This document shows positions 1-64,000 of a stretch of DNA of 64,000 bases, piece by piece. The translations under genes were made by a program, and so were the position numbers. Each line of letters starts with the position of its first letter. Positions within the stretch are counted from its first letter, which is position 1. This stretch comes from Straminergon stramineum (taxonomy: Eukaryota > Streptophyta > Bryopsida > Hypnales > Calliergonaceae), in contig OY987273.1 of the NCBI GenBank assembly GCA_963920665.1, forward strand, positions 5,768,501 to 5,832,500, written 5' to 3'. The notes beneath the pieces are model-generated. The model had not been told where the DNA came from and searched no databases. It saw nothing but the letters and a program-made list of their open reading frames with translations.

Positions 1-3000
1 TGACTATGAATGGAAAATAAAATTATATAACTACTGTAGTTTTAATTTAAACAATTGAATAGATTCCTAGAATTGCTATTGATTAGTGTGTGCAAAGACA
101 AATGAAAGTTGAATAACACCATATTTAAAAATATTAATAATAAAAATTGAATGGAACATTAAATTTAAACTCTTTTTATAGGAATGAACCGCATAAAAGA
201 AAATGTACACAATTAGTTGTTGTAGTTCTAGGAACTAAATTTGTATAAGACATTCAAATAGTACCTCAATGTATGTAGAAACACAAGCCCAAAGTTACCA
301 CTTATCAATGTTTTAAAGAACTAGCATTCTACATTTTTTTTTCACACTTTACCATACAATTTTGAATGATTGACTCATTAAATTTAAGATCTTTGAACTA
401 CTAGGTAGCATGATTTATTTTTATCTTTTGTGCTAGTGGAGAGTTAATTAACTCTAAAATGAAGTTGAAATTCAAGTTGTTCATGCAATACAAATCCTAG
501 AATTCTTCCAGAAAGACAATTAGGTAATTATACGTAGAAAGTTTGTCCAAGCCTCAAAAACTTTGTTACTTACTAATAAATATGAATGAAAGAAATTTAT
601 GTTAACATGCCAATCAATTTCACTACATATTAGTGCCTCTTTATTCAAATGAATGTAGAATTAAACATCTATTCAATTCTTTGAATTGGTTCCTTTTAAT
701 ACAACAGAGGTATTCAATTTAGTAAGTTTCTATGAGTTCCTTGGAGCATATAAGCACTTTTATAAGTATGAAATAACATCAATTTCATTACTACATTCAA
801 TCTAGAACTTGTGTATTTTATTTCCTTGAACAACAAGAGACACTATGTTTCCAATTATATAATTGAATTCTATAAAATGTAGTAGTTGATTTGATTTGGT
901 TCTTCTAAATTTTGGGCTATGTTCAAAAAGTTTTACATGTCTACAATAACATAGATTTTATATTTTTAAATAAGAAAATGAATGTTGTACCAAAACACTA
1001 AGAAATTGTTTAGAAATTTGAAATCTATGTTACTGAAAACAACATATTAATTGTTTTAGGTAATGATTTAATGAAAAAAAAATGTCAGTTTCATATGTGA
1101 TCAACTACATTACTATAAGATGGCAAATGAAGGCAAGTACCATTTCCAAATTAATGTCAAACAAATACATCAAGCATCAAGCACTTCATGAAAAATTAAT
1201 GATATTCTCACTATACTTTAATTAGTGGTTTTAAACCCTTCAATTCTATATATGTACATGTCAAATTTCACCCTAGCTTTAGATGCCCAAATTCAAATTT
1301 ATTTCCACAATATTACGTTCAAAATCTTTAACAAATTGACTACAAATTCAATGTCTACGTGACTATACAAATTGAAATTAATGCTTTATGTCATGAAAAA
1401 ATACATGAATGTATCATATGAAACCCAACATCATGGAAAAGAAATAATTTAGGATTTTTTTCAATTACAGAATTATGTGGAACACCTACTTTCAACATAA
1501 AGTTCTAAGTACATACTATTAAGTTTCACTTGAAAATTGAATACATAATGGCACTAATTTTGTAAAGTGTCACACTTTACAATGGCAAATCTAACATCAT
1601 GCTCAAAGAAACCATTGACTTCTAATGATAAAGTCTTCCCACATTAAGTCAATTAGGCTTTATATCAATGAATGCTAATCACAACACTGCATGATAGAAC
1701 ATTCATATAAAGGTTTTGTACTTCTTTAATGTCATGTAATAAATATATTGTTTGAGTGCTTCATAATATTTCTTTAATAAAATTAATAACAACTTCTACA
1801 TTTTTTAACTCATGAAAACTTCTTAATTGAATGCTAAAGAAGCTTACACCTTTCTACTATTTTCAAGTTCAACATTTTTTTCCTCAATCCAAACCATTTT
1901 TAATTCCATTACTTTTGAAATGAGAATTTTCTGAACTATAACGAGTGGAAGGTTCATCTTCGTTTGGTTTTCTTTCTTTCAAAGTAGGAAAATTTTTAAC
2001 ATAGTTGTTGTATAAGATTGGGTAAAGAAAAAACTATTGAAAGAAAGTAGTACATGTTTTTTCTTTTGTTTTGAAAAAAGAATCACAATAGATCTTTCTT
2101 TTATTTAATGAGATTAAAATCCTATTTTTATTCAACCACACAAGTATTAGGATTATTCAAAAATATTATATCTTGAAAACTAAATCCCTAAAACATTGTC
2201 AATCTCATACTAAAATTGAATGAAAGTAATTGATACATGTTGCATAAACTTCTATAATATAAGTGAACTAAAACTCTACTTTTGGGGGAAGATCAAATTA
2301 AAATTTCTATTCAAACATACAAGTATTAAGTTCATTAGAAAAATCATGGAAACTAAATGGAAGAAAACATTCAATTTGATAGGACCAAATGATTGAAATT
2401 TTTTTAGAGTTGTTGCATTTTGTACATCAGTGAATGCATACACACAAGTTCTATTATTTTAATGACAAAATTTTTTTCTCCAAAAATGCAATTTCGAAAA
2501 CTATGAAGAAATTCATGAAAACTTAGTTGAGGCATTGGCAAAGATGAATAGAAGCCATTGAAACTACAAACATAACTCTTGGCAAGTTGTTTTTTTAAAA
2601 TAGAAGACACAAAGAAGTTCAAAATTTTCAATTTAGATGAAATTCATTATCATGTTGAATCATAAAAGTGATTAGGTCATTTCCCCTAAATAGGAGAATT
2701 TAATCAAAATATATGATTTTAGGTTAACCCTAAATCCTAAACCCTAAACTCATAAACCCCATGAAAAATTCATAGAAGTGGTTGTAATATTTAAGAGAAC
2801 CAAAACAAACGAAGTCCTCTTCAAATTATATAAGAGGAAGATCTCTTTGCATATGTACTCAAAATTCCACCCAAAAAAACAATTAGCATGAATCCTACTC
2901 GTTTTTGTAATTGAAATTGAGAAAATTAGAAGACACCAAATTTGCAAGCATTTATTCAATACTTTGAAGAACCTCAGCATTAAAATACAACAATGAACCC

Positions 3001-3722
3001 TAAACCCTAAACCCTTAACCCTTAAAAACATGAACAGGTAAACACAAATCCCTTCTAGAGAAAGCGGATGTGGAATAACATCCTTTTTTATCCACTATTT
3101 GTGGATGCTCACTTTTTATTATCTATGAAAAAGGAAGAAAATTCCTACCCTCTAAATATTGGAAAAATTAGGCAATTGAAGTCTACATTATTCTCTAAAA
3201 AGAAAATCCACATTTTGGTGCTAAAAATATATAACAATGATATAATTGACAAAACGCTTTGACAACCTGTTCAATTATTTAGGTAAAGCACCTTCAAATT
3301 TAGAGTCAATGGCTAATGTGCGTAAGAGTTGAAGTAGAAGGATGTGGGCAAAGTTAATATTGAGAATGGCATTGCGACATGATACATTTCAAAAGTCAAC
3401 AAGTAGTTATGAAGGGAATCTATGGAGCGCAGGTGGGTGCACAATTTTTGTGGAGCCATTCATTCAATTCAGTAATTCCAGTTGTTTACTTCGAAACGAC
3501 CATCATAGCATCATCATTCCACATCTTTTTCAAATTCGATGATACTTGATTAGAATCACAAAATAAATTGGTGCTCTTTTGTTCCCACACTAGTAGTCTA
3601 GTATACATCTCAATCGCATTTACAAATATCTCTTTTCACCATACTCATTCAGTGTGTCAACGTTGTTGTGCATTTGAATCTCTAACTTATTTTGTCATGT
3701 TTACTGAAGTCTTTTAATAGTT
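1..3722. mobile_element. AT-rich left arm of element 2 (no gene)
   Basis: No convincing coding region is visible; the only open frames are short and of AT-rich composition. The stretch 1545-1760 resembles 33370-33590 in element 1: both run from GGCACTAA through TGTCACAC, a CAATTAGGC block and a tract with ATTCATA. In both places a telomere-like tract follows roughly 1.5 kb later. I therefore read this as the left, noncoding arm of element 2, whose left end lies before the window. The similarity is seen directly; the assignment to element 2 is inference from shared order. Confidence 0.5.
2725..3027. repeat. Degenerate interstitial telomere-type repeats
   Basis: Two short tracts of plant-type telomere repeat, C-rich strand on +, lie at 2725-2760 and 2996-3027 (AACCCTAAA units with CCTTAA variants). 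They sit at the right end of the AT-rich arm, as does the tract at 34930-34975 in element 1. They are too short and internal to be a chromosome end. Confidence 0.8.
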
Positions 3723-3977
3723 AAGGCCATATTCATTATATTGAGACTTTTCGGAGTCTCATTTTTATCCTCTACTTGAAGATAAACCACTTTATCTCTT
3801 TACTAGTATTTTTTTATGAATAGGTAACAACACCAACTTCTAGAATTTCATTATAGGATCACTATTTGAGCATTATTTATTTTTGGTTTCAAGTACTATT
3901 TTTTTAAATGAATTTTTCAATAACTAACATTTTGTCTCAAAATCTACAAAAAGTTTCAATATAATGAATATGGCCTT
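3723..3977. mobile_element. 255-bp MITE with element-family ends
   Basis: The ends are inverted repeats of about 29 bp with one mismatch, beginning AAGGCCATATTC, and are flanked on both sides by AGTT (3719-3722 and 3978-3981), a 4-bp target duplication. There is no coding capacity. The outer sequence closely resembles the ends of element 1 (AAGGCCTTATTCG), element 2 and element 3, so it is probably a non-autonomous derivative of that family. Confidence 0.85.
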
Positions 3978-3981
3978 AGTT

Positions 3982-4378
3982 CAGGTATTGAGTCGTTGTT
4001 GATTGTTGCTTTTACGAGGAGGCATTCCATTGCAAACTCTTTCCGGTTAGCCATTTGGACCTCTATGCTAACTTGAACGTTATGCATTCCATATATTGTT
4101 GGGCTTATACAATAGTTGTCATTCTTCTCATCTTCAAGGTTTTGTTTATGTGTTTTATTGCCTTCCATGCATTTCATTTTAGTGCGTATTATATGTTTTC
4201 GTTTTCCTTTGAAGTGCCATTTCATCATGTTGATTGAGAAAGCTATTCAAGTTGTGTGAGTATTTCAATTATCCTATCGTGTTCTATAGATTTCTATTTA
4301 TAGAAATATTTTTCGCATTGTCCGGTGATTTTAGTATCCGAGAATCATAGAAGTAACCATTATTGTTGTTAATCAATT
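3982..4378. other. Noncoding spacer
   Basis: AT-rich spacer between the MITE and the P3 palindrome array. I see no gene or strong motif. Short open frames exist on both strands but lack any recognisable similarity. Confidence 0.5.
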
Positions 4379-4836
4379 GCAATTCAACTCAACTTGAGCT
4401 GAAGTGCAAATATGTAAGATTGATATCCTTGCTCTCTCGCACATCAGCTCAAGTGGAGCTCAAGTGCTAATATATAATATTCAAACCCTCATTGTCCAGC
4501 ACTTCAACTTGAATGAAGCTAAAATGTTGATATTTACTATATTTAATCTCTCTCTAGCAATTCAGTTCAACTCGAGTTGAAGTGTTGGAAGAAGAGATTC
4601 ATAAAAGTTTTATAGATTTAGAATCTATAGAAATGAACCTCCAACTATAGCACTTGATCTTGACTAAAGTTGAAATGTGGGACAATGAGTAGTAAATTAG
4701 CAATATCATATGCTAGTACTTTAGCTCGACTTGAGCTAAATGGTTAAAGCTAGAACTTCATTTAAAGAAGTATAGTGCTTCTTTATAAATTTAAGAATAA
4801 TAGTCTAGCACTTTAGCTTAGGATTAGATTATGTTT
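4379..4836. repeat. P3 array: tandem 29-nt imperfect palindromes
   Basis: At least six imperfect 29-nt palindromes, roughly GCACTTCAACTCAA plus a centre base plus the complementary arm, start at 4379, 4439, 4499, 4557, 4650 and 4716, with a decayed seventh near 4807. The first four are spaced 58-60 nt, so they began as a tandem repeat of about 60 bp; the spacers have diverged more than the palindromes. The array lies about 200 bp upstream of the transposase-like fragment at 5028, the same relation as the P1 array to the gene at 37425. Confidence 0.75.
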
Positions 4837-5027
4837 GTCGCAGTCAATAATTTGGTGTTTCATAGACTTTGTATAACAAGAGGACTCAAATGCTCTATGA
4901 GAGAGTCGTGATATTTCTTGATAGATTTTTGCAATTTAGATTGAGATAAGTTGAATTAGAATACCATAGATTCCTACATTTGAGAATTATAACATAGGGT
5001 GCAATCTTTTGACTATCATTTACTTCA

Positions 5028-5335
5028 TTGCAATCTCCAAGTGTCATGGATTCCACTGACAATCATGTCGATATGGTCATCTCTTTGGATGATGAATTTC
5101 AAGATATTGAAGGAATGAATGTTGGCGTTCCGGAGTGTGAAGGTCTTCCATGTCATTCATGGATTATGAAGTGCATTACTCTATACAACTCTGAGGGTGT
5201 ACTTGTTGGAGAAGGTACATGTCATAGTGTGAACTCAAAGCTTGTACTCGGAACCAATAGTCCTCTTGGAGACATGCATGTAAATTACAAAAAAATGGCC
5301 AAATATATGATTGCAGAGAATGACTTCCTATCCAC
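5028..5335 (+). pseudogene. N-terminal fragment of element 2 transposase-like gene
   Basis: This 5' fragment encodes an acidic start followed by ITLYNSEGVLVGEGTCHS and an LGDMHV motif. It aligns with residues of the gene at 37425 (VTLRNEAGDDVANVILQSVH ... LGDDRV), so it is the N-terminal domain of the same family. Homology stops at about 5335, just where a CACTA-like terminus (ACTAAAAAATGACTG) begins. The matching C-terminal part resumes at 44762 on the same strand. I infer that one gene was split by a large insertion. The open frame itself runs on to a stop at 5349-5351. Confidence 0.6.
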
Positions 5336-5351
5336 AATTACTAAAAAATGA

Positions 5352-6689
5352 CTGTGGCTCTATAATTGCACCATCGGAAATATCTCCAAAACATTTTAGT
5401 CATTCCACAGTCAACTTTACGACTGGGAGATGATCAGTGTACAATGAGAAAGTTTCATCTACAACATTCTGTTCGAAGCGTCGTTGACAGTCTAATGTGG
5501 CAAAGAGTGGATGTGGACATAGACTCCTAGTCAAGTAGTAGGGGACTGCTATTATATTATACAACTGGGAATTACTTTAGGGTGACTAGAAAATGAGTCC
5601 AGGGTTTCTGGCACCTTCCTTCCTGTGTACCTCGTTGATTCCACTCTCCATGTCTGGAGGCTCATGTTCATACCTAGCCTTTTGCTTTCTTTTGATACAA
5701 TTGCATCTAGGAGGAGATTGGTAGGGAAAAACCCAACTACAAGAGTGTGTTAAAGTCCAATAGGAATTACAACATTAGACAATGCTTTCCAAATGTACTT
5801 GATGAGCTTAGAACTTTTGGAAATTAGTGTCAGCAACAAGTGAATTCTAAAACAACGACTACTAAGTATTCATTCTTCTGATTCACATCTAAATGCGAAG
5901 AAACTTGTAGTGGCCAGCAGCGCTTTTGATATGAGGGACTCTGTTGGCGTGCTTGCCTATAGAGGTTGCATTGATTTGTCTACAAATGACAATATACATT
6001 AGGTGCATTTTTTGTTCTAGGATTAGAAACAAAATTGATCTAAAGGCGGGGCTACTCAATTTCGAATTGCACTCATAACCTTGTGTATTCACTCTCATAC
6101 AAGTGATTGAGATAATACATAGAAAATAGTGCATGCACTAGGTGTAATGCTAAGTAAGCCGAAAAATTGAAGGAGCAAGGTACTTCATTTTAGAGTTACA
6201 AGTGCTAAGTAACGTAACCTTCCACATCAGGTTAGGGTGTACAACAACAAGCACTCTGTGTATGGTAGACTGCACATGTGCTCATGCCTCCCTTGTAGAA
6301 GTACGTTGCGACTACTATGTCACTAAATCATGACTTTGCACAACTACGGAGGGTTACTATCAACTAATGAAAGACTCAATTGTGACTTGCTTTTGACTTC
6401 AATCCACCACGTACTCTATGACATTATTTGTACAATGAGGTACAGACTCATGTCTACCCAAGACATTTTACATATTCAACTAAGGTTGCAATATGTGGAA
6501 ACTTGCAACAACATTCCAAGAGAATTATGACTTATGACGGCACTAATTCTATGCCAAGCCCAACCCTAATATCCTTCCTGTGCTAGTAAGTTCTCTTCTA
6601 TGGACAATTCAATGGCGCCCACTAGATTAACCACCTCTGTTGGAAGTGGAAGTTGTCGGGGGGCTATTAACCCTATAGGCTCCATGGTA
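5352..6689. other. CACTA left subterminal region, no gene
   Basis: Contains scattered AGTCA/TGACT motifs near 5345-5440 but no recognisable coding sequence. It lies downstream of the Tnp2 pseudogene on the minus strand and is probably 3' untranslated and subterminal DNA of the CACTA element. Confidence 0.4.
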
Positions 6690-9600
6690 GTATAGATGAA
6701 AGCGTCTGTAGTATCCATGACCTCACATTTTGCTCTAGCTTCTTTCTATAGGACTACTTTCCAACCAGGTTTCTCTACAACATCGAAGAAGAAAACTTAC
6801 GTGGGTTGGCTAGAGAAGATGAAGGGCTCCGTGAACCAAGGGAGTTTATGGCGGAAGTTGACCGTGAGGAAACCGCACTTGTCCCTTACATATGTAGGGT
6901 TCCCACGACTATCATAGGGCTTTCCCCACTCGCATTGCAAGAGGATCATTTGTATTCTTACTACTCCATAATCTAGCAATAGTATATCCTTCAAGACTCC
7001 GACATAGGGAGCTAACAAGTCTCCTATTGTGTCCGATGGCAATTCAAACATTAAAGCCACACCACTATTGTAGCTTACTAATCTTGAGGTCGTCTCATCT
7101 TTCACTCGTAAGTGGTTACCAAACACCATGATCCAAGTTTATCGAGTAGCTCTTTGTGATGGCTTCTTGCTTAATAACAATAGGTCCATATTTTCCTAGT
7201 TTGCCAAGTTCGGTGTAGTTGACATTGAATCCACTCTGCCAAAGGAGGAGTGCCTACATTTGCGCATTCTTCAATTCACCATCGCTTGCAACCCGAAATT
7301 GACTTTACATGGTCAACGCTACTTCATGACATACAAGCCGAATTGAGAGCATTTCAAACCCAAACAATCGAATGTTGCTACTAGAGAATCGACCCTTGCA
7401 TGACTTACGTATGACTCATACTAGTTGCCAAAGAGTCACGTGACTAGATACACTGTGGGATACACGACTTGGAAGTGACTCTATCGCATCTTCTATGGAA
7501 CTACGAAGAGCAAATGGGGACAAATACATGGAAATTTGGTTTTTGCCCTAGCAACATCCAATATGAAGAAGAGTGTCATAGAAAACTATAGACATGATAG
7601 ACCTAGGTCTTCAGGGACACTTACTCATATAAACCCTGCATTATTGACACATTCATCAACATATATTGGTGTGCAACATCCTGGAGCTCTGCACTCATCA
7701 CGTATGGCTTGCCTACGCCTTGTAGCACTTCCTCAGCGTCGCCATAATCTTCATCCTCATCCCATACACGTCTTTGTGTTGCCTCAAATCCGTGGAGGTA
7801 CTCTGTTACAAACCCAATACATTCATCTTTCAAGTACCCCTTTGCCATGCATGCTTCAAGACGTGCCATATTTCAAACCTGGTTTTTTAAGACTTTCATG
7901 TAGCGTTCCACTCGATACATCCATCAGGCACTTACTGGTCTACATAAATCCAATTCTTTTGCTAGATGATAGGGGAGATGTATCATTATGTCAAAAAAAG
8001 ATGGTGGGAACTCAATCTCCAACAATGACATGCTTTTTGCCATGTCTGCTTCTAAAGATGCAAAGTTTGTTGGATTGAAAACCTTTGTGCAAAGGCTCCT
8101 AAATACCTTGCACATTCTCATCATTGCCATACGTGGACCGGGTTGCATTAGACCTCTGAGTGCTAGTGGCATGACTTGTTGCATTAACACGTGGTAATCA
8201 TGAGACTTAAGACCTCCAAAATTCTTCTTTAATGCACTTGCCTAGGTGTGGAGAAAAGTTGCTTGGTGTCTTCAAAGACTCCACACAACTTGCAAACTTC
8301 TCAAATTCAGCCTCCGACAACACATAAGAAGCACGAGGCTTCACCATCTTCCCTAGTTTCCTTGGGTTAGGGGTCAACCATAGGTGTCTTCTCATACCAC
8401 GTCTCTACAAATCTCTCCTGACCTTCACAATGTCCTTCCCTGTTATGGTTTTCAGGAAGTTCTTTGCCAAGTTCATTTCGTAGTGCATTACATCTAGGGT
8501 GTAGCAAATTAGGAGATTTTGTAGGGCAAGTAATACAGAATTAGAGTTAGATCGAAAACACATTAACTTACAACACTTTTGTACACTACGTCATCAATAC
8601 ATGCTACATAAATCAATTAATTGCCTTGTATATGCATTGCTATTGGTATGAAGTATGAGGTCCTTTCAAGGGGATGGAGGTGGGATAGAAACACCCGTGT
8701 CAAACAATAGTCATAAAAAATGACTGCGACTTTTGAACAACTTAGAAGTCACTTCAAAGTAACTGCACAGAAGCATACAAGTTGTGTGAAAGTCATGAAC
8801 TCAAGACCACAATATAGGGAAATCAAACAACATACTAACCTTCCAATATGGCAATCTGTATAGAATGCTGAGCCTCTTCACACTGTAAACTTTTGACGGA
8901 TCCCCGATAGCACTAGTTGCATGTCCACTTGCCCTCCAAGCCTCACAATCAAGTGCATGTTGCATTTGCTCTTCTACGATCACTACACGTGGTTTTGGAC
9001 GGTTTTCCATGGAGCCATTGAAGTGGTCCTTCATTGCCTCCGACCTATAGGGATGATCTTGGGGCAACCATTGATGAGTGCCACCATATGCTTGCTTCCC
9101 AAGCTCTACAGAATGCTCAACACCTAAGTCCACATCGCACCAAGGACATACTACGTACCCTTGATGGGAGAATCCTCCTACTATTCCATAGCCTGGAAAG
9201 TCATGAATAGTCCATAGTAGCATGGCACGCAATTGGAATGATCTATATCCAACATCCTTTGAGATGTCATATACTAGAACTCCTGTCCATAGCTCGAGTA
9301 GCTCATCTACAAAGGGCTCCAAGTACACGTCGAAGACCTCAAACGTCACAGATTCCTTCCCGGGAATCAACAATGCCAACCAAACAAAGAACTTCTTTGT
9401 GGTCAGCCATCTGGGGAGATTATAATTCAACAACAGTACCGACCATGTCAACCAAGACGACCAATTTTGCTTGAAAGGATTGACTCCATCAACTACGAGA
9501 GCGAAGCAAGTATTACAGGGATCATTGTCAAATGTAGGATCCACATTCTCGTAGAAGTGGTGCCATGCCTTTAAGTCACGTGGGTGCTAGACAAGGCCGT

Positions 9601-10165
9601 CCCCTCCATCTTGGTTGCTACAATTTTCAGCATGCTAGGACATCAACTTCGAGATGGTTGGACTCTAGTACATCCTTTGCAATTGTGGAATAATTGGAAA
9701 ATGACAAAGAACTTTCATGGGGAAGGCCCGCCGCTCCTCGTCTCTGTATCTACGCCCTCCACACTTTGGGCAACGTAGGGCGTTTGCATGTTCCCCATGA
9801 AATAGTACACATCCTCTCTCACATGTATGGATGGTGTGGTATGTAAGACCCAATTTGGTTGGCAAGGTTTTGGCAAGGTGATACGTTTTGGGCAATGTAT
9901 TCTTCTACGGCAAAAGATGTAGATGCAAAATGTTGAAAAGTTCATTTGCACAGTGATTGCTCACTCCATGCACGGTATACAAATTCATCAGTAAGACTAT
10001 CGCAACAAGCTTGCTAGACCTGCTACCATCATACAAGCCTTGTAAGGATTCCTCTAAGGCGGTTCCATCAACATTGACATCATCCCCTTCACCCTCCACT
10101 TGGTTGTCAACGGTAGGTGGATCATCCCTACATTCCTCAGCCTCTACAGCATCATCTATGTCCAT
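6690..10165 (-). pseudogene. tnp2: CACTA/EnSpm Tnp2-type transposase, decayed
   Basis: The DDE-type transposase that would cut and paste CACTA elements in the nucleus. Reading on the minus strand: an acidic N-terminal segment near 10165; the Tnp2 block with CERGCVLFHGEHA and CPKCGGRRY (about 9690-9880); FALVVDGVNPF, then IPGKESVTFEVFDVYLEPF and FPGYGIVGGFSHQGYVVCPW (8801-9544); a DUF4218-like block with FFDIMIHLPYHLAKELDLC and MAKGYLKDECIGFVTEYL (7620-8190); and a DUF4216-like block with VGVLKDILLLDY (6797-7129). The domain order matches intact family members. Several TAG stops, two TGA at likely CGA arginine codons, and frameshifts make it non-functional. The N-terminal boundary is uncertain; coding-like sequence continues to about 10550. 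Confidence 0.85.
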
Positions 10166-10169
10166 GTCC

Positions 10170-11260
10170 TAGCAATCTTCATGGATTGAGTCCGTCGTGG
10201 CAAAAGTGTCGCTAACTTCCTGATGGACTCTTTCTGTGGAAGTCTCTATGACTTGCAATTGGCCAACTGCTTGGTCAATCATGTTGTAAGTGTCAATAAT
10301 GGCATCCACCTGCTATACCTCCTCTACAATCGGTCTCCAAAATTCTTGCTTCCATTCTTTGTCGGAAGAGTCTCTCGCACCAAGACCTCTCCAAATGTGA
10401 TAGTCCGAATGCCTGTTGTTTTGAATGAGGTGGTCCATAACATTCTGCAAGAGAAGTCTCCTCCCCTCCTGACATGATGTACATGGACAATGAAATCTTT
10501 TAACGTTGAATTATACTGCCCTTTGCAATTCTCTACTCCACAACTTGTCATCTCGTAGTCTCTGGCAATGTATATCCAACAGGGAAAATCTAGTAGGTAT
10601 CATTGTGGTACTATGAAGAGGAATCCTTGTACACAACTTCTTCTTGTGAAACAACCAAATTTATGTTCTACATGTTAGCACGTGCCTTCACAGAGAAATG
10701 AATAAGGCATTGGGCCTCAAATTGGGTGACCGACTTCCATCTCACTCGCGTATGACTTCTCTAACTCATGAACGACTGTTGTTACTACCGTATGACTTCT
10801 AGATGTTTGCCAAATTTTGGACCATCGAAGATAGGCATGCTAGATTAGATTATGTAAGCAAATTCACCTAATGTTGCAAGTACTACTATTCAGTGATTCT
10901 ATGTCGAATCATAAATTTTGCTACATAAGTGTTCAGGAATTTGAGGGATACGATATGGGAAGGAAGGCACGCAATGGAGAATCCTGCCCCATCTAGCATA
11001 TTAGAACATTTTTCACAGTACCATACCACAATATAGGAATTTATGCCCCTTTGGAATTAATAGGGCTATCATAACAAGGCAGATAAGTAGATTTTTCGCT
11101 TCTCTCGAGTAAAGACAAATTCTTTCACAAATGAAACCCTTGCTTCTATCTATGTTCTGTGGCCTATATTACTTGTAGGGCCTACTTCTAGTTGTAAAAC
11201 AGAGTTTTCCTACATTGCCTATGCTACCGTACCTCTTACAGTGACTTCCAACACAACAGT
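10170..11260. other. CACTA internal region, possible 5' Tnp2 exon
   Basis: The part near 10293-10551 on the minus strand is coding-like, with cysteine- and histidine-containing stretches (CGVENCKG, HVHHVRR), and may be the decayed N-terminal transposase-associated region of Tnp2. From 10600 to 11260 I see nothing recognisable. Confidence 0.3.
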
Positions 11261-11570
11261 CTACAAAGGGAGAAGAGTGTGTGACAAGGGAGTTTCAGTA
11301 CTACTCAAAATTGCTTTGGCATGGATGGATTCTTCCAGAATGCCAGCACCAATTGTAGAAGGATGTACCTCTACATGCACCATGGAACCCTTCTTGGGGA
11401 CTGCTTCATTAGATCCTACAACCACCAAAGTTGTAGTAGTGGAGGTAGAGTTTTGAGGCAAATTTCTATCCTCTTTAGAGTCTGGGGTGACCATTCTACG
11501 TCTCTTCCTAGGGAACAAAGGTGCAGCTCTGAGGCGTCTCTACTTTGGCATTTCGTTGATATGACTTTTC
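11261..11570 (-). pseudogene. Unrecognised basic/Ser-Thr-rich exon candidate
   Basis: An 85-codon minus-strand frame starting at 11518 has a basic cluster PRKRRR near its N-terminus that could be a nuclear localisation signal, followed by a Ser/Thr-rich stretch. Coding-like sequence extends upstream in the same frame past one TAG (to about 11570). It lies upstream of Tnp2 on the same strand and could be part of that transcript. No family is recognised. Confidence 0.25.
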
Positions 11571-11849
11571 ATCTTAATCCTTCTACAATTTCAGAATTTG
11601 AGTAACTACCATCTATAAATCATAGGATCGCTAAGCCTTGAAAGCAACCGTGTGTCTCATAGAAAATGAACACCAACCTGTGCAGATGGGGAACAAGGAT
11701 GCTGCAGACAAAATTTGTGCAGTTGTACAAGTTTGCCAATGTTCGAGAAGGGTCTCTAATGAAGTGATCAGAAGGCCAGATGGAGTCACAATTTTCTTTG
11801 CAATGAAGGCGACTTTGCTTCAACTGTTGCGCGACTGAAGAGAGTTACA

Positions 11850-12124
11850 TGGCTGTCATTTTCTAGCCACTGTGACTAAAAATTGACTACAAAAAGTGAG
11901 AATGAAGTTGCCCTCTACAAAAAGAGACAATAGTTACCATTTTCCATTAGAGAAGCAAGGACCGAGAGAATGCGGTACCAAAAACCCATAAATCATTCTT
12001 GAAAATTCTCAATGTGCTCAACTATGCAACTGAAGGAAATTATGGAAGTAAGGGCAATGGTCAAACTTCAACCCTGCTAATACAAGTCAGAACTATGTAC
12101 TAATTCATTCATGATCCACTTGAG
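11850..12124. other. Noncoding with CACTA-like motifs
   Basis: Contains TGACTAAAAATTGACTAC and related AGTCA motifs at 11850-11945, similar to those at the presumed CACTA termini. No coding sequence seen. Confidence 0.3.
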
Positions 12125-12600
12125 GAAGGGAGGGTGGTACATAAAAGAATGGACTGCTAGAACTAAAGATACGTACAAGCCAATGCTAAACACTTCTATC
12201 AATTATTACCAATTCTCGCTCCCATTCTTCATGAGTAAATTAATATGACAAGAATGGGCTAGAATTCGTGGAAGGGAGGGTGGGCCCAAAAAAAATTGAT
12301 AAAAGTAAGGGAAAGGGTTGATGCTGAAGACCTTCATTTCATACAAGCACTACTAACTAATTGATGAGATTATGTAGGTTTAGTGGTTTATACATCTAAA
12401 ATCATGGAAGGGAGGGTGGGCCAAAAAAAAAGGGAAAAAAAGGGACTGATGGAAGTAAGGAAAAGGGTCAATGTCGTCAAACACCCTCATTTCAGCCAAG
12501 CACTACTAGCGAACTACTGTCATTCATGTAGTACATGCTTGAAATCATGGGAGGGAGGGAGGGTGGGAGGAATTTAGCAGGGAGGGTTGGCCCAAAAGAA
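12125..12600. repeat. Four-copy ~140-bp tandem repeat with G-runs
   Basis: Purine-rich cores of the type GAAGGGAGGGTGGGCC occur at 12125, 12271, 12407 and 12549, spaced 136-146 bp. Between them lies a conserved segment including CAAGCACTACTA. The last core carries four or more runs of three G with one-base loops, a canonical G-quadruplex pattern. Confidence 0.75.
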
Positions 12601-15167
12601 GGCATAGAAAATGCTAAGGAGAAGCCTTACTATATACTAAGTAAGGGATTGGAGCAACCGAGATTCCAATAGACACCTAGTAATACTTCATGATCAATGT
12701 TATAGAAATTGGGCTCAATTGATGGGATGGAGGGAGTCAACAAACCAAGGTTGCTAAAGCCAAGAGAAAAGGTCGAAGTTTAGGACTCACTGTAAGGCAA
12801 GTGTTCGAATTTGCCTTCATTTGCAATTTCAATCAAAATTCATCCCTCGTATTAATGATGCAGATACACCTTGGCATGGAATCCCTCCTCTGAAAATATC
12901 CTAAACCATTACATGAAAATGATTAGTCATATGAATTATTATTTTCCCTCTCTAATGGTTTAAACAGTTGTTTTGATTAAGAAATCTAGAAGATTTGGCT
13001 AAAGGCTGACACTACTAATTCTGTGTTCGACCCACATTTCACTTGCTCAAGAATAGAACAAGAGGTAATCGTGTTCTTTGGGAAAACACCTGTTTGTTGT
13101 GGAAGTGCCTTTGCCTGCATGAGGTTCCTATCATGTCATAGTCATTTTTGAATGACGATTGACAAAAGAATCATGCTTGAGGAATGACCAAAGAAGTCTT
13201 CCGAGGTTGGCTTCAAGTGCAGCAGAGGACTTGTGTATCGCATTCGTCTACATTACAACTTGGATGAGTAAATACGTAGCCAATAGATGTGACTGTCAGT
13301 TTAGAAATGATTGGCAGCTTAAATTTGCAAGTGATGGCAGTGACCATTGATATGCCCATAGTTTGAGCTACCAAAGAGAACACTACTTCATGATGTCAAC
13401 ACTAATTACCGATAGACAATAAGCACAATCACTGTTACTGCATTTCTCATCATTTTGGACTTTTGACATAGTTGGATTTTGCATTACTCCAAGGATTACA
13501 AAATCACTAGAAGATAGTCAGAGCTCACCTAGTCTAATCGAGGAGAAAGTGGGCATAATAACTACATCCAAAAATTAATTGCCAACTGCCAAACCACGCC
13601 CAACCAATCATGCCCACTTTATGTCTTTCCTTTACGCCTTAAGAGAAGTGCACTTGATATACAAGATGAAAGTGCGAGGCAGCTTTGCATTCTTCTTCAA
13701 AGTAACCAAGCTACAACAGAGCCTCCTAGAGAAGTTAGTAGCCTATCGGAGTTTTGCCGTTTGAAAGTGTGCATGGTGCAAGCTTGGAAGCAACTTTAGC
13801 AATCTCATTGACGCTAGGAAGAGATCGGTCAAGCCTTCGGAAGGCACGTTGTGTGGGACATGCAAATGGATTCTCCAGTGTTGAGCCCACTACAGCCTAA
13901 GATAGAGTACAAGCTCCTTTACGACAAGAACATGGTGCAAGTGCAGAAGGTGTTGGCGCCTTGCATTCTTACTAGAAAAGAGCTATGAGTTCCCACTTAA
14001 TAAAGTTACCATTGTTCTCAATCTAGAAGTTTGAGCCTCAATATACACAATTGGTAGCCATGTGGGGACCTCCAAGTCTTAGGGATCAAGGTAGAGCATT
14101 GTTTTTAACGGACCAAAATGGTGACAACTCTCCTACGTGCAGTTGTACAATTTTTGTGGACTTACTTTTTGCAGTGTGGAGTCATTAAATTTTTATGTAG
14201 TGGAAGCATTACATATGGGTGGCGTGCTAGAGTTTAACTTGACTGTCTTATTTTAAAATGCATTTTTTTCGAAGTCATCAGTGTTGTAGTTGTTTGATAG
14301 TTATTTAGTAGTCGCTTATTAAGCCTTGTTTCTCTAACGCAACTTCCTCTAAGTCATATTCAAGTCATATAGGAGTATTCCTCCAATCACGACCCAACTG
14401 GAGTTTACTCCAGACTAGGTATGGGCAAGTGGGTGGCCACGTGGAACTCCTTGTTGCGAGGACACTGAAGTGCACTCTCCCTTCCCTTAGTCCAAGCGCA
14501 ACCGTAACTTTCCCTCCTCTTCATGTGCACATCTCTATTGCCTTCGATTGCCTAATTGCATTCATGACATTAAGAGTTCTGCGCCGCAGGAATGAGGCCT
14601 TCGAAAAAAAACTTGGAAGGAAAGGTGAGTTTGTACGTAGAAGAGTGGCGACGAGCTCCTAAGAAGTTCCAAGCAACAAGGCCTCCTAAGATGCATGGGA
14701 CAAAGGAAGTCTAGAGAAGGCGAAGACAAAGACGAAGATCCCAATCCCAATTACACACCAATGACTAGCGACTACAACTCCTCCTCCGAGGCAACAAAGT
14801 CCAATGAAGAGGCCATCGTAGTAGGTATGATGAATTTAGCAATTACTTGTACACATGCTCAGTAGCAATCCAAGTAGGAGGTAGTTGGCACAGGTAAGTT
14901 GGAAAAAAGCTATCTTTCTTTGAGTTTAGGGTGGTAGGAATCTGGCTGTGTAGTCCTTCATTTGTCTCGTAATGGTCCCAATTGTTCCTTCTGCATTGTG
15001 CAATGTAACTCGCCGTGCCTATTGCCTATGTGTTCACTTTGCTGTAAACCCCATCTTCTGGATTTTGAGCGATGACACCCTACTACACCGTCATGGTCTA
15101 ATACTTCTTGAACGTGGAGTATTTAGTGGAGGGAATGCGTTGTAGGAATAAAGAGCGCTACAATTGA
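12601..15167. other. No recognisable gene
   Basis: Internal CACTA DNA of mixed composition. Short open frames exist (for example 13159-13350 and 14429-14662) but none resembles a known family and none continues into a larger coding structure. An AGTCATTTTTGAATGACG motif near 13139 is a short inverted repeat. Confidence 0.4.
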
Positions 15168-16075
15168 TTGTCAACCTTGAATTGCACTTTCTATTCTTCT
15201 CTCTATAATCAGGAATTTACACCTACATTGAATGTCATGAGTGCAAAGTTTGAGAAAATAATATTTGACTCTAGCGACGATGAGGAGGAGGTGGAGCCTC
15301 TATTGGATAGGAGAAAGAAGAGACAACACCCAGCTATCCCATCCCAGTCACTAGCAAAGAATCAAGTAGTTGGTTCATTTGCACAACACGCACCCCTAAG
15401 TGGTGGACCTTATGAGAGCGGTTGGTTCTGGGTGCTTGGGCAATGGATGCCACAACAACCCAGCTAGGCACCTCCTCCATGGTCAGTAGGTCTGCCAACA
15501 ATTTATTAAGGGGCATGTGAACCATGTCCTAGAGGGCACAATGTAGAGGACCGCATAAGCCGAAGGAAGAAGCGCACGGCATATGAGGCGGGAAGTTGTG
15601 ACCGCTCTATAGGGGGGAAAAAACAAATTTTGTATATGTCCAAGAAGGTGGCAAGGTAGATGCTACATGTGAAGGGAAGAATGCTTGGGACTTGGCAGTA
15701 CAGAACTTCACCCCCAAGATTCTTGACATGAGCATTGTCAAATGGTCGAACCACAAGCCTCACACACTAACTAAATTACGAGAAGCTCTAGATAATGAGT
15801 TTGAGTATGTGGGTCATCCTTTGAGCATGTCTGGCTTCTATAGCATTGTGACTCGGTTCATGAAGTCTAAGAGATCTCGCTTGAAGATGCGTTACTTGAA
15901 AGGCAACAAGTCGACCCCTATCCACATAGTTGATGATGACCGGTGGAATCAACTCATTGCCTATTGGGAGACGGATGTACAAAAAATGAAGTCCCCCAAA
16001 ATGGCTGTTGTGCAGTAGAGTGTGAAGAATTTTAGTGTGGTGGGGCGGAGAGGTAAAGCAAGTGTTGAAGCACAA
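15168..16075 (+). pseudogene. TNPA-like second CACTA ORF
   Basis: An acidic stretch FDSSDDEEEVEP followed by basic KKRQ lies at about 15270-15340. A second block (15692-16018) encodes ALDNEFEYVGHPLSMSGFYS and ends with DDDRWNQLIAYWETD, then KMKSPKMAVVQ, a TAG, and SVKNFSVVGRRGKASVE. The order 'W..L..YW', 'K....' and 'GRRG' fits the second (TNPA/transposase_24-like) protein of plant CACTA elements, which binds subterminal repeats. It is divergent in orientation from Tnp2. TAG stops occur after APPPW-type sequence and before SVKNF. The family call rests on motif order only. Confidence 0.55.
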
Positions 16076-16196
16076 CTAGTAAGCCTTCCCATAATTCACC
16101 AATACTACTTTTCCTACATTATTATTGCTTTAATCTTCTATTGATCCATCCTCCAATAGTTGCTATAATCTCACAATGCCACACTGTTGTCTTCAT

Positions 16197-16300
16197 TGTA
16201 TACCATCAATTTTGCAGAGGGAGGGGAGGGCAAGCATCCCTGGTATCACCGACCTAGCCGAAGGCATGTGGGCAAGTCCTAGTGTAAAACCTGCAGCATT
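16197..16300 (+). CDS. Candidate downstream exon of the TNPA-like gene
   Basis: A short open segment bounded by a good acceptor (polypyrimidine stretch then TTTTGCAG) and a good donor (GTAAGT). It could encode GRASIPGITDLAEGMWA and follow the TNPA-like ORF. The splice sites are visible; the function is unknown. Confidence 0.3.
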
Positions 16301-16968
16301 TGTAAGTTTTTACTTCCTCTGTGGACTTGTATCATTTAAGGCCATGAAATTGTTGTACCTTTGTGAATAAGCCCACTTACCCTAAATCTAAGGCTTCTTT
16401 CTATCATTTCCAATGCCAAGTTGTTTGGGGGAAGGAAAGTCAAGAGTGCTACAGAGTAAGTTGAAGCACTTGGTAGGTGGTCCAATTACTGGTACATTGG
16501 GAAGAGGAAGAATCAAAAACTTTGTAATTAATGAACACCATGAATGAATATCGTATTTTATGTGACATTTTGAATGTGAAGCATCTTCTTTTGAGTGAGG
16601 ACCAACTATTTTGAATGGCCCCAAATGAGTTTGATGTGAAGGTTATACTTGTCCACGTGAAGTAGAATTGCATTCTTGCTCATGACAATATATGGATGAA
16701 ATTTAGTAGTATTAGACTTGTATTTGCCCTTCGTGGGATTAGTTTCTTATGTGCATGCATTGTAGCCCCGTTAGTTGACATGCATATATGTAACTGGTTG
16801 AAAGTCGCAATGTAGTTGCACCTCAGTCACACCTCAGTCATAGTGCAATTGCATTTTAGTTGCGCAGAAGTTATAGTGCACTTCTATCTGATTTGCACAA
16901 TAGTCATGAATGGTTACTACTAACCATGTCGATTCTATACAGCTATTGAACCACTTGCATGCAAATAA
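16301..16968. other. No gene; AGTCA-rich noncoding
   Basis: Noncoding stretch. At 16800-16925 there are several short repeats of CAGTCA/AGTTGCAC/TAGTGCA type. No coding sequence recognised. Confidence 0.35.
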
Positions 16969-17019
16969 ATGTGTAATTATCGGTGTTTTGATTTTGTGAA
17001 GCAAAGTGGGTCAAAAGAG
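16969..17019 (+). pseudogene. 5' stub of the interrupted FCP1-like gene (copy III)
   Basis: An open frame from ATG at 16969 reads to the AGAG target duplication (17016-17019), ending QSGSKE. If element 1 (17020-40726) and one AGAG copy are removed, it joins in frame to ESFLYSEMANLKED at 40731. I infer that element 1 landed in the coding sequence of the FCP1-like gene that resumes there. The stub is short, so this is suggestive, not proven. Confidence 0.4.
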
Positions 17020-17046
17020 AAGGCCTTATTCGTTAAATTGAGACAA

Positions 17047-17569
17047 AATGACAATTTTGAGACTTTGAAAAATGGATGCAAAGCTCCAACAAATTAAGAG
17101 TTGTTGAACCCAATGATATGTAGAGTCGGCCATGTAACAACGATAGAAAGCTTTGAACAAGCTGCCCCAATTGACTTGAAACATGAGATTATAATTGCAT
17201 CAATACAAGAGAAGATGTGAGACTTTCTTTCAAATAGAGGACCCGAAGTACTCCGTACAAAGAAAGCGAGTCATTTAAAGTGAGTAAGTTGGAATTACTT
17301 GTGCTGTTTAATACAAAAAGAGTATGTAAATATTCTTTGTAGGGAATGAACTATGAGGGCATAAGATTCAATGGAATCAATATCGCTGTTTCTTGTATAT
17401 GAAGCATTGAACTTCTGAAAGTATTTTTGTATGTCTACTTACTATACTATTAATAGTCAAGGCTACGTCAAAACTAAGTACTTCGAAACAATTACTTGCT
17501 TGATGTACTTGTTGATGGCAAAATCTGTACTTTGTCTATTTCTGTACAATTGCTCCTAGCTGCTTCCAA
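17047..17569. other. Element 1 left subterminal region
   Basis: AT-rich DNA just inside the left TIR with another TTGAGAC motif at about 17057. No gene is visible. Confidence 0.5.
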
Positions 17570-18162
17570 TGCTTTGAGCTTTGCTTGTCCTTTAAAGATA
17601 TCCTCATGTCGAGAATGATAGTGCGGCCCACTTCCCCCCCCCCAAAGACTCGCATAAGCTCAAGCTTTGAGCTCCATTTTCCTTTCACTTTGACCTTCGA
17701 GTGGCTTGGGGGGCCCCTGGACCCGAAAGCGATCTTGACCCTCGAGGAGGCCGCCTCGGCAATGATGCATTAACATTGTCTATGTTCGGAAGTGGAGTCC
17801 CTCTTGTTTTGGAGTCCAGTGAACAGCGATGTTCTCTGAAAATTCGTTGCTTGAAAAGACTCTCGGCAGAAGGGGATCATCTAGCTCTTACAGATTGCGA
17901 GGGATGAGGTTGCTTATCCTCGATCCGAAGAATAGTAACATCAGTACTCGGCTTCCGTACCTCCCCCCCCTTTGTCATCCTCCAACACAACTACCAACTT
18001 CAATCCATCGATGCGGACATTAGGAAATGCAGATGGAGTTGGAACATCATCTTCGAGCGGAGGATGTCCCGGCGCTTCATGCAAGGGTAGTTTTAGTTTG
18101 CAACTTGTTGCCGCATCCGTTCACGGTTTTGGCGAGAAGGAATTCCCATGACCCGAGGATGT
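17570..18162 (-). pseudogene. Gene X of element 1, C-terminal part
   Basis: GC-richer than its surroundings and coding-like on the minus strand: LEDDVPTPSAFPNVRIDGLKL, then an ELKA.AYASLGGGEVGRTI and DMRISLKDKQSS ending. These match in order the gene at 60086-60790 in element 3 (LYDDTHVPMSFPVTEALLL, THDGVPPSRRT, WDRKLIKLQRRQS). The N-terminal part lies at 21532-21700, split off by the family III insertion 18163-21531. Poly-C runs at 17632-17643 and 17965 and a TAG interrupt it. Function unknown; the matched region is Ser/Pro-rich. Confidence 0.45.
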
Positions 18163-19550
18163 TGTCGCAGCACAGGATAAGTAAATTCCCTTTTATGCTC
18201 AAAAAAATCACTCTAGAGCATTACTAAGTGACTCTAAAGATCGAACCCACAAGATTCTGTGAAGTATTTAGCTTTATTATGCTAGTAAGCTCTCCTAACC
18301 TCAAAAACTTCCTTTTCGGTCCTAGATCTTCGACTGGAAAATCACCAACCACTAAGAGGATCAGGACTGGATCACTTCCTATCTGATTCTTTAAACCTCC
18401 GGTTAACTCAATTTTTCCAATTTCTAGGATTTGAACAACTTCGATCTTGGTACTTCTCTGAACCAATCCGCTTTAGATTGTCCTTGTGTCTACTCGATTC
18501 CCTTCCAGTTTAATTTTGCCTCTGTTGGACCATCAGAGGGTTCGCCACTTAGATTTGTGAGTGGTAGGCCCACCACTCCTTCTAAGGATTATAGTGGTTG
18601 AAGGTCCACTATTTTCTCCCTCCCTCTTCTAACTAACTCGGATCCGGTTTGGTCCCTCACAACAATCCCGACAGCAATCCAGATTGTAGGTCACACAGGG
18701 ACCCCCTGTACGATCCGCTCAAACTACAATGACTTTGCTACCAGATCCTACCCATGCAGAACTTGGTGGTTACAAGTGTAGTCGTCCGTTCCAACAGTTA
18801 TCAAAACTTATCCGTTTACCAACAAAGGCGGTGAGACCTCTCAAGAGATCGGATACTCAACCGAATTTCCCACCTGGGAGTTCTAGCACGACTAAGGATA
18901 CCCTCCCTATCTGCCTAGCCTAACAATGGTTTTCTCACCTGGATCTAAAAGCTCTAACTTTGCTGAGGCACTAAAATCCACTCCCAACACTCATAGGAAC
19001 CCGCTCACATACACTAAGGATCGGAATCTTACGCAACAAAGGGAGAAATCTATCTGCCACTCAGTCCTACACCTTTCTAACTCAATGTCATGCAATCTTG
19101 CCACATAGGGGGAGAAATACACAACAACAGGGCGCATTCAAAGGTACAATAGAATTGCAAAAGAAGACTACTAGCATCCCTCGCAGGTGCTAACTTATAT
19201 ACAAGTCAAAAAGGTACAATTTGAGTGGCAAAATCCGCAAAAGTTCCGCGGCAATCTAAGCCAAAATTTTCATTCCTACCTACCCCTACTCCTAACCGGA
19301 TCGGATCCTGATCCGATTCCGTTCCTACTATTTACACGTCACCTACCCGAGATCCAATGGTGGCACTACCTACTCCCGGATCAATGTCCTTGAAAATCTC
19401 GTTGAGGTTCCGGTTCTGCTCCCCCTCCTATGGGTCAGGAACCTGTTCACGTTTGGGGGTTGAATCCAAGTCGATGGCGGTTCCGAGTGTGCAAGCTTGA
19501 GTCGCCTTCCACTCTGATATCTTCGACTTCGGGGTGGTATCCTTCCCCTC

Positions 19551-21014
19551 TTAAGCTACTGCATCCAAGAACGAACCCGGTAGCAAGAGATCCGAGAGTT
19601 GGATCCCTCGGGAGCAAGTAGCTCCCAACACTAACCGACTACTTTCCTCCATACGGTCAGCTGCTGTCTGAGCCTCTCTCATGGCGACTTCCACTTGCTC
19701 GGTGAAGTCACTAAGAATCCGGATCATCCAGGTTCCGGACAACTTCTTCTCCTCATGCATCTTCTCATCGAGTAGCTTTGCCTTCGTGATGACCGATCCA
19801 GTCTCCCCGAACATAGCCTTCACCCGATCCGCTATCCTGTGAGACTCTTCTGCCATCGTGCAAGCAGCTACAGCATTCTCCTTCAGCACGAGGAGCTTAG
19901 CCTTCACACGATCCACCTCCTCTTGAAGCCTACGGATCTCCTCTTCATGTTTCCGAATCTCGATCAGATCAAAGATGCAGCTTGCCACCTTCTCCGGTAG
20001 ATCCAGATCCAGTGGCGCTCCAAGCAACTTCTCGATCGTAACCAAGATTCTTCTCTTCAGCTCCCAATCCGATTTGACATTACATAGAATCTTCTCGAGA
20101 GAAGTGAATGGATCATCGGGATTCGCTTCCTCCGATACGGTCTTCTCAACTTCTGGTCTTTCTTCCAAGGCTGTCGTATCTCGTGTCGGTGGCGTCCCTC
20201 GTTTGTTGGGGGAGGTAGTCTTCTAACGCTTGATCGGCAGCATTGGCGCCTCATCTTCTTCAGACTCCGAATCCTCTCCTGGTTCAGAACCGGATTCGTT
20301 CTCCTCATCCGAGCCCAATTCCCCATATCTTAGGACTACTTCCTGATCTTTCTACACCCTATCCTCTGTGTCATTTAGGAGTTGCTGGGACTTATAGAGG
20401 TGCATTAAGTATGGACATACTAGAGTTGCCCTACTCTTTCCAACTCTATTGACTAACTAGATCACCAAATCGGAAATGATCCAGGCCTAGTCGACTTTCC
20501 GGTCTCCTCTTAGGGCACCGAAAATAGTATTCGCAAGGGTAATGGTTACCCTTGTTGGCTTTTCCGGATGTAGGATCGGAACAAGGAATAGTAAGAGTCG
20601 TTGGTTCCGCTCATCAATACAGTCCTCTATGGCGTATCTGTCCTTGGGGTTTATTGCACCATCGAATTTGCCTCGGACGAAATCGTCCTTCCGGTTGGCC
20701 ATCCCGAATCCTCCTAGTCGGAAACCATAAACCGATCTCCAGACATCTTCCGTCCAGAGATGTGGAATCGCTCTCAAAGTATTATCCCACTCATTGGACA
20801 CTTTGCCCAAGAGTTCCCTCACTAGGACTTCCTCTTTGAAGCCCCAAGGCTTTGTTGCAAACCCTATACATCCCATGGAGTTTAAATCATCCATGAGTTC
20901 TGCTCTAGTATCCTCTGAAAGAGGGACAACCGGAACTATTTTCTAGAGTTTGACCTCTATTGTTGATGATGAGCTAGCCTGGCCTCTAGTTCTCTTGAGC
21001 TGCGGCATGGACAT
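19551..21014 (-). pseudogene. Family III protein, copy A
   Basis: One 488-codon frame from ATG (21014) to TAA (19551) contains five internal TAGs but no TGA, TAA or frameshift. Order: N-terminal folded domain with LWTEDVWRSVYGF, IEDCIDERNQ and EKPTRVTITLANTIFGALRG; a segment ending CPYLMHLYKSQQLL; an acidic linker (EPGEDSEEDEAP) with a basic patch; and a long C-terminal coiled coil (EEEIRRLQEEVDRVKAKLL). Copies B and C show the same order. The N-terminal domain faintly recalls plant putative-transposon/mobile-domain proteins; I cannot name it. It is the only gene of its element, so it is probably needed for mobility. Confidence 0.6.
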
Positions 21015-21260
21015 GGATGCGAGCTTGGAGGATCCCTTGTCCGATCCTACCTCACGTTTTCTCTACTAGCCGCATGTCCCGTTCCTTTCTTTCACTCTCC
21101 GATCTCAACCGAAAACCAAACTAAGATACTCTCACTCCAACTCTCGCAGAAAACACCTAAACACAAAGATTGACACGGAAAACAAAAACTGACAAACGCG
21201 AGGAGCTTGAGAGCGCTGAAAACAACAAATGTAAAAGAGGTGCGACTGGCCAAGCCAGCC

Positions 21261-21268
21261 CTTATATA
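21261..21268 (-). promoter_or_regulatory. Candidate TATA box of family III copy A
   Basis: On the minus strand the sequence reads GTATATAAGGGCTGGC, a canonical TATATAA about 250 bp upstream of the ATG at 21014. The corresponding place in copy B (57675) reads GGGTACTTAACC, a decayed form. Confidence 0.45.
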
Positions 21269-21531
21269 CTTGCTGGACCCCCTACCACCTCAGCGTGACC
21301 TAATCTGAATTCAGTTCCTTCTTGATATCTAGTTCATACCTTAACCGGTCAGAGATCCGCTCCTATCCGTCTTTCTTTGAAAACCGGATTGAGTAGATCT
21401 TTCCACTATCTCATTCTCCTCCTCTATTTCCACTCCTTATGGTTCCTTTACCAAATCCGGATACCCATATCCAGCTTTCTGGTTACTATTACTAGGTAAA
21501 ACCAAAAAAACTAGAGTTTCACGTTGCCACA

Positions 21532-21700
21532 AATGCTCGCTTCAACGGCGACGGAGAGCATATGGGAGTCCTCATAGGTCTGCGACTCAAGGGGCTATCC
21601 ACGACCCCGTCTTCAATGTCCCACTTGGAATAGTCTATAGCCACGGATGCAGCGTCCGCAGTGAACCACAGCAGGTATGGTTTGGAATACGGAGCAGTGT
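21532..21700 (-). pseudogene. Gene X of element 1, N-terminal part
   Basis: Minus-strand coding-like sequence VVDSPLSRRPMRTPICSPSP preceded by ADAASVAIDYSKWD. It matches element 3 at 60420-60520 (ATANSTMDFSL ... MVDSPPNGAPRLSKSCSPSP). Separated from the rest of gene X by family III copy A. Function unknown. Confidence 0.45.
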
Positions 21701-22030
21701 CACAACTCCCCCCCTCGGATTCCGACTAGTTGGAAAGTGACCTTTCTGATCCAGAGAGGAGACTCCTAGTCAACCATTGCCTTTTCAGTGGTTCAACAAA
21801 GCGAATGCCTCCAACCTACAGTACGTATATGATCAACAAGCCCACCCACATTACCTCTGTCCAACAAATGCAAAAGCATCTTCAATTGAGACTGGGAGAC
21901 ATGTATAGTAAACCCCCGAGTACATGGCAAAGATTCAAGGGAAATGCGAACTCAATATATTATTTACAAAAGATCATAGCGTACAAATCGAGGACTATAG
22001 ACAAAATGTTATCTCACATCTAGAAAGAAT

Positions 22031-22891
22031 CTACTTTATAGCGTACTTCCTACATCGGCCTCGCTCTATGATTAAGCCTATGCTAGGAAGTTCGTATCTA
22101 GAACCCATGACCTTCGAGGACTCTCTCATCCCGTCTATGAGCGACTCCAACTTGTAGTCCTCGACTCCCAATGGATTCAAACCAATGCGGTTTTCCTCGA
22201 CGTATGTCTGCATTTGGCCCGGTTGATAGTTCGAATCTAGACATTTGAGCCATGGCAGAAGTTCCCCCATGAGGACGTTGTCTCTGCGATTATGGTGCCT
22301 CCAAGTGTCTAGGAATATGGCATTCCCATTCTCATTGCAAACGCTCTTGTTCGAAGAGTCGTCAATGAGAAGCGTATTATTTGAGGTGAAGGACATGCTC
22401 CCGCTCGGATTGCAAAACAAGGTCTTGGAGAGCACTTTCATACAATGCACTTTCTCACCGAGATGAAAGAACTTTCCCAGAGAGTACTCTATCTTTTTTC
22501 ATTGCTCCTGACTCAGTATATCATAGGGTACTCTACAACCGTTGAACAAGTGTCTAGCGATGGGTTCTGCATTACGCTTCAACATTGTGGTCCACACTAA
22601 GATCCTATCCGCGATTGCTGAAACCTATCGGAGGACTTCACCTAGATTTTGCCGAGCGAATACCACCTTGGGTCCGATGATCGTGGGATTTCTGTGGCAG
22701 AGAACATTGTCTTCGAGCTTGTACGGTTTGAATTTCTCCCTATAGGACTTCATCGCCATATGGCAAAGTATGCCGTTCAAGTCGAAGACAATGTTCAGAC
22801 ACTTCCTCCGCGGTAGAGGAAGTACGGGAGGCACATTCTTTGGCACAATTTCTCTCCCGCCCTCCAATACTACCTGATGAAAATAGAACAA
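22031..22891 (-). pseudogene. FCP1/SCP-like HAD phosphatase, copy I (element 1)
   Basis: FCP1-type HAD enzymes remove phosphate from serine, classically on the RNA polymerase II C-terminal domain. Visible here: motif I LNIVFDLNGILC (about 22770), RILVWTTM as motif II (about 22610), NNTLLIDDSSNKSVCNENGN as motif III (about 22360), and a C-terminal tail to 22031. Motif I has Asn where the family has the second Asp (DxN, not DxD), as in copy II. An acceptor TTTTCATCAG lies at 22877. Two in-frame stops (after GEVLR and SQEQ) suggest decay. It lies downstream of the methyltransferase-like gene on the same strand. Confidence 0.7.
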
Positions 22892-23365
22892 GAAAGAAAT
22901 GGAGTTACCTATTTAAATGCAGAAACGGGAGATCCAGAAAGCAGATAGAAGCATTCAGTTCCCCTAATCGACTGCGGTCTCCCATTAGAAAGTGCTTTCA
23001 TTGGCAGCGGACGATGCATGCTTTTATTTTTTTGCAGCTAAGCAACAGAAACACTGAAAGCCAAAGACAATTAGACTGATGCACGAATCCATGGAAATCG
23101 GGTATAATTTATTTACAAAGTCTTCAAATTACAGCCGCAAAATTATATTACGTCTCTAGTCGACTAAAAACTACTCTGAGCACTATGCTATACTATTGTA
23201 CACGGATGGTAGCCATAGATAGATTCGTCATCAACACCAAGCAATCAAGTAGCAGCGATGACATCCTGTCAAGAAGCATGGATACAAATGAGATTCAGTA
23301 ACTAGTAGAGGACTTCTTAGTTGCTATCACCGAACACAATCATGAATGACTCCAAGGTTCTGGAA

Positions 23366-26300
23366 TCAATCAAAATCATAAGGGTTAGAAGGTTGTACTT
23401 GAGCGGTTCCTTCGGGATCCTCCGGTGCCACTTTTGTTGTTGAAGGTGGTCCTTTCTCGCTCTCCTCTGGATCGTTGTCGAGAAGGTCTTCATCACCAAC
23501 TTCATAGTCCACCCTTTCTTCTTCCACAGAAAAGGGAGATTGCACCTCCACACGGACTTCACGTGATTCCTCACAAACTACTGTATTATGAGGCTCAATC
23601 GCAAAAGTTCGTGCTGCCTCCTCGACAACATTATTGTCACATCGACGATAATGTTCTTCTCCTTCATTGGTGTCATCTTGTTGAGCAACGTCAGGAACAA
23701 CCTCAAGAATCTAGACTTCAAAGGCCCCTTCATCTGGAGATGGAATCCTGGGCATCTAGGATGCTGGAGTTGATATGACCAGGTCCTCATGTCCTAGTGA
23801 GACCGCTTCATCCTTATCCTCGACTCGAGGATAGGACAGCCCACTAACCAAGTGGGCCATTTCTTGCATGGCTAGAGCGCTACCCGACGGCACCTGAGGT
23901 TGTGGAGTCGGAGCAACAGAGAATGTAATCGGGCAGCTCTGCAATTGGCTCTTCAGGGACTGCAATGCACTCAAGAGCACTACGAATTGGCTTGGCAACT
24001 CGTCATATTTTGTGTCCGACTTTTCTTGGAGTTCAGTAATTTTCTCATTGGCAGCCTTGTTGCCCGCTAGTAGCTCAACAACCAGCCTTTCTTTTTCTTC
24101 TTGCTCCTCCTGCCTGGCTATCCTCTTCTCCTTGGCTTCCTGGTCTTTCTTCCACCAGTCCTTCTTGACCTTCACCACCACGCCTGAGGGTGCGATGACA
24201 AGTTTTAGCTCAACTTGATTGGGAACACCATCTGTGTCATTGTCATCGTCTGATGAGTGCGGATGATCAATATCATCATCATCACTGATGATGATGGGAT
24301 TATCCAATCCCGTTGAGGGATTACTTTCTTGAGCTGCACAATTTCCTTGGGATCCAAACTCGTTGGTAATAACAACGTCCTCAAAGTCTCTCCCTCGTTC
24401 CTCTCTAGTTTGCTCCTCCAGATGTCTCTCAAACTCGGTGTTGGTCTCTACATCCTTGTCATCATGTTGAGTTTGCAATACGACCGGAACAGCAGGAGCA
24501 TCCATCCATGTATGGAGCTGGAATGTGTTCGTCCCAAATTGATTGATTCCTTCAATGCCAGGATCAGTACTTACATGTGGCCCGACAACTTCCCTTTGGC
24601 GGTTCCCCACGACATTACTTTCTAGCGGTGACTCCAATGTCATGGGTGGCGATGGAGGTGAGTTGGAGTGAACAACCATAGGTCCACGACTTGTGGGACG
24701 ATTGTATAGTAGCGAATAAGGTGAATTCAAAATCAAGAAGTCATTCTTATCCATCTTATTCGCTAGGAGAGTGATTTTTGAGTATGGCTTTGCATCTTCT
24801 CTGTCACTAAAGCCATAGAAGTATGCACCGAACATCTACAGATCACACACAAACATTTCATATTTTGTATTTCTAAATCAATGTTGAATGTATATCCAAG
24901 GTACATGATATTATTGTTGACCCGAGGATAACAATGGACTGCACGTACTTCAAAGATAAAGTAAGAAAAATTGATGAACTATACAAGATACAAGAATATC
25001 ATTTCTGGGAGAGAAGATACACTAACCTTTGCAGCTAGCATGAACTTAGGTCATGCGTAGATGCCAAGAACATTTTCATTTGGCTTTGTGAAGGCTTGGA
25101 GTATGTCCAAATAAAACTCCATCCACAATTCAGTATGATGTATCCTCTACTTTGCTTCCATATTCTTGGATGGATCGCTATAGTATACATACCCAGAAGG
25201 TGTGTCATATTTTCATTTGAGGCTCATGCGGGCGGCGATGGCAAAGTCATTATCCTTCTTGAAAAGGAATAGGAGTGGCACGTCCGGAGCTTTTCCTCTA
25301 TTTGTCACATTATTTAACATCTCTGCTCTACTGGGGACGTAGGTGGATATGACGGAGTCATACCCAGTAAGCCTTAGAGCTGCAAAAGAAGTTACAGCCT
25401 TCGATATTAGTTGGATTTGATTGTGGCACCACCCTAATATCTAGAACTGCCAAGTTAACTTCTCGTTGATGATAGCTGTAATTTGTGCTGGTCACGAGCG
25501 CCTTGGCAATGAAGTCAATTCCTCGTACTTGTACTCCTCCGGCGGGTTTAGAAAGTTGGTACTTTAGCTTCATAAACCTCCTAAACATGTATAGGACCTC
25601 TGGAAATTGTTTGTCCAGATCCTTTGCTCGCTTCCGCCACGCATTGTTCCTGAGCCGTTTCTTGAAATACTCAGCACTAGGATGCATGAGAAGGAAATCC
25701 CATGTCACGGAAGTAAACTAGTGCCTCGCCTTCCATGCTCTCCAGGTTGTATCAATGACATCGCCGCCATTGTTGATGAACTTCAGAGAGGGTTTGAAGT
25801 CCATCAAATCTTGGAGAACAACTTTCTTGCGCTTCCTCCTCTCTACCCAATCACCGTGCGCAATGTTGTCGGGAACTAGTATTTTTGTTCTCGCAACAGA
25901 GACTTTCGGATATATAGATTTATGCCCCGGAGTTTCACCTAGTAGGTGATGTGCAAAAACTCCAAAGTCAATGTCCATGAACCATCTGCAATGCTTGAAA
26001 AACTCTCTTTTCAAGGACATGGCTTTGATCTTGAAACCTTTAATTTCCTTGAACAATTTCAAGGAAACTGGCTCCATCAGCTCGCCTTCGGAATGCTTTG
26101 TCAAAAATCGATTCCAGTATGCCCAGAGATCATTGAGCAGGGTGATGATCTGAATTTCATTTTTCAGATCCGTAGTCCCTTTGATAGAAGCACCATCCTT
26201 TTCAAGATTAATATTTTGGAATCTCTCAACAACTACATCCGTGAAGCTCTGCATTTCCCAATACAATAATTCAATTACAATTCGACATGAAAACAATTGA

Positions 26301-27923
26301 ATTTGTTCTTGTACTATCGTCGGGTCGACAATAAAACTATGTTAATAAAAACATAGATAGTCCATATATAAAGTAATTCACTAAATAGTAGTCAAACGAA
26401 GGGTTATTCATATTGGATATGATCAATTTGCATTTACATTCTCACATGACATGAAGAAGTTATCCTCGACTCGATGATAATGAGGAAGACCAATTGCAGA
26501 CCTTATAGTTCATCAAGCTGAAGACGGCTTTGTTGTTTCGAGTTAAATCCTCTGAGCGAATGTTTGTTGGACGCTTACAAGCGAGCCAGATGTTTTGGCA
26601 GCTAATGATTTGGTTAACCCACGTTGGTTGAGCATGATCCAAATGATTAGTGCAGTTGTAGAATTTTGAGATGTTTCGTAATTTGTTTGGATCAAGGGTC
26701 CAAACAATGAAAGCATCCCAAGTCTGAAGCTCTACTCGGCGGGATTCTCCACAACCTCCTTTCTGAAGCTCTTTCGAAGCCGTGATGCTGTGTTGACCGT
26801 TGATAATCATGAATCGTCCATTCATGATTTCTTCCTACTTCTCTAGCTTTCTTTTCAAAAGTTGATTATGAGAATCAACGGGGGTAAGGCAAACCTTCTG
26901 CCTCAGCTTCATGTTAATCAGTTGAATGAGTTCATTCTTCACAACAACAACGATATCCTTTTGCATTGTTCGAATGACATATTGATCACTGGCCAAGATG
27001 CACTGTTTGATGTCCACGGCACCTATTTCCTGGCCGAGTAAAAAACAGGCCTTGTGGTCAGCCCAAAAGTTTCTTTGAATTAAAGCAAACTTCTCATAGT
27101 TTGGTTGTAGAGGATCGGAGGATGTTGGACCTATTGATACAGTCGTGAGCATTGATCCTGAACTTCTAGCACTTGCAACTCCTCTGGGAAGACTTCTCTT
27201 TTTCTTCCTTTTAAAGAGAGGTGCTTCCGTTGAGATGCTGTCTCTCTTTCTGGTCGTCGATTTTGTTTGACCTGGTCTTGTTGCTTTGTTGGCTAAACCA
27301 CCGGCAACAGACCCATCCTGAAGACGACTCTTGGATTCCCCTCTTTGACCTTGTAAGGGGTTTCTACCGATTGATGGTGCAGGCTTGACATTTGCCAAGG
27401 CATATCGATCAAGAGTTTGGAAAATACGACGCAATATAGTCGCATTGGACTTTGCTGTGCCATTTTTCCAAGGAATGTAGCCAGATCTCTCAAATTCCTT
27501 GTTGAGGGACTCCATCTACGACCCCTCCAAGAATGTCATCAGGTTCTCGAGATCAAACTTTCTATAATAAGAATTTACATTGATTACAATGGAGTGACAG
27601 TGGTCTTTTTGGTTTCCATTCTCATCAACTTCATAGAGCACAATGACAACATAATTGCTCTGGTGATCCTCAATCACTATCACTTTCTCTTTCATATTCC
27701 AAAGAAGGTAGCTTGTTTTTCCCTAAATTCGGTATCTGAGATAGACATAATTTTTCCAGCGGTTCACACCGAAGGTCCACGTGCTAATATGATCTTTGAA
27801 CTCCCATAGCATTCCGTAGCTATCTACCATTTCATCGATGAAGGGCTCTTCGTTCAAGGGGTTTACGAAGGGCTAAAGATAATGCACTGTTACGAAATAA
27901 TCGTAGAGATCTTGCTTCTCCAT
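23366..27923 (-). pseudogene. ParB-like plus DNA methyltransferase-like cargo gene (element 1)
   Basis: Long minus-strand gene from ATG 27923 to TGA 23366. Exon 1 (27923-26502): N-terminal domain, then basic patch FKRKKKRSLPRG, then a ParB/DGQHR-like motif MIINGQHSITASKEL (around 26790) followed by WDAFIVWTLDPNKLRNISKF. Intron 26249-26501. Next exons include STYVPSRAEM, PLLFLFKKDNDFAIAARMSL, and HTELWMEFYLDILQAF with NENVLGIYA.PKFMLAAK, which aligns with the C-terminal motif I region of DNA N4/N6-methylases. Intron 24836-25026 has clean GT-AG ends. The last exon has MDKNDFLIL, a SUMO-interaction-like PIIISDDDD, and a coiled coil. About eight TAG and two TGA interrupt it. Methylation activity is unproven. 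Confidence 0.6.
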
Positions 27924-28639
27924 CTTCAAATCTTGCCAAGTGATTTGTGCGAATCTATTAGAAATTGATCTATCGTTGATCCGATGATAAGTTTATTTGG
28001 ATTGCTGGAGGAGAAAATTTATTGATCATATAATTATGTACCGTTTTTTAAACATTTTATATATCTTATTAACTCGATGAGAGTTGCAGATAGGTGAAGA
28101 TACATAGATTTCATTGAACATTAACACTCATTTCTTTCTATCTTAACGATTTTTTCCTCTGACGTCGGTTTTCGAGCATGAAATTAGTCATATTTCATAT
28201 CATGGACATCCGAATGCTTCTTTTTTATTATTAATTTCTTCATGTTCTCTCTTCTTATTGGTGGAGGAATCTTTAAATCCTTCTGAAGGTATCGTCATGT
28301 TGACGATACGGGTAGAGACTGTTATAGAGACTGATATTTTCTTAAATATTTTATATGTCATTCCGTAAATTTGTTATCTGAGATTTTATCGTTGACTCAA
28401 TGATAAGGTGGCTGACTTGGGAAATGGTGCTTTTTCTATTAATTAAAGCATTTTTGCTATTCCTTGGTGGGAATGTGGGAATTAGAATTTGGAAGTTATC
28501 AAGCTTTTCTTTAGATTATCATCGATGACTATATCCTGGAGTCGATGATATGTTTCTTCTATAATTAAAACCCTAAACATGGATAGTCTGCATAATAATC
28601 TTTTCACTAGGTTTGTAATGTACCCTCGACTCGACGATA
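23815..28639. repeat. P1 palindromes in and upstream of the methyltransferase-like gene
   Basis: Nine copies of a 19-nt imperfect palindrome, consensus TATCSTCGANTCGASGATA, start at 23815, 24912, 26315, 26461, 27971, 28290, 28387, 28532 and 28621. One lies inside the last exon, three lie in two introns, and five lie upstream of the ATG. Symmetry is around a single central base. Flanking sequences are unrelated, so these are not simply fragments of a longer repeat. Confidence 0.85.
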
Positions 28640-29762
28640 CGTATCTTTGAATAAGCTAAACCCTACACTTGGAGAGATTGAAAACAAAAACTGCGTACTA
28701 AGACTGAACTGAGATTCTAAAACCCTAAATCATAGACTAATCTGTATAAAATAGAATACCTGAAACCTGACTTTGCTACAGACTTCCTGAATGCTCTTGG
28801 AGATTGAAATTGGACTTCTTCTTGATTGGAGTACTGACCTGCAAGCATTGAAAAGGAATCTCAGAAATTTCAAAAAACTCTAAAATTTCGAAAAACTCAA
28901 AACTTTGTGGTAGAAGTTGATGATTACTAAGAACAACAGAACTACAAATTCCAAACCCAATAGTCGAAACACAATTCTTATAGAAACCCAAAAATCAAAA
29001 CCCAATTCTTAAACAACAACTCTACTATGTGAATGCGCCACCACGACAGAATCAGAGAAATGAGAAAAAACTTTCGGAAAACATTCATTGTACAACAATC
29101 AAGCAAAAACAATTGTCAAGTAAACTAATTCTTAGAAGGAAACTAGCAATGTAGCAAATACTAGGAATACTACCAAGCAATGCAACAAATACTAGCAAGA
29201 ACACTAAGAAATAGTAAGAAATCCAGCAAAAAAAAGCTCAAAAATTTCTGAGAATTGTACCGTAATTATGAGCTCCATGAAGTGGCGCGTAGAGTTGAAA
29301 CTCCACACTTGAATCAAAAACTTGAACTGCAATTCTAACCACACTCCACCGCTATCAAAGAAACTGGTAGCACGTTGAACAAAAAATCGAGCAAGCCTCG
29401 GGAACGTCCGCAACCAAATTGCTAGAAAGTGAGGAACTCCACGTTCGCATACACAAGCTCCAAAAACTACTCAATGCTAGCGGAAAGTGATACAAGAACA
29501 AGAATCGAAAATTCAAACCCCACACGAAAACGAGAACCTGAACTTCTGAAAGCAAATAGTGTCGTCCACCGCGCGTAGGGAGAGAGAAGACCTCCCTAAG
29601 CTAAACCGAGCCGCCATTCCAGGTTTGGACTCCACCGAACCAACCGTGCTGGTTCCAAACCTATGGTGCGGTCAACAGGTTTGTTAATTCTCCCGCACCG
29701 GAGCTAACGCCGAACCTAGACGTTCGGAACTGAATGTGAAGTGCGGTAATTTTAGAATTTCT
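28640..29762. other. Upstream region of the methyltransferase-like gene
   Basis: No clear gene. A GC-richer block at 29570-29740 contains nested inverted repeats: AGGTTTGGA (29621) pairs with TCCAAACCT (29654), and GAACCA (29637) with TGGTTC (29650). It could be a promoter or 5' leader of the minus-strand gene. Confidence 0.35.
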
Positions 29763-30343
29763 TTAACCCCTAAATGCCTAAGGCTTGTTTTGAGTTTTAG
29801 GGTATTTGCTCTCAGTTTATCAAAATGCCAGCATTTTGATAAGTTGTATTAGTTTTTTTGAACTATAACTATACAAATTCGAAGTAGAAATGTTATAGAT
29901 CACATAGGGAAAAAAATCACTTATGGAGTGAAAGATTATAAGTCAAATCTAAAAAGTTTGACAGGTGACCAAAAAAATTTGAGGTTAAAAGGGCCTAACA
30001 TGCATAATCCCAATTAATTTATGGCTTCTCAAAATCTACTGTACAATTCTTTTAAATGAATTTTGAATGTCATTATTTCTCAAAGATCTAGTGTATTTGA
30101 GGCTCATTTCCAAGAGCCCTCAACACTACAGAAAGTCAAGATTGCAATGGGTACCCTTGTAGAAAATCTTGGATATAAAAATCAATATCATTCATTTTCA
30201 AAATCAGATTTGTGATGCTAAAACTAGACTTCAAAGAGAACTTCCCCAAAATACAAGCTTCTCAAAATAGCAAATTGTTAGGGATCTCTTTAACTCCAAT
30301 GTTTTGTAAACACACTCTAGTGCCTGGGGCATTTAGGGGTTAA
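29763..30343. mobile_element. 581-bp MITE, TTAACCCC ends
   Basis: Terminal inverted repeats TTAACCCCTAAATGCC at 29763-29778 and the complement at 30328-30343, with similarity continuing as AGGC. No coding capacity. A second element with nearly the same length and ends lies at 34243-34825. Confidence 0.65.
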
Positions 30344-33300
30344 CCTTTGAATGCTGCGCTGGTGACCATGGAAATCAACCATTTCCAAAATGTGTGATAT
30401 CATTCACTTTAGATCATTCCTTTCCACCCCTAATTCTGAGGATGAATAGTTGCAAGTTTGACCTACATGTGAAAATTCCTTGTCATTCAGTGGACAATAA
30501 ATATCCATCACAACGTTTAGAGGTTAATTCTCTATTTCCTATAAGATGTACTACTGACCATGGAAATTTTGAAAATGCATTACATAATGAATTTGTAAGA
30601 AAATGAAAGTGCTCATTGGATGTCAACGCATTTTGTATGATTTATGCTTTTTGACGAAGAATCTTTGGAGTATTTCAAATTTTACTTTTCTTCTACATTG
30701 AACGAAAAATTGGTTAGCACTAGCTAAAAAAAGATTGCAACATTGTTTTCGTAAGTCATCTACAAAGTTTAAGGCCCCTGACCCCTTAACGACTCAGGGT
30801 TTGGAGAGACTCACCATCTACTTCACCATATTTTTGATGAAAGGAGAATACAGTAGGCTTTAGGTCCACAATGAGAGACTATATTGAAGGCAAAAGAATT
30901 TCCTATCATACATATTGTAGTTAAGTACATTTTCCAAATGTCAAAACACCAAGTGAAAAAAAATGTTGAACGTGATAAATTGGGAAGTGTAGGGTGGTTC
31001 TAAAATAAGTTGTTTATATACCATGGAGTCAATCCGTATTATTGGGTAGTGACATACAAACTTGGAGAACAAGTCAGGTGTACCTGAAGAAAGGCCATTG
31101 TGACAAAATTGATGGCCTTTAGTCATTACTCACCGGACTAAGCGGTGTACACAATTCAAGTGTTAGTTGCAGGGTTTGAGTGTTAGTTGTGAGATTTAGA
31201 GATAAACTTTGAAATACGATATCGTGAATAGGCACAAAATTTCCAATGCCAAATGAATATTTCTATTTACTCCTAAATGCCCAATCAACTATTCATGATT
31301 GATATCAAATTTCAGGCTTCACATTGTGTAGGCAAAAAGAAGTGGGTAATTAAGCTAAGTTTAATCTCTAAATTTTCTTTTGAGGTTTTGAGGCTCCAAA
31401 TGTCAAAGTTATGGACACGTTTTAGAGAGGGATTGGAAGAGTTAGACATTTTTTTGGACAATTAGAAACATTCTCTCTGATATGTGTCTATAACTTTTTA
31501 TTGGAGTCTTCAAATCTCAAATCCATTTTTGAAAATGAAATTTGGCTTGATTTCACAAATTTTTAAAGATCAAAGTTTTTTGGGAAAATTTATTCTACTA
31601 TACCCCAAATGAGGTTTTAAATTCTACTTTGAGATTATTTCAAATTATTGTGAAATTTCAAGCTTGACATTTATTTTTAAATTACTAAATTTTCAACTTC
31701 CTCTTGCCCCCAACTTTTTAGTTCAACACATTTCATGTTCATTCCATTTGTGTTATGTAAATGCAACCAAAACAGAATCCATAGGGCTAGCCATTTCTAG
31801 CCATGTCAACGTTAAAGAATTAATACGATAAAGAAAAAATGAGAATAGCTATTTTTGTGCATAACACAAATCACAAAAAATATAAATGAAAATCTAATGT
31901 GGTTTGTTCCACAAAAATAGTATACAAACATATGTTGACTATGTATGCAAATTGTAAAGTATTTGCCATTCTAGTGAAAGAATAAATAAATTTAGAATCT
32001 TATATTTTTCAATTTCTGAATTTGAACATTAGACCATGTTGTAAACAACATTTTGCACAACTAATTTATAATTTATATTTGTGGTTGCAAAAAAATTAAA
32101 TTGATGATGTCCAAATTTATTAGAGACACTCCATTTTCTTATATAATTGTATAATAATTATATAGAGGTACGGTCAAACTTGAGAAATAATTGAAACCAC
32201 TAAGAGCCCATACTTATTGAAATGCAACTATAACTTAGTAATTTATCGAGTTACATTGTCGTAGAAAAAGATGTTGACCATGTTTTTGTAATCAAAATAT
32301 ACGTTGTCCATTTTTTTTCTACTTTCATGAACCCTCAAATGTATTTATACATAGGATTAGTTTTGGGGATCATGGAGAAGAATTGCACTTCCCAGTCCTT
32401 AGTGCTTTTGAATCCTCAATCTATAAGTTTGTGGGAAACAAAAATGAAATATTCCTAAACAATGGTTATACTTCTTTTTTTTTAACTCAAGGATTTAAGT
32501 TGTTGGAATCAAGTTGACAAAAAACATGTAGAAGTTAGTAATTACTTGAAGATTTAAAATTCACAATAATACCAAGTTTATAGAATTTTATTTGCACCCT
32601 ACATTTAAGATAAATTATACATTATGAAGAACAATCCAGTTAGAAGACAAGACATGTGGGTGCTATGAAATAGAGATTATCATTAATAAGGACTAATTAA
32701 AAAGCATTTGTAATTGCTACAAGGGTAGGAGCAAAATTGGAAATGAATACATGTAGTAGTAATTTATTCATCACTAAAATGAACTGAAGGGGAAATTTTT
32801 TTTTTGGTATGACATATCTCTATAGGATTGTTCAAGCACTTTAGTTTGAGGAACTGTACTTCTAGAACTTAAGGATTTGAAAAAAATTTCGACTGCTCAA
32901 ATAATGTGAATGTTAGGGTTTATGATAAGTGAATTCAAGGATTGGATTAAATGAAAATGAGAATATATTATTTTAGGTTTCTTTGATAATTTTTCAATTT
33001 TTTGTTCTTTATATTCTAGTATGTATTTGGTAAATTTTTGCTTCTTTCTTTATCTTTGGTTAGAATCACCTTTCGGCCTAAAGAGCTATCCATTTGCAAT
33101 TTCATTTTTCATTTGTATGGGGGGTTCTTTTAGTTGATTACCTTTTTTTCTCCTTGGGATCACTTTGATTTTCATGTTATGTCCTTATGTTTTTTTGCTA
33201 AAAGCCTTTTATGAACTTGAGAACCCTTTAATAATCTTATTTTTATTTTTAAACTTCTTTCTTCTTGACAAAGAATCTTTGTTTGTCTCTTTATGGTGGC

Positions 33301-34242
33301 ATTGATTAAGTTCTCTTTAGTTTTGTAAAGCAACTACATATAGCGCTCCACCATAAATAAAAATGTTTCATGTATTTATAGAACGGCACTAAGTTTTTAA
33401 ATTGTCACACCATGCAATTTCAATTATGGCATCATGGTGCCTCTAGAACATCATTGATTTCAATCACATCGACTCTTATTATACATAAAGGCAATTAGGC
33501 ATTAATTATATCAATCAATAATATTCATACCAATGCATGAACATCTATATGACTAACTTCATTGAAGTGTAATGTAAATTAATTCATTTTTTAGAAGTCT
33601 AAAGTTTGAAAAAAGTATAAGTACTTGCATTCCATGAAATTATTTTCTTTGCAATGAAGAATATTTTGTAGAGTTCAAATTTTCAAGGTTTATGATTCTT
33701 TTATTATTTTTAGTAATCAAAATATGAGTACAAAGGAGCATGATTTCATCTCATCATACAAGTAGAAATTGTTTAGTGTACACCAGAATAATTCTTAATG
33801 TCTACACAATCTATTTTGAAAAGTTAAATCATTATAACAAACAATGATTCGAATACTACTAGAATTTCAAATGCATATTACATTGCCATTAGGGAATGAC
33901 ATATGCAAATCACTTGACAAATACATATCATTAAATCCTAAACCCTACAAGTATACTATAAATGAATACTACAAATTGAGTTTACATTTCAATGAATAAG
34001 AATTATATAAGTACAGAAAAACATAGAATTGTAGTACAATTGAAAGATTGAATTCATATCGCATATTCCATATTGAATATATGAAGCAATATTCATATTC
34101 AAAGTAAGAGATGAATTACTATAGCATACAATAATTGTATATGGATTGCCATATTTCATGTTCACATGAAACTGCTCACAAATGACGGTAAATGAATTAT
34201 GGAAAACATTGTAGTAAAAAATGTCCCTAAAATGCTAAGCTT
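30344..34242. other. AT-rich arm of element 1, no gene
   Basis: Long AT-rich noncoding stretch with only short chance open frames. The part 33370-33590 is similar to 1545-1760 in element 2, showing that the arm is a shared component of the element family and not random flanking DNA. Confidence 0.6.
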
Positions 34243-34825
34243 TTCACCCCTAAAGTCCCAAGGCCATTTTTCTTTCAAAAACCACTAAAAACTGCTACTT
34301 CTATTGCATTCATGTAAGGAATCAAAAAAAATACTTTTTTCAGAATCTAATCATAGCATCTTCTACCAAACATTTCTTGAATCATGTAGTGAAAATTTCA
34401 TGAAATTTGACCAAACGCATTGAAAGATATTAGCATTCACAGTGAAAGAATTTGTGGTTTTGAATAAGACGGTCCAATTGCTTGCTAAATAAGAAACTCC
34501 ATATTGTTCATATCAGTAATCCAAATGGGATGAGTCAAAGCTTCCCAATTAGTCAAAAATATAATCTACAAGAATAAAATAATAAAAAAAAAATTTCAAT
34601 TTTTTATAAATTTTGTTTCCTACTTGTTCTCCCCATTTTCAGATTATTGTGGCATATCTTTTGCTCCCGACCATTGATTGAAATACAAATTATATTCCCC
34701 CAAAGCTAATAAGTTTTAAAATCTTATGAGAAAGTTTCAGAAAAAATCACTAACAATTCACCTCATAGGAACCTACCCGAAATCCATGTTGTCCCTTGTA
34801 AGCACATTGGGACTTTAGGGGTTAA
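34243..34825. mobile_element. 583-bp MITE, second copy type
   Basis: Starts TTCACCCCTAAAGTCCCAA and ends with the complement of TTAACCCCTAAAGTCCCAA. Same length class and terminal pattern as 29763-30343. No coding capacity. Confidence 0.6.
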
Positions 34826-34929
34826 AGAGTACTTCTCTACAATCAAGCGATGAACTTCACATAAATTGCATCCCCTAAGAAACTTAGGAGATTCCAAATT
34901 TTTCCCCTACAAATCTGGAATTGTTCACA

Positions 34930-34975
34930 ATCCTAAACCCTAAACCCTAACCCTAAACCCTAAGGCGTGAACCCT
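34930..34975. repeat. Interstitial telomere-type tract
   Basis: AACCCTAAACCCTAACCCTA-type repeats in the same orientation as the tracts at 2725-3027, closing the AT-rich arm of element 1. Confidence 0.85.
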
Positions 34976-35154
34976 ACAATGCACATAATTAGGATCCCAA
35001 ACCGTCAATGGAAGGATTTTTTAAGAAAACCAGACATTGAACAAAGTATAAGCAAAGAAGCAATCATTAGGAATCCCCTAGTAATGAAAGTCACATGAAC
35101 AAAAGTTAAGACAATGACATGAATAGTAGATACACTATAAATGAACGAATTGTT

Positions 35155-35410
35155 TTGGCTGGTATTAGTAAAGCCTTTTTTTGGTTGGTATTAGCAAAGA
35201 CTTTTTTTAGTTGATATTAGGAAAGATTGTTTTTGGTTGGTATTAGCAAAGACTTTTTTTGGTTGATATTAGCAAAGACTTTTTTTGGATGGTATTAGCA
35301 AAGACTTTTTTTGGTTGGTATTAGCGAAGACTGTTTTTGGTTGGTATTAGTAAAGCCTTTTTCGGCAGGTCTTAGTGAAGCCTTTCTGGTCTGGTATTAG
35401 AGAAACCCTT
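35155..35410. repeat. Minisatellite, ~25-bp unit, about 10 copies
   Basis: Tandem units of TTTTTGGTTGGTATTAGCAA followed by AGAC, with increasing divergence to the right. No coding meaning seen. Confidence 0.9.
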
Positions 35411-36053
35411 TGGGGGGTGCTTTTGTTCTTCAGCCGCATCTTTATGCCACAAAGCTAACATAAAGCGGCACATAAAGAGGCATTTAAGTGCTGCCATAGA
35501 AAGTGGACCATGAACGTTGTCAAATGCCATGTATTTCCAAAGAATTTGAATTCCCACGCCAATTCTTCCCCGCCCCTTGATTGGCGGAAGCTCAAGCTCT
35601 CTCCCTTGCAACTTTCACGTTGCAACTTTGTTTTGGCTGCACAGCTTCGCCATTTGATTGTTTTCATTTTTTGTTGCTCATCTCTGACCTACAGGACGCT
35701 TTAGCATTTTGTTTTCCGCATTCCCAATCCACCTTTGTTTCCAATAGGCTTATTCAGATAGTGGGGACTTTAAGAAGATGAGTGTGGACATTGACTGTAG
35801 TTGCTAGTAAGTAGTATTGTGCTTTGACTTCTGATTTGTACAATACGCACTACTTCCTGTTATTGTTGTACCTGACATTCCATTGATTTTCGATTAGTAG
35901 TTTCATTAGCAAAACCATGACACATAGAAATTCGATTGCTATTGTGTCCGATGAGAGTGTTGGTGTTGTGCATCATCGAGATGGTGAGGAATATGTCTCC
36001 CGATATTTTCGCCAAAAATTACAGAGGATCCTATATTATATTAATATAGAGTA
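35411..36053 (+). other. Possible leader/first exon region
   Basis: Mostly noncoding. A 58-codon frame at 35917-36093 (MTHRNSIAIVSDESVGVVHH ...) has a more protein-like start than its surroundings and then runs into AT-rich, palindrome-containing DNA. It might be a first exon of the downstream transposase-like gene or of a degraded gene. I cannot identify it. Confidence 0.25.
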
Positions 36054-37193
36054 TATCCTCGAGTCAACAATATCAAGAGAACTCAATATATAATTGAGAA
36101 TAGTGGAGTCCAAGAGAAGATAGAACGGTCTGAATTCCTCAGACTCATCCATCATATCCTCGAGTCAACGATATCTATTTAATTTAGTAATATGTGGGTC
36201 TTATTGTCGACACGAGGATAGGACTTAGTTTTATATTCCTACGAATGATATCGATTTTATATTATAAAGGATGATATCCATCTTAATGTATAATGTTGCA
36301 AGGTTTATATTTTAAGAAGTTTTATCGTCGACTCCACGATATTTAAATCTCGTAATTTTGGTACCTAGTTTAATAATCGTAAAATATTTTAGAAAAGTAT
36401 TTGTCTAATGGTCGTATCGTCAACTCGAGGATAATTCACATTTTCAAAAATAACTTCTATTATCGATAAGAATTTATTGGACTTCAAGTTAGATTATAAC
36501 TAAGGAAGGTTAATATGTTTGTATTCTTAGGAGGATATCGTTGACTCAATGGTACTCATTTTTACTTCATGCATAATCCTTTCATTTTCATTTGTTTTAA
36601 AAATTGAGTTTATAAATGATAATATACATCCGTACATTATTCGACTACGTTTTGTTGGTGTTCTTTGGAATATCTTTAACACTTTATCTTAGATTTGATG
36701 ATAGCTTTTATGTCTGTTTAGAGATATTGTTATCCTCGATTCGATGATATTTATTTTATTTAGGAATACATTAGTCTTATTATGTATTTTCCTTGGAATG
36801 TGAGATTTATATATTCACAATTCATATCTTCTATATATCGTAATTGACAATAAGACCTTCATATGATAATGTTGGAAGGCTTACATTTTTGGATTCACAG
36901 ATGATTATCGTCGAGTCGACGATACGCATTTCTAAATTCCACAGTCACATTGTAGATCATATATAACTAAGATTTTGATAATTAATGAAGAGCCATACTC
37001 TATGTCACTTAGGAGGAGTGAAAATGTCCCTTACATTATTGGACCAATGATTTTCTGTATTATGGCTTGAAGTGTTTCTGAATTTATTACTTCATATGAA
37101 TAATACTTTTAGAAATTATTCACGAGGAAACCTTTTGTAGTTACAAATTTTGAGTTAAAGACAATTCTTTACTCTATCCTCGATTTGAAGATG
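36054..37193. repeat. P1 palindrome array upstream of the transposase-like gene
   Basis: Ten copies of the 19-nt P1 palindrome start at 36054, 36155, 36202, 36323, 36415, 36536, 36685, 36731, 36906 and 37175. The copy at 36906 (TATCGTCGAGTCGACGATA) is a perfect palindrome apart from its single central base. Spacing is irregular (46-269 nt). The array lies 230-1370 bp upstream of the gene at 37425. Confidence 0.9.
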
Positions 37194-37424
37194 GACATAT
37201 GTATTTTCTGATTATTGTGTTAGCCAATTTGATTTGTGTTATCTACAATTCCAGTTGATTATGAGTTCACATCGGTTATAGGATTAGAATTCTCTTTGTA
37301 ATATATTCAAAATAGATTGTGTATAACGTATATTTCATATAGTCTCTTGTTTGAAATTGAGTATGATACATTTAGACGATCATGAGTTGTTATCGTATCT
37401 GAGATAATTGTTCTCATTCACTAA

Positions 37425-40295
37425 TTGGTTGTAGCCCACAAAATGGATATTCACGGGCCTGAAGATTTTGCAAACCCAGTGCCTACGTTGCACCCTGATG
37501 TCTGTACATGTGACGAGATTCCTCGTGCAAAATGGAACTTCAAACCAGTCACTCTCCGTAATGAAGCAGGGGATGATGTCGCAAATGTAATCTTACAAAG
37601 TGTCCATCTAGATGTTGTAGTAGACAGCGATGGGAAGACTCTTGGTGATGATCGAGTTTCCTTTCAAATTGCACAGTCCTTGTGCAAGGCAAAAGTCCCA
37701 ACTGGGTGGATGTGGTCAATTCACTCTTGACACATCAAGGGAGTTTTTCTCTTTGGTGTCATTTTGTATGACCATGACGAGACGCATATTTACAACACGG
37801 CCATGAATGCTACTAATGTAAGAGTTCGTAAAGGGGTTCGATCCTATGAAAGCTTTCGAGAGAGAATGGAGCTTAATTATCCCCCAAAAGAGATCCTCCT
37901 GGTTCCTCAAGCAATCACTGAAGTCTCCACCAAAACTTGTTGTCCAAACAATTGTTTGCAACCTTTTCTGCGTGGGCAAATTCAAGCCATTCATTCTCAA
38001 CTCCATGTTAACAATGGGGTATATGCTCGGAAGAAGTATCTTCTTGAGGTGCATAGGCAGGTCCACAAAGATCTTGCTGGTAAGGAGCGGATTACCTTGA
38101 AAGGAAGGGAAGTGTGTCCCATTGCATGGTGGACCATTCATGGGGTTTTAAAAGCTACCTTTTATAGGTACAGAGAAATGGCCAAGGATGGGAAGCAAGT
38201 AGCGGCGCATGGGAATTTGGGGTCCAAAAAACCAAGGAAACATATTGTGCAAGCTATTGCAACACTTCGAACATTAGTGGTTCCTGAAGCTGACAAAATG
38301 CCACACAAAATGAGGACACTGGAATTAGGGGAGAAAGTCCCTACAATGGTTTTGCCATCTACATTTCGTTGGAGTGATCAATTACCAAAAATCAATGAGG
38401 CCAATGCAACTTTAAATTTGCAACCAATTTCTTCAAGTGGCTTGAGCAACATTCGACGTGCTTCTTTCCTAGAATTTGCTCCAAAAGCATGTGGAGACAG
38501 TTTCGCTCGATGTGACTTGTGTGATAAATACAAGCAATTGAGGAGCGCATGCACTCCCCTTTCGTACGCGCAAGAGAGGTGGACTGTTGCTTTGAATACC
38601 CACCTTGTGGGCCAAAGGGCCCATAGAGAACTGTACTTTGCAAATTGACATATTTCTGAAACATATCCTGAGAAGATGCTAACCATTATCCATGATAAAA
38701 TGGATTACTCCAAGACCGCTTCTCCACACTTCTCTCACAAGACCAAAGCAATGGATTCCTACATGAAAATGCTCGTTGTAGTTACTGGTATGATTGCTCA
38801 TGGGCATGGGGATGTTAGATATGCACACTACGGTTTAGACATTTTTCCAACAAACTCAAATCATACCATTGGGTTCCTTGCAAAGTTGTTGCGTGATGTT
38901 GAAGAACCACCAAAGAATTCATCGCGCAAGTTATTCTCTAAAAAGGAGACGCAATCCACATTAACTAAGGCGATTCTAGAAGAGGCAGATATTTGGTTGG
39001 ACTCTCTCCTTCCTCCTCCGGAAGAATCAATTCCAACTCAACCTTTACCACCAATATTGACTTTGTAGTTGGATAATGCATCAAGAGACAATAAGAATAG
39101 ATGGGTTTTTGCTTTTTGTTCCCTACTTATATACAAAGGGATTTTCCGCGAAGTGTACATCAATTTCCTCAGTGTTGGGCACACTCATGAAGACATTGAC
39201 ACTTTTTTTGGTTGGTGGAGCACTAAATTGAAGACAAACAACTATCCAACACTTCCGAAACTCATGAAATCCTTCATGGATTGCGAAACACACCCCGTCA
39301 TTCCTCATCTCATCGAGGAAGTTCCTGATTTCAAGCGATATGTAGATGGGTATTTGGGCACAGGAGGAGATTTTTTGGAAGGTCATTCTAGGTCCTAGTA
39401 GTTCAAGTTTTACATGGATTCCAGTGGATGGCCTTTGATGGAGTATAAAAATCTGTATACAGACAAGAAATGGTTGCCAGAGGATGGCAAAGGAATTTGC
39501 TTGTGGTCTGAGACTGAAGACGGACGTCCAATACTTCCAAGCGGTGATCCACCACCTCTAGTTCTTGAGAAGATGCGTTCTCTTGATGAGATCAAGAGAG
39601 GTTTGAACGGTTTCATTGCACACTGGAGTGGAATGGCAGACGATGACCGCTCTGGAGAATTCAAGAGGAAGAATGGCCCTATAAAAGAGTATTGGAAAGG
39701 TGTTTGAGCAACTCTTGATGCACCTCTAGAGCCGCGTGAGACATTACTACATGGATTCTAGCCGGCTTTGAGGATCATCCATGATGAAGCAGATCGTAGG
39801 GAGACGGATGGTACACTACCTAAAGGGGATGCAGAGGATGCACCCTTTGTTGGATGAAGGTGTGATGGTCCTCGTGCTTCTTTCTGTGTTAATCGCGATA
39901 CGTTTGCAGGTTATTTTGTCGTGGTGCAGCCTGCTAATGGTGACTCCAAGCCATTATGGCTTGCTAGAGCCATTACAAATCCGAATCCGGATCCAGGGCA
40001 TATGAATATGATCCAAATCCAATATTGGACGCCAGCTTCAGATCAACACATTAACATGGAAACATATGATGGATGGGACACAAAAAAAGGGAATGTGTGG
40101 CGTGAAGATTGAGCAATAACCCCAACATGGTCGAGCACAGACTGTATCATGACCGCTTGGAAGCCACGTATACGAGAGGGGACTTTAGATCCAAGGGTGG
40201 CAATTCCAAAGCCTCAAATTGACATCATCAAAGCATTAGTGGAAGCCTTCATGGCTAATTTGCAGAAATATATTTTGTCGATTTTATTAGGGTAG
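37425..40295 (+). pseudogene. Transposase-like gene of element 1 (DN..NKN/GHTHEDID family)
   Basis: Candidate transposase. N-terminal domain VTLRNEAGDDVANVILQSVH; then CCPNNCLQPF, HRQVHKDLAGKERI, a Cys cluster CDLCDKYKQLR (about 38505-38540), HDKMDYSKTASPH, HGHGDVRYAHYGLDIFP, and LDNASRDNKNR (39070) with VGHTHEDIDTFFGWWS (39174). The Asp in DN and the later Asp/Glu are placed as in RNase H-fold (DDE/D) enzymes. I associate the family with DUF7869-type proteins from memory. Internal stops: TGA at two probable arginine codons, TAG where copy 2 has Gln, and a TAG TAG pair where copy 2 has QQ. Ends at TAG 40293-40295, near the right TIR. Confidence 0.7.
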
Positions 40296-40699
40296 TTTGA
40301 TTGTGTTACAATTGTTGATTTCTATTGATATTATATTTTATCTTCTTATTTTCTCGAATGTTCTGCATTAAGTGTATTCATTTGAATTTTTTGTAATAAA
40401 GATGTTTTAGATGTTAAAGTTTGGTATCAACAACCTAAAGATTAGTCCTTTCGTAGATGCACCTTTCAATTTCAAGAAATGTCTCAATTGATGACATCTT
40501 GGATGATTTAAAGTGTATATTTTTCATGAAGTAAAAATGTTCAAAAGATGAATGCAGCTTCTTCCTACTATTTATAGCAATAATGAAATTAATTAAAAAA
40601 TTACTTGGACATTTTTAAGTCTCAATTTATTGAATTATCTCAATTTAATGAACTCTTTTGTTTTCTAAATATAGAAATGAATTAAAATGAGACCACAGC
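40296..40699. promoter_or_regulatory. Right subterminal repeats of element 1
   Basis: Noncoding DNA between the transposase-like gene and the right TIR. The motif TCTCAATTTAWTGAA occurs near 40620 and 40637 and again within the TIR (TCTCAATTTAACGAA). Such repeated subterminal motifs are typical transposase-binding sites; that role is inferred. Confidence 0.5.
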
Positions 40700-40730
40700 T
40701 TGTCTCAATTTAACGAATAAGGCCTTAGAG

Positions 40731-42570
40731 GAGTCATTCCTATATTCAGAGATGGCTAATTTGAAGGAAGACATGGACGGGGAGATCAATCAAGTGCTCG
40801 TGACCTCCTCTATATAGGCGGAAGCAATAGATGACCTTCGCTCCATGCTTCGGAGCTTCATGCGGAAGTCCAAGTTCGTTGAAGATGGAAGCCCATTCAT
40901 CACTCAATTAGCATTGGAGAACTAGGACTTTCTTGGACTGACTTGCTTGGATGCTGTTGGAGTGCTTCCCAATTCATGCCAAAAGGTAGGATTTTATGGA
41001 TGATGTATTCGGCAAGAGTGCTGGGGTACTAGTGTCACAACCAATTCCTCTACTGCAAAAAGATTGGAAGGCATGTGGTGTGATGGCTACAATCACAGAG
41101 GTGACATTGTTGTTGGACTTAGAGCTATCCATGAAGGAGATTCCTACCACCTATTCAGCACGTTTTGGTCCAGAGTGGGAGGTGAAGGGAAGGAAATTGT
41201 CGGGTGATGAGTTGGTAGTGCAGGAAAATTCTTCCATTCCCAGAGCTTATAACATGCAGGAGACTCCAATGCCTTTGGCTGATGGCGAAAGCGCAATTCC
41301 CATTGAAGTCAAGGTACGTGCTTGTAGTCCCAAACAAGCAAGCAATCCCGAACCCTAAAGTGATGCCCCAAGAGAGGAAGTGCAACCTTTTGGGACTCTA
41401 GCTAGGGAATCAATTGTGCCCAGCAGAGCAGAACTACAAGCTCTGGAAATTGAGGCATTGGCCCTTGTCGAGCTAGGGCTAGTGGAGGCGGGAGAAGTTG
41501 TGGTGGCCGCACCAATTGTGGAGCTCAAGATTGCATCCTCCGAGGCACTTGGCGTAGAGGGTAGGGTCGTTGCAATTGAGATTGCGCAAAAAAAGGGCAA
41601 GAGGCAGACGAAGTCTCCAACCAAGGTAAAAGCCCCCTCAGATGTTCATCCAAATACGTCAATTGAGGTGGGTCCACCCTTATTAATCAATGACATGTTG
41701 ACATCATTAGCATACAAACATGTGGGCGTTCCAAATTAGTTGTTTTTAATGTCTATGGCACACTGTTGGACTCTAGCTTGCTTTTAGAGGTGAATCCAAA
41801 TAGCAGGATTCATGGTAGTATTAAAACTGATATTCAAAGAATAGTCTACAGGCCTTGGCTGAAGCCATTCCTGTCTAGATGTTTTGCTCACTTTTTAGTG
41901 GCCTTCTGGGGCATCCCTTCAACATCATACATGGATGATGTGGTCCCCACCATGCTTGCTGGATTGCAAGGTCCTTTGGATGTAGACCCCCTTTTTCTTG
42001 GTCCAGCAAGCATTGTGGGGTAAATGATGGTGAAGAAGGTCAGCCATTGGTGGGGGGAAAGAAGTTGTCGAAGGTGTATGCACAATGGCCTAGTTTTAGT
42101 ACCATGAACACTATAATTGTAGATAGCAAGTATAATAGGGTCGCATGCAATCCGAATAACAATGTCATCATCAATACACCTTTTTATGTGAAATGGTTGA
42201 GGACAGTAGCTAATGACAAAGAGTATTTGAAGTACTACCTATGGTTGTTGCTTGAGGTGCTAAAGAATTGCCCGAATGTCCCTGCCTTCCATGCGAAGTA
42301 TCTTGAAATTGTCCACGAATCTATGGTACAAATGGTTCAAAAACGCCGAAATGAATCACCATATGAGTTTCTTGACATTGTGGAAGGTGAGGGGGCTTGT
42401 AGACCACGTGGTTGCAACAGTGGTGTTCTCCCTCATCTTCATTTGAAATGCATTTTTGATGTTCTATATGTATGTATATAGGAAAAAACGCAAAAGCGAG
42501 ACACTCGGAGCAAGGCGTTGTCTACGACGGACAAGAAATGGAACGACCCATTAAAGAAGGTTTGCAAATG
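40731..42570 (+). pseudogene. FCP1-like gene, copy III (interrupted by element 1)
   Basis: Continues in frame from the stub at 16969-17019. N-terminal helical region EMANLKEDMDGEINQVL and AIDDLRSMLRSFMRKSKF (40750-40880), a donor AAG/GTAGGA near 40985, a Glu/Ala-rich linker (41380-41680), then the HAD region: VFNVYGTLLDSSLLLEV (about 41737), RPWLKPFLSRCFAHFLVAFW, and MNTIIVDSKYNRVACNPNNN with WLLLEVLKNCPNVPAFHAKY (42100-42300). Catalytic motif I has lost both Asp (NVY). Frameshifts and TAGs are present. It differs from copies I and II by its long N-terminal extension and probably belongs to the CACTA element. Confidence 0.6.
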
Positions 42571-43540
42571 TCATCATTGAATTTAATTGAATTCATCTTT
42601 TGTCTACTCTATTCATTTGGTTTTACAATGCCTATTCACTTAATTAGGACTGAGCCGCGTGCCAAAGTAGTACGAGAGTGACGTTTGTGTCATTTCCTAG
42701 TCGTCGAGAAGTGGGGATGCTATCAGGTCCTGGATTGCCCTCTACCCATACCGTACTCAACCAAGTAGCCCATGAATTCTCTCTTGTAGATAGTAACAAC
42801 AAAGGATATTTGTGCCTTCTTTGAATAGAAGTAGTGGTAATGACTCTTGAAGTGTTCTTGTGAACATACTTCCAAAGCTTCTATGGTCCATGCAAGTTCA
42901 AAAATTCTAAGCTATAGTTGTGATTTCTTCAAGAAAGCTAAGCTCACTATGGCGCAGACCAAGATTCAAAGTCTAGTAAAGGTAGCTGTGGCCGTAGGAA
43001 AGTGCATCGTCCTTGTAGCCATGAATGCATCCTATGAATTAGGACATCTATTGTAGATCACTGAAGACACTATGAAAATTTTTCCCAGTATACCCACAAA
43101 GGTGCTCGTTGTTAAGAGATTTTGAGGTTGTTAGTCAAATGAACTAGAAATTTTTGAAGGCTATAACTAGTGAGGAATATCGGCCCATGCATATGATGAA
43201 GGTAACTTGCTCCATTTACTCCATGATGGAGTAGTTACAACCCCAGTTCTAGTTGTGTATAGGGTAAGAGCTCGGAAGTCATTGTTCCAAAGAGTGAATT
43301 GTTTGACTTGTCTCCACATAGTTGTAGGGAAGTTGTAGTATAGTTAGCTGAAGCTGGTAGTCCTCATTGAATCAAAACTAGTTTCGTAGAAGTTAAATAT
43401 TAGTGACAGTGCATGCTATGAAATGCCTAGTTCTGAAAAATGCATTAGTAGCAAGACAAGAGTGTCTAATTGGCTTTGTCATGTAGTTCAAGTTCAGGGA
43501 TGAAGTATTTTTGTATAATCCACATGTAGTGAAGTAGAAA
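42571..43540 (+). pseudogene. Unrecognised decayed coding region
   Basis: Coding-like fragments on the plus strand, for example VTFVSFPSRREVGMLSG (about 42680), QSLVKVAVAVGKCIVLVAMN (about 42970) and GNLLHLLHDGVVTTPVLVVY (about 43200), broken by many TAGs. They may be further parts of the copy III gene or of another CACTA protein. No family recognised. Confidence 0.3.
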
Positions 43541-43753
43541 GTGGCGGCAGGGACAATTAGTGGAGTGCCAAAGGAACAAAAATATCACTTTCAAGACATT
43601 CCGGAGGGGTGGTGGAAGGTGGTCGTGCGGGACATTCTTCAAGAAGGGGTGGCACTTATGTACCCTAACGACAATGCAGACCAATCCAAAATTGAAGACA
43701 CAAAGGGCTCTTCTACAATGTGGGTGGAAAAATTTATAAAGTTGAGCATCTAA
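43541..43753 (+). pseudogene. Unrecognised conserved-looking fragment
   Basis: Open frame of 70 codons, compact and hydrophilic: GTISGVPKEQKYHFQDIP, WWKVVVRDILQEGV, ALMYPNDNADQ. Coding-like sequence precedes it in the same frame past a TAG (FKFRDEVFLYNPHVV). It looks like part of a real protein. Family unknown. Confidence 0.35.
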
Positions 43754-44280
43754 GTCGACTTCTACGAAGTGGCACGTGGCTGGTGAGGTAGGAAATGGTA
43801 GATATGTTGAGGTAGGTCCTAGCATAAGGCTCCTTCAAGACCTCTTTTGTATACAAAACCTTCTTGAATTGTTTTGAAATTGTAGAAGTCACTTCGTTTT
43901 TGAATTTCTATGTCAATTTGTGAGTGCACTATGTTCAATGGCACACTCTAGTCATTAGGTAATCCACTCTGTTCAAAGGGCAACACTCGAAGTTTGAGTC
44001 GTGTTCACCAGTCTTCCATGGATGCCTTCAGCCTCTTCATAGGATCATAGTGAAGTTTGTCCCGATTCATTTCCTTCATCTCACTTGGCATGGCCGCATG
44101 GTTGTACCTTGAAGGCTGAACATTGCTTTGCTTTAGAACCACAATACTATTTCCTAGCAATTGCAAATACAACTCTTGTTCTATTGCAACTAATGTAGTA
44201 ATTAGTTTACAACTGTGGCATGACAACAAAAGAACAAGAGAACAACTACTGCAGAAGATCCATGTTTAGTATTTAAGGCC
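43754..44280. other. No assignable gene
   Basis: A 74-codon minus-strand frame (44005-44229) contains HYDPMKRLKASMEDW but nothing identifiable. The rest is noncoding. Confidence 0.3.
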
Positions 44281-44761
44281 TACTACAAATTAGTAACTAA
44301 AAAATGACTGAAAAACAACTAGAAAACCACTATTCAAAAGCCCCCTGAAGCACTTGGCTTTACTCTCCTCGATATTCCCATTGTTACTTACAAATGACTC
44401 CAAAATGACTGTCAAAGTGGTAGTCCACGTCAACAAGGAATGTTAGAGCCACGACTTGTAAATGACTCACAACAATTACATCAAAGGCGAATAGGAGACT
44501 GCCACGTCGCTTAATGTTAGGGCGTGTGCTAACCATATGTTTGCACCACATCAACTTCCACATATACTTCTTTCATCCCTTGTATCATCCTATGTACATC
44601 CCCCGAAAAGATAGATGGCGATAATACAAGCATAGTTGTTTAGCTAAACAACTGAACAACAATGACTACAAAGCCTTGTAGTCATTTTAAAGTCATTGTG
44701 GTTAAAATGACAGTTTTCCAGTCATTTTTCCCAGTCATTCTTTCCTTTTTTTTTTGCAGTG
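44281..44761. promoter_or_regulatory. CACTA right subterminal region
   Basis: Dense short repeats AAATGACT/AGTCATTT occur in both orientations, direct at 44305-44475 and inverted at 44680-44745. The block ends in a T-run and GCAGTG at 44761. On the other strand this reads CACTGCAAAAAA, then GAATGACTGG and AAATGACTGG, the expected look of a CACTA end. Confidence 0.5.
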
Positions 44762-47296
44762 TATAGCAATCCACATTTCGAAAACGCACTGCGTAGAAGA
44801 TATACCTAATGAGCAAGTGTACTTACTTGTAGTATTACCTATAAAGCTCGTATACTACTGTGGGGCAAGTCTGCACAACCATGATGCTAGGGACACTTTC
44901 AACTGTCTCCAAGCTAGTCTTTTGAATCCACCATCTTTAACATCGACTCGTCCGTATACAAGTGTCATCAGAAATCCACCTCAAGAGACTAGCTTGAAGG
45001 CAAAGGAACTCCTTTCTTAGGAGTCCATTAACGCGGTGTCTAGCAAAATTTGTTGTAGCAAGAATTGCATGTAGCCATTTCCAAGGGAACAGATTCATGC
45101 CTTCCATGAACGCATGTATTAGAGATCCACATTCAAATTCAAAGCCCACATGAAGATAGATGTTCATAGATCTATCCACCGTGACTTGCGTGGAAGGAAG
45201 ATGGTGACCGTTGAAGAGGTCAATGTGTACATGCAAGCATGGATGTTTATTGCCGAGGTCCTAAAAGCAACGTTCTACCACTATCAGACATACACAAAGG
45301 ATAATCGAGAAGCCAAGGATCATGGTAATTTGGGTCTTCTTAAGCCAAGGAAACATACTAAGCAAGTTGGTGTGACTTTAAAATGCATCCTCGACAAAGA
45401 AGCAAATCACATGCCGCATAAAACGCGGACTTTGAAGTTAGGAGACAAGGTTGTCTCCATGATTCTCACGGCTACCTTTCAATGGAAGGATCAAATTCCA
45501 AAAATCAATGAGGCCAATGCTACTTTCGACCACAAGGAAGTCTTTGCTTCAAACTTGAGCAAGATTAGATCTACCAAGTTCCTAGAGTACGATGTGAAAA
45601 ATCCAAGAGATAATTTTGCTCAATGTGGAACTTGCAACAAGCTACAAGAACTCAAGAAGGGTGCTCTAGTTGGCTCCCAAAGCGCTTTGAAATAGTCAAT
45701 GAGGATGGACAAACATCTCGCCATTGCTCATGCTCACAAGGAGTTGTATTATGCAAACCGTTATATGTCGCATACTTGTCCGCACAAGTGTCTTACAATT
45801 ATGCATGACAAGATGGATCATGCCAAGACTGCTTCTCCAATCCTCTCACACAAGAGTAAAGTGATAGATGGCTTAGTGAAGTTGCCCGTTTCTGTCACTA
45901 GCATGATCATGCATAGTCATGGTGATGTCCATTATGCACATTATGGCTTGGATATCTTCCCCCACAATTCGAATTATACTATTGGATTGATGGCAAAATT
46001 GTTGCGATATTTGGAAGGAGCACCAAAGTCTTCTTTGCGGCAATTGTTTGTGGGGTGAGGATTGGCACCATTATTTAGCAAAGGCCTCAAAGGTTCAAAT
46101 ATGTGTGAAGAATCACTACCTCTAGCCCCAAAAACCTTAGTTCCGGCTACTCGATTGCCGCCCATTCTTAATGTGCAGATGGATAATTCCACTAAGGACA
46201 ACAAGAATAGATATGTTTTTTGTTTCTAGTCTCTACTTGCGGCAAACAAGATCTTCTATGAAGTGTATGTGGACTTCATGATTGTGGGTTACACACATGA
46301 TGACATTGATGCATTGTTTGGAAGATGGAGTATGTTATTGAAGAAGGAGAACTTTCCAACAATCCCAACTCTCATGAAGTCGTTTATGGATGTAGAGTCC
46401 ATTCTGACTATCCCTCACTTTATTGAGGAAGTACCAAACTTCAAGGGATTCATTGCAGATGCATTTGTGGATGGTGACGATATCCTTGTTGGACATATAA
46501 AGCCACAACAAGTGAAGTTCTACTTGGATTCAAATGGATTTCCATCCATGAAGTACAAATTGTTGTGCACTAATGTGGAATGGTTGGGGGAAGATGGTAG
46601 AGGTATCAAGTTGTAGAAGGAGGATTCTGAGGGGCATAGTATGTGGCCTCATGGAGTACCGTTGTTAGTTCCTCCAAAGCCAACGAGGGGTGTGGAGGAC
46701 ATTGTGAAAGGCATATCTGGGTTTGTGAAATACTGGGAGAACTTATGCAATACAGATGTTACTAGAGAGTGCCGAAGGCATTACAAGCATTTAGTGTACT
46801 ATTGGTGTGATGTGAGGGATGCTTTGCAAGAACTAGTATTCAAGCGAATTTGGTAGATTGGTTAGGAGATGATGGTGAGGATCATGAAGAGTTTGGGGAG
46901 GATGATGTCTACGTCGGGCCTTTGCGAGGTCGCCCACAACCATCCTTCAAGGTTGGTCGTGATCTCTTCGAAGGGTATTTTGTAGCAGTTCGTCCTACAG
47001 ATAGTGACACACATCTTGTTTGGATTACAAGGGCCTATTTTGATCCAAATTGTAACCGTGAGAAACCAAATTGCGTTCTTATTCAATATTTCCGTCCAAC
47101 ATTGAGAAGTCAAGATGTTTAAGACTTCTACATTGGATGGAATAGTGAAAGAGGTCTACGTTGGAAGGTTGATGTAGCTGATCCACCTATTTGGGAAGAA
47201 ACCAACACTCTTATGACATGGAAGTCTCAAATTCAAAAGGATACTCGCCAATGTTTGCTCAAGATCCCGGCTACACAAATTGAAATCATCAACTAG
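44762..47296 (+). pseudogene. Transposase-like gene of element 2 (C-terminal part)
   Basis: Same family as 37425-40295. Order: VYYCGASLHNHD, CCSKNCM.PF, VHRSIHRDLRGRKM, CGTCNKLQELKK, HDKMDHAKTASP, HGDVHYAHYGLDIFP, VQMDNSTKDNKNRYVF (about 46170), VGYTHDDIDALFGRWS (about 46290), and a C-terminal domain FEGYFVAVRPTDSDTHLVWI (about 46975). The key DN....NKN and GxTHxDID motifs are intact in sequence, but at least seven TAG, one TGA, one TAA and a frameshift near 46850 break the reading frame. The missing N-terminus is probably the fragment at 5028-5335. Ends at TAG 47294-47296. Confidence 0.7.
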
Positions 47297-48096
47297 AGCC
47301 TCACTTCATATGTATGATGTGTTTGGATTAGATTCACTTATTTGTTATAGTTTTTGAACTTATAATATTGGATATTGAATAGTTTCATATATTTCTTGGT
47401 AATGAATTGTATAACCAATGGAATTTCTATAGTGCTATACAGTAGATGGTGTTCATTTGATTTCATATTATAGATGGTTTTTTCAAGAGATCCCTTGGAT
47501 TATAGTTTTGCTTCTATAAAATGAGAGTACTCTTATATTTTGAATACATTCACTATTATATTATTTCATGTTGTTTTCTTTATATTTACTAATAATTATT
47601 GTATTATTTTATTGTTTGTGAAAATTGCATTTAGAAATAAGAAGTGATTAGAAAAAATTGAGTAGTGGATACAACTACTTTTTATTTTGTCAATGTATTA
47701 AGTGCCTATCATGCTTTTAGATAGGGGGTTGGTTGGTTGTTGCAACTTTTCTGCCTACAAAGTTCACTTAGTAGCACCAAGTCATGTATTTTTTTCAACT
47801 GCTCATACAAATTCAACGGGGATCAAACTTGGACCACTTGAAGAAATTAAATAGCCTCTTACAACCAATCATTCAGCTCATGACTTGGTGTTCATTAAAA
47901 GACACAATATTTACTTGTATGAATTACAACACTACTTCTACAACAAATTAAACATACAAAAGGACTCTCAAAATTGCGGAACTATCATTTTAATGGAAAT
48001 TGCTCTTATCTTAATTAGAAAATTTAGTATTCATCAAGCTTAATTTGCTGGAATTGAAATGCGAGTTTTGGGTCTCAAATAAGAGAGGGTCCCTAG
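47297..48096. other. Right noncoding part of element 2
   Basis: AT-rich, no gene. TCTCAA motifs appear near 48072, as in the right end of element 1. Confidence 0.45.
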
Positions 48097-48121
48097 GTCT
48101 CAAAATAATGAATATAATGTT
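48097..48121. mobile_element. Right terminal repeat of element 2
   Basis: Read on the minus strand, this 25-mer starts AACATTATATTCATTATTTT and matches 20 of 25 positions of the MITE end at 3723. It lies 825 bp after the transposase-like gene, comparable to the 431 bp in element 1. The left end and target duplication cannot be checked because they lie before the window. Confidence 0.6.
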
Positions 48122-48840
48122 TTCTTTCAAATCCTCCTTGAAGCAACGAGTGTTGAAGGAGATCTGATTCTTGACAACACTACATTCATAGGTTAGTATT
48201 CAATTCAACTACTCTACCTTGTGATTGTAATCATTTTATAGTTTGAGTCTTTCAACTAATTTATTTTCATTTAATTGGCTATAGGTGCATCCATTACCAC
48301 TTGTCACAATATGGGCCACCATGATGTGGCTTCGAAGGCAAACAAGGACATTTTTGATGCCATCCTCAAGTCGATGAGGAATTCCACTCCAGACCAAGTG
48401 ACAACACCACCCCTGCTTGTAGTTGCAATTTCATAGGATCCAAATGACATGCCCGTGGTGCACTGGAAATTTGCTTGGAAGGGAGAATTTAGTAATTAAG
48501 TTGGTACTTTTTTAATTCTTTCTTTACATGATGACTTCCACATTCTAGAACTCTAATATGGTACCATTTTTTTTTGCAGTCATTGAAGATTGATGTCAGT
48601 AGATGGAATCATGAAGAAACAAAGTCTTCTCTTCAGTCATGAAATGAATTACAAGCTTTTGAGTAGATGGCCAAGGCCTTTGTGGATTTGGGGTGCTCCA
48701 AACCAAAACGTCATAAAGACACTTATGCTCTATATGTCTTACAATATATAGATGGGTTTGCATTTGAGGGTAGAGAGTCTTCAAACTCGTCTAAGACTAT
48801 GAAATCCGCAACCAAGTCCACATCAACTTAGACTCATGAG
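48122..48840 (+). pseudogene. Unrecognised split gene remnant
   Basis: Three possible exons with plausible splice sites: one ending near 48191 at a GTTAGT donor; one from about 48283 (after CTATAG) encoding CHNMGHHDVASKANKDIFDA, then PNDMPVVHWKFAWKGEF past a TAG; and one after a T-rich tract and GCAG at 48580 encoding SLKIDVSRWNHEETKSSL and CSKPKRHKDTYALYVL. TAGs interrupt it. No family recognised. Confidence 0.35.
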
Positions 48841-51800
48841 ATTGACATATCTCTTGAGTCAAATTATTGTGTATTGGTTTATATTATGATTGGATTTGTG
48901 TGTTTTATGGACATGCATTATTCTAATGTGCATTTTTTATTGTAAGAATTGCATCTCTACTGACTACATTTTATTGTGGAAAAATCCTAGAATCAAAAAA
49001 AGGTTCAAATACTTCAAATTTTGAAAAATAAATTCTACACTCTATGCACTTTTTACTTTCTTATGTCCACAGTTATAGTTCCTTCATTTACTATTGAGTT
49101 AGAGTACGCTAATCACAAAATGACTAGCAACCGACAATTTGGGATCAACAATGAGGATGGAGTCTACTTATTTGTACATACAGACCAAAGGTTAGTTTAA
49201 CATGAATCATTGATGGAAATCATCATTTTTGTTTCTGGGATGTGTGAGCACAACTACTCCATCCCCCCTCAACATGTCATGCTCTACAAAACTCCCTTAC
49301 CAGAGTTCAAACTAAATAGATAAACAAACATATTACATGATTTGCAAATGGAGATACTTTTACTTCTTCCGAGAAAGTCAGTCTCCTTACAAAATATACA
49401 AGTACTTGCTACTCTATACAAAGAAAAACCTAGTTGAACATGGAGGTGACTATGCGGCTACTTCTCCTAGTGCTATGAAACAATTACACTAATAAGCCAT
49501 AAGAAAGATGATATGACATGTACTCATCCCACCACATTCAGCAAATTTCAATGAAAATCACCAAAATATATGGTAATCAAAGTGCCTTCACTTTTCCCTA
49601 AGTACATTCCACATTTTATGATGACAAGTCTAAGAATAAAGGAAATCGAAGTATGGTGGTTTAGCCTACAACACTTGGCCTATTAGAATGACAAGCCCAA
49701 TGAAATATGAAAATGAAAATGCATGTACTTACCTCGTTAGAGATTGCCAATTACATTGACTAGACCAAAAAAAATGGGAATGAAAATGCATGTACTCATC
49801 CCTTTAGAGAATGCCAAGCCAAAAAAACATAGAAATGAAAATTATAGACTTATCCTACTACATTCAAAAATGGAACTTCCATACAACTCATACCTTCTCA
49901 ACTTGGGGTTCCTTCTTTGGAGGGACCTTGGCCCTTGTATCCTTTTCACAGATTTTGTCTACAGAATGCTACAAGATAAAAGTCAATTTGGTCATTAAAT
50001 GCCAGGTGAGGGGACACCTCTTACTAAGAACTAGATAAGGTTGCAATTCCCATCACTTGGAAACTATGAGAAAATGACAAAGGCAACATCATTGTGATTG
50101 TAACTAGCTTGGAACATGTCATGCTCAATTTGGGTATGTCTAATTGTCTACTATACATTTGGATTCCCCTAACAACTATCCTTTGTTGAATCTTCTTCTT
50201 GTAATGCATTGCCTTCTAAAGGAAACACCTAGACCATTCAACCATGTGGTAAGAGAAAGAAATTTTTTTGTTAGAGCTCCATTGAAGTGCCTACTCTATT
50301 TAGCCAAGTACAAACTGTTACTTGAGACAACATTGCTGTTGAATCACCTACATTCAGTCTAAAACCCATCCAAAATAATGTGAAGAATAACATATATACA
50401 AACATGGGCAAAAGTGAGGGTCATGATTAAACACAAACTTCTCCAATAGTTTCTAGCCATTTCCATACACATACACATCTTGAAAGGTAGCATAACAATG
50501 ACTCACAATTAGGTGATTATGCATCTGCTTGGAAAACCCTAATTTAGACAATAATTCTAAGACAAAAAAACAAAAGAGGCATAGTTGATAGTTGCATTCT
50601 AAAACATGGAATTCCATAAACTAGTGAAGTAGGTGCAATTTAGAGAGGAAGCTACAATTTCAATTCTACAAACCTACCATCGCCAAAGTACTAAGCCTAT
50701 GAGTGTTCCTAACTATGACTTTGAAGATTTGGAAAATTATGGAGGCCTATCTCATTGACTTTGATGTAGGTGACATGCATTGCATAGTCCCCAACAATGA
50801 CTACTATCTAACTAAGGAGTATTCAAACAACTAGGGACAGTAAAATATATACCTTCAATTTCAACCTAAAATTACAGCATGGTGTAATCTGATGCAATGA
50901 TGGGCACAATGATCAAGTTCCTCTAAGCAACCAAGAAATTCAAACAATAAGAGGCCAACATAATCATTGCATCCCAGGGGTGTTTTTTTGGCAATAAAAT
51001 GCCCAATTTCCCCCCCTCCCAAAAGGGCAGCCTTAAGTGCATAGGAAAAAAAAGGGGCAAAAGTTTGAAAAGATGCCAAAGTGCCATCATAGTACTAAGT
51101 GCACAATCATCGTCTCCTTGAAAACTCTTATTAGTTACAATGCTGAGGCCAAGATGCACTAATCACTCACAAGTGATTACATCGCCAACAATTGTGATTG
51201 TGCTAGGTGCTTCCTAATTTTTGTTTGCAAGCCAATTTGTGATGCTTGGGCTTCTTCCTCGTCATTCATGTTGTTGCCTATTAGCTTGCAAAAGAATTTG
51301 TTACAAAGCCTTGTTCATCTCATTGCTTTCGTGAGAAGTGCAAAAGTTGCTGCAATTGAGGGTGTTCAACTGACAAATCTCATCCACTATTTCTCTTGGC
51401 AATGCCTAAGTAGGGCTATACGATTTTGGATTATTGCTCCTTCATGGTGCTTAGGCGTCAGGCGTTGGGGCGTTGCATCTAAAATTTCTAGATGGCAAAG
51501 TTTCCAACCGTTGGGTGTGCATTCATGTTCCAATTTTTTTTGTTGAGGCTCCACCATTTGCTATAATTGTGGGCTCTGGTTTTTGTTTCTCCTTATACAC
51601 TTGTAGGATGAGGATTCGCTAATGTTTGGGAGCACTATTTAGGTTTTTAGGGTGTTTTCAAATCATATCTTTTGTACATGAGATTTCTTGTGTTTTCTTG
51701 CAATTGGCTAGGATTGTTGATGTTTGTCAATTTGAGGTCTATGTAGTGTTGTTTCTCATGGGAGTTGGTTGAGGTTCAGTTTTTGTGCAAATTTAATCGA

Positions 51801-51960
51801 ATTCAAGAATTTGGCATGTTGGGGATGGAGGACTCTTATGCTATTGACATTGGGTTGGTTGTTGCTGCAAATCTGTGGGCTCTAAGGAAGGTTGTTGTGC
51901 TTTGAGAGAAGAAGTTTGCTTAAATGGAGAAGGAGAAGGAAGCCTCTGCTTGAAAAAATC
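48841..51960. other. No recognisable gene
   Basis: Mixed AT-rich DNA. Short open frames (such as 49744-49998 and 51268-51546) show no family motifs. I see no repeats with clear ends here. Confidence 0.5.
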
Positions 51961-51977
51961 TCTAGAGCAGTCAACTA

Positions 51978-54055
51978 ATGGAGTCAAGGGGGTGCAATAG
52001 GGTGCGGCAGAAGACTACAATGCAATCATATTTTATGCATTCCCGCAATCCCTATAATGACAACATTATGGGGATGATAGGAAACATGTCCATGAACCAA
52101 TGTAGTGCTACTCCAGAAACTAAAGGCCCTGATTGCAATTGCTTGCTCAATGTACTTGTGTCTCTCGATACAAGTTTCAAAGCAACCTCAAAGAATGGTG
52201 AAGCTTCTCCAGTGGTCTTGCGCTCAACCCTAGGGACAATGCTAATTTCTAGTGATGATTCTACCGTAGTACCTAATTTCCAAATCCCATCTGAAAGTGA
52301 AGAGTCCTTTAGAGATGACGACTTCGAGATTCCTCCACCTCCTAAGCGCACAGAGAAAAACTATAGCCTTACACGAAAATTTCAAATGGAGTGGTCGACG
52401 AAGTGTCTGTGGGCTGAAATGGTATTAGCATTTGACGGAGTGCTACACATGGTGCGATGTCGCTTTTGTAGCGAAATGGGAAAGAAGACTTACGTGATGG
52501 GCCCAAAGTTGTATACATTATTGACACATGAAAAGAGGGTGAAGCATAAAAAGAATATGGCATTCTTTGCAGGCAAGTACCCTACAACAGTCTTGGAGCA
52601 AATTAACTCCAACAACAATGTCGAGTCAAGGAAGAAACGGGTGCAACTTGCTACTTTATTCCAAGTTTTCAACGATGGTAGGCCAATGGCTATGTTCACT
52701 TCTTGACTTGCCTTGTACTAGTTGTTGTCCGTCCTTGACTTGCCAAAAATGCACTGGATTGATGGGGCGGGTTGGATTATGGCCTCTCACATGTGGTCAA
52801 TTGTCCAAGAAAAAATGAAATCCATTATCACGTTTGCCTAATACATCGCACTCACCATTGATGAAGCTAGTGCTGTAGACAGTTGCACCTATCTTGCGAT
52901 GCATTGCTATATCATGCAAAATTGGACTCGTGTGCTCATGTTGATTTAATTGCAAAAACTAGAATCAAATGGGGCTTCAATTGATAATTTGACTTCTACA
53001 ATTATTTTAGCATTGAGTGTGAAAGCAAGCTTGACTGTAGAAGCAATTTTTACGAGGCTTATTTGCTTCAGTATCAATGGAGTCACAACTTTCCAAGGTC
53101 ACAGGAGTAGAGTCACTAAACAAATCCAAAGTAACTATATGCCTTTCATCCAAGGTATTTATAGCATGGCCCACAAGTGTAACTTAGCATTCAAAACCTT
53201 GTCTACTTTGGACCTCATGGCAACCATTGAGGACTTGCTACAAGTTTGCCACAATTACTTTGCCTCCAGTCCAGAGAAGTTTGCAAAATTCCACTACCTT
53301 GCATTGGCAATGGAAACAAAAGGCCTAAAATTGCTAAAAAATGTCTCTACACATTGGGTTTCCTTAATTGACCCTCTCAAGTAGTTGCTTAGTGAGTACC
53401 GCTTTGTTGTAGCGAAGATGAACGTGGATGCTCACAACAACAAAGAAATGTTAAGGTTGAAATTCCAATGTTGTACTTTAGCTTCCTCATTCATGTAGGT
53501 CATTACAATGTTGTCCTCAGTTGTTGAAGTATTTGTTTTTTTTGCTTTTGTATTGCAAAATGTTTGTTCTTTTGCATATGTATTGGCTAAGTACTTGTGT
53601 TCATTTTGTGACGTAGAAACGTGTTAGAATGAAGGCCAATGGCGTCTTGACAAAGCTGATTGACCTTTACATTTTGCTAGGCATGATATGCTTGTTGCCA
53701 TTGCTAGAGAGAATTGACCATCTTGTGCATTTGCCCAAAAGTGAGATGTGTTTATCTCTAATTTTGTGGCAACTCTACTAGTTTGTCAAGGGCAATTGTA
53801 CAAACTATATGTAGATAGTGAGCAGGCATTTTCCACAAAGGACTTTTGGTCGTTCAAACAACTTCTACAGTGCTCCCATGAACAAATCCACTTGAAGTGG
53901 GTGCCCTTGCCAATGGACTCAAATGCTACTGGTCAAAGCTCACAATTGGCCTTTCTTGCAAGTCATTAGACTGTGTATGCGTTTCATGAAGGCCAATTCG
54001 TGATCCAGGAATCATTTGCACAAATTGTCAACGCTGTCAAAGTTGAGTGTAAAGG
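51978..54055 (+). pseudogene. hAT-type transposase, N-terminal and central part
   Basis: A zinc-finger hAT-like transposase (ZNF862/DUF4371 style). An N-terminal 242-codon frame holds an acidic stretch SESEESFRDDDFEIPPPPKR and a BED-like block RKFQMEW ... HMVRCRFCSEMGKKTYVMGP. The central part has HWIDGAGWIMASHMW, a Cys/His-containing HKCNLAFKTLSTLDLMATIE and FHYLALAMETKGLKLLKNVS with THWVSLIDPLK (53160-53384), which is typical of the family. Stops: TAA at about 52840 and 52947, TAG after DPLK and after ASSFM, and a frameshift near 53620. Its C-terminal exon lies at 58826. Confidence 0.75.
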
Positions 54056-54466
54056 TATGTTCTCTTCACTGCTTTGCATTTCATTTGTTATTTTCTTTGG
54101 GTAGAAAAGTCAAGGTAGATACAAAGGTAATCTCCTTACTTTGTGCATTTTTGAGTTGGTTGTGGCGATGAAGTAGACTCAATTGTCACTACTGGCCAAG
54201 AGTTCTTTAGACTTGAGGTAATGGGTACATGAAGGTAGTAAAGGTAAGGTACAGGTAATCAATAATCCCTTGTGTTCTTTCCTTCTTTCTTTTCTACTTT
54301 GATTTATATTCAAGGTAGCCAAGTAGGCACCACTTTGTTAAGGTACACATATAGGAACTTAGGTAATCGGTTTGCCTTTGTATTTCCTTTCTTTTGAGTT
54401 TGTAATGTGGCCACCACTTTTAGAGGTAAAAGTAGTAGTGCACAATAGTTGAGGTAGAAGGTAAGC
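54056..54466. repeat. Left part of a palindrome-bearing minisatellite in hAT
   Basis: Diverged units with AGGTAAAGGTA, GGCACCACTTTG or GGCCACCACTTT, and GAGGTAAT... motifs. The same array resumes at 57971 after the family III insertion. The array begins near 54060 just after the last hAT coding segment, so it is probably intronic. Confidence 0.7.
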
Positions 54467-55697
54467 TGTCGTACGCGCAGTGGAGCATAAGTACCATTAC
54501 AACACTAAAATGTCGTAAAATGACTCGAAATATCGTCCCAAGGGATTCTAGACTGTTGTTGTAAGCCAAGATTATCCATATTACCAACTTAAGCACTCTC
54601 TTCATCTATTTTCTCTCTTTTCGGGATCACTACCTTTCTGGAATCTAATCTGGATCCACTCCTTTTCGGAATCTGGATCCGTCTCTTCTCACACACATAC
54701 ACTAGTTTTTAGTGCCTCTATTTTACCCTCGGAGGATTCGCCTTTGATCTTGTAGAGGGGTAGGGACTCACCACTCGTATTTCTCACACTCTCTTCTCTC
54801 TCTAAACTACACAAAACACACTTAGACCCAATGTTGCACTAGATCAGACCAAGTAACACTCTTACAACTTTCTAGATGGCCAATACGGAAAGCAAGTCAT
54901 TCAAAGCCATAACAAGTCTTTTCCACTACAATGACAAACCAACAACAATTGGAACCAATGGGGATTGTTAGTCGTTCACTAGACTGATCCTAGGGTTTGG
55001 TAGACCTTCCGAAGAGTAAGATGGGGATTTTTCCATTGGCAGTTGTCTATCTCTGCACAGAACCCTCCTTGGTATTCCGGACTCGCACCCACACCACTCC
55101 TTGGCGGATTTCCGTTCCAGTGTTTTAAAGGCACCACGCATAATACCGTATTCACAAGCCTAAACTACGTCACAAATGTTCCCTCCCAAATCAAATATAG
55201 TCACCTCAGATCTGTATTCCTCCTTTCCTCCTCCTCTCTCTTACACTTCAACGCTCTCACAAACAAACATAGGAAAGTTGGATAAATGACAAATCAATTC
55301 CTGAATGTCCCCTTGGTGGCTTAGATTAAAGGAAGGATGACAAGATAACAACTATACACACTAGGATGGAATGAGAGGACAACAAGCCTGCCCTCCCTTA
55401 AAAACTCAAAAACCCAAAGCCCAAAAGCCACCCGGAAATCTAGGTGACCAATCACAGACTCCCTGAGAAACCCGGAAAGTTATATTCTAAAAATCTAGAA
55501 CCTGGGCCCACACTTGGAAACTCGGATCAGATTCAAAATTCAAATCCTAACTAATTGAAATTTAACTACTTCGCCTTTTGCACCTTCTTTTGACTGGTCC
55601 CGCCTTGACTTGATGGTGCCCGAATGGATGCCCTAGTAGTCGCTTTCAGAGTTGCCTTCACTAGAGTTGTCCTCACTACTGTCCGGGTCTAGATCTT

Positions 55698-57556
55698 CTA
55701 GATTTCCGGAGGCGTGTCTTCCTCTTCCAATTCCTCCTCTTCTTCCTCCTCTGATCCAATTTGGTACTCCTCTTCTTTAGATTTCTCAATTTGAGTGACC
55801 TCCCTCTTGTCTTTTTCTTCTCTTGGAGAGGTTTCATCCAATACGATGGTAGTCCTTTCTTGCCTGGGTTGAGACTGCTGCATGTGCTTGAAGCTTTCTG
55901 AATGAGTTCGGGCCAAATTCTTCAGTCTTCCAATCCAATCTGCCAAGTCACTTCGGATAAGCAACTTGGGGGTTTGAAGGGTTACCTTCTTAGGAAGATG
56001 GATCATCGGAATCGGTGGCAAGATGGTAACTTCCGGTGGTACCAACTCTTGTGTTGTGTCCAGTTGCTTGGCTGGCTCCCGAATTGTCTTCACGCTCCCT
56101 CGGATGGTCTTTTGCAACTGAGTTGAGAAGGATTCAGTTGAATGCCAGGGAGTCTCCCTAGGAACTTCCGGTCTTGACGGAAGTGGCAGCAATGTTGTTA
56201 ACTTCACCGGAGTTTCGTGTCAAAGTGGATTTTTGAAAAGTGGGAAAAATCCATGATACAATTCAGATCCATCCGTCCTGAGAGCTAGTGCATCTCCTTC
56301 AGCACTGAATCCATCCTTGATGAGAAGTCGACTAGGATCCGGACTACCTTGGATTCGATCAAATGTCCTTCCTCGATTAGTCGATTCTCGACGAGCGAGG
56401 CCTTAACGACGAGCTTCGCGGGTCTACCCACCAGACTGGATAGGTTCTTGATAAGCTGTAGAGCTTCCTTCTCCCTTTGCTTCACTGTGGCGAACTCTCC
56501 TTCTGCCCAACTCATCCTGGCTTGAAGGTCACTCTTCTCCTTCTCCAAATTCTCTATCTGCTTCTCCTTCCGTCCCAACTCTTCTGGATTCAGAAGTTTC
56601 TTGACTACGTTGAGTATATCCTCTGGCTCAACCTTCAACTCCTTGTTGATCCTTTTGAGAAGATTTGCCAAATTCTCATGGTACTCTTGCGCCTACAACA
56701 TCAGGTTGAATCCGGTCTTGAAGAATCCAGAAATGTCTTCCTCTGGCTCATCCGGAACCTTCTCTAGAACAAGGAGTTTTCCTCGTGAAGCTGGATTGGT
56801 AGATTTCCTTCGTCTCCGATTTATGAGCTACTCCTCCTCTTTCGACTCTTCCTCTTCTTCAAATACCAGCTACTCCGCCTCCACTTTGTCTATGAGGCCG
56901 TAATGTAGGATTGTGGATCTGGTGTTGTGCTCTACCATTTCTACATCACTCAAAAGTTCTGTATAGTGGTAGAGGTGGAACAGGTAAGGATTGATTGGGC
57001 TGGTCATAGCCTTTCCTACATTGGCGACAAGCTTGGAGACCACTACGCCAATGACTTTCCCCCAATTGACTGGTCTACCCTCTATTGCACCAAAAATGGT
57101 GTTGGCTACCGTAACCATAACCCGGGTAGGCTTTTCCAGATAGAAGATCAGAGTAAGGAACTCTAAGACCTACTTCTACCTCCCATCTAGACAATCACTG
57201 ATGGCATACCCTTCCTTAGAATGGGCTACATTCTTAAATTTTCCCACAATGAACTTATCTGTTCAAGAAGCTAACCCGGATCCTTTCTTGGGGAATCCAT
57301 ATACGTTTGCCCAAACCTCATCCATTCAGGTTTCAGGTCACCCCCTCACTGTCAGCTCATATTGATTTGGAGCTCCTACGAGAAGCTCTTGAATCATCCA
57401 ATCATTCTTCATAGTCCATGGCCTAAAGAATAGGCCAACACACCCTATTGTGCTCAGGTCGTCTACTAACTACGACCGGTCCTTCAGCCTTTCCGAAATG
57501 GTCGATCAAACCATCCATGCCATGACTAATGGTTTACGGATATCTCCCTCCGCCAT
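55698..57556 (-). pseudogene. Family III protein, copy B
   Basis: A frame from ATG 57556 to 56285 with the same plan as copy A: IRKPLVMAWMV, then RPWTMKNDWMIQELLVGAPN, DEVWANVYGFPKKGSG, EGYAISDCLD, KPTRVMVTVANTIFGAIEGR, INPYLFHLYHYTELLSD, acidic segment, RRRRKS, and a coiled coil (EKQIENLEKEKSDLQARM) ending VRILVDFSSRMDSVLKEM. A further acidic frame (55698-56207, with EEEEEEELEEEDTP) follows and may be the C-terminus after a frameshift. It has about four TGA and six TAG interruptions; one TGA (after TVRG) is shared with copy C, so B and C descend from a copy already carrying it. Confidence 0.6.
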
Positions 57557-57832
57557 CGTAAACCAGAACTAAGTGAACTACTAAAACGATTACTAATTCA
57601 CCACTCTTTCACTCAACTATACGAGCACAAAATTATTGCGAAAGAAAGAGGTAGGAGAAATGAGAGTGGCGGGGGTTAAGTACCCATCATCCTACCAATC
57701 GTTCCAGAAGTGGACCATTTATCCGTAACAGTTCCCTAGATTCCTAGACCCGAACTCTAGGCTATAGGTTGTCACTATCCGGGTTTCTGGAATCTGGTTC
57801 CATCTTGGATCCTGTTATGGAACACCTAAATC

Positions 57833-57871
57833 ATCCTCTTAGCCTTAATGCAATGTTTAGGCTAAGAGGAT
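57833..57871. terminator. Strong hairpin near right end of family III copy B
   Basis: Perfect 13-bp arms ATCCTCTTAGCCT and AGGCTAAGAGGAT around a 13-nt loop. It lies about 100 bp from the element end, upstream of the minus-strand gene. The role is unknown; 'terminator' is used only as the nearest category for a stem-loop. Confidence 0.5.
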
Positions 57872-57970
57872 TCTAATTTTGTTTGCCTATTGGAAATTTC
57901 AAAAAATTCCATACTATTATCGACCTATTTTATATTAACCCGGTAGATTCTGAGTTTACGTCTCGCGACA

Positions 57971-58800
57971 TAAGCCCCTACGGGTTTTTCAATTCCACTT
58001 TCATATTTCTTTTAGGTGGCCATTAGGCCACCACTTTGTCAAGGTCAAGGTCAAGGTATAGGCATGGCGCCTTGAAGTAATCAATAAGGCATGACTTTTT
58101 GTTCTCCAATTTCGAATTTTTTTTGGATGGCCATTTGGCCACCACTTCATGCACGTAAAGGTGAATGCACAACGCCTTCATGGTTGAGGTAATCAATAAA
58201 CCCTACGGACTTTGTTTTCCAATTTCATATCTTTTGTGGGTGGCCATTTGGCCACTACTTCGTGTAGGTAAAGGTAAATGTACAATGCCTTGAGGCTTGA
58301 GGTAATCAGTAAGCCGTGTAACCTTTGTTTTCCAATTTTGTATTTTTTTTGGGTGGCCATTTGGCCACCACTTCGTGTAGGTTAAGGTAGATGTACAGTG
58401 CCTTGAGGCTTGAGGTAATCAGTAAGCCATGCGGCCTTTGTTTTCCAATTTTGTATTTTTGGGGGTGGTCATTTGGCCACCACTACATGCAGGTAAAGGT
58501 GAATGCACACTACCTTCATGGTTGAGGTAATTAGTAAGCCCTATGGACTTTGTTTTCCAATTTTGATTTTATTTTTGGTTGGCCTTGTGGCGACCACTTC
58601 ATATAGGTAAAGGTAAATGTATAGTGCCTTGAAGCTTGAGGTCATTAGGAAGCCCTATAGCTTTTTTTTCCTAGTTTTGTATTTGGGTGAGGTGTCTGTT
58701 TGGCCACCACTTTTTATAGGTAAAGGTAGTTGTACAACACTTTCAAGTAATTGGTAAGCCTTGTGTACTTTGTTTTCTAATTTTTGAATTTTATCTAGTG
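57971..58800. repeat. Right part of the hAT minisatellite, ~113-bp unit
   Basis: Seven units start near 58014, 58130, 58239, 58351, 58463, 58577 and 58691. Each has the palindrome GGTGGCCATTTGGCCACC or a variant, then CACTTCGTGTAGGTAAAGGT, GAGGTAATCAGTAAGCC and TTTGTTTTCCAATTT. The first unit starts mid-repeat at TAAGCC, the exact point where family III copy B was inserted. Confidence 0.9.
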
Positions 58801-58825
58801 GCCGTCATTGACTGTGTCCCCTGTA

Positions 58826-59178
58826 GATGCGGCATAGCAGCTCATTCATGAGCTCAAATTTTGATTTGCTACTGATGGAGTGATGGATGCATTAGGCATA
58901 GTTTATCCACAGTTTTGGCTACAAACTAGTTGTGAAGGGACCTTTTGCAAGAACCTGAATGTCATGAAAAAGAATTTTGGAGAGCCTAGATGGATTCATA
59001 AAAAGGATGGTAGTAAGCTTGTCCCACCTCTCTTGGACTGCTTTCAACTGGAGTGTCTACAAACCTTATTCAAGTTGGCTATATTGTCTAATTCCATGAT
59101 AGCACTAGAAGGGCCATTTCTTGTGAACCCCCTCACAAAGCATTGGAGGTCCTTGGATGCTAACTCTGCCCTGGTGGA
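58826..59178 (+). pseudogene. hAT transposase, C-terminal exon
   Basis: After an acceptor-like CCCCTGTAG the frame reads QLIHELKF, TGA, FATDGVMDALGIVYPQFW, NLNVMKKNFGEPRW, LLDCFQLECLQTLFKLAI and HWRSLDANSALVEG. This fits a downstream exon of the gene at 51978. The frame then runs without a break into family III copy C, so the open frame 58880-59242 is a chance chimera of two elements. Confidence 0.55.
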
Positions 59179-59540
59179 GGGAGGTAGCCATAAACCTTTA
59201 GTTACTGCATGGATGGTCTATTCGACCATTCCGAAGAGATAGAGTGACTGGTCACAATTAGAAGACGACTTGAGCACAATAGGGTAAGTCAGCCTATTCC
59301 TTAGGCCATGGACCGTGAAGAATGAGTGAATGATTCAGGAGCTCATTGTAGGAGCTCCGAATCAGTATGAGTTGACAGTAAGGGGTTGACCTGGAATTTG
59401 GACGGATGAGGTTTGGACAAATGTCTACGGATTCCCGAAGAAAGGATCTGGATTAGCCTCGAAAACAGAGAAGTTCATGGCCGGGAAGTTTACGAATGCG
59501 ACCCATGCAAAAGAGGGGTATGCCATCAGTGACTGTCTAG
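59179..59540 (+). pseudogene. Family III protein, copy C (5' fragment)
   Basis: Encodes HKPLVTAWMVYSTI, SDWSQLEDDLSTIG, RPWTVKNE, MIQELIVGAPNQYELTVRG, WTDEVWTNVYGFPKKGSG and EGYAISDCL, closely matching the N-terminal domain of copy B but on the opposite strand. Homology stops after TGTCTAG at 59540, exactly where element 3 begins. The rest of this copy may lie beyond the right edge of the window, on the far side of element 3. Confidence 0.75.
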
Positions 59541-59635
59541 AACACAATATTCATTAAAATGGGAGTTTTCCATTGAAATGGGAGTGTATTTGTAGCGCAA
59601 TGGAAATATGTCCACATTGAAATGGGAGTATATAC
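59541..59635. repeat. Subterminal repeats of element 3
   Basis: The motif ATTRAAATGGGAGT occurs at about 59552, 59572 and 59617. It corresponds to the TTCATTAAATTGAGA-type repeats at the ends of element 1, with a different but consistent core (GGGAG for GAGAC). Confidence 0.7.
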
Positions 59636-60085
59636 AGGCACATAAACCGTAACCGATGATTATTGCGGCCCCATAAACACCAAAATGCAGTAAATTTGAG
59701 TCTTACATATTTAACGATCCAACAACTAAAAGTAGAAGATGTACAATACATCACCCACAAAATGTGTTATAATTATAAAGAAGTTCAATTGTTACAATAA
59801 GTTTTCCATTTTTTTGGCTATTCTGGCTGTCACGCTAGTTCCAGTAGCTCTTTCACTTTCTTTTCTGTTGTGCATTATAACAAGTGATATTAAAATTGTA
59901 ATGTATTCCTCCAAAGTATGAATGACCCAAGTATTGAGTTTTATATACACTTTCCAAAATCATTTTTGTATGTAAGGGCTCGACACCTATACTACGAAAG
60001 CATACTATATGTGTGATTTACTCTTCAGAATTTCCACTACCCAAAGAATCTCTAGCCCACGGCTATATCCATTGTCCTTTTTCTT
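59636..60085. other. No gene
   Basis: Noncoding DNA between the element 3 subterminal repeats and gene X. No recognisable structure. Confidence 0.5.
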
Positions 60086-60790
60086 CTATTCTCGCAAACT
60101 TTGTCGCCTTTGAAGCTTAATGAGCTTCCGATCCCACGCATCGAAAAATGGAAGAGTGCGTCGACTTGGCGGAACTCCATCGTGAGTCTTTGTCTTCCAC
60201 ACGCCTAGGGACTTGACACGATCCAACAGAATTGGAGGTTGCTGAGAACAACCACCTATAGAACCTTCAATTATTCTGTTTTTCAACAACAATGCTTCTG
60301 TGACGGGGAAGGACATAGGGACATGTGTGTCGTCATACAACTACCTCTGCGGCACTCTGACTACGGCAGACAACGACCTTTGTGACATTGTAGCAGCCGT
60401 GGGCCATAAAGGAGAAGGTGAGCATGACTTTGACAGACGAGGAGCTCCATTTGGCGGACTATCCACCATACTGTTGTCCACGGGCTTAAGGGAGAAGTCC
60501 ATTGTGGAATTTGCTGTAGCCGCAGAGCACAGGAAGTTCCCCGTGCTGAGGATTGCATTCTAGCCATACTCCATGAACGAATTAGCCGATGTTGTGCAGG
60601 TTAGACTTGCATTTTGAATTGGAGACGATAGTGTACGGAGGGCCTGAAACGAAAATTGATACCCAAGATTTGCATCAATGAAGAGCAATGAGAGAAGAGA
60701 AGACACACAAACCAATTGTCCCAGCATATGGCAAATCTTTGATAAAAGCACCCATCGAACCAAATAAGGACGGATCACCCTAAAACACTC
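60086..60790 (-). pseudogene. Gene X of element 3
   Basis: Minus-strand coding region: possible N-terminal exon near 60560-60778, then SAATANSTMDFSLKPVDNS, MVDSPPNGAPRLSKSCSPSP, a TAG, LYDDTHVPMSFPVTEALLLK, and a C-terminal THDGVPPSRRTLPFFDAWD ending KLIKLQRRQSLRE. It matches gene X of element 1 in order. Ser/Pro-rich in the middle with a basic C-terminus. Only one in-frame stop, a TAG, is seen in the main part. Function unknown; retention in two elements suggests it matters to them. Confidence 0.5.
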
Positions 60791-60934
60791 CTAGAAGCAT
60801 TCAACAGCGCTTTAAAAATAAAGGCACTCCAAGGTATTAAAGCTTTCTTGTTTTATTCATACCGAAAATATTTTTTACAATATACAATATTACAAATCCA
60901 AAAACTATGTACAATTAAGATCGATGTGACCTAA
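60765..60934. repeat. P2-type palindromes between gene X and FCP1-like gene
   Basis: Two decayed 19-nt copies at 60765-60783 (TAAGGACGGATCACCCTAA) and 60916-60934 (TAAGATCGATGTGACCTAA), related to the P2 consensus TTAGGTCGANTCGACCTAA. Confidence 0.5.
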
Positions 60935-61027
60935 AACACAATGTCGAAGACAAATTTTGATGACATCGCACAACATTTGTAGCTAATTTAAATACTAATC
61001 ATCATAAGCCAAAGTCTATCTGAAACT

Positions 61028-62256
61028 CGCAGATGTCTGAACTACTTCCATTAGCCTATTGTACTCTCGACGATTTTGTTCCTCGCAGAGCATCCGCCAC
61101 CCCATTTTCCCCGAACTCTTCTCTCTAAACAACTTCAACCCTTGCTCACGCGCCGCATGAAGGCGCTTGAACTAGGGGAGAAGGATGTCTACAAGAAATG
61201 TATCCTTTGGTCCATTCCCCTTGTTCGACCATGTGTCCGGGAGAACTACATTCTCCAGCTTGTTCAATATGTGCTTCATCGGGCTGTCGTCTACCATAAT
61301 AGTATTCTCAAACGTAAAATTCCCTCGTGAGCCATTGAACAGCGTGCTGAGGTTTTTCAGAAATAGCCACTTGCTCATACCGGGTTCCTTGAAAGTAGTG
61401 ATCTTTCCAAAACCATCCTTGCACTTCAATGTTGTGCACGAGTCTTGTTCGAGTACAAGGAAGGGCATTTCCAGACCAACGAATAGATGTTTATAAACAC
61501 CTTCGGTGTTCAACATCGTCATTGAGCTCCAGACCAAAACGATAGCTATCGTTCCTAACTCTCTTAGGAATTCTAAACAATTTGGCCGGACATAGATTTC
61601 TTTCTTCCCCACCACTGTGGGGACTGTGGCAGAGTGCCCTTGCAAGGATCCCCCTATGTGACTATACCAACCTTTGGACTTAATATCATCCCAAACACAT
61701 AATATTCCATTGAGGTCCAAGACAATGTTCAACCACTTGTCTGCCCCCCTAGACCTCAGCGGACGTTTGACCTCCTCCGACGTCCCTCCACGAAGACAAC
61801 GAGAACCCGATCCCTACTATCAAACGGATGAATGCGCAGCCAATTACTAGAGTACACTAGCACATTTTGAAGAGACAAAATGAAAGACAAACAATAACTA
61901 CACAAACACACGCATGACTGTCGATAATAGAAACAAGGAGAATACGAGGCAATTGCAAGCAAATTATGTAAATTACCTTGTCAAGAGTTGCTCTAGGCGA
62001 AGCATTATCCTCCTCCCCAACCTTTAGGTCCGCACCTTGATCTTTGACCTCTATGTGAATGTCACCTAGTAGGGATAAGTCATCTTCTAGAAGAAAAGGT
62101 TCCTTCGATGGCTCAGCATTTTGCTTTGGAGCCCTGACATCTGATTGCAAGGGCTGAGTCTCTTCTTTAGAAATGTCATCAACCAAGAGAGCAGGTTGTT
62201 TTGTTGGAGATTTAGAAATGGATGTGGAAGGCACAACATCGACATCAATTGAGCCT
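61028..62256 (-). CDS. FCP1/SCP-like HAD phosphatase, copy II (element 3)
   Basis: Best preserved of the three copies. Exon 1 (about 62256-61977): acidic, with LLVDDISKEE and LLEDDLSLLGD, ending at a GTAATT donor. Exon 2 (from about 61760): LNIVLDLNGILCVWDD (motif I, DxN), YVRPNCLEFLREL, IAIVLVWSSMTM (motif II), NTIMVDDSPMKHILNKLENV (motif III, VDDSP) and LPDTWSNKGNGPKDTF. After a single TAG (61172) the frame continues plausibly as FKRLHAAREQGLKLFREK to SASFR. FCP1-type enzymes act on phosphoserine in nuclear proteins. The Asn replacing the second Asp of motif I is shared with copy I, so activity is uncertain. Confidence 0.7.
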
Positions 62257-62446
62257 ACGATTGAGGAATTTATACAAAAATAATTTGTAAGAATTCCATA
62301 TATGAATTCCTGAAGTTTTAGTAAATAAGATACAAAAAATCATCGTCAAAATTTAGAACTCCATCATTCAATCCACCGTACGTTCATTTTCAAAATATTA
62401 TTGGTATACTACAAAACCTACAACTACATCAAGGCTATGTTACACA

Positions 62447-62465
62447 TGAGCTCGAGTCGCCCTAA
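62447..62465. repeat. P2-type palindrome
   Basis: TGAGCTCGAGTCGCCCTAA, matching the P2 consensus at 15 of 18 arm positions, between the methyltransferase-like and FCP1-like genes of element 3. Confidence 0.55.
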
Positions 62466-62499
62466 ACTATACAAATGACATCGAGTGATACACATTCTC

Positions 62500-64000
62500 T
62501 CAACCTTCTGGTGTAGTCCTTTGTGATGGAGTGATTATCCCGAACTTGATGGAATTGGCTTGAACAGGTTGGACATTAGTGGCAACATTGATATACTAGT
62601 CTGCAGCAGCCACAACGTCAGCCTCTGCAGGAGGGGGATTGGTAGGACACAACTCACTTGGGGAAGGCGGAAGAGGCATGGCAAAATCAGGAGGAGGAGG
62701 GGGAGGCACAACAGAAGCAGGAGCAGGCAAAGGCACAATAGACGGAGGCCGCATGATTTGCCCAGGCTTTGCTAAATTGGAACCTCCATTGTTCAAGGAC
62801 CTTAACGATTGACCATCCAGCATCAAATGAGGACCGGAAGTACTAGGAGGAAGTGCCGCTAGTGGTTGTGCACCCTGAAGCTGATTGAGGATGGAAGCAA
62901 AATTATTATCACTTTTCTCTGCTTGCAGCAAGATGAACTCCTGTATCTTGTCCATCCACTGGTTCGTCTGTTGGTACATTGCCATTGTCGCTGCCGAATC
63001 CAACAACCGTTTGTTCCTCAACTCTACGATTTGAGTGGCATAGTCTTCCTGGTTGTCAGACTGCCTCTTCCGTTTCCCACTTACATCTTGGCATGCCGAC
63101 GACGGTGGAGTACTGGAAGGCTGCGCCTCCATGGTGTGCATCTCTACCGTTGGCCCTGATGACGCAGAAGACCCCCGAATACTCTGAGAGAGGTTGATGG
63201 GCGTGACATCGTCGTCTCCAATGCCATAGTGAGCCCCCTCCTCATCATCTGTGGACAGGTCCACACTCTACGACGACGGCCCTACTTGCGATGAGGGAAA
63301 TCCAGGTAAAGATGGCGTATACGGCAAATCCCAAGCTGATTTCCGCCTCCTCTTGTTAGATACAGGCATCATAGGCGTTGCACCAGCACTGGGCTTCCTG
63401 CTAAATCTATCTTTGTCCACGAAATAGCCCTTCAGAAGGAAATCGTTTTTGTCCAACGATTTTTCCAACTCCGCTATGGTCATCCAACTATCAAACTCGT
63501 TTAATGTTCCGACTGCGAAAATGTTATATCCCATCATCTACGACAAATCCAAATTAACAAGTCCATTATACGAAGCGTACCTAATGTGATTAGGTCGAAC
63601 CCACCTAAAAACACTATTTCAATCGAGCCTACGAGTATTCAAGTTATCACCCTACCTACTTAGGTCGACTCGACCTAACTCAGCAAACTCAGATAAATGA
63701 ATACTGAACGACTAAACATTGTATCGTAGTTGCTACTTCAGGTCGATTTGACCTAGAAGGGACTCACCATCGCTGCACAAGTGAACTTTGCACCACCAAA
63801 TAGCGACATCACACTTCTCCCTCCCATAGCAAACCTATCCAGGATATGAAGATAGAATTCCATTCTTAGCTCTGTGTTGTGAATTCTATATTGCAGCTCA
63901 TTGTACGTCTTGGGCTTCTTGAATACGTCGATGTCTGGAGCGCGATATGCTGGCTTCGGGATGCGGATGATAGCATTGTCCGGACTCTGCAAGAATGTGA
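62500..64000 (-). CDS. DNA methyltransferase-like cargo gene, C-terminal part (element 3)
   Basis: Enters from the right edge. The first exon (to 63768) has NAIIRIPKPAYRAPDIDVF, HNTELRMEFYLHILDRF and SVMSLFGGAKFTCAAM, like the terminal motif I region of N4/N6 DNA methylases. Intron 63538-63767 has GTGAGT and TAG ends and is at the same codon position as in element 1. The last exon begins MMGYNIFAVGTLNEFDSW, then LDKNDFLLKGYF, basic NKRRRKS, acidic STDDEEG, GKRKRQSD, a helical QWMDKIQEFILLQAEK, and a Pro-rich tail (PPPPPPDF). In-frame TAGs at 63268 and 62596; the frame ends at TGA 62500. The ParB-like part, if present, lies outside the window. Confidence 0.55.
63590..63756. repeat. P2 palindromes in the methyltransferase-like gene intron
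   Basis: Three 19-nt palindromes at 63590-63608, 63660-63678 (TTAGGTCGACTCGACCTAA, perfect apart from its centre) and 63738-63756, all inside the 230-bp intron. Same geometry (9+1+9) and the same inner TCGANTCGA as P1, but different arms. Confidence 0.85.

Follow-up and report, generated by a model that had tools for sequence, protein, structure and literature searches.

The described system closest to the locus reported here is Sola1-1_Ec32 of Ectocarpus, a 21.5-kb transposon in which a gene for a ParB-like and DNA methylase protein lies opposite the transposase; the authors of that study propose that the transposon itself may be what such ParB/methylase proteins bind and modify (PMC12477816). 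They also state that, by prediction, the transposase genes of the giant Ectocarpus families have often become pseudogenes, and they describe giant KDZ and EnSpm elements that resemble the moss element in their giant size, their accessory genes and a proposed mobilisation in trans (PMC12477816). In plants, Sola transposons create 4-bp target duplications (TSDs), have terminal inverted repeats (TIRs) of 11–1124 bp, mostly measure 2–9 kb and can exceed 15 kb, and they occur in the moss Physcomitrella; unlike in the element described here, an accessory block is not mentioned for plant Sola in the relevant passages of these sources (PMC10741241, PMC9033089). We analysed a 64,000-nucleotide stretch of the genome of the moss Straminergon stramineum (hereafter the window), and our data indicate that 23.7 kb of it are probably a single giant-transposon insertion, most likely of the Sola type, with a DUF7869 transposase, an accessory gene block and a proposed binding of a ParB-like protein to palindromes of the element (Table 1).

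The two ends of the element, which begin with AAGGCC, are complementary at 27 of 27 bases, and the flanks read GTCAAAAGAG directly before the left TIR and AGAGGAGTCA directly after the right TIR, so that the TSD is exactly 4 bp, AGAG. By a mononucleotide estimate, 3.6e-7 perfect 27-bp inverted pairs are expected by chance in the window, and 1.7e-9 if a 4-bp duplication is also demanded. This end pair ranked first in a scan of the window for inverted pairs with an exact 9-base outer seed, a spacing of 80–30000 bases and flanking direct duplications of 3 bp or more. The identical 27-bp repeats and the 4-bp target duplication had already been recognised in a first-pass annotation, which placed AGAG after both repeats; AGAG is indeed present at both ends, but it precedes the left TIR and follows only the right one. 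That annotation also rightly listed a transposase-like gene near the right end, which is the DUF7869 gene, and at least three other genes, which correspond to three minus-strand blocks of reading frames. Its view of one giant cargo-carrying DNA transposon with a 4-bp duplication is likewise supported, in preference to two unrelated ends.

Table 1. Features of the giant element and of related sequences in the window.
Feature	Position	Strand	Basis or remark
MITE, 255 bp, similar TIRs	3723..3977	.	own TSD AGTT at 3719-3722, 3978-3981
Left TSD AGAG	17016..17019	.	flank reading
Left TIR, 27 bp	17020..17046	+	end-to-end complementarity
Cargo gene X, no known family	19551..20942	-	diverged copy at 56267-57478
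FCP1/NIF-like cargo gene	22031..22912	-	assigned via diverged copy 61172-61813
Cargo gene, ParB-like and DNA-methylase fold (ParB-MTase)	23369..27923	-	predicted folds; end of C-terminal part approximate
19-bp palindrome, 9/9 arm pairs	23815..23833	.	C-terminal part of ParB-MTase gene
Weak palindrome site, intron 2, 5/9 arm pairs	24912..24930	.	not significant alone
Two palindromes, ParB-MTase intron 1	26315..26479 (26315-26333, 26461-26479)	.	strict sites
Palindrome cluster 1, upstream of ParB-MTase ATG	27971..28639	.	27971 (weak), 28290, 28387, 28532, 28621
AT-rich spacer	28640..36053	.	no 150-codon frame
Palindrome cluster 2, upstream of transposase	36054..36924	.	36054, 36155, 36202, 36323, 36415, 36536 (weak), 36731, 36906
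DUF7869-type transposase gene	37425..40292	+	one frame, nine in-frame stops; PF25273 match
Right TIR, 27 bp	40700..40726	-	end-to-end complementarity
Right TSD AGAG	40727..40730	.	flank reading
Copy C, second DUF7869 transposase gene, diverged, broken, outside element	44841..47296	+	sequence match
TIR-like right end that follows copy C	48097..48121	-	20/25 TIR-consensus positions
Copy B, second cargo block, runs off window	56267..64000	-	gene X, FCP1/NIF-like, MTase part

The transposase was assigned by a Pfam profile scan, in which positions 39069–39395 match PF25273 (E 6e-29), and among its relatives acidic positions are conserved within DKMDHSK, LDNASGDNKN and HTHEDID, which may or may not correspond to the DDD residues of Sola transposases; the literature searched made no mention of DUF7869. 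We infer that this transposase would cut at the 27-bp TIRs and leave the 4-bp duplication on insertion. Since stops break the transposase and ParB-MTase genes of this copy, the element, if still mobile, would have to depend on transposase supplied by an intact relative. This TIR type recurs in the window, in the MITE and in the TIR-like end at 48121, and one could therefore suppose that the two TIRs stem from separate insertions of one MITE-rich family with ordinary genome between them. We regard this as very improbable: the arms of the MITE differ from the element ends at 3–4 of 25 positions while these ends match each other perfectly, AGAG outside both ends has a chance of about 1 in 256, a transposase gene directly adjoins the right end on its inner side, and in copy C a transposase is likewise followed by a related TIR-like end. 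Two unrelated ends were thus rejected on the perfect TIR match, the AGAG on the outer sides and the transposase inside the right end. Beyond its first 27 bp, the MITE is no more like the element ends than shuffled sequences are, and a left end for copy B or copy C was not found in the window.

The cargo block, which consists of gene X, the FCP1/NIF-like gene and the ParB-MTase gene, lies on the strand opposite the transposase, and copy B is a diverged version of this block with the same order and orientation. In gene X, positions 20490–20942 share 44% identity with 57077–57478 (E 1.6e-35), and 19554–20222 match 56267–56467 with an E-value of only 2e-4. The FCP1/NIF-like gene matches its counterpart in copy B (E 3e-22), and this counterpart matches PF03031 (E 8.9e-11); the element's own pieces gave no PF03031 match in Pfam scans. 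The catalytic motif of NIF/FCP1 phosphatases is DxDx(T/V), and the corresponding DLNGIL of both block copies deviates from it. Rfam at gathering thresholds gave no match in the window, and PADLOC gave none among five proteins. The spacer has a GC content of about 0.28–0.37 and contains a 26-bp tandem array at 35153–35362. This composition, together with the lack of a 150-codon frame, would fit an element that was once smaller and in which parts, above all the spacer at 28.6–36 kb, were added later by nested insertion or sequence capture; an inverted pair of 33 bp with 82% complementarity (28620–28652 and 36893–36925) and the nested insertions reported for most giant families of Ectocarpus (PMC12477816) point in the same direction. 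We nevertheless consider such a history unlikely, as the 33-bp pair overlaps the palindromes at 28621 and 36906, which explain it, and as the scan listed, besides a shifted version of the element's own ends, a single internal pair of TIRs with a duplication, which spans 95 bp (22702–22796; 15-bp arms, 3-bp duplication). The conserved block order in copy B also speaks for the block being original.

The claim of the first-pass annotation that the element fits no plant superfamily is not supported, as Sola has 4-bp TSDs, sizes above 15 kb and an occurrence in Physcomitrella. Nor is its suggestion of an undescribed class supported, in view of the likeness to Sola1-1_Ec32, whose ParB-MTase gene had already been described. 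CACTA/EnSpm elements have CACTA-type ends and a 3-bp duplication and were rejected by the AAGGCC ends and the 4-bp duplication; hAT (8 bp) and PIF/Harbinger (3 bp) were rejected because the duplication is exactly 4 bp. The same length excludes Tc1/mariner (TA) and MULE (7–12 bp; PMC10741241), and the TSDs AGAG and AGTT do not agree with the TTAA rule of Kolobok and piggyBac (PMC9587614). These two insertions each show a 4-bp TSD as in Sola, and the 27-bp TIRs fall into the Sola range given in PMC10741241. By duplication length, size and the Ectocarpus parallel, the element thus most likely belongs to Sola. Another superfamily, or one that still has no name, is conceivable because the likeness to Sola is drawn from described features, and because DUF7869 is unnamed in the literature searched; we judge this to be improbable, as Sola accounts well for a 4-bp duplication other than TTAA, for an element of this size and for the parallel in Ectocarpus. 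Compared by description with Sola1-1_Ec32, the moss element is of similar size and likewise has its ParB-MTase gene opposite the transposase, but it additionally has gene X, its methylase has no recognisable motif IV, and it carries a set of palindromes and an FCP1/NIF-like gene, whereas the stems “palindrom” and “phosphatase” are absent from the main text of PMC12477816. From the KDZ and EnSpm giants it differs in its DUF7869 transposase, its AAGGCC ends and its 4-bp duplication.

The ParB-MTase gene starts with an ATG at 27923, and exon 1 extends to 26502, followed by an intron (26501–26249), exon 2 to 25027, a second intron (25026–24836) and the C-terminal part; in-frame stops interrupt the gene, as does a single break of the frame near 25.4 kb. 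Its product is predicted by fold to have a ParB-like domain and an N4/N6 DNA methylase domain; the ParB model has a mean pLDDT of 63.8, a pTM of 0.40 and Foldseek E-values of 1.6e-3 or weaker, and the MTase model is barely covered by structural rows before residue 242, so that the fold assignment concerns the part from there on. A Pfam ParB or methylase domain was not found by sequence in this protein, PHROGs and NCBIfam gave weak matches only, and PDB sequence searches gave nothing convincing. The sole PHROG match with the name ParB (P0077, E 0.019) was dismissed, as it lies outside the fold-matched region. Active N4/N6 DNA methylases have [DNS]PP[YFW] as motif IV. D276 is invariant in the MTase alignment, and PP[YFW] follows the motif-IV aspartate in none of the 24 rows (read by eye); judging from this, catalysis by the methylase-fold domain appears doubtful, because PP[YFW] is missing where motif IV is expected. 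A viral link was also considered and found no support in viral_contigs, where 128 pattern matches included no sequence coding for a relative of the MTase alignment and where exact matches to the TIR or to the palindrome were absent.

All 14 strict sites of a 19-bp palindrome in the 64-kb window lie inside the element. The two mapped introns account for only two of them; of the other 12, 11 belong to the two upstream clusters. The weight-matrix scan is noisy, with a best score of 22.0 in 20 Markov shuffles (mean of maxima 9.2), and the weak sites at 24912, 27971 and 36536 are therefore not significant on their own; the best site outside the element scored 16.4, at 3766 within the MITE. Copy B has palindromes at 63660 and, weaker, at 63590, in the homologous intron, and these share the core with those of the 23.7-kb element and differ in the arms (TTAGGTC in copy B, TATCGTC in the element). 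In protein relatives, a first regex for palindrome translations matched 14 of 110 ParB, 11 of 78 MTase and 10 of 64 transposase relatives, compared with 0.6, 0.0 and 0.05 in shuffled-protein controls; the MTase set comprises 78 of 81 matches, the other three being already in the ParB list. The ten matching transposase relatives contain the palindrome translation in apparent coding sequence, eight as SSSRG and two as SSSRR. With the centre of the pattern freed, which was done only after the tails had been seen, the exact translation was present just after two splice donors in 30/51 and 14/22 tails of relatives, and in 0/69 and 1/45 exon bodies with the same pattern. Before that change, with only tails of 12 or more residues considered, 13/51 and 11/22 matched (exon bodies, 0 and 1). 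Most of the contrast is lost once one mismatch is allowed (tails 37/51 and 17/22, bodies 37/69 and 18/45). The copy-B-type palindrome occurred in no tail among the 51 and 22 tested. All these counts are post hoc, because the palindrome was first noticed in the element and in relatives' tails; relatives that share a genome do not count as independent, and the matches in transposase relatives weigh against the reading proposed below.

We propose that the palindromes, an apparently new set, are candidate parS-like sites for the ParB-like protein that the element itself encodes. This accessory protein would bind them upstream of both main genes and within the ParB-MTase gene, and such binding could serve to mark the element or to regulate it; the methylase-fold domain might then act as a DNA-binding or marking module. 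The arrangement resembles bacterial ParB–parS in that a protein with a predicted ParB-type N-domain fold is encoded on DNA with short palindromes; here, in contrast, the carrier is a eukaryotic transposon, the 19-bp site has an odd centre and the binding is putative, and a ParA gene was not found in the Pfam scans made. Tentatively, we extend this to a transposon self-recognition, in which the ParB/methylase-fold protein binds the palindromes of its element and site and protein have co-diverged between subfamilies; we see this as possible rather than probable. The palindromes might instead be intron features, either RNA hairpins that aid splicing or ends of intron-making elements, as those of relatives stand just after the splice donors of two introns, were seen in introns only and would also fit an RNA or splicing role, and as two lie in intron 1 here. 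We think this rather unlikely, because 12 of the 14 strict sites are outside mapped introns, even if the upstream clusters could be introns of untranslated leaders, and because the intron palindromes of copy B keep the core and differ in the outer arms.

The element connects a domain of unknown function, DUF7869, with a transposase whose ends and duplication length are defined. The presence of bacterial-type ParB and methylase domains in some eukaryotic transposons calls for an explanation, and the palindromes offer a concrete candidate for the DNA that is bound by transposon ParB-MTase proteins, which makes the bind-and-modify proposal of the Ectocarpus authors directly testable. If true, the self-recognition would work like a transposon-borne partition or marking system.

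The interval 17020–40726 is built like a giant cut-and-paste transposon, and the paired terminal inverted repeats (TIRs) and the AGAG target-site duplication reported in the first-pass annotation were both confirmed: the repeats at 17020–17046 and 40700–40726 are identical in inverted orientation (27/27 bases), and AGAG lies on the outer side of each. Such a TIR pair is expected by chance 3.6e-7 times per window, or 1.7e-9 times if the duplication is included, and it ranked first among the inverted repeats of the window that are bordered by a direct duplication of 3 bp or more. Rank 2 was a repeat at 57497–59230, beyond the element, and rank 3 was a 255-bp miniature element (3723–3977) with the same TIR type and a 4-bp duplication, AGTT. 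Two insertions with this kind of TIR therefore show a duplication of 4 bp. At least three genes in addition to the transposase had also been claimed, and these are gene X, an FCP1/NIF-like gene and a longer gene with predicted ParB-like and DNA-methylase folds (ParB-MTase), all on the minus strand.

Genes of the element and diverged copies in the window
Feature	Position	Strand	Remark
Gene X	19551–20942	-	
FCP1/NIF-like gene	22031–22912	-	
ParB-MTase gene	ATG 27923, running leftwards	-	third, longer cargo gene
Transposase gene, DUF7869 type	37425 to about 40292	+	single frame, nine in-frame stops; no frame break seen in 37425–40292
Copy C, second diverged transposase	44841–47296		beyond the element
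Block B, gene X	56267–57478		tblastn best E 1.6e-35
Block B, FCP1/NIF-like gene	61172–61813		tblastn E 3e-22
Block B, third gene, end of MTase exon	63756–63998		tblastn E 3e-9

The transposase piece 39069–39395 matches PF25273 (DUF7869) directly with E 6e-29, and PF25273 is present in 13 of the 64 protein clusters that match one transposase piece (E ≤ 0.01). Copy C is followed by a TIR-like end at 48121 that agrees with the TIR consensus at 20/25 positions, with top scores of 17 to 19 per shuffle in 60 Markov shuffles; a left end of copy C was looked for in the window and not found. Block B, a diverged cargo block, keeps the cargo order and orientation, as seen by tblastn of the window's reading frames against the window, and continues past the window edge. 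The NIF identity of the cargo gene is based on this copy (PF03031, E 8.9e-11); the element's own FCP1/NIF-like pieces gave no match to PF03031. A weak NIF/HAD-like frame lies on the plus strand directly outside the element's right end (41694–42481), and its part 41694–42020 fell short of the cut-off for PF03031 (E 0.015). Within block B, a big imperfect palindrome (57186–59541) has 370-nt arms, 80% complementary and 1.6 kb apart, both of which include part of gene X, and a 113-bp tandem array (58098–58728) lies between them. The element's AT-rich spacer (28.6–36 kb) may be nested sequence. Short runs of plant-telomere-like AAACCCT repeats occur at 2726–3022 and, within the element, at 34929–34975, and the frame 8801–9586 on the minus strand resembles, judged by eye, a CACTA TNP2 transposase.

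The 19-bp palindrome TATCGTCGASTCGACGATA (≤3 mismatches) has 14 sites in the window, all within 23815–36924 and compared with 0.00 in shuffles, although these counts are post hoc, as the motif was first spotted in the element and in relatives' tails, the residues translated past a splice donor. Given an even spread over the window, the probability of finding 14/14 sites in the element is 9e-7. The ParB-MTase gene holds two sites in intron 1 and one, at 23815, in its C-terminal part; four more lie upstream of its ATG, and another seven upstream of the transposase. Because the flanking sequence varies between sites, the sites appear not to be copies of some longer repeat. The homologous intron of block B carries TTAGGTCGACTCGACCTAA at 63660 and a weaker palindrome at 63590, with a core identical to that of the element's palindromes and different outer arms. 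Outside all recognised copies, a palindrome of the copy-B type with one mismatch, TTAGCTCGACTTGAGCTAA, is found at 4721–4739, and a 26-bp tandem array (35153–35362, 8.1 copies) lies inside the element between two palindrome clusters.

When relatives were compared with the translated motif, allowing no mismatch in its fixed arms and leaving its centre free, matches were present in 30/51 tails behind the ParB exon donor versus 0/69 exon bodies, and in 14/22 tails behind the MTase exon donor versus 1/45 bodies, counting tails ≥12 residues long. The centre was freed only after the tails had been seen, and with the centre fixed as originally written, the motif is found in 13/51 ParB and 11/22 MTase tails. 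With one mismatch permitted, the contrast mostly vanishes (ParB, 37/51 tails versus 37/69 bodies; MTase, 17/22 versus 18/45), and the ParB tails are not independent, many being a single closely related group. Motif translations also occur in 10/64 transposase relatives, within apparent coding sequence. With contigs equated by their lengths, a ParB exon match was apparently present on 10 of 48 transposase-positive contigs of at least 50 kb and an MTase exon match on 9, together 19 contigs with either exon; the ParB and MTase exons of one gene apparently share 7 contigs, out of 65 and 44. This linkage is suggestive only, because on large contigs abundant elements could coincide by chance. The relative P0043 is an apparent chimera: its N-terminal residues resemble those with which the ParB protein P0079 begins, and the remainder is transposase.

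The closest described case is the 21.5-kb Sola1-1_Ec32 of Ectocarpus, in which a ParB and DNA methylase gene lies opposite the transposase (PMC12477816); the word stems for palindromes and phosphatase occur 0 times in that main text. Besides this paper, none of the papers listed on ParB in connection with palindromes, parS, methylases or transposons treats the subject, to judge from titles and abstract openings. The chief rival explanation for the palindromes is a role in RNA or splicing, and in relatives, where just exon ends are visible, they are seen in introns only; in the element, 12 strict sites lie outside mapped introns. We propose that the element's own predicted ParB-like protein binds at these palindromes. 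The element itself would belong to Sola, as judged by its duplication length, its size and the Ectocarpus parallel rather than by sequence.
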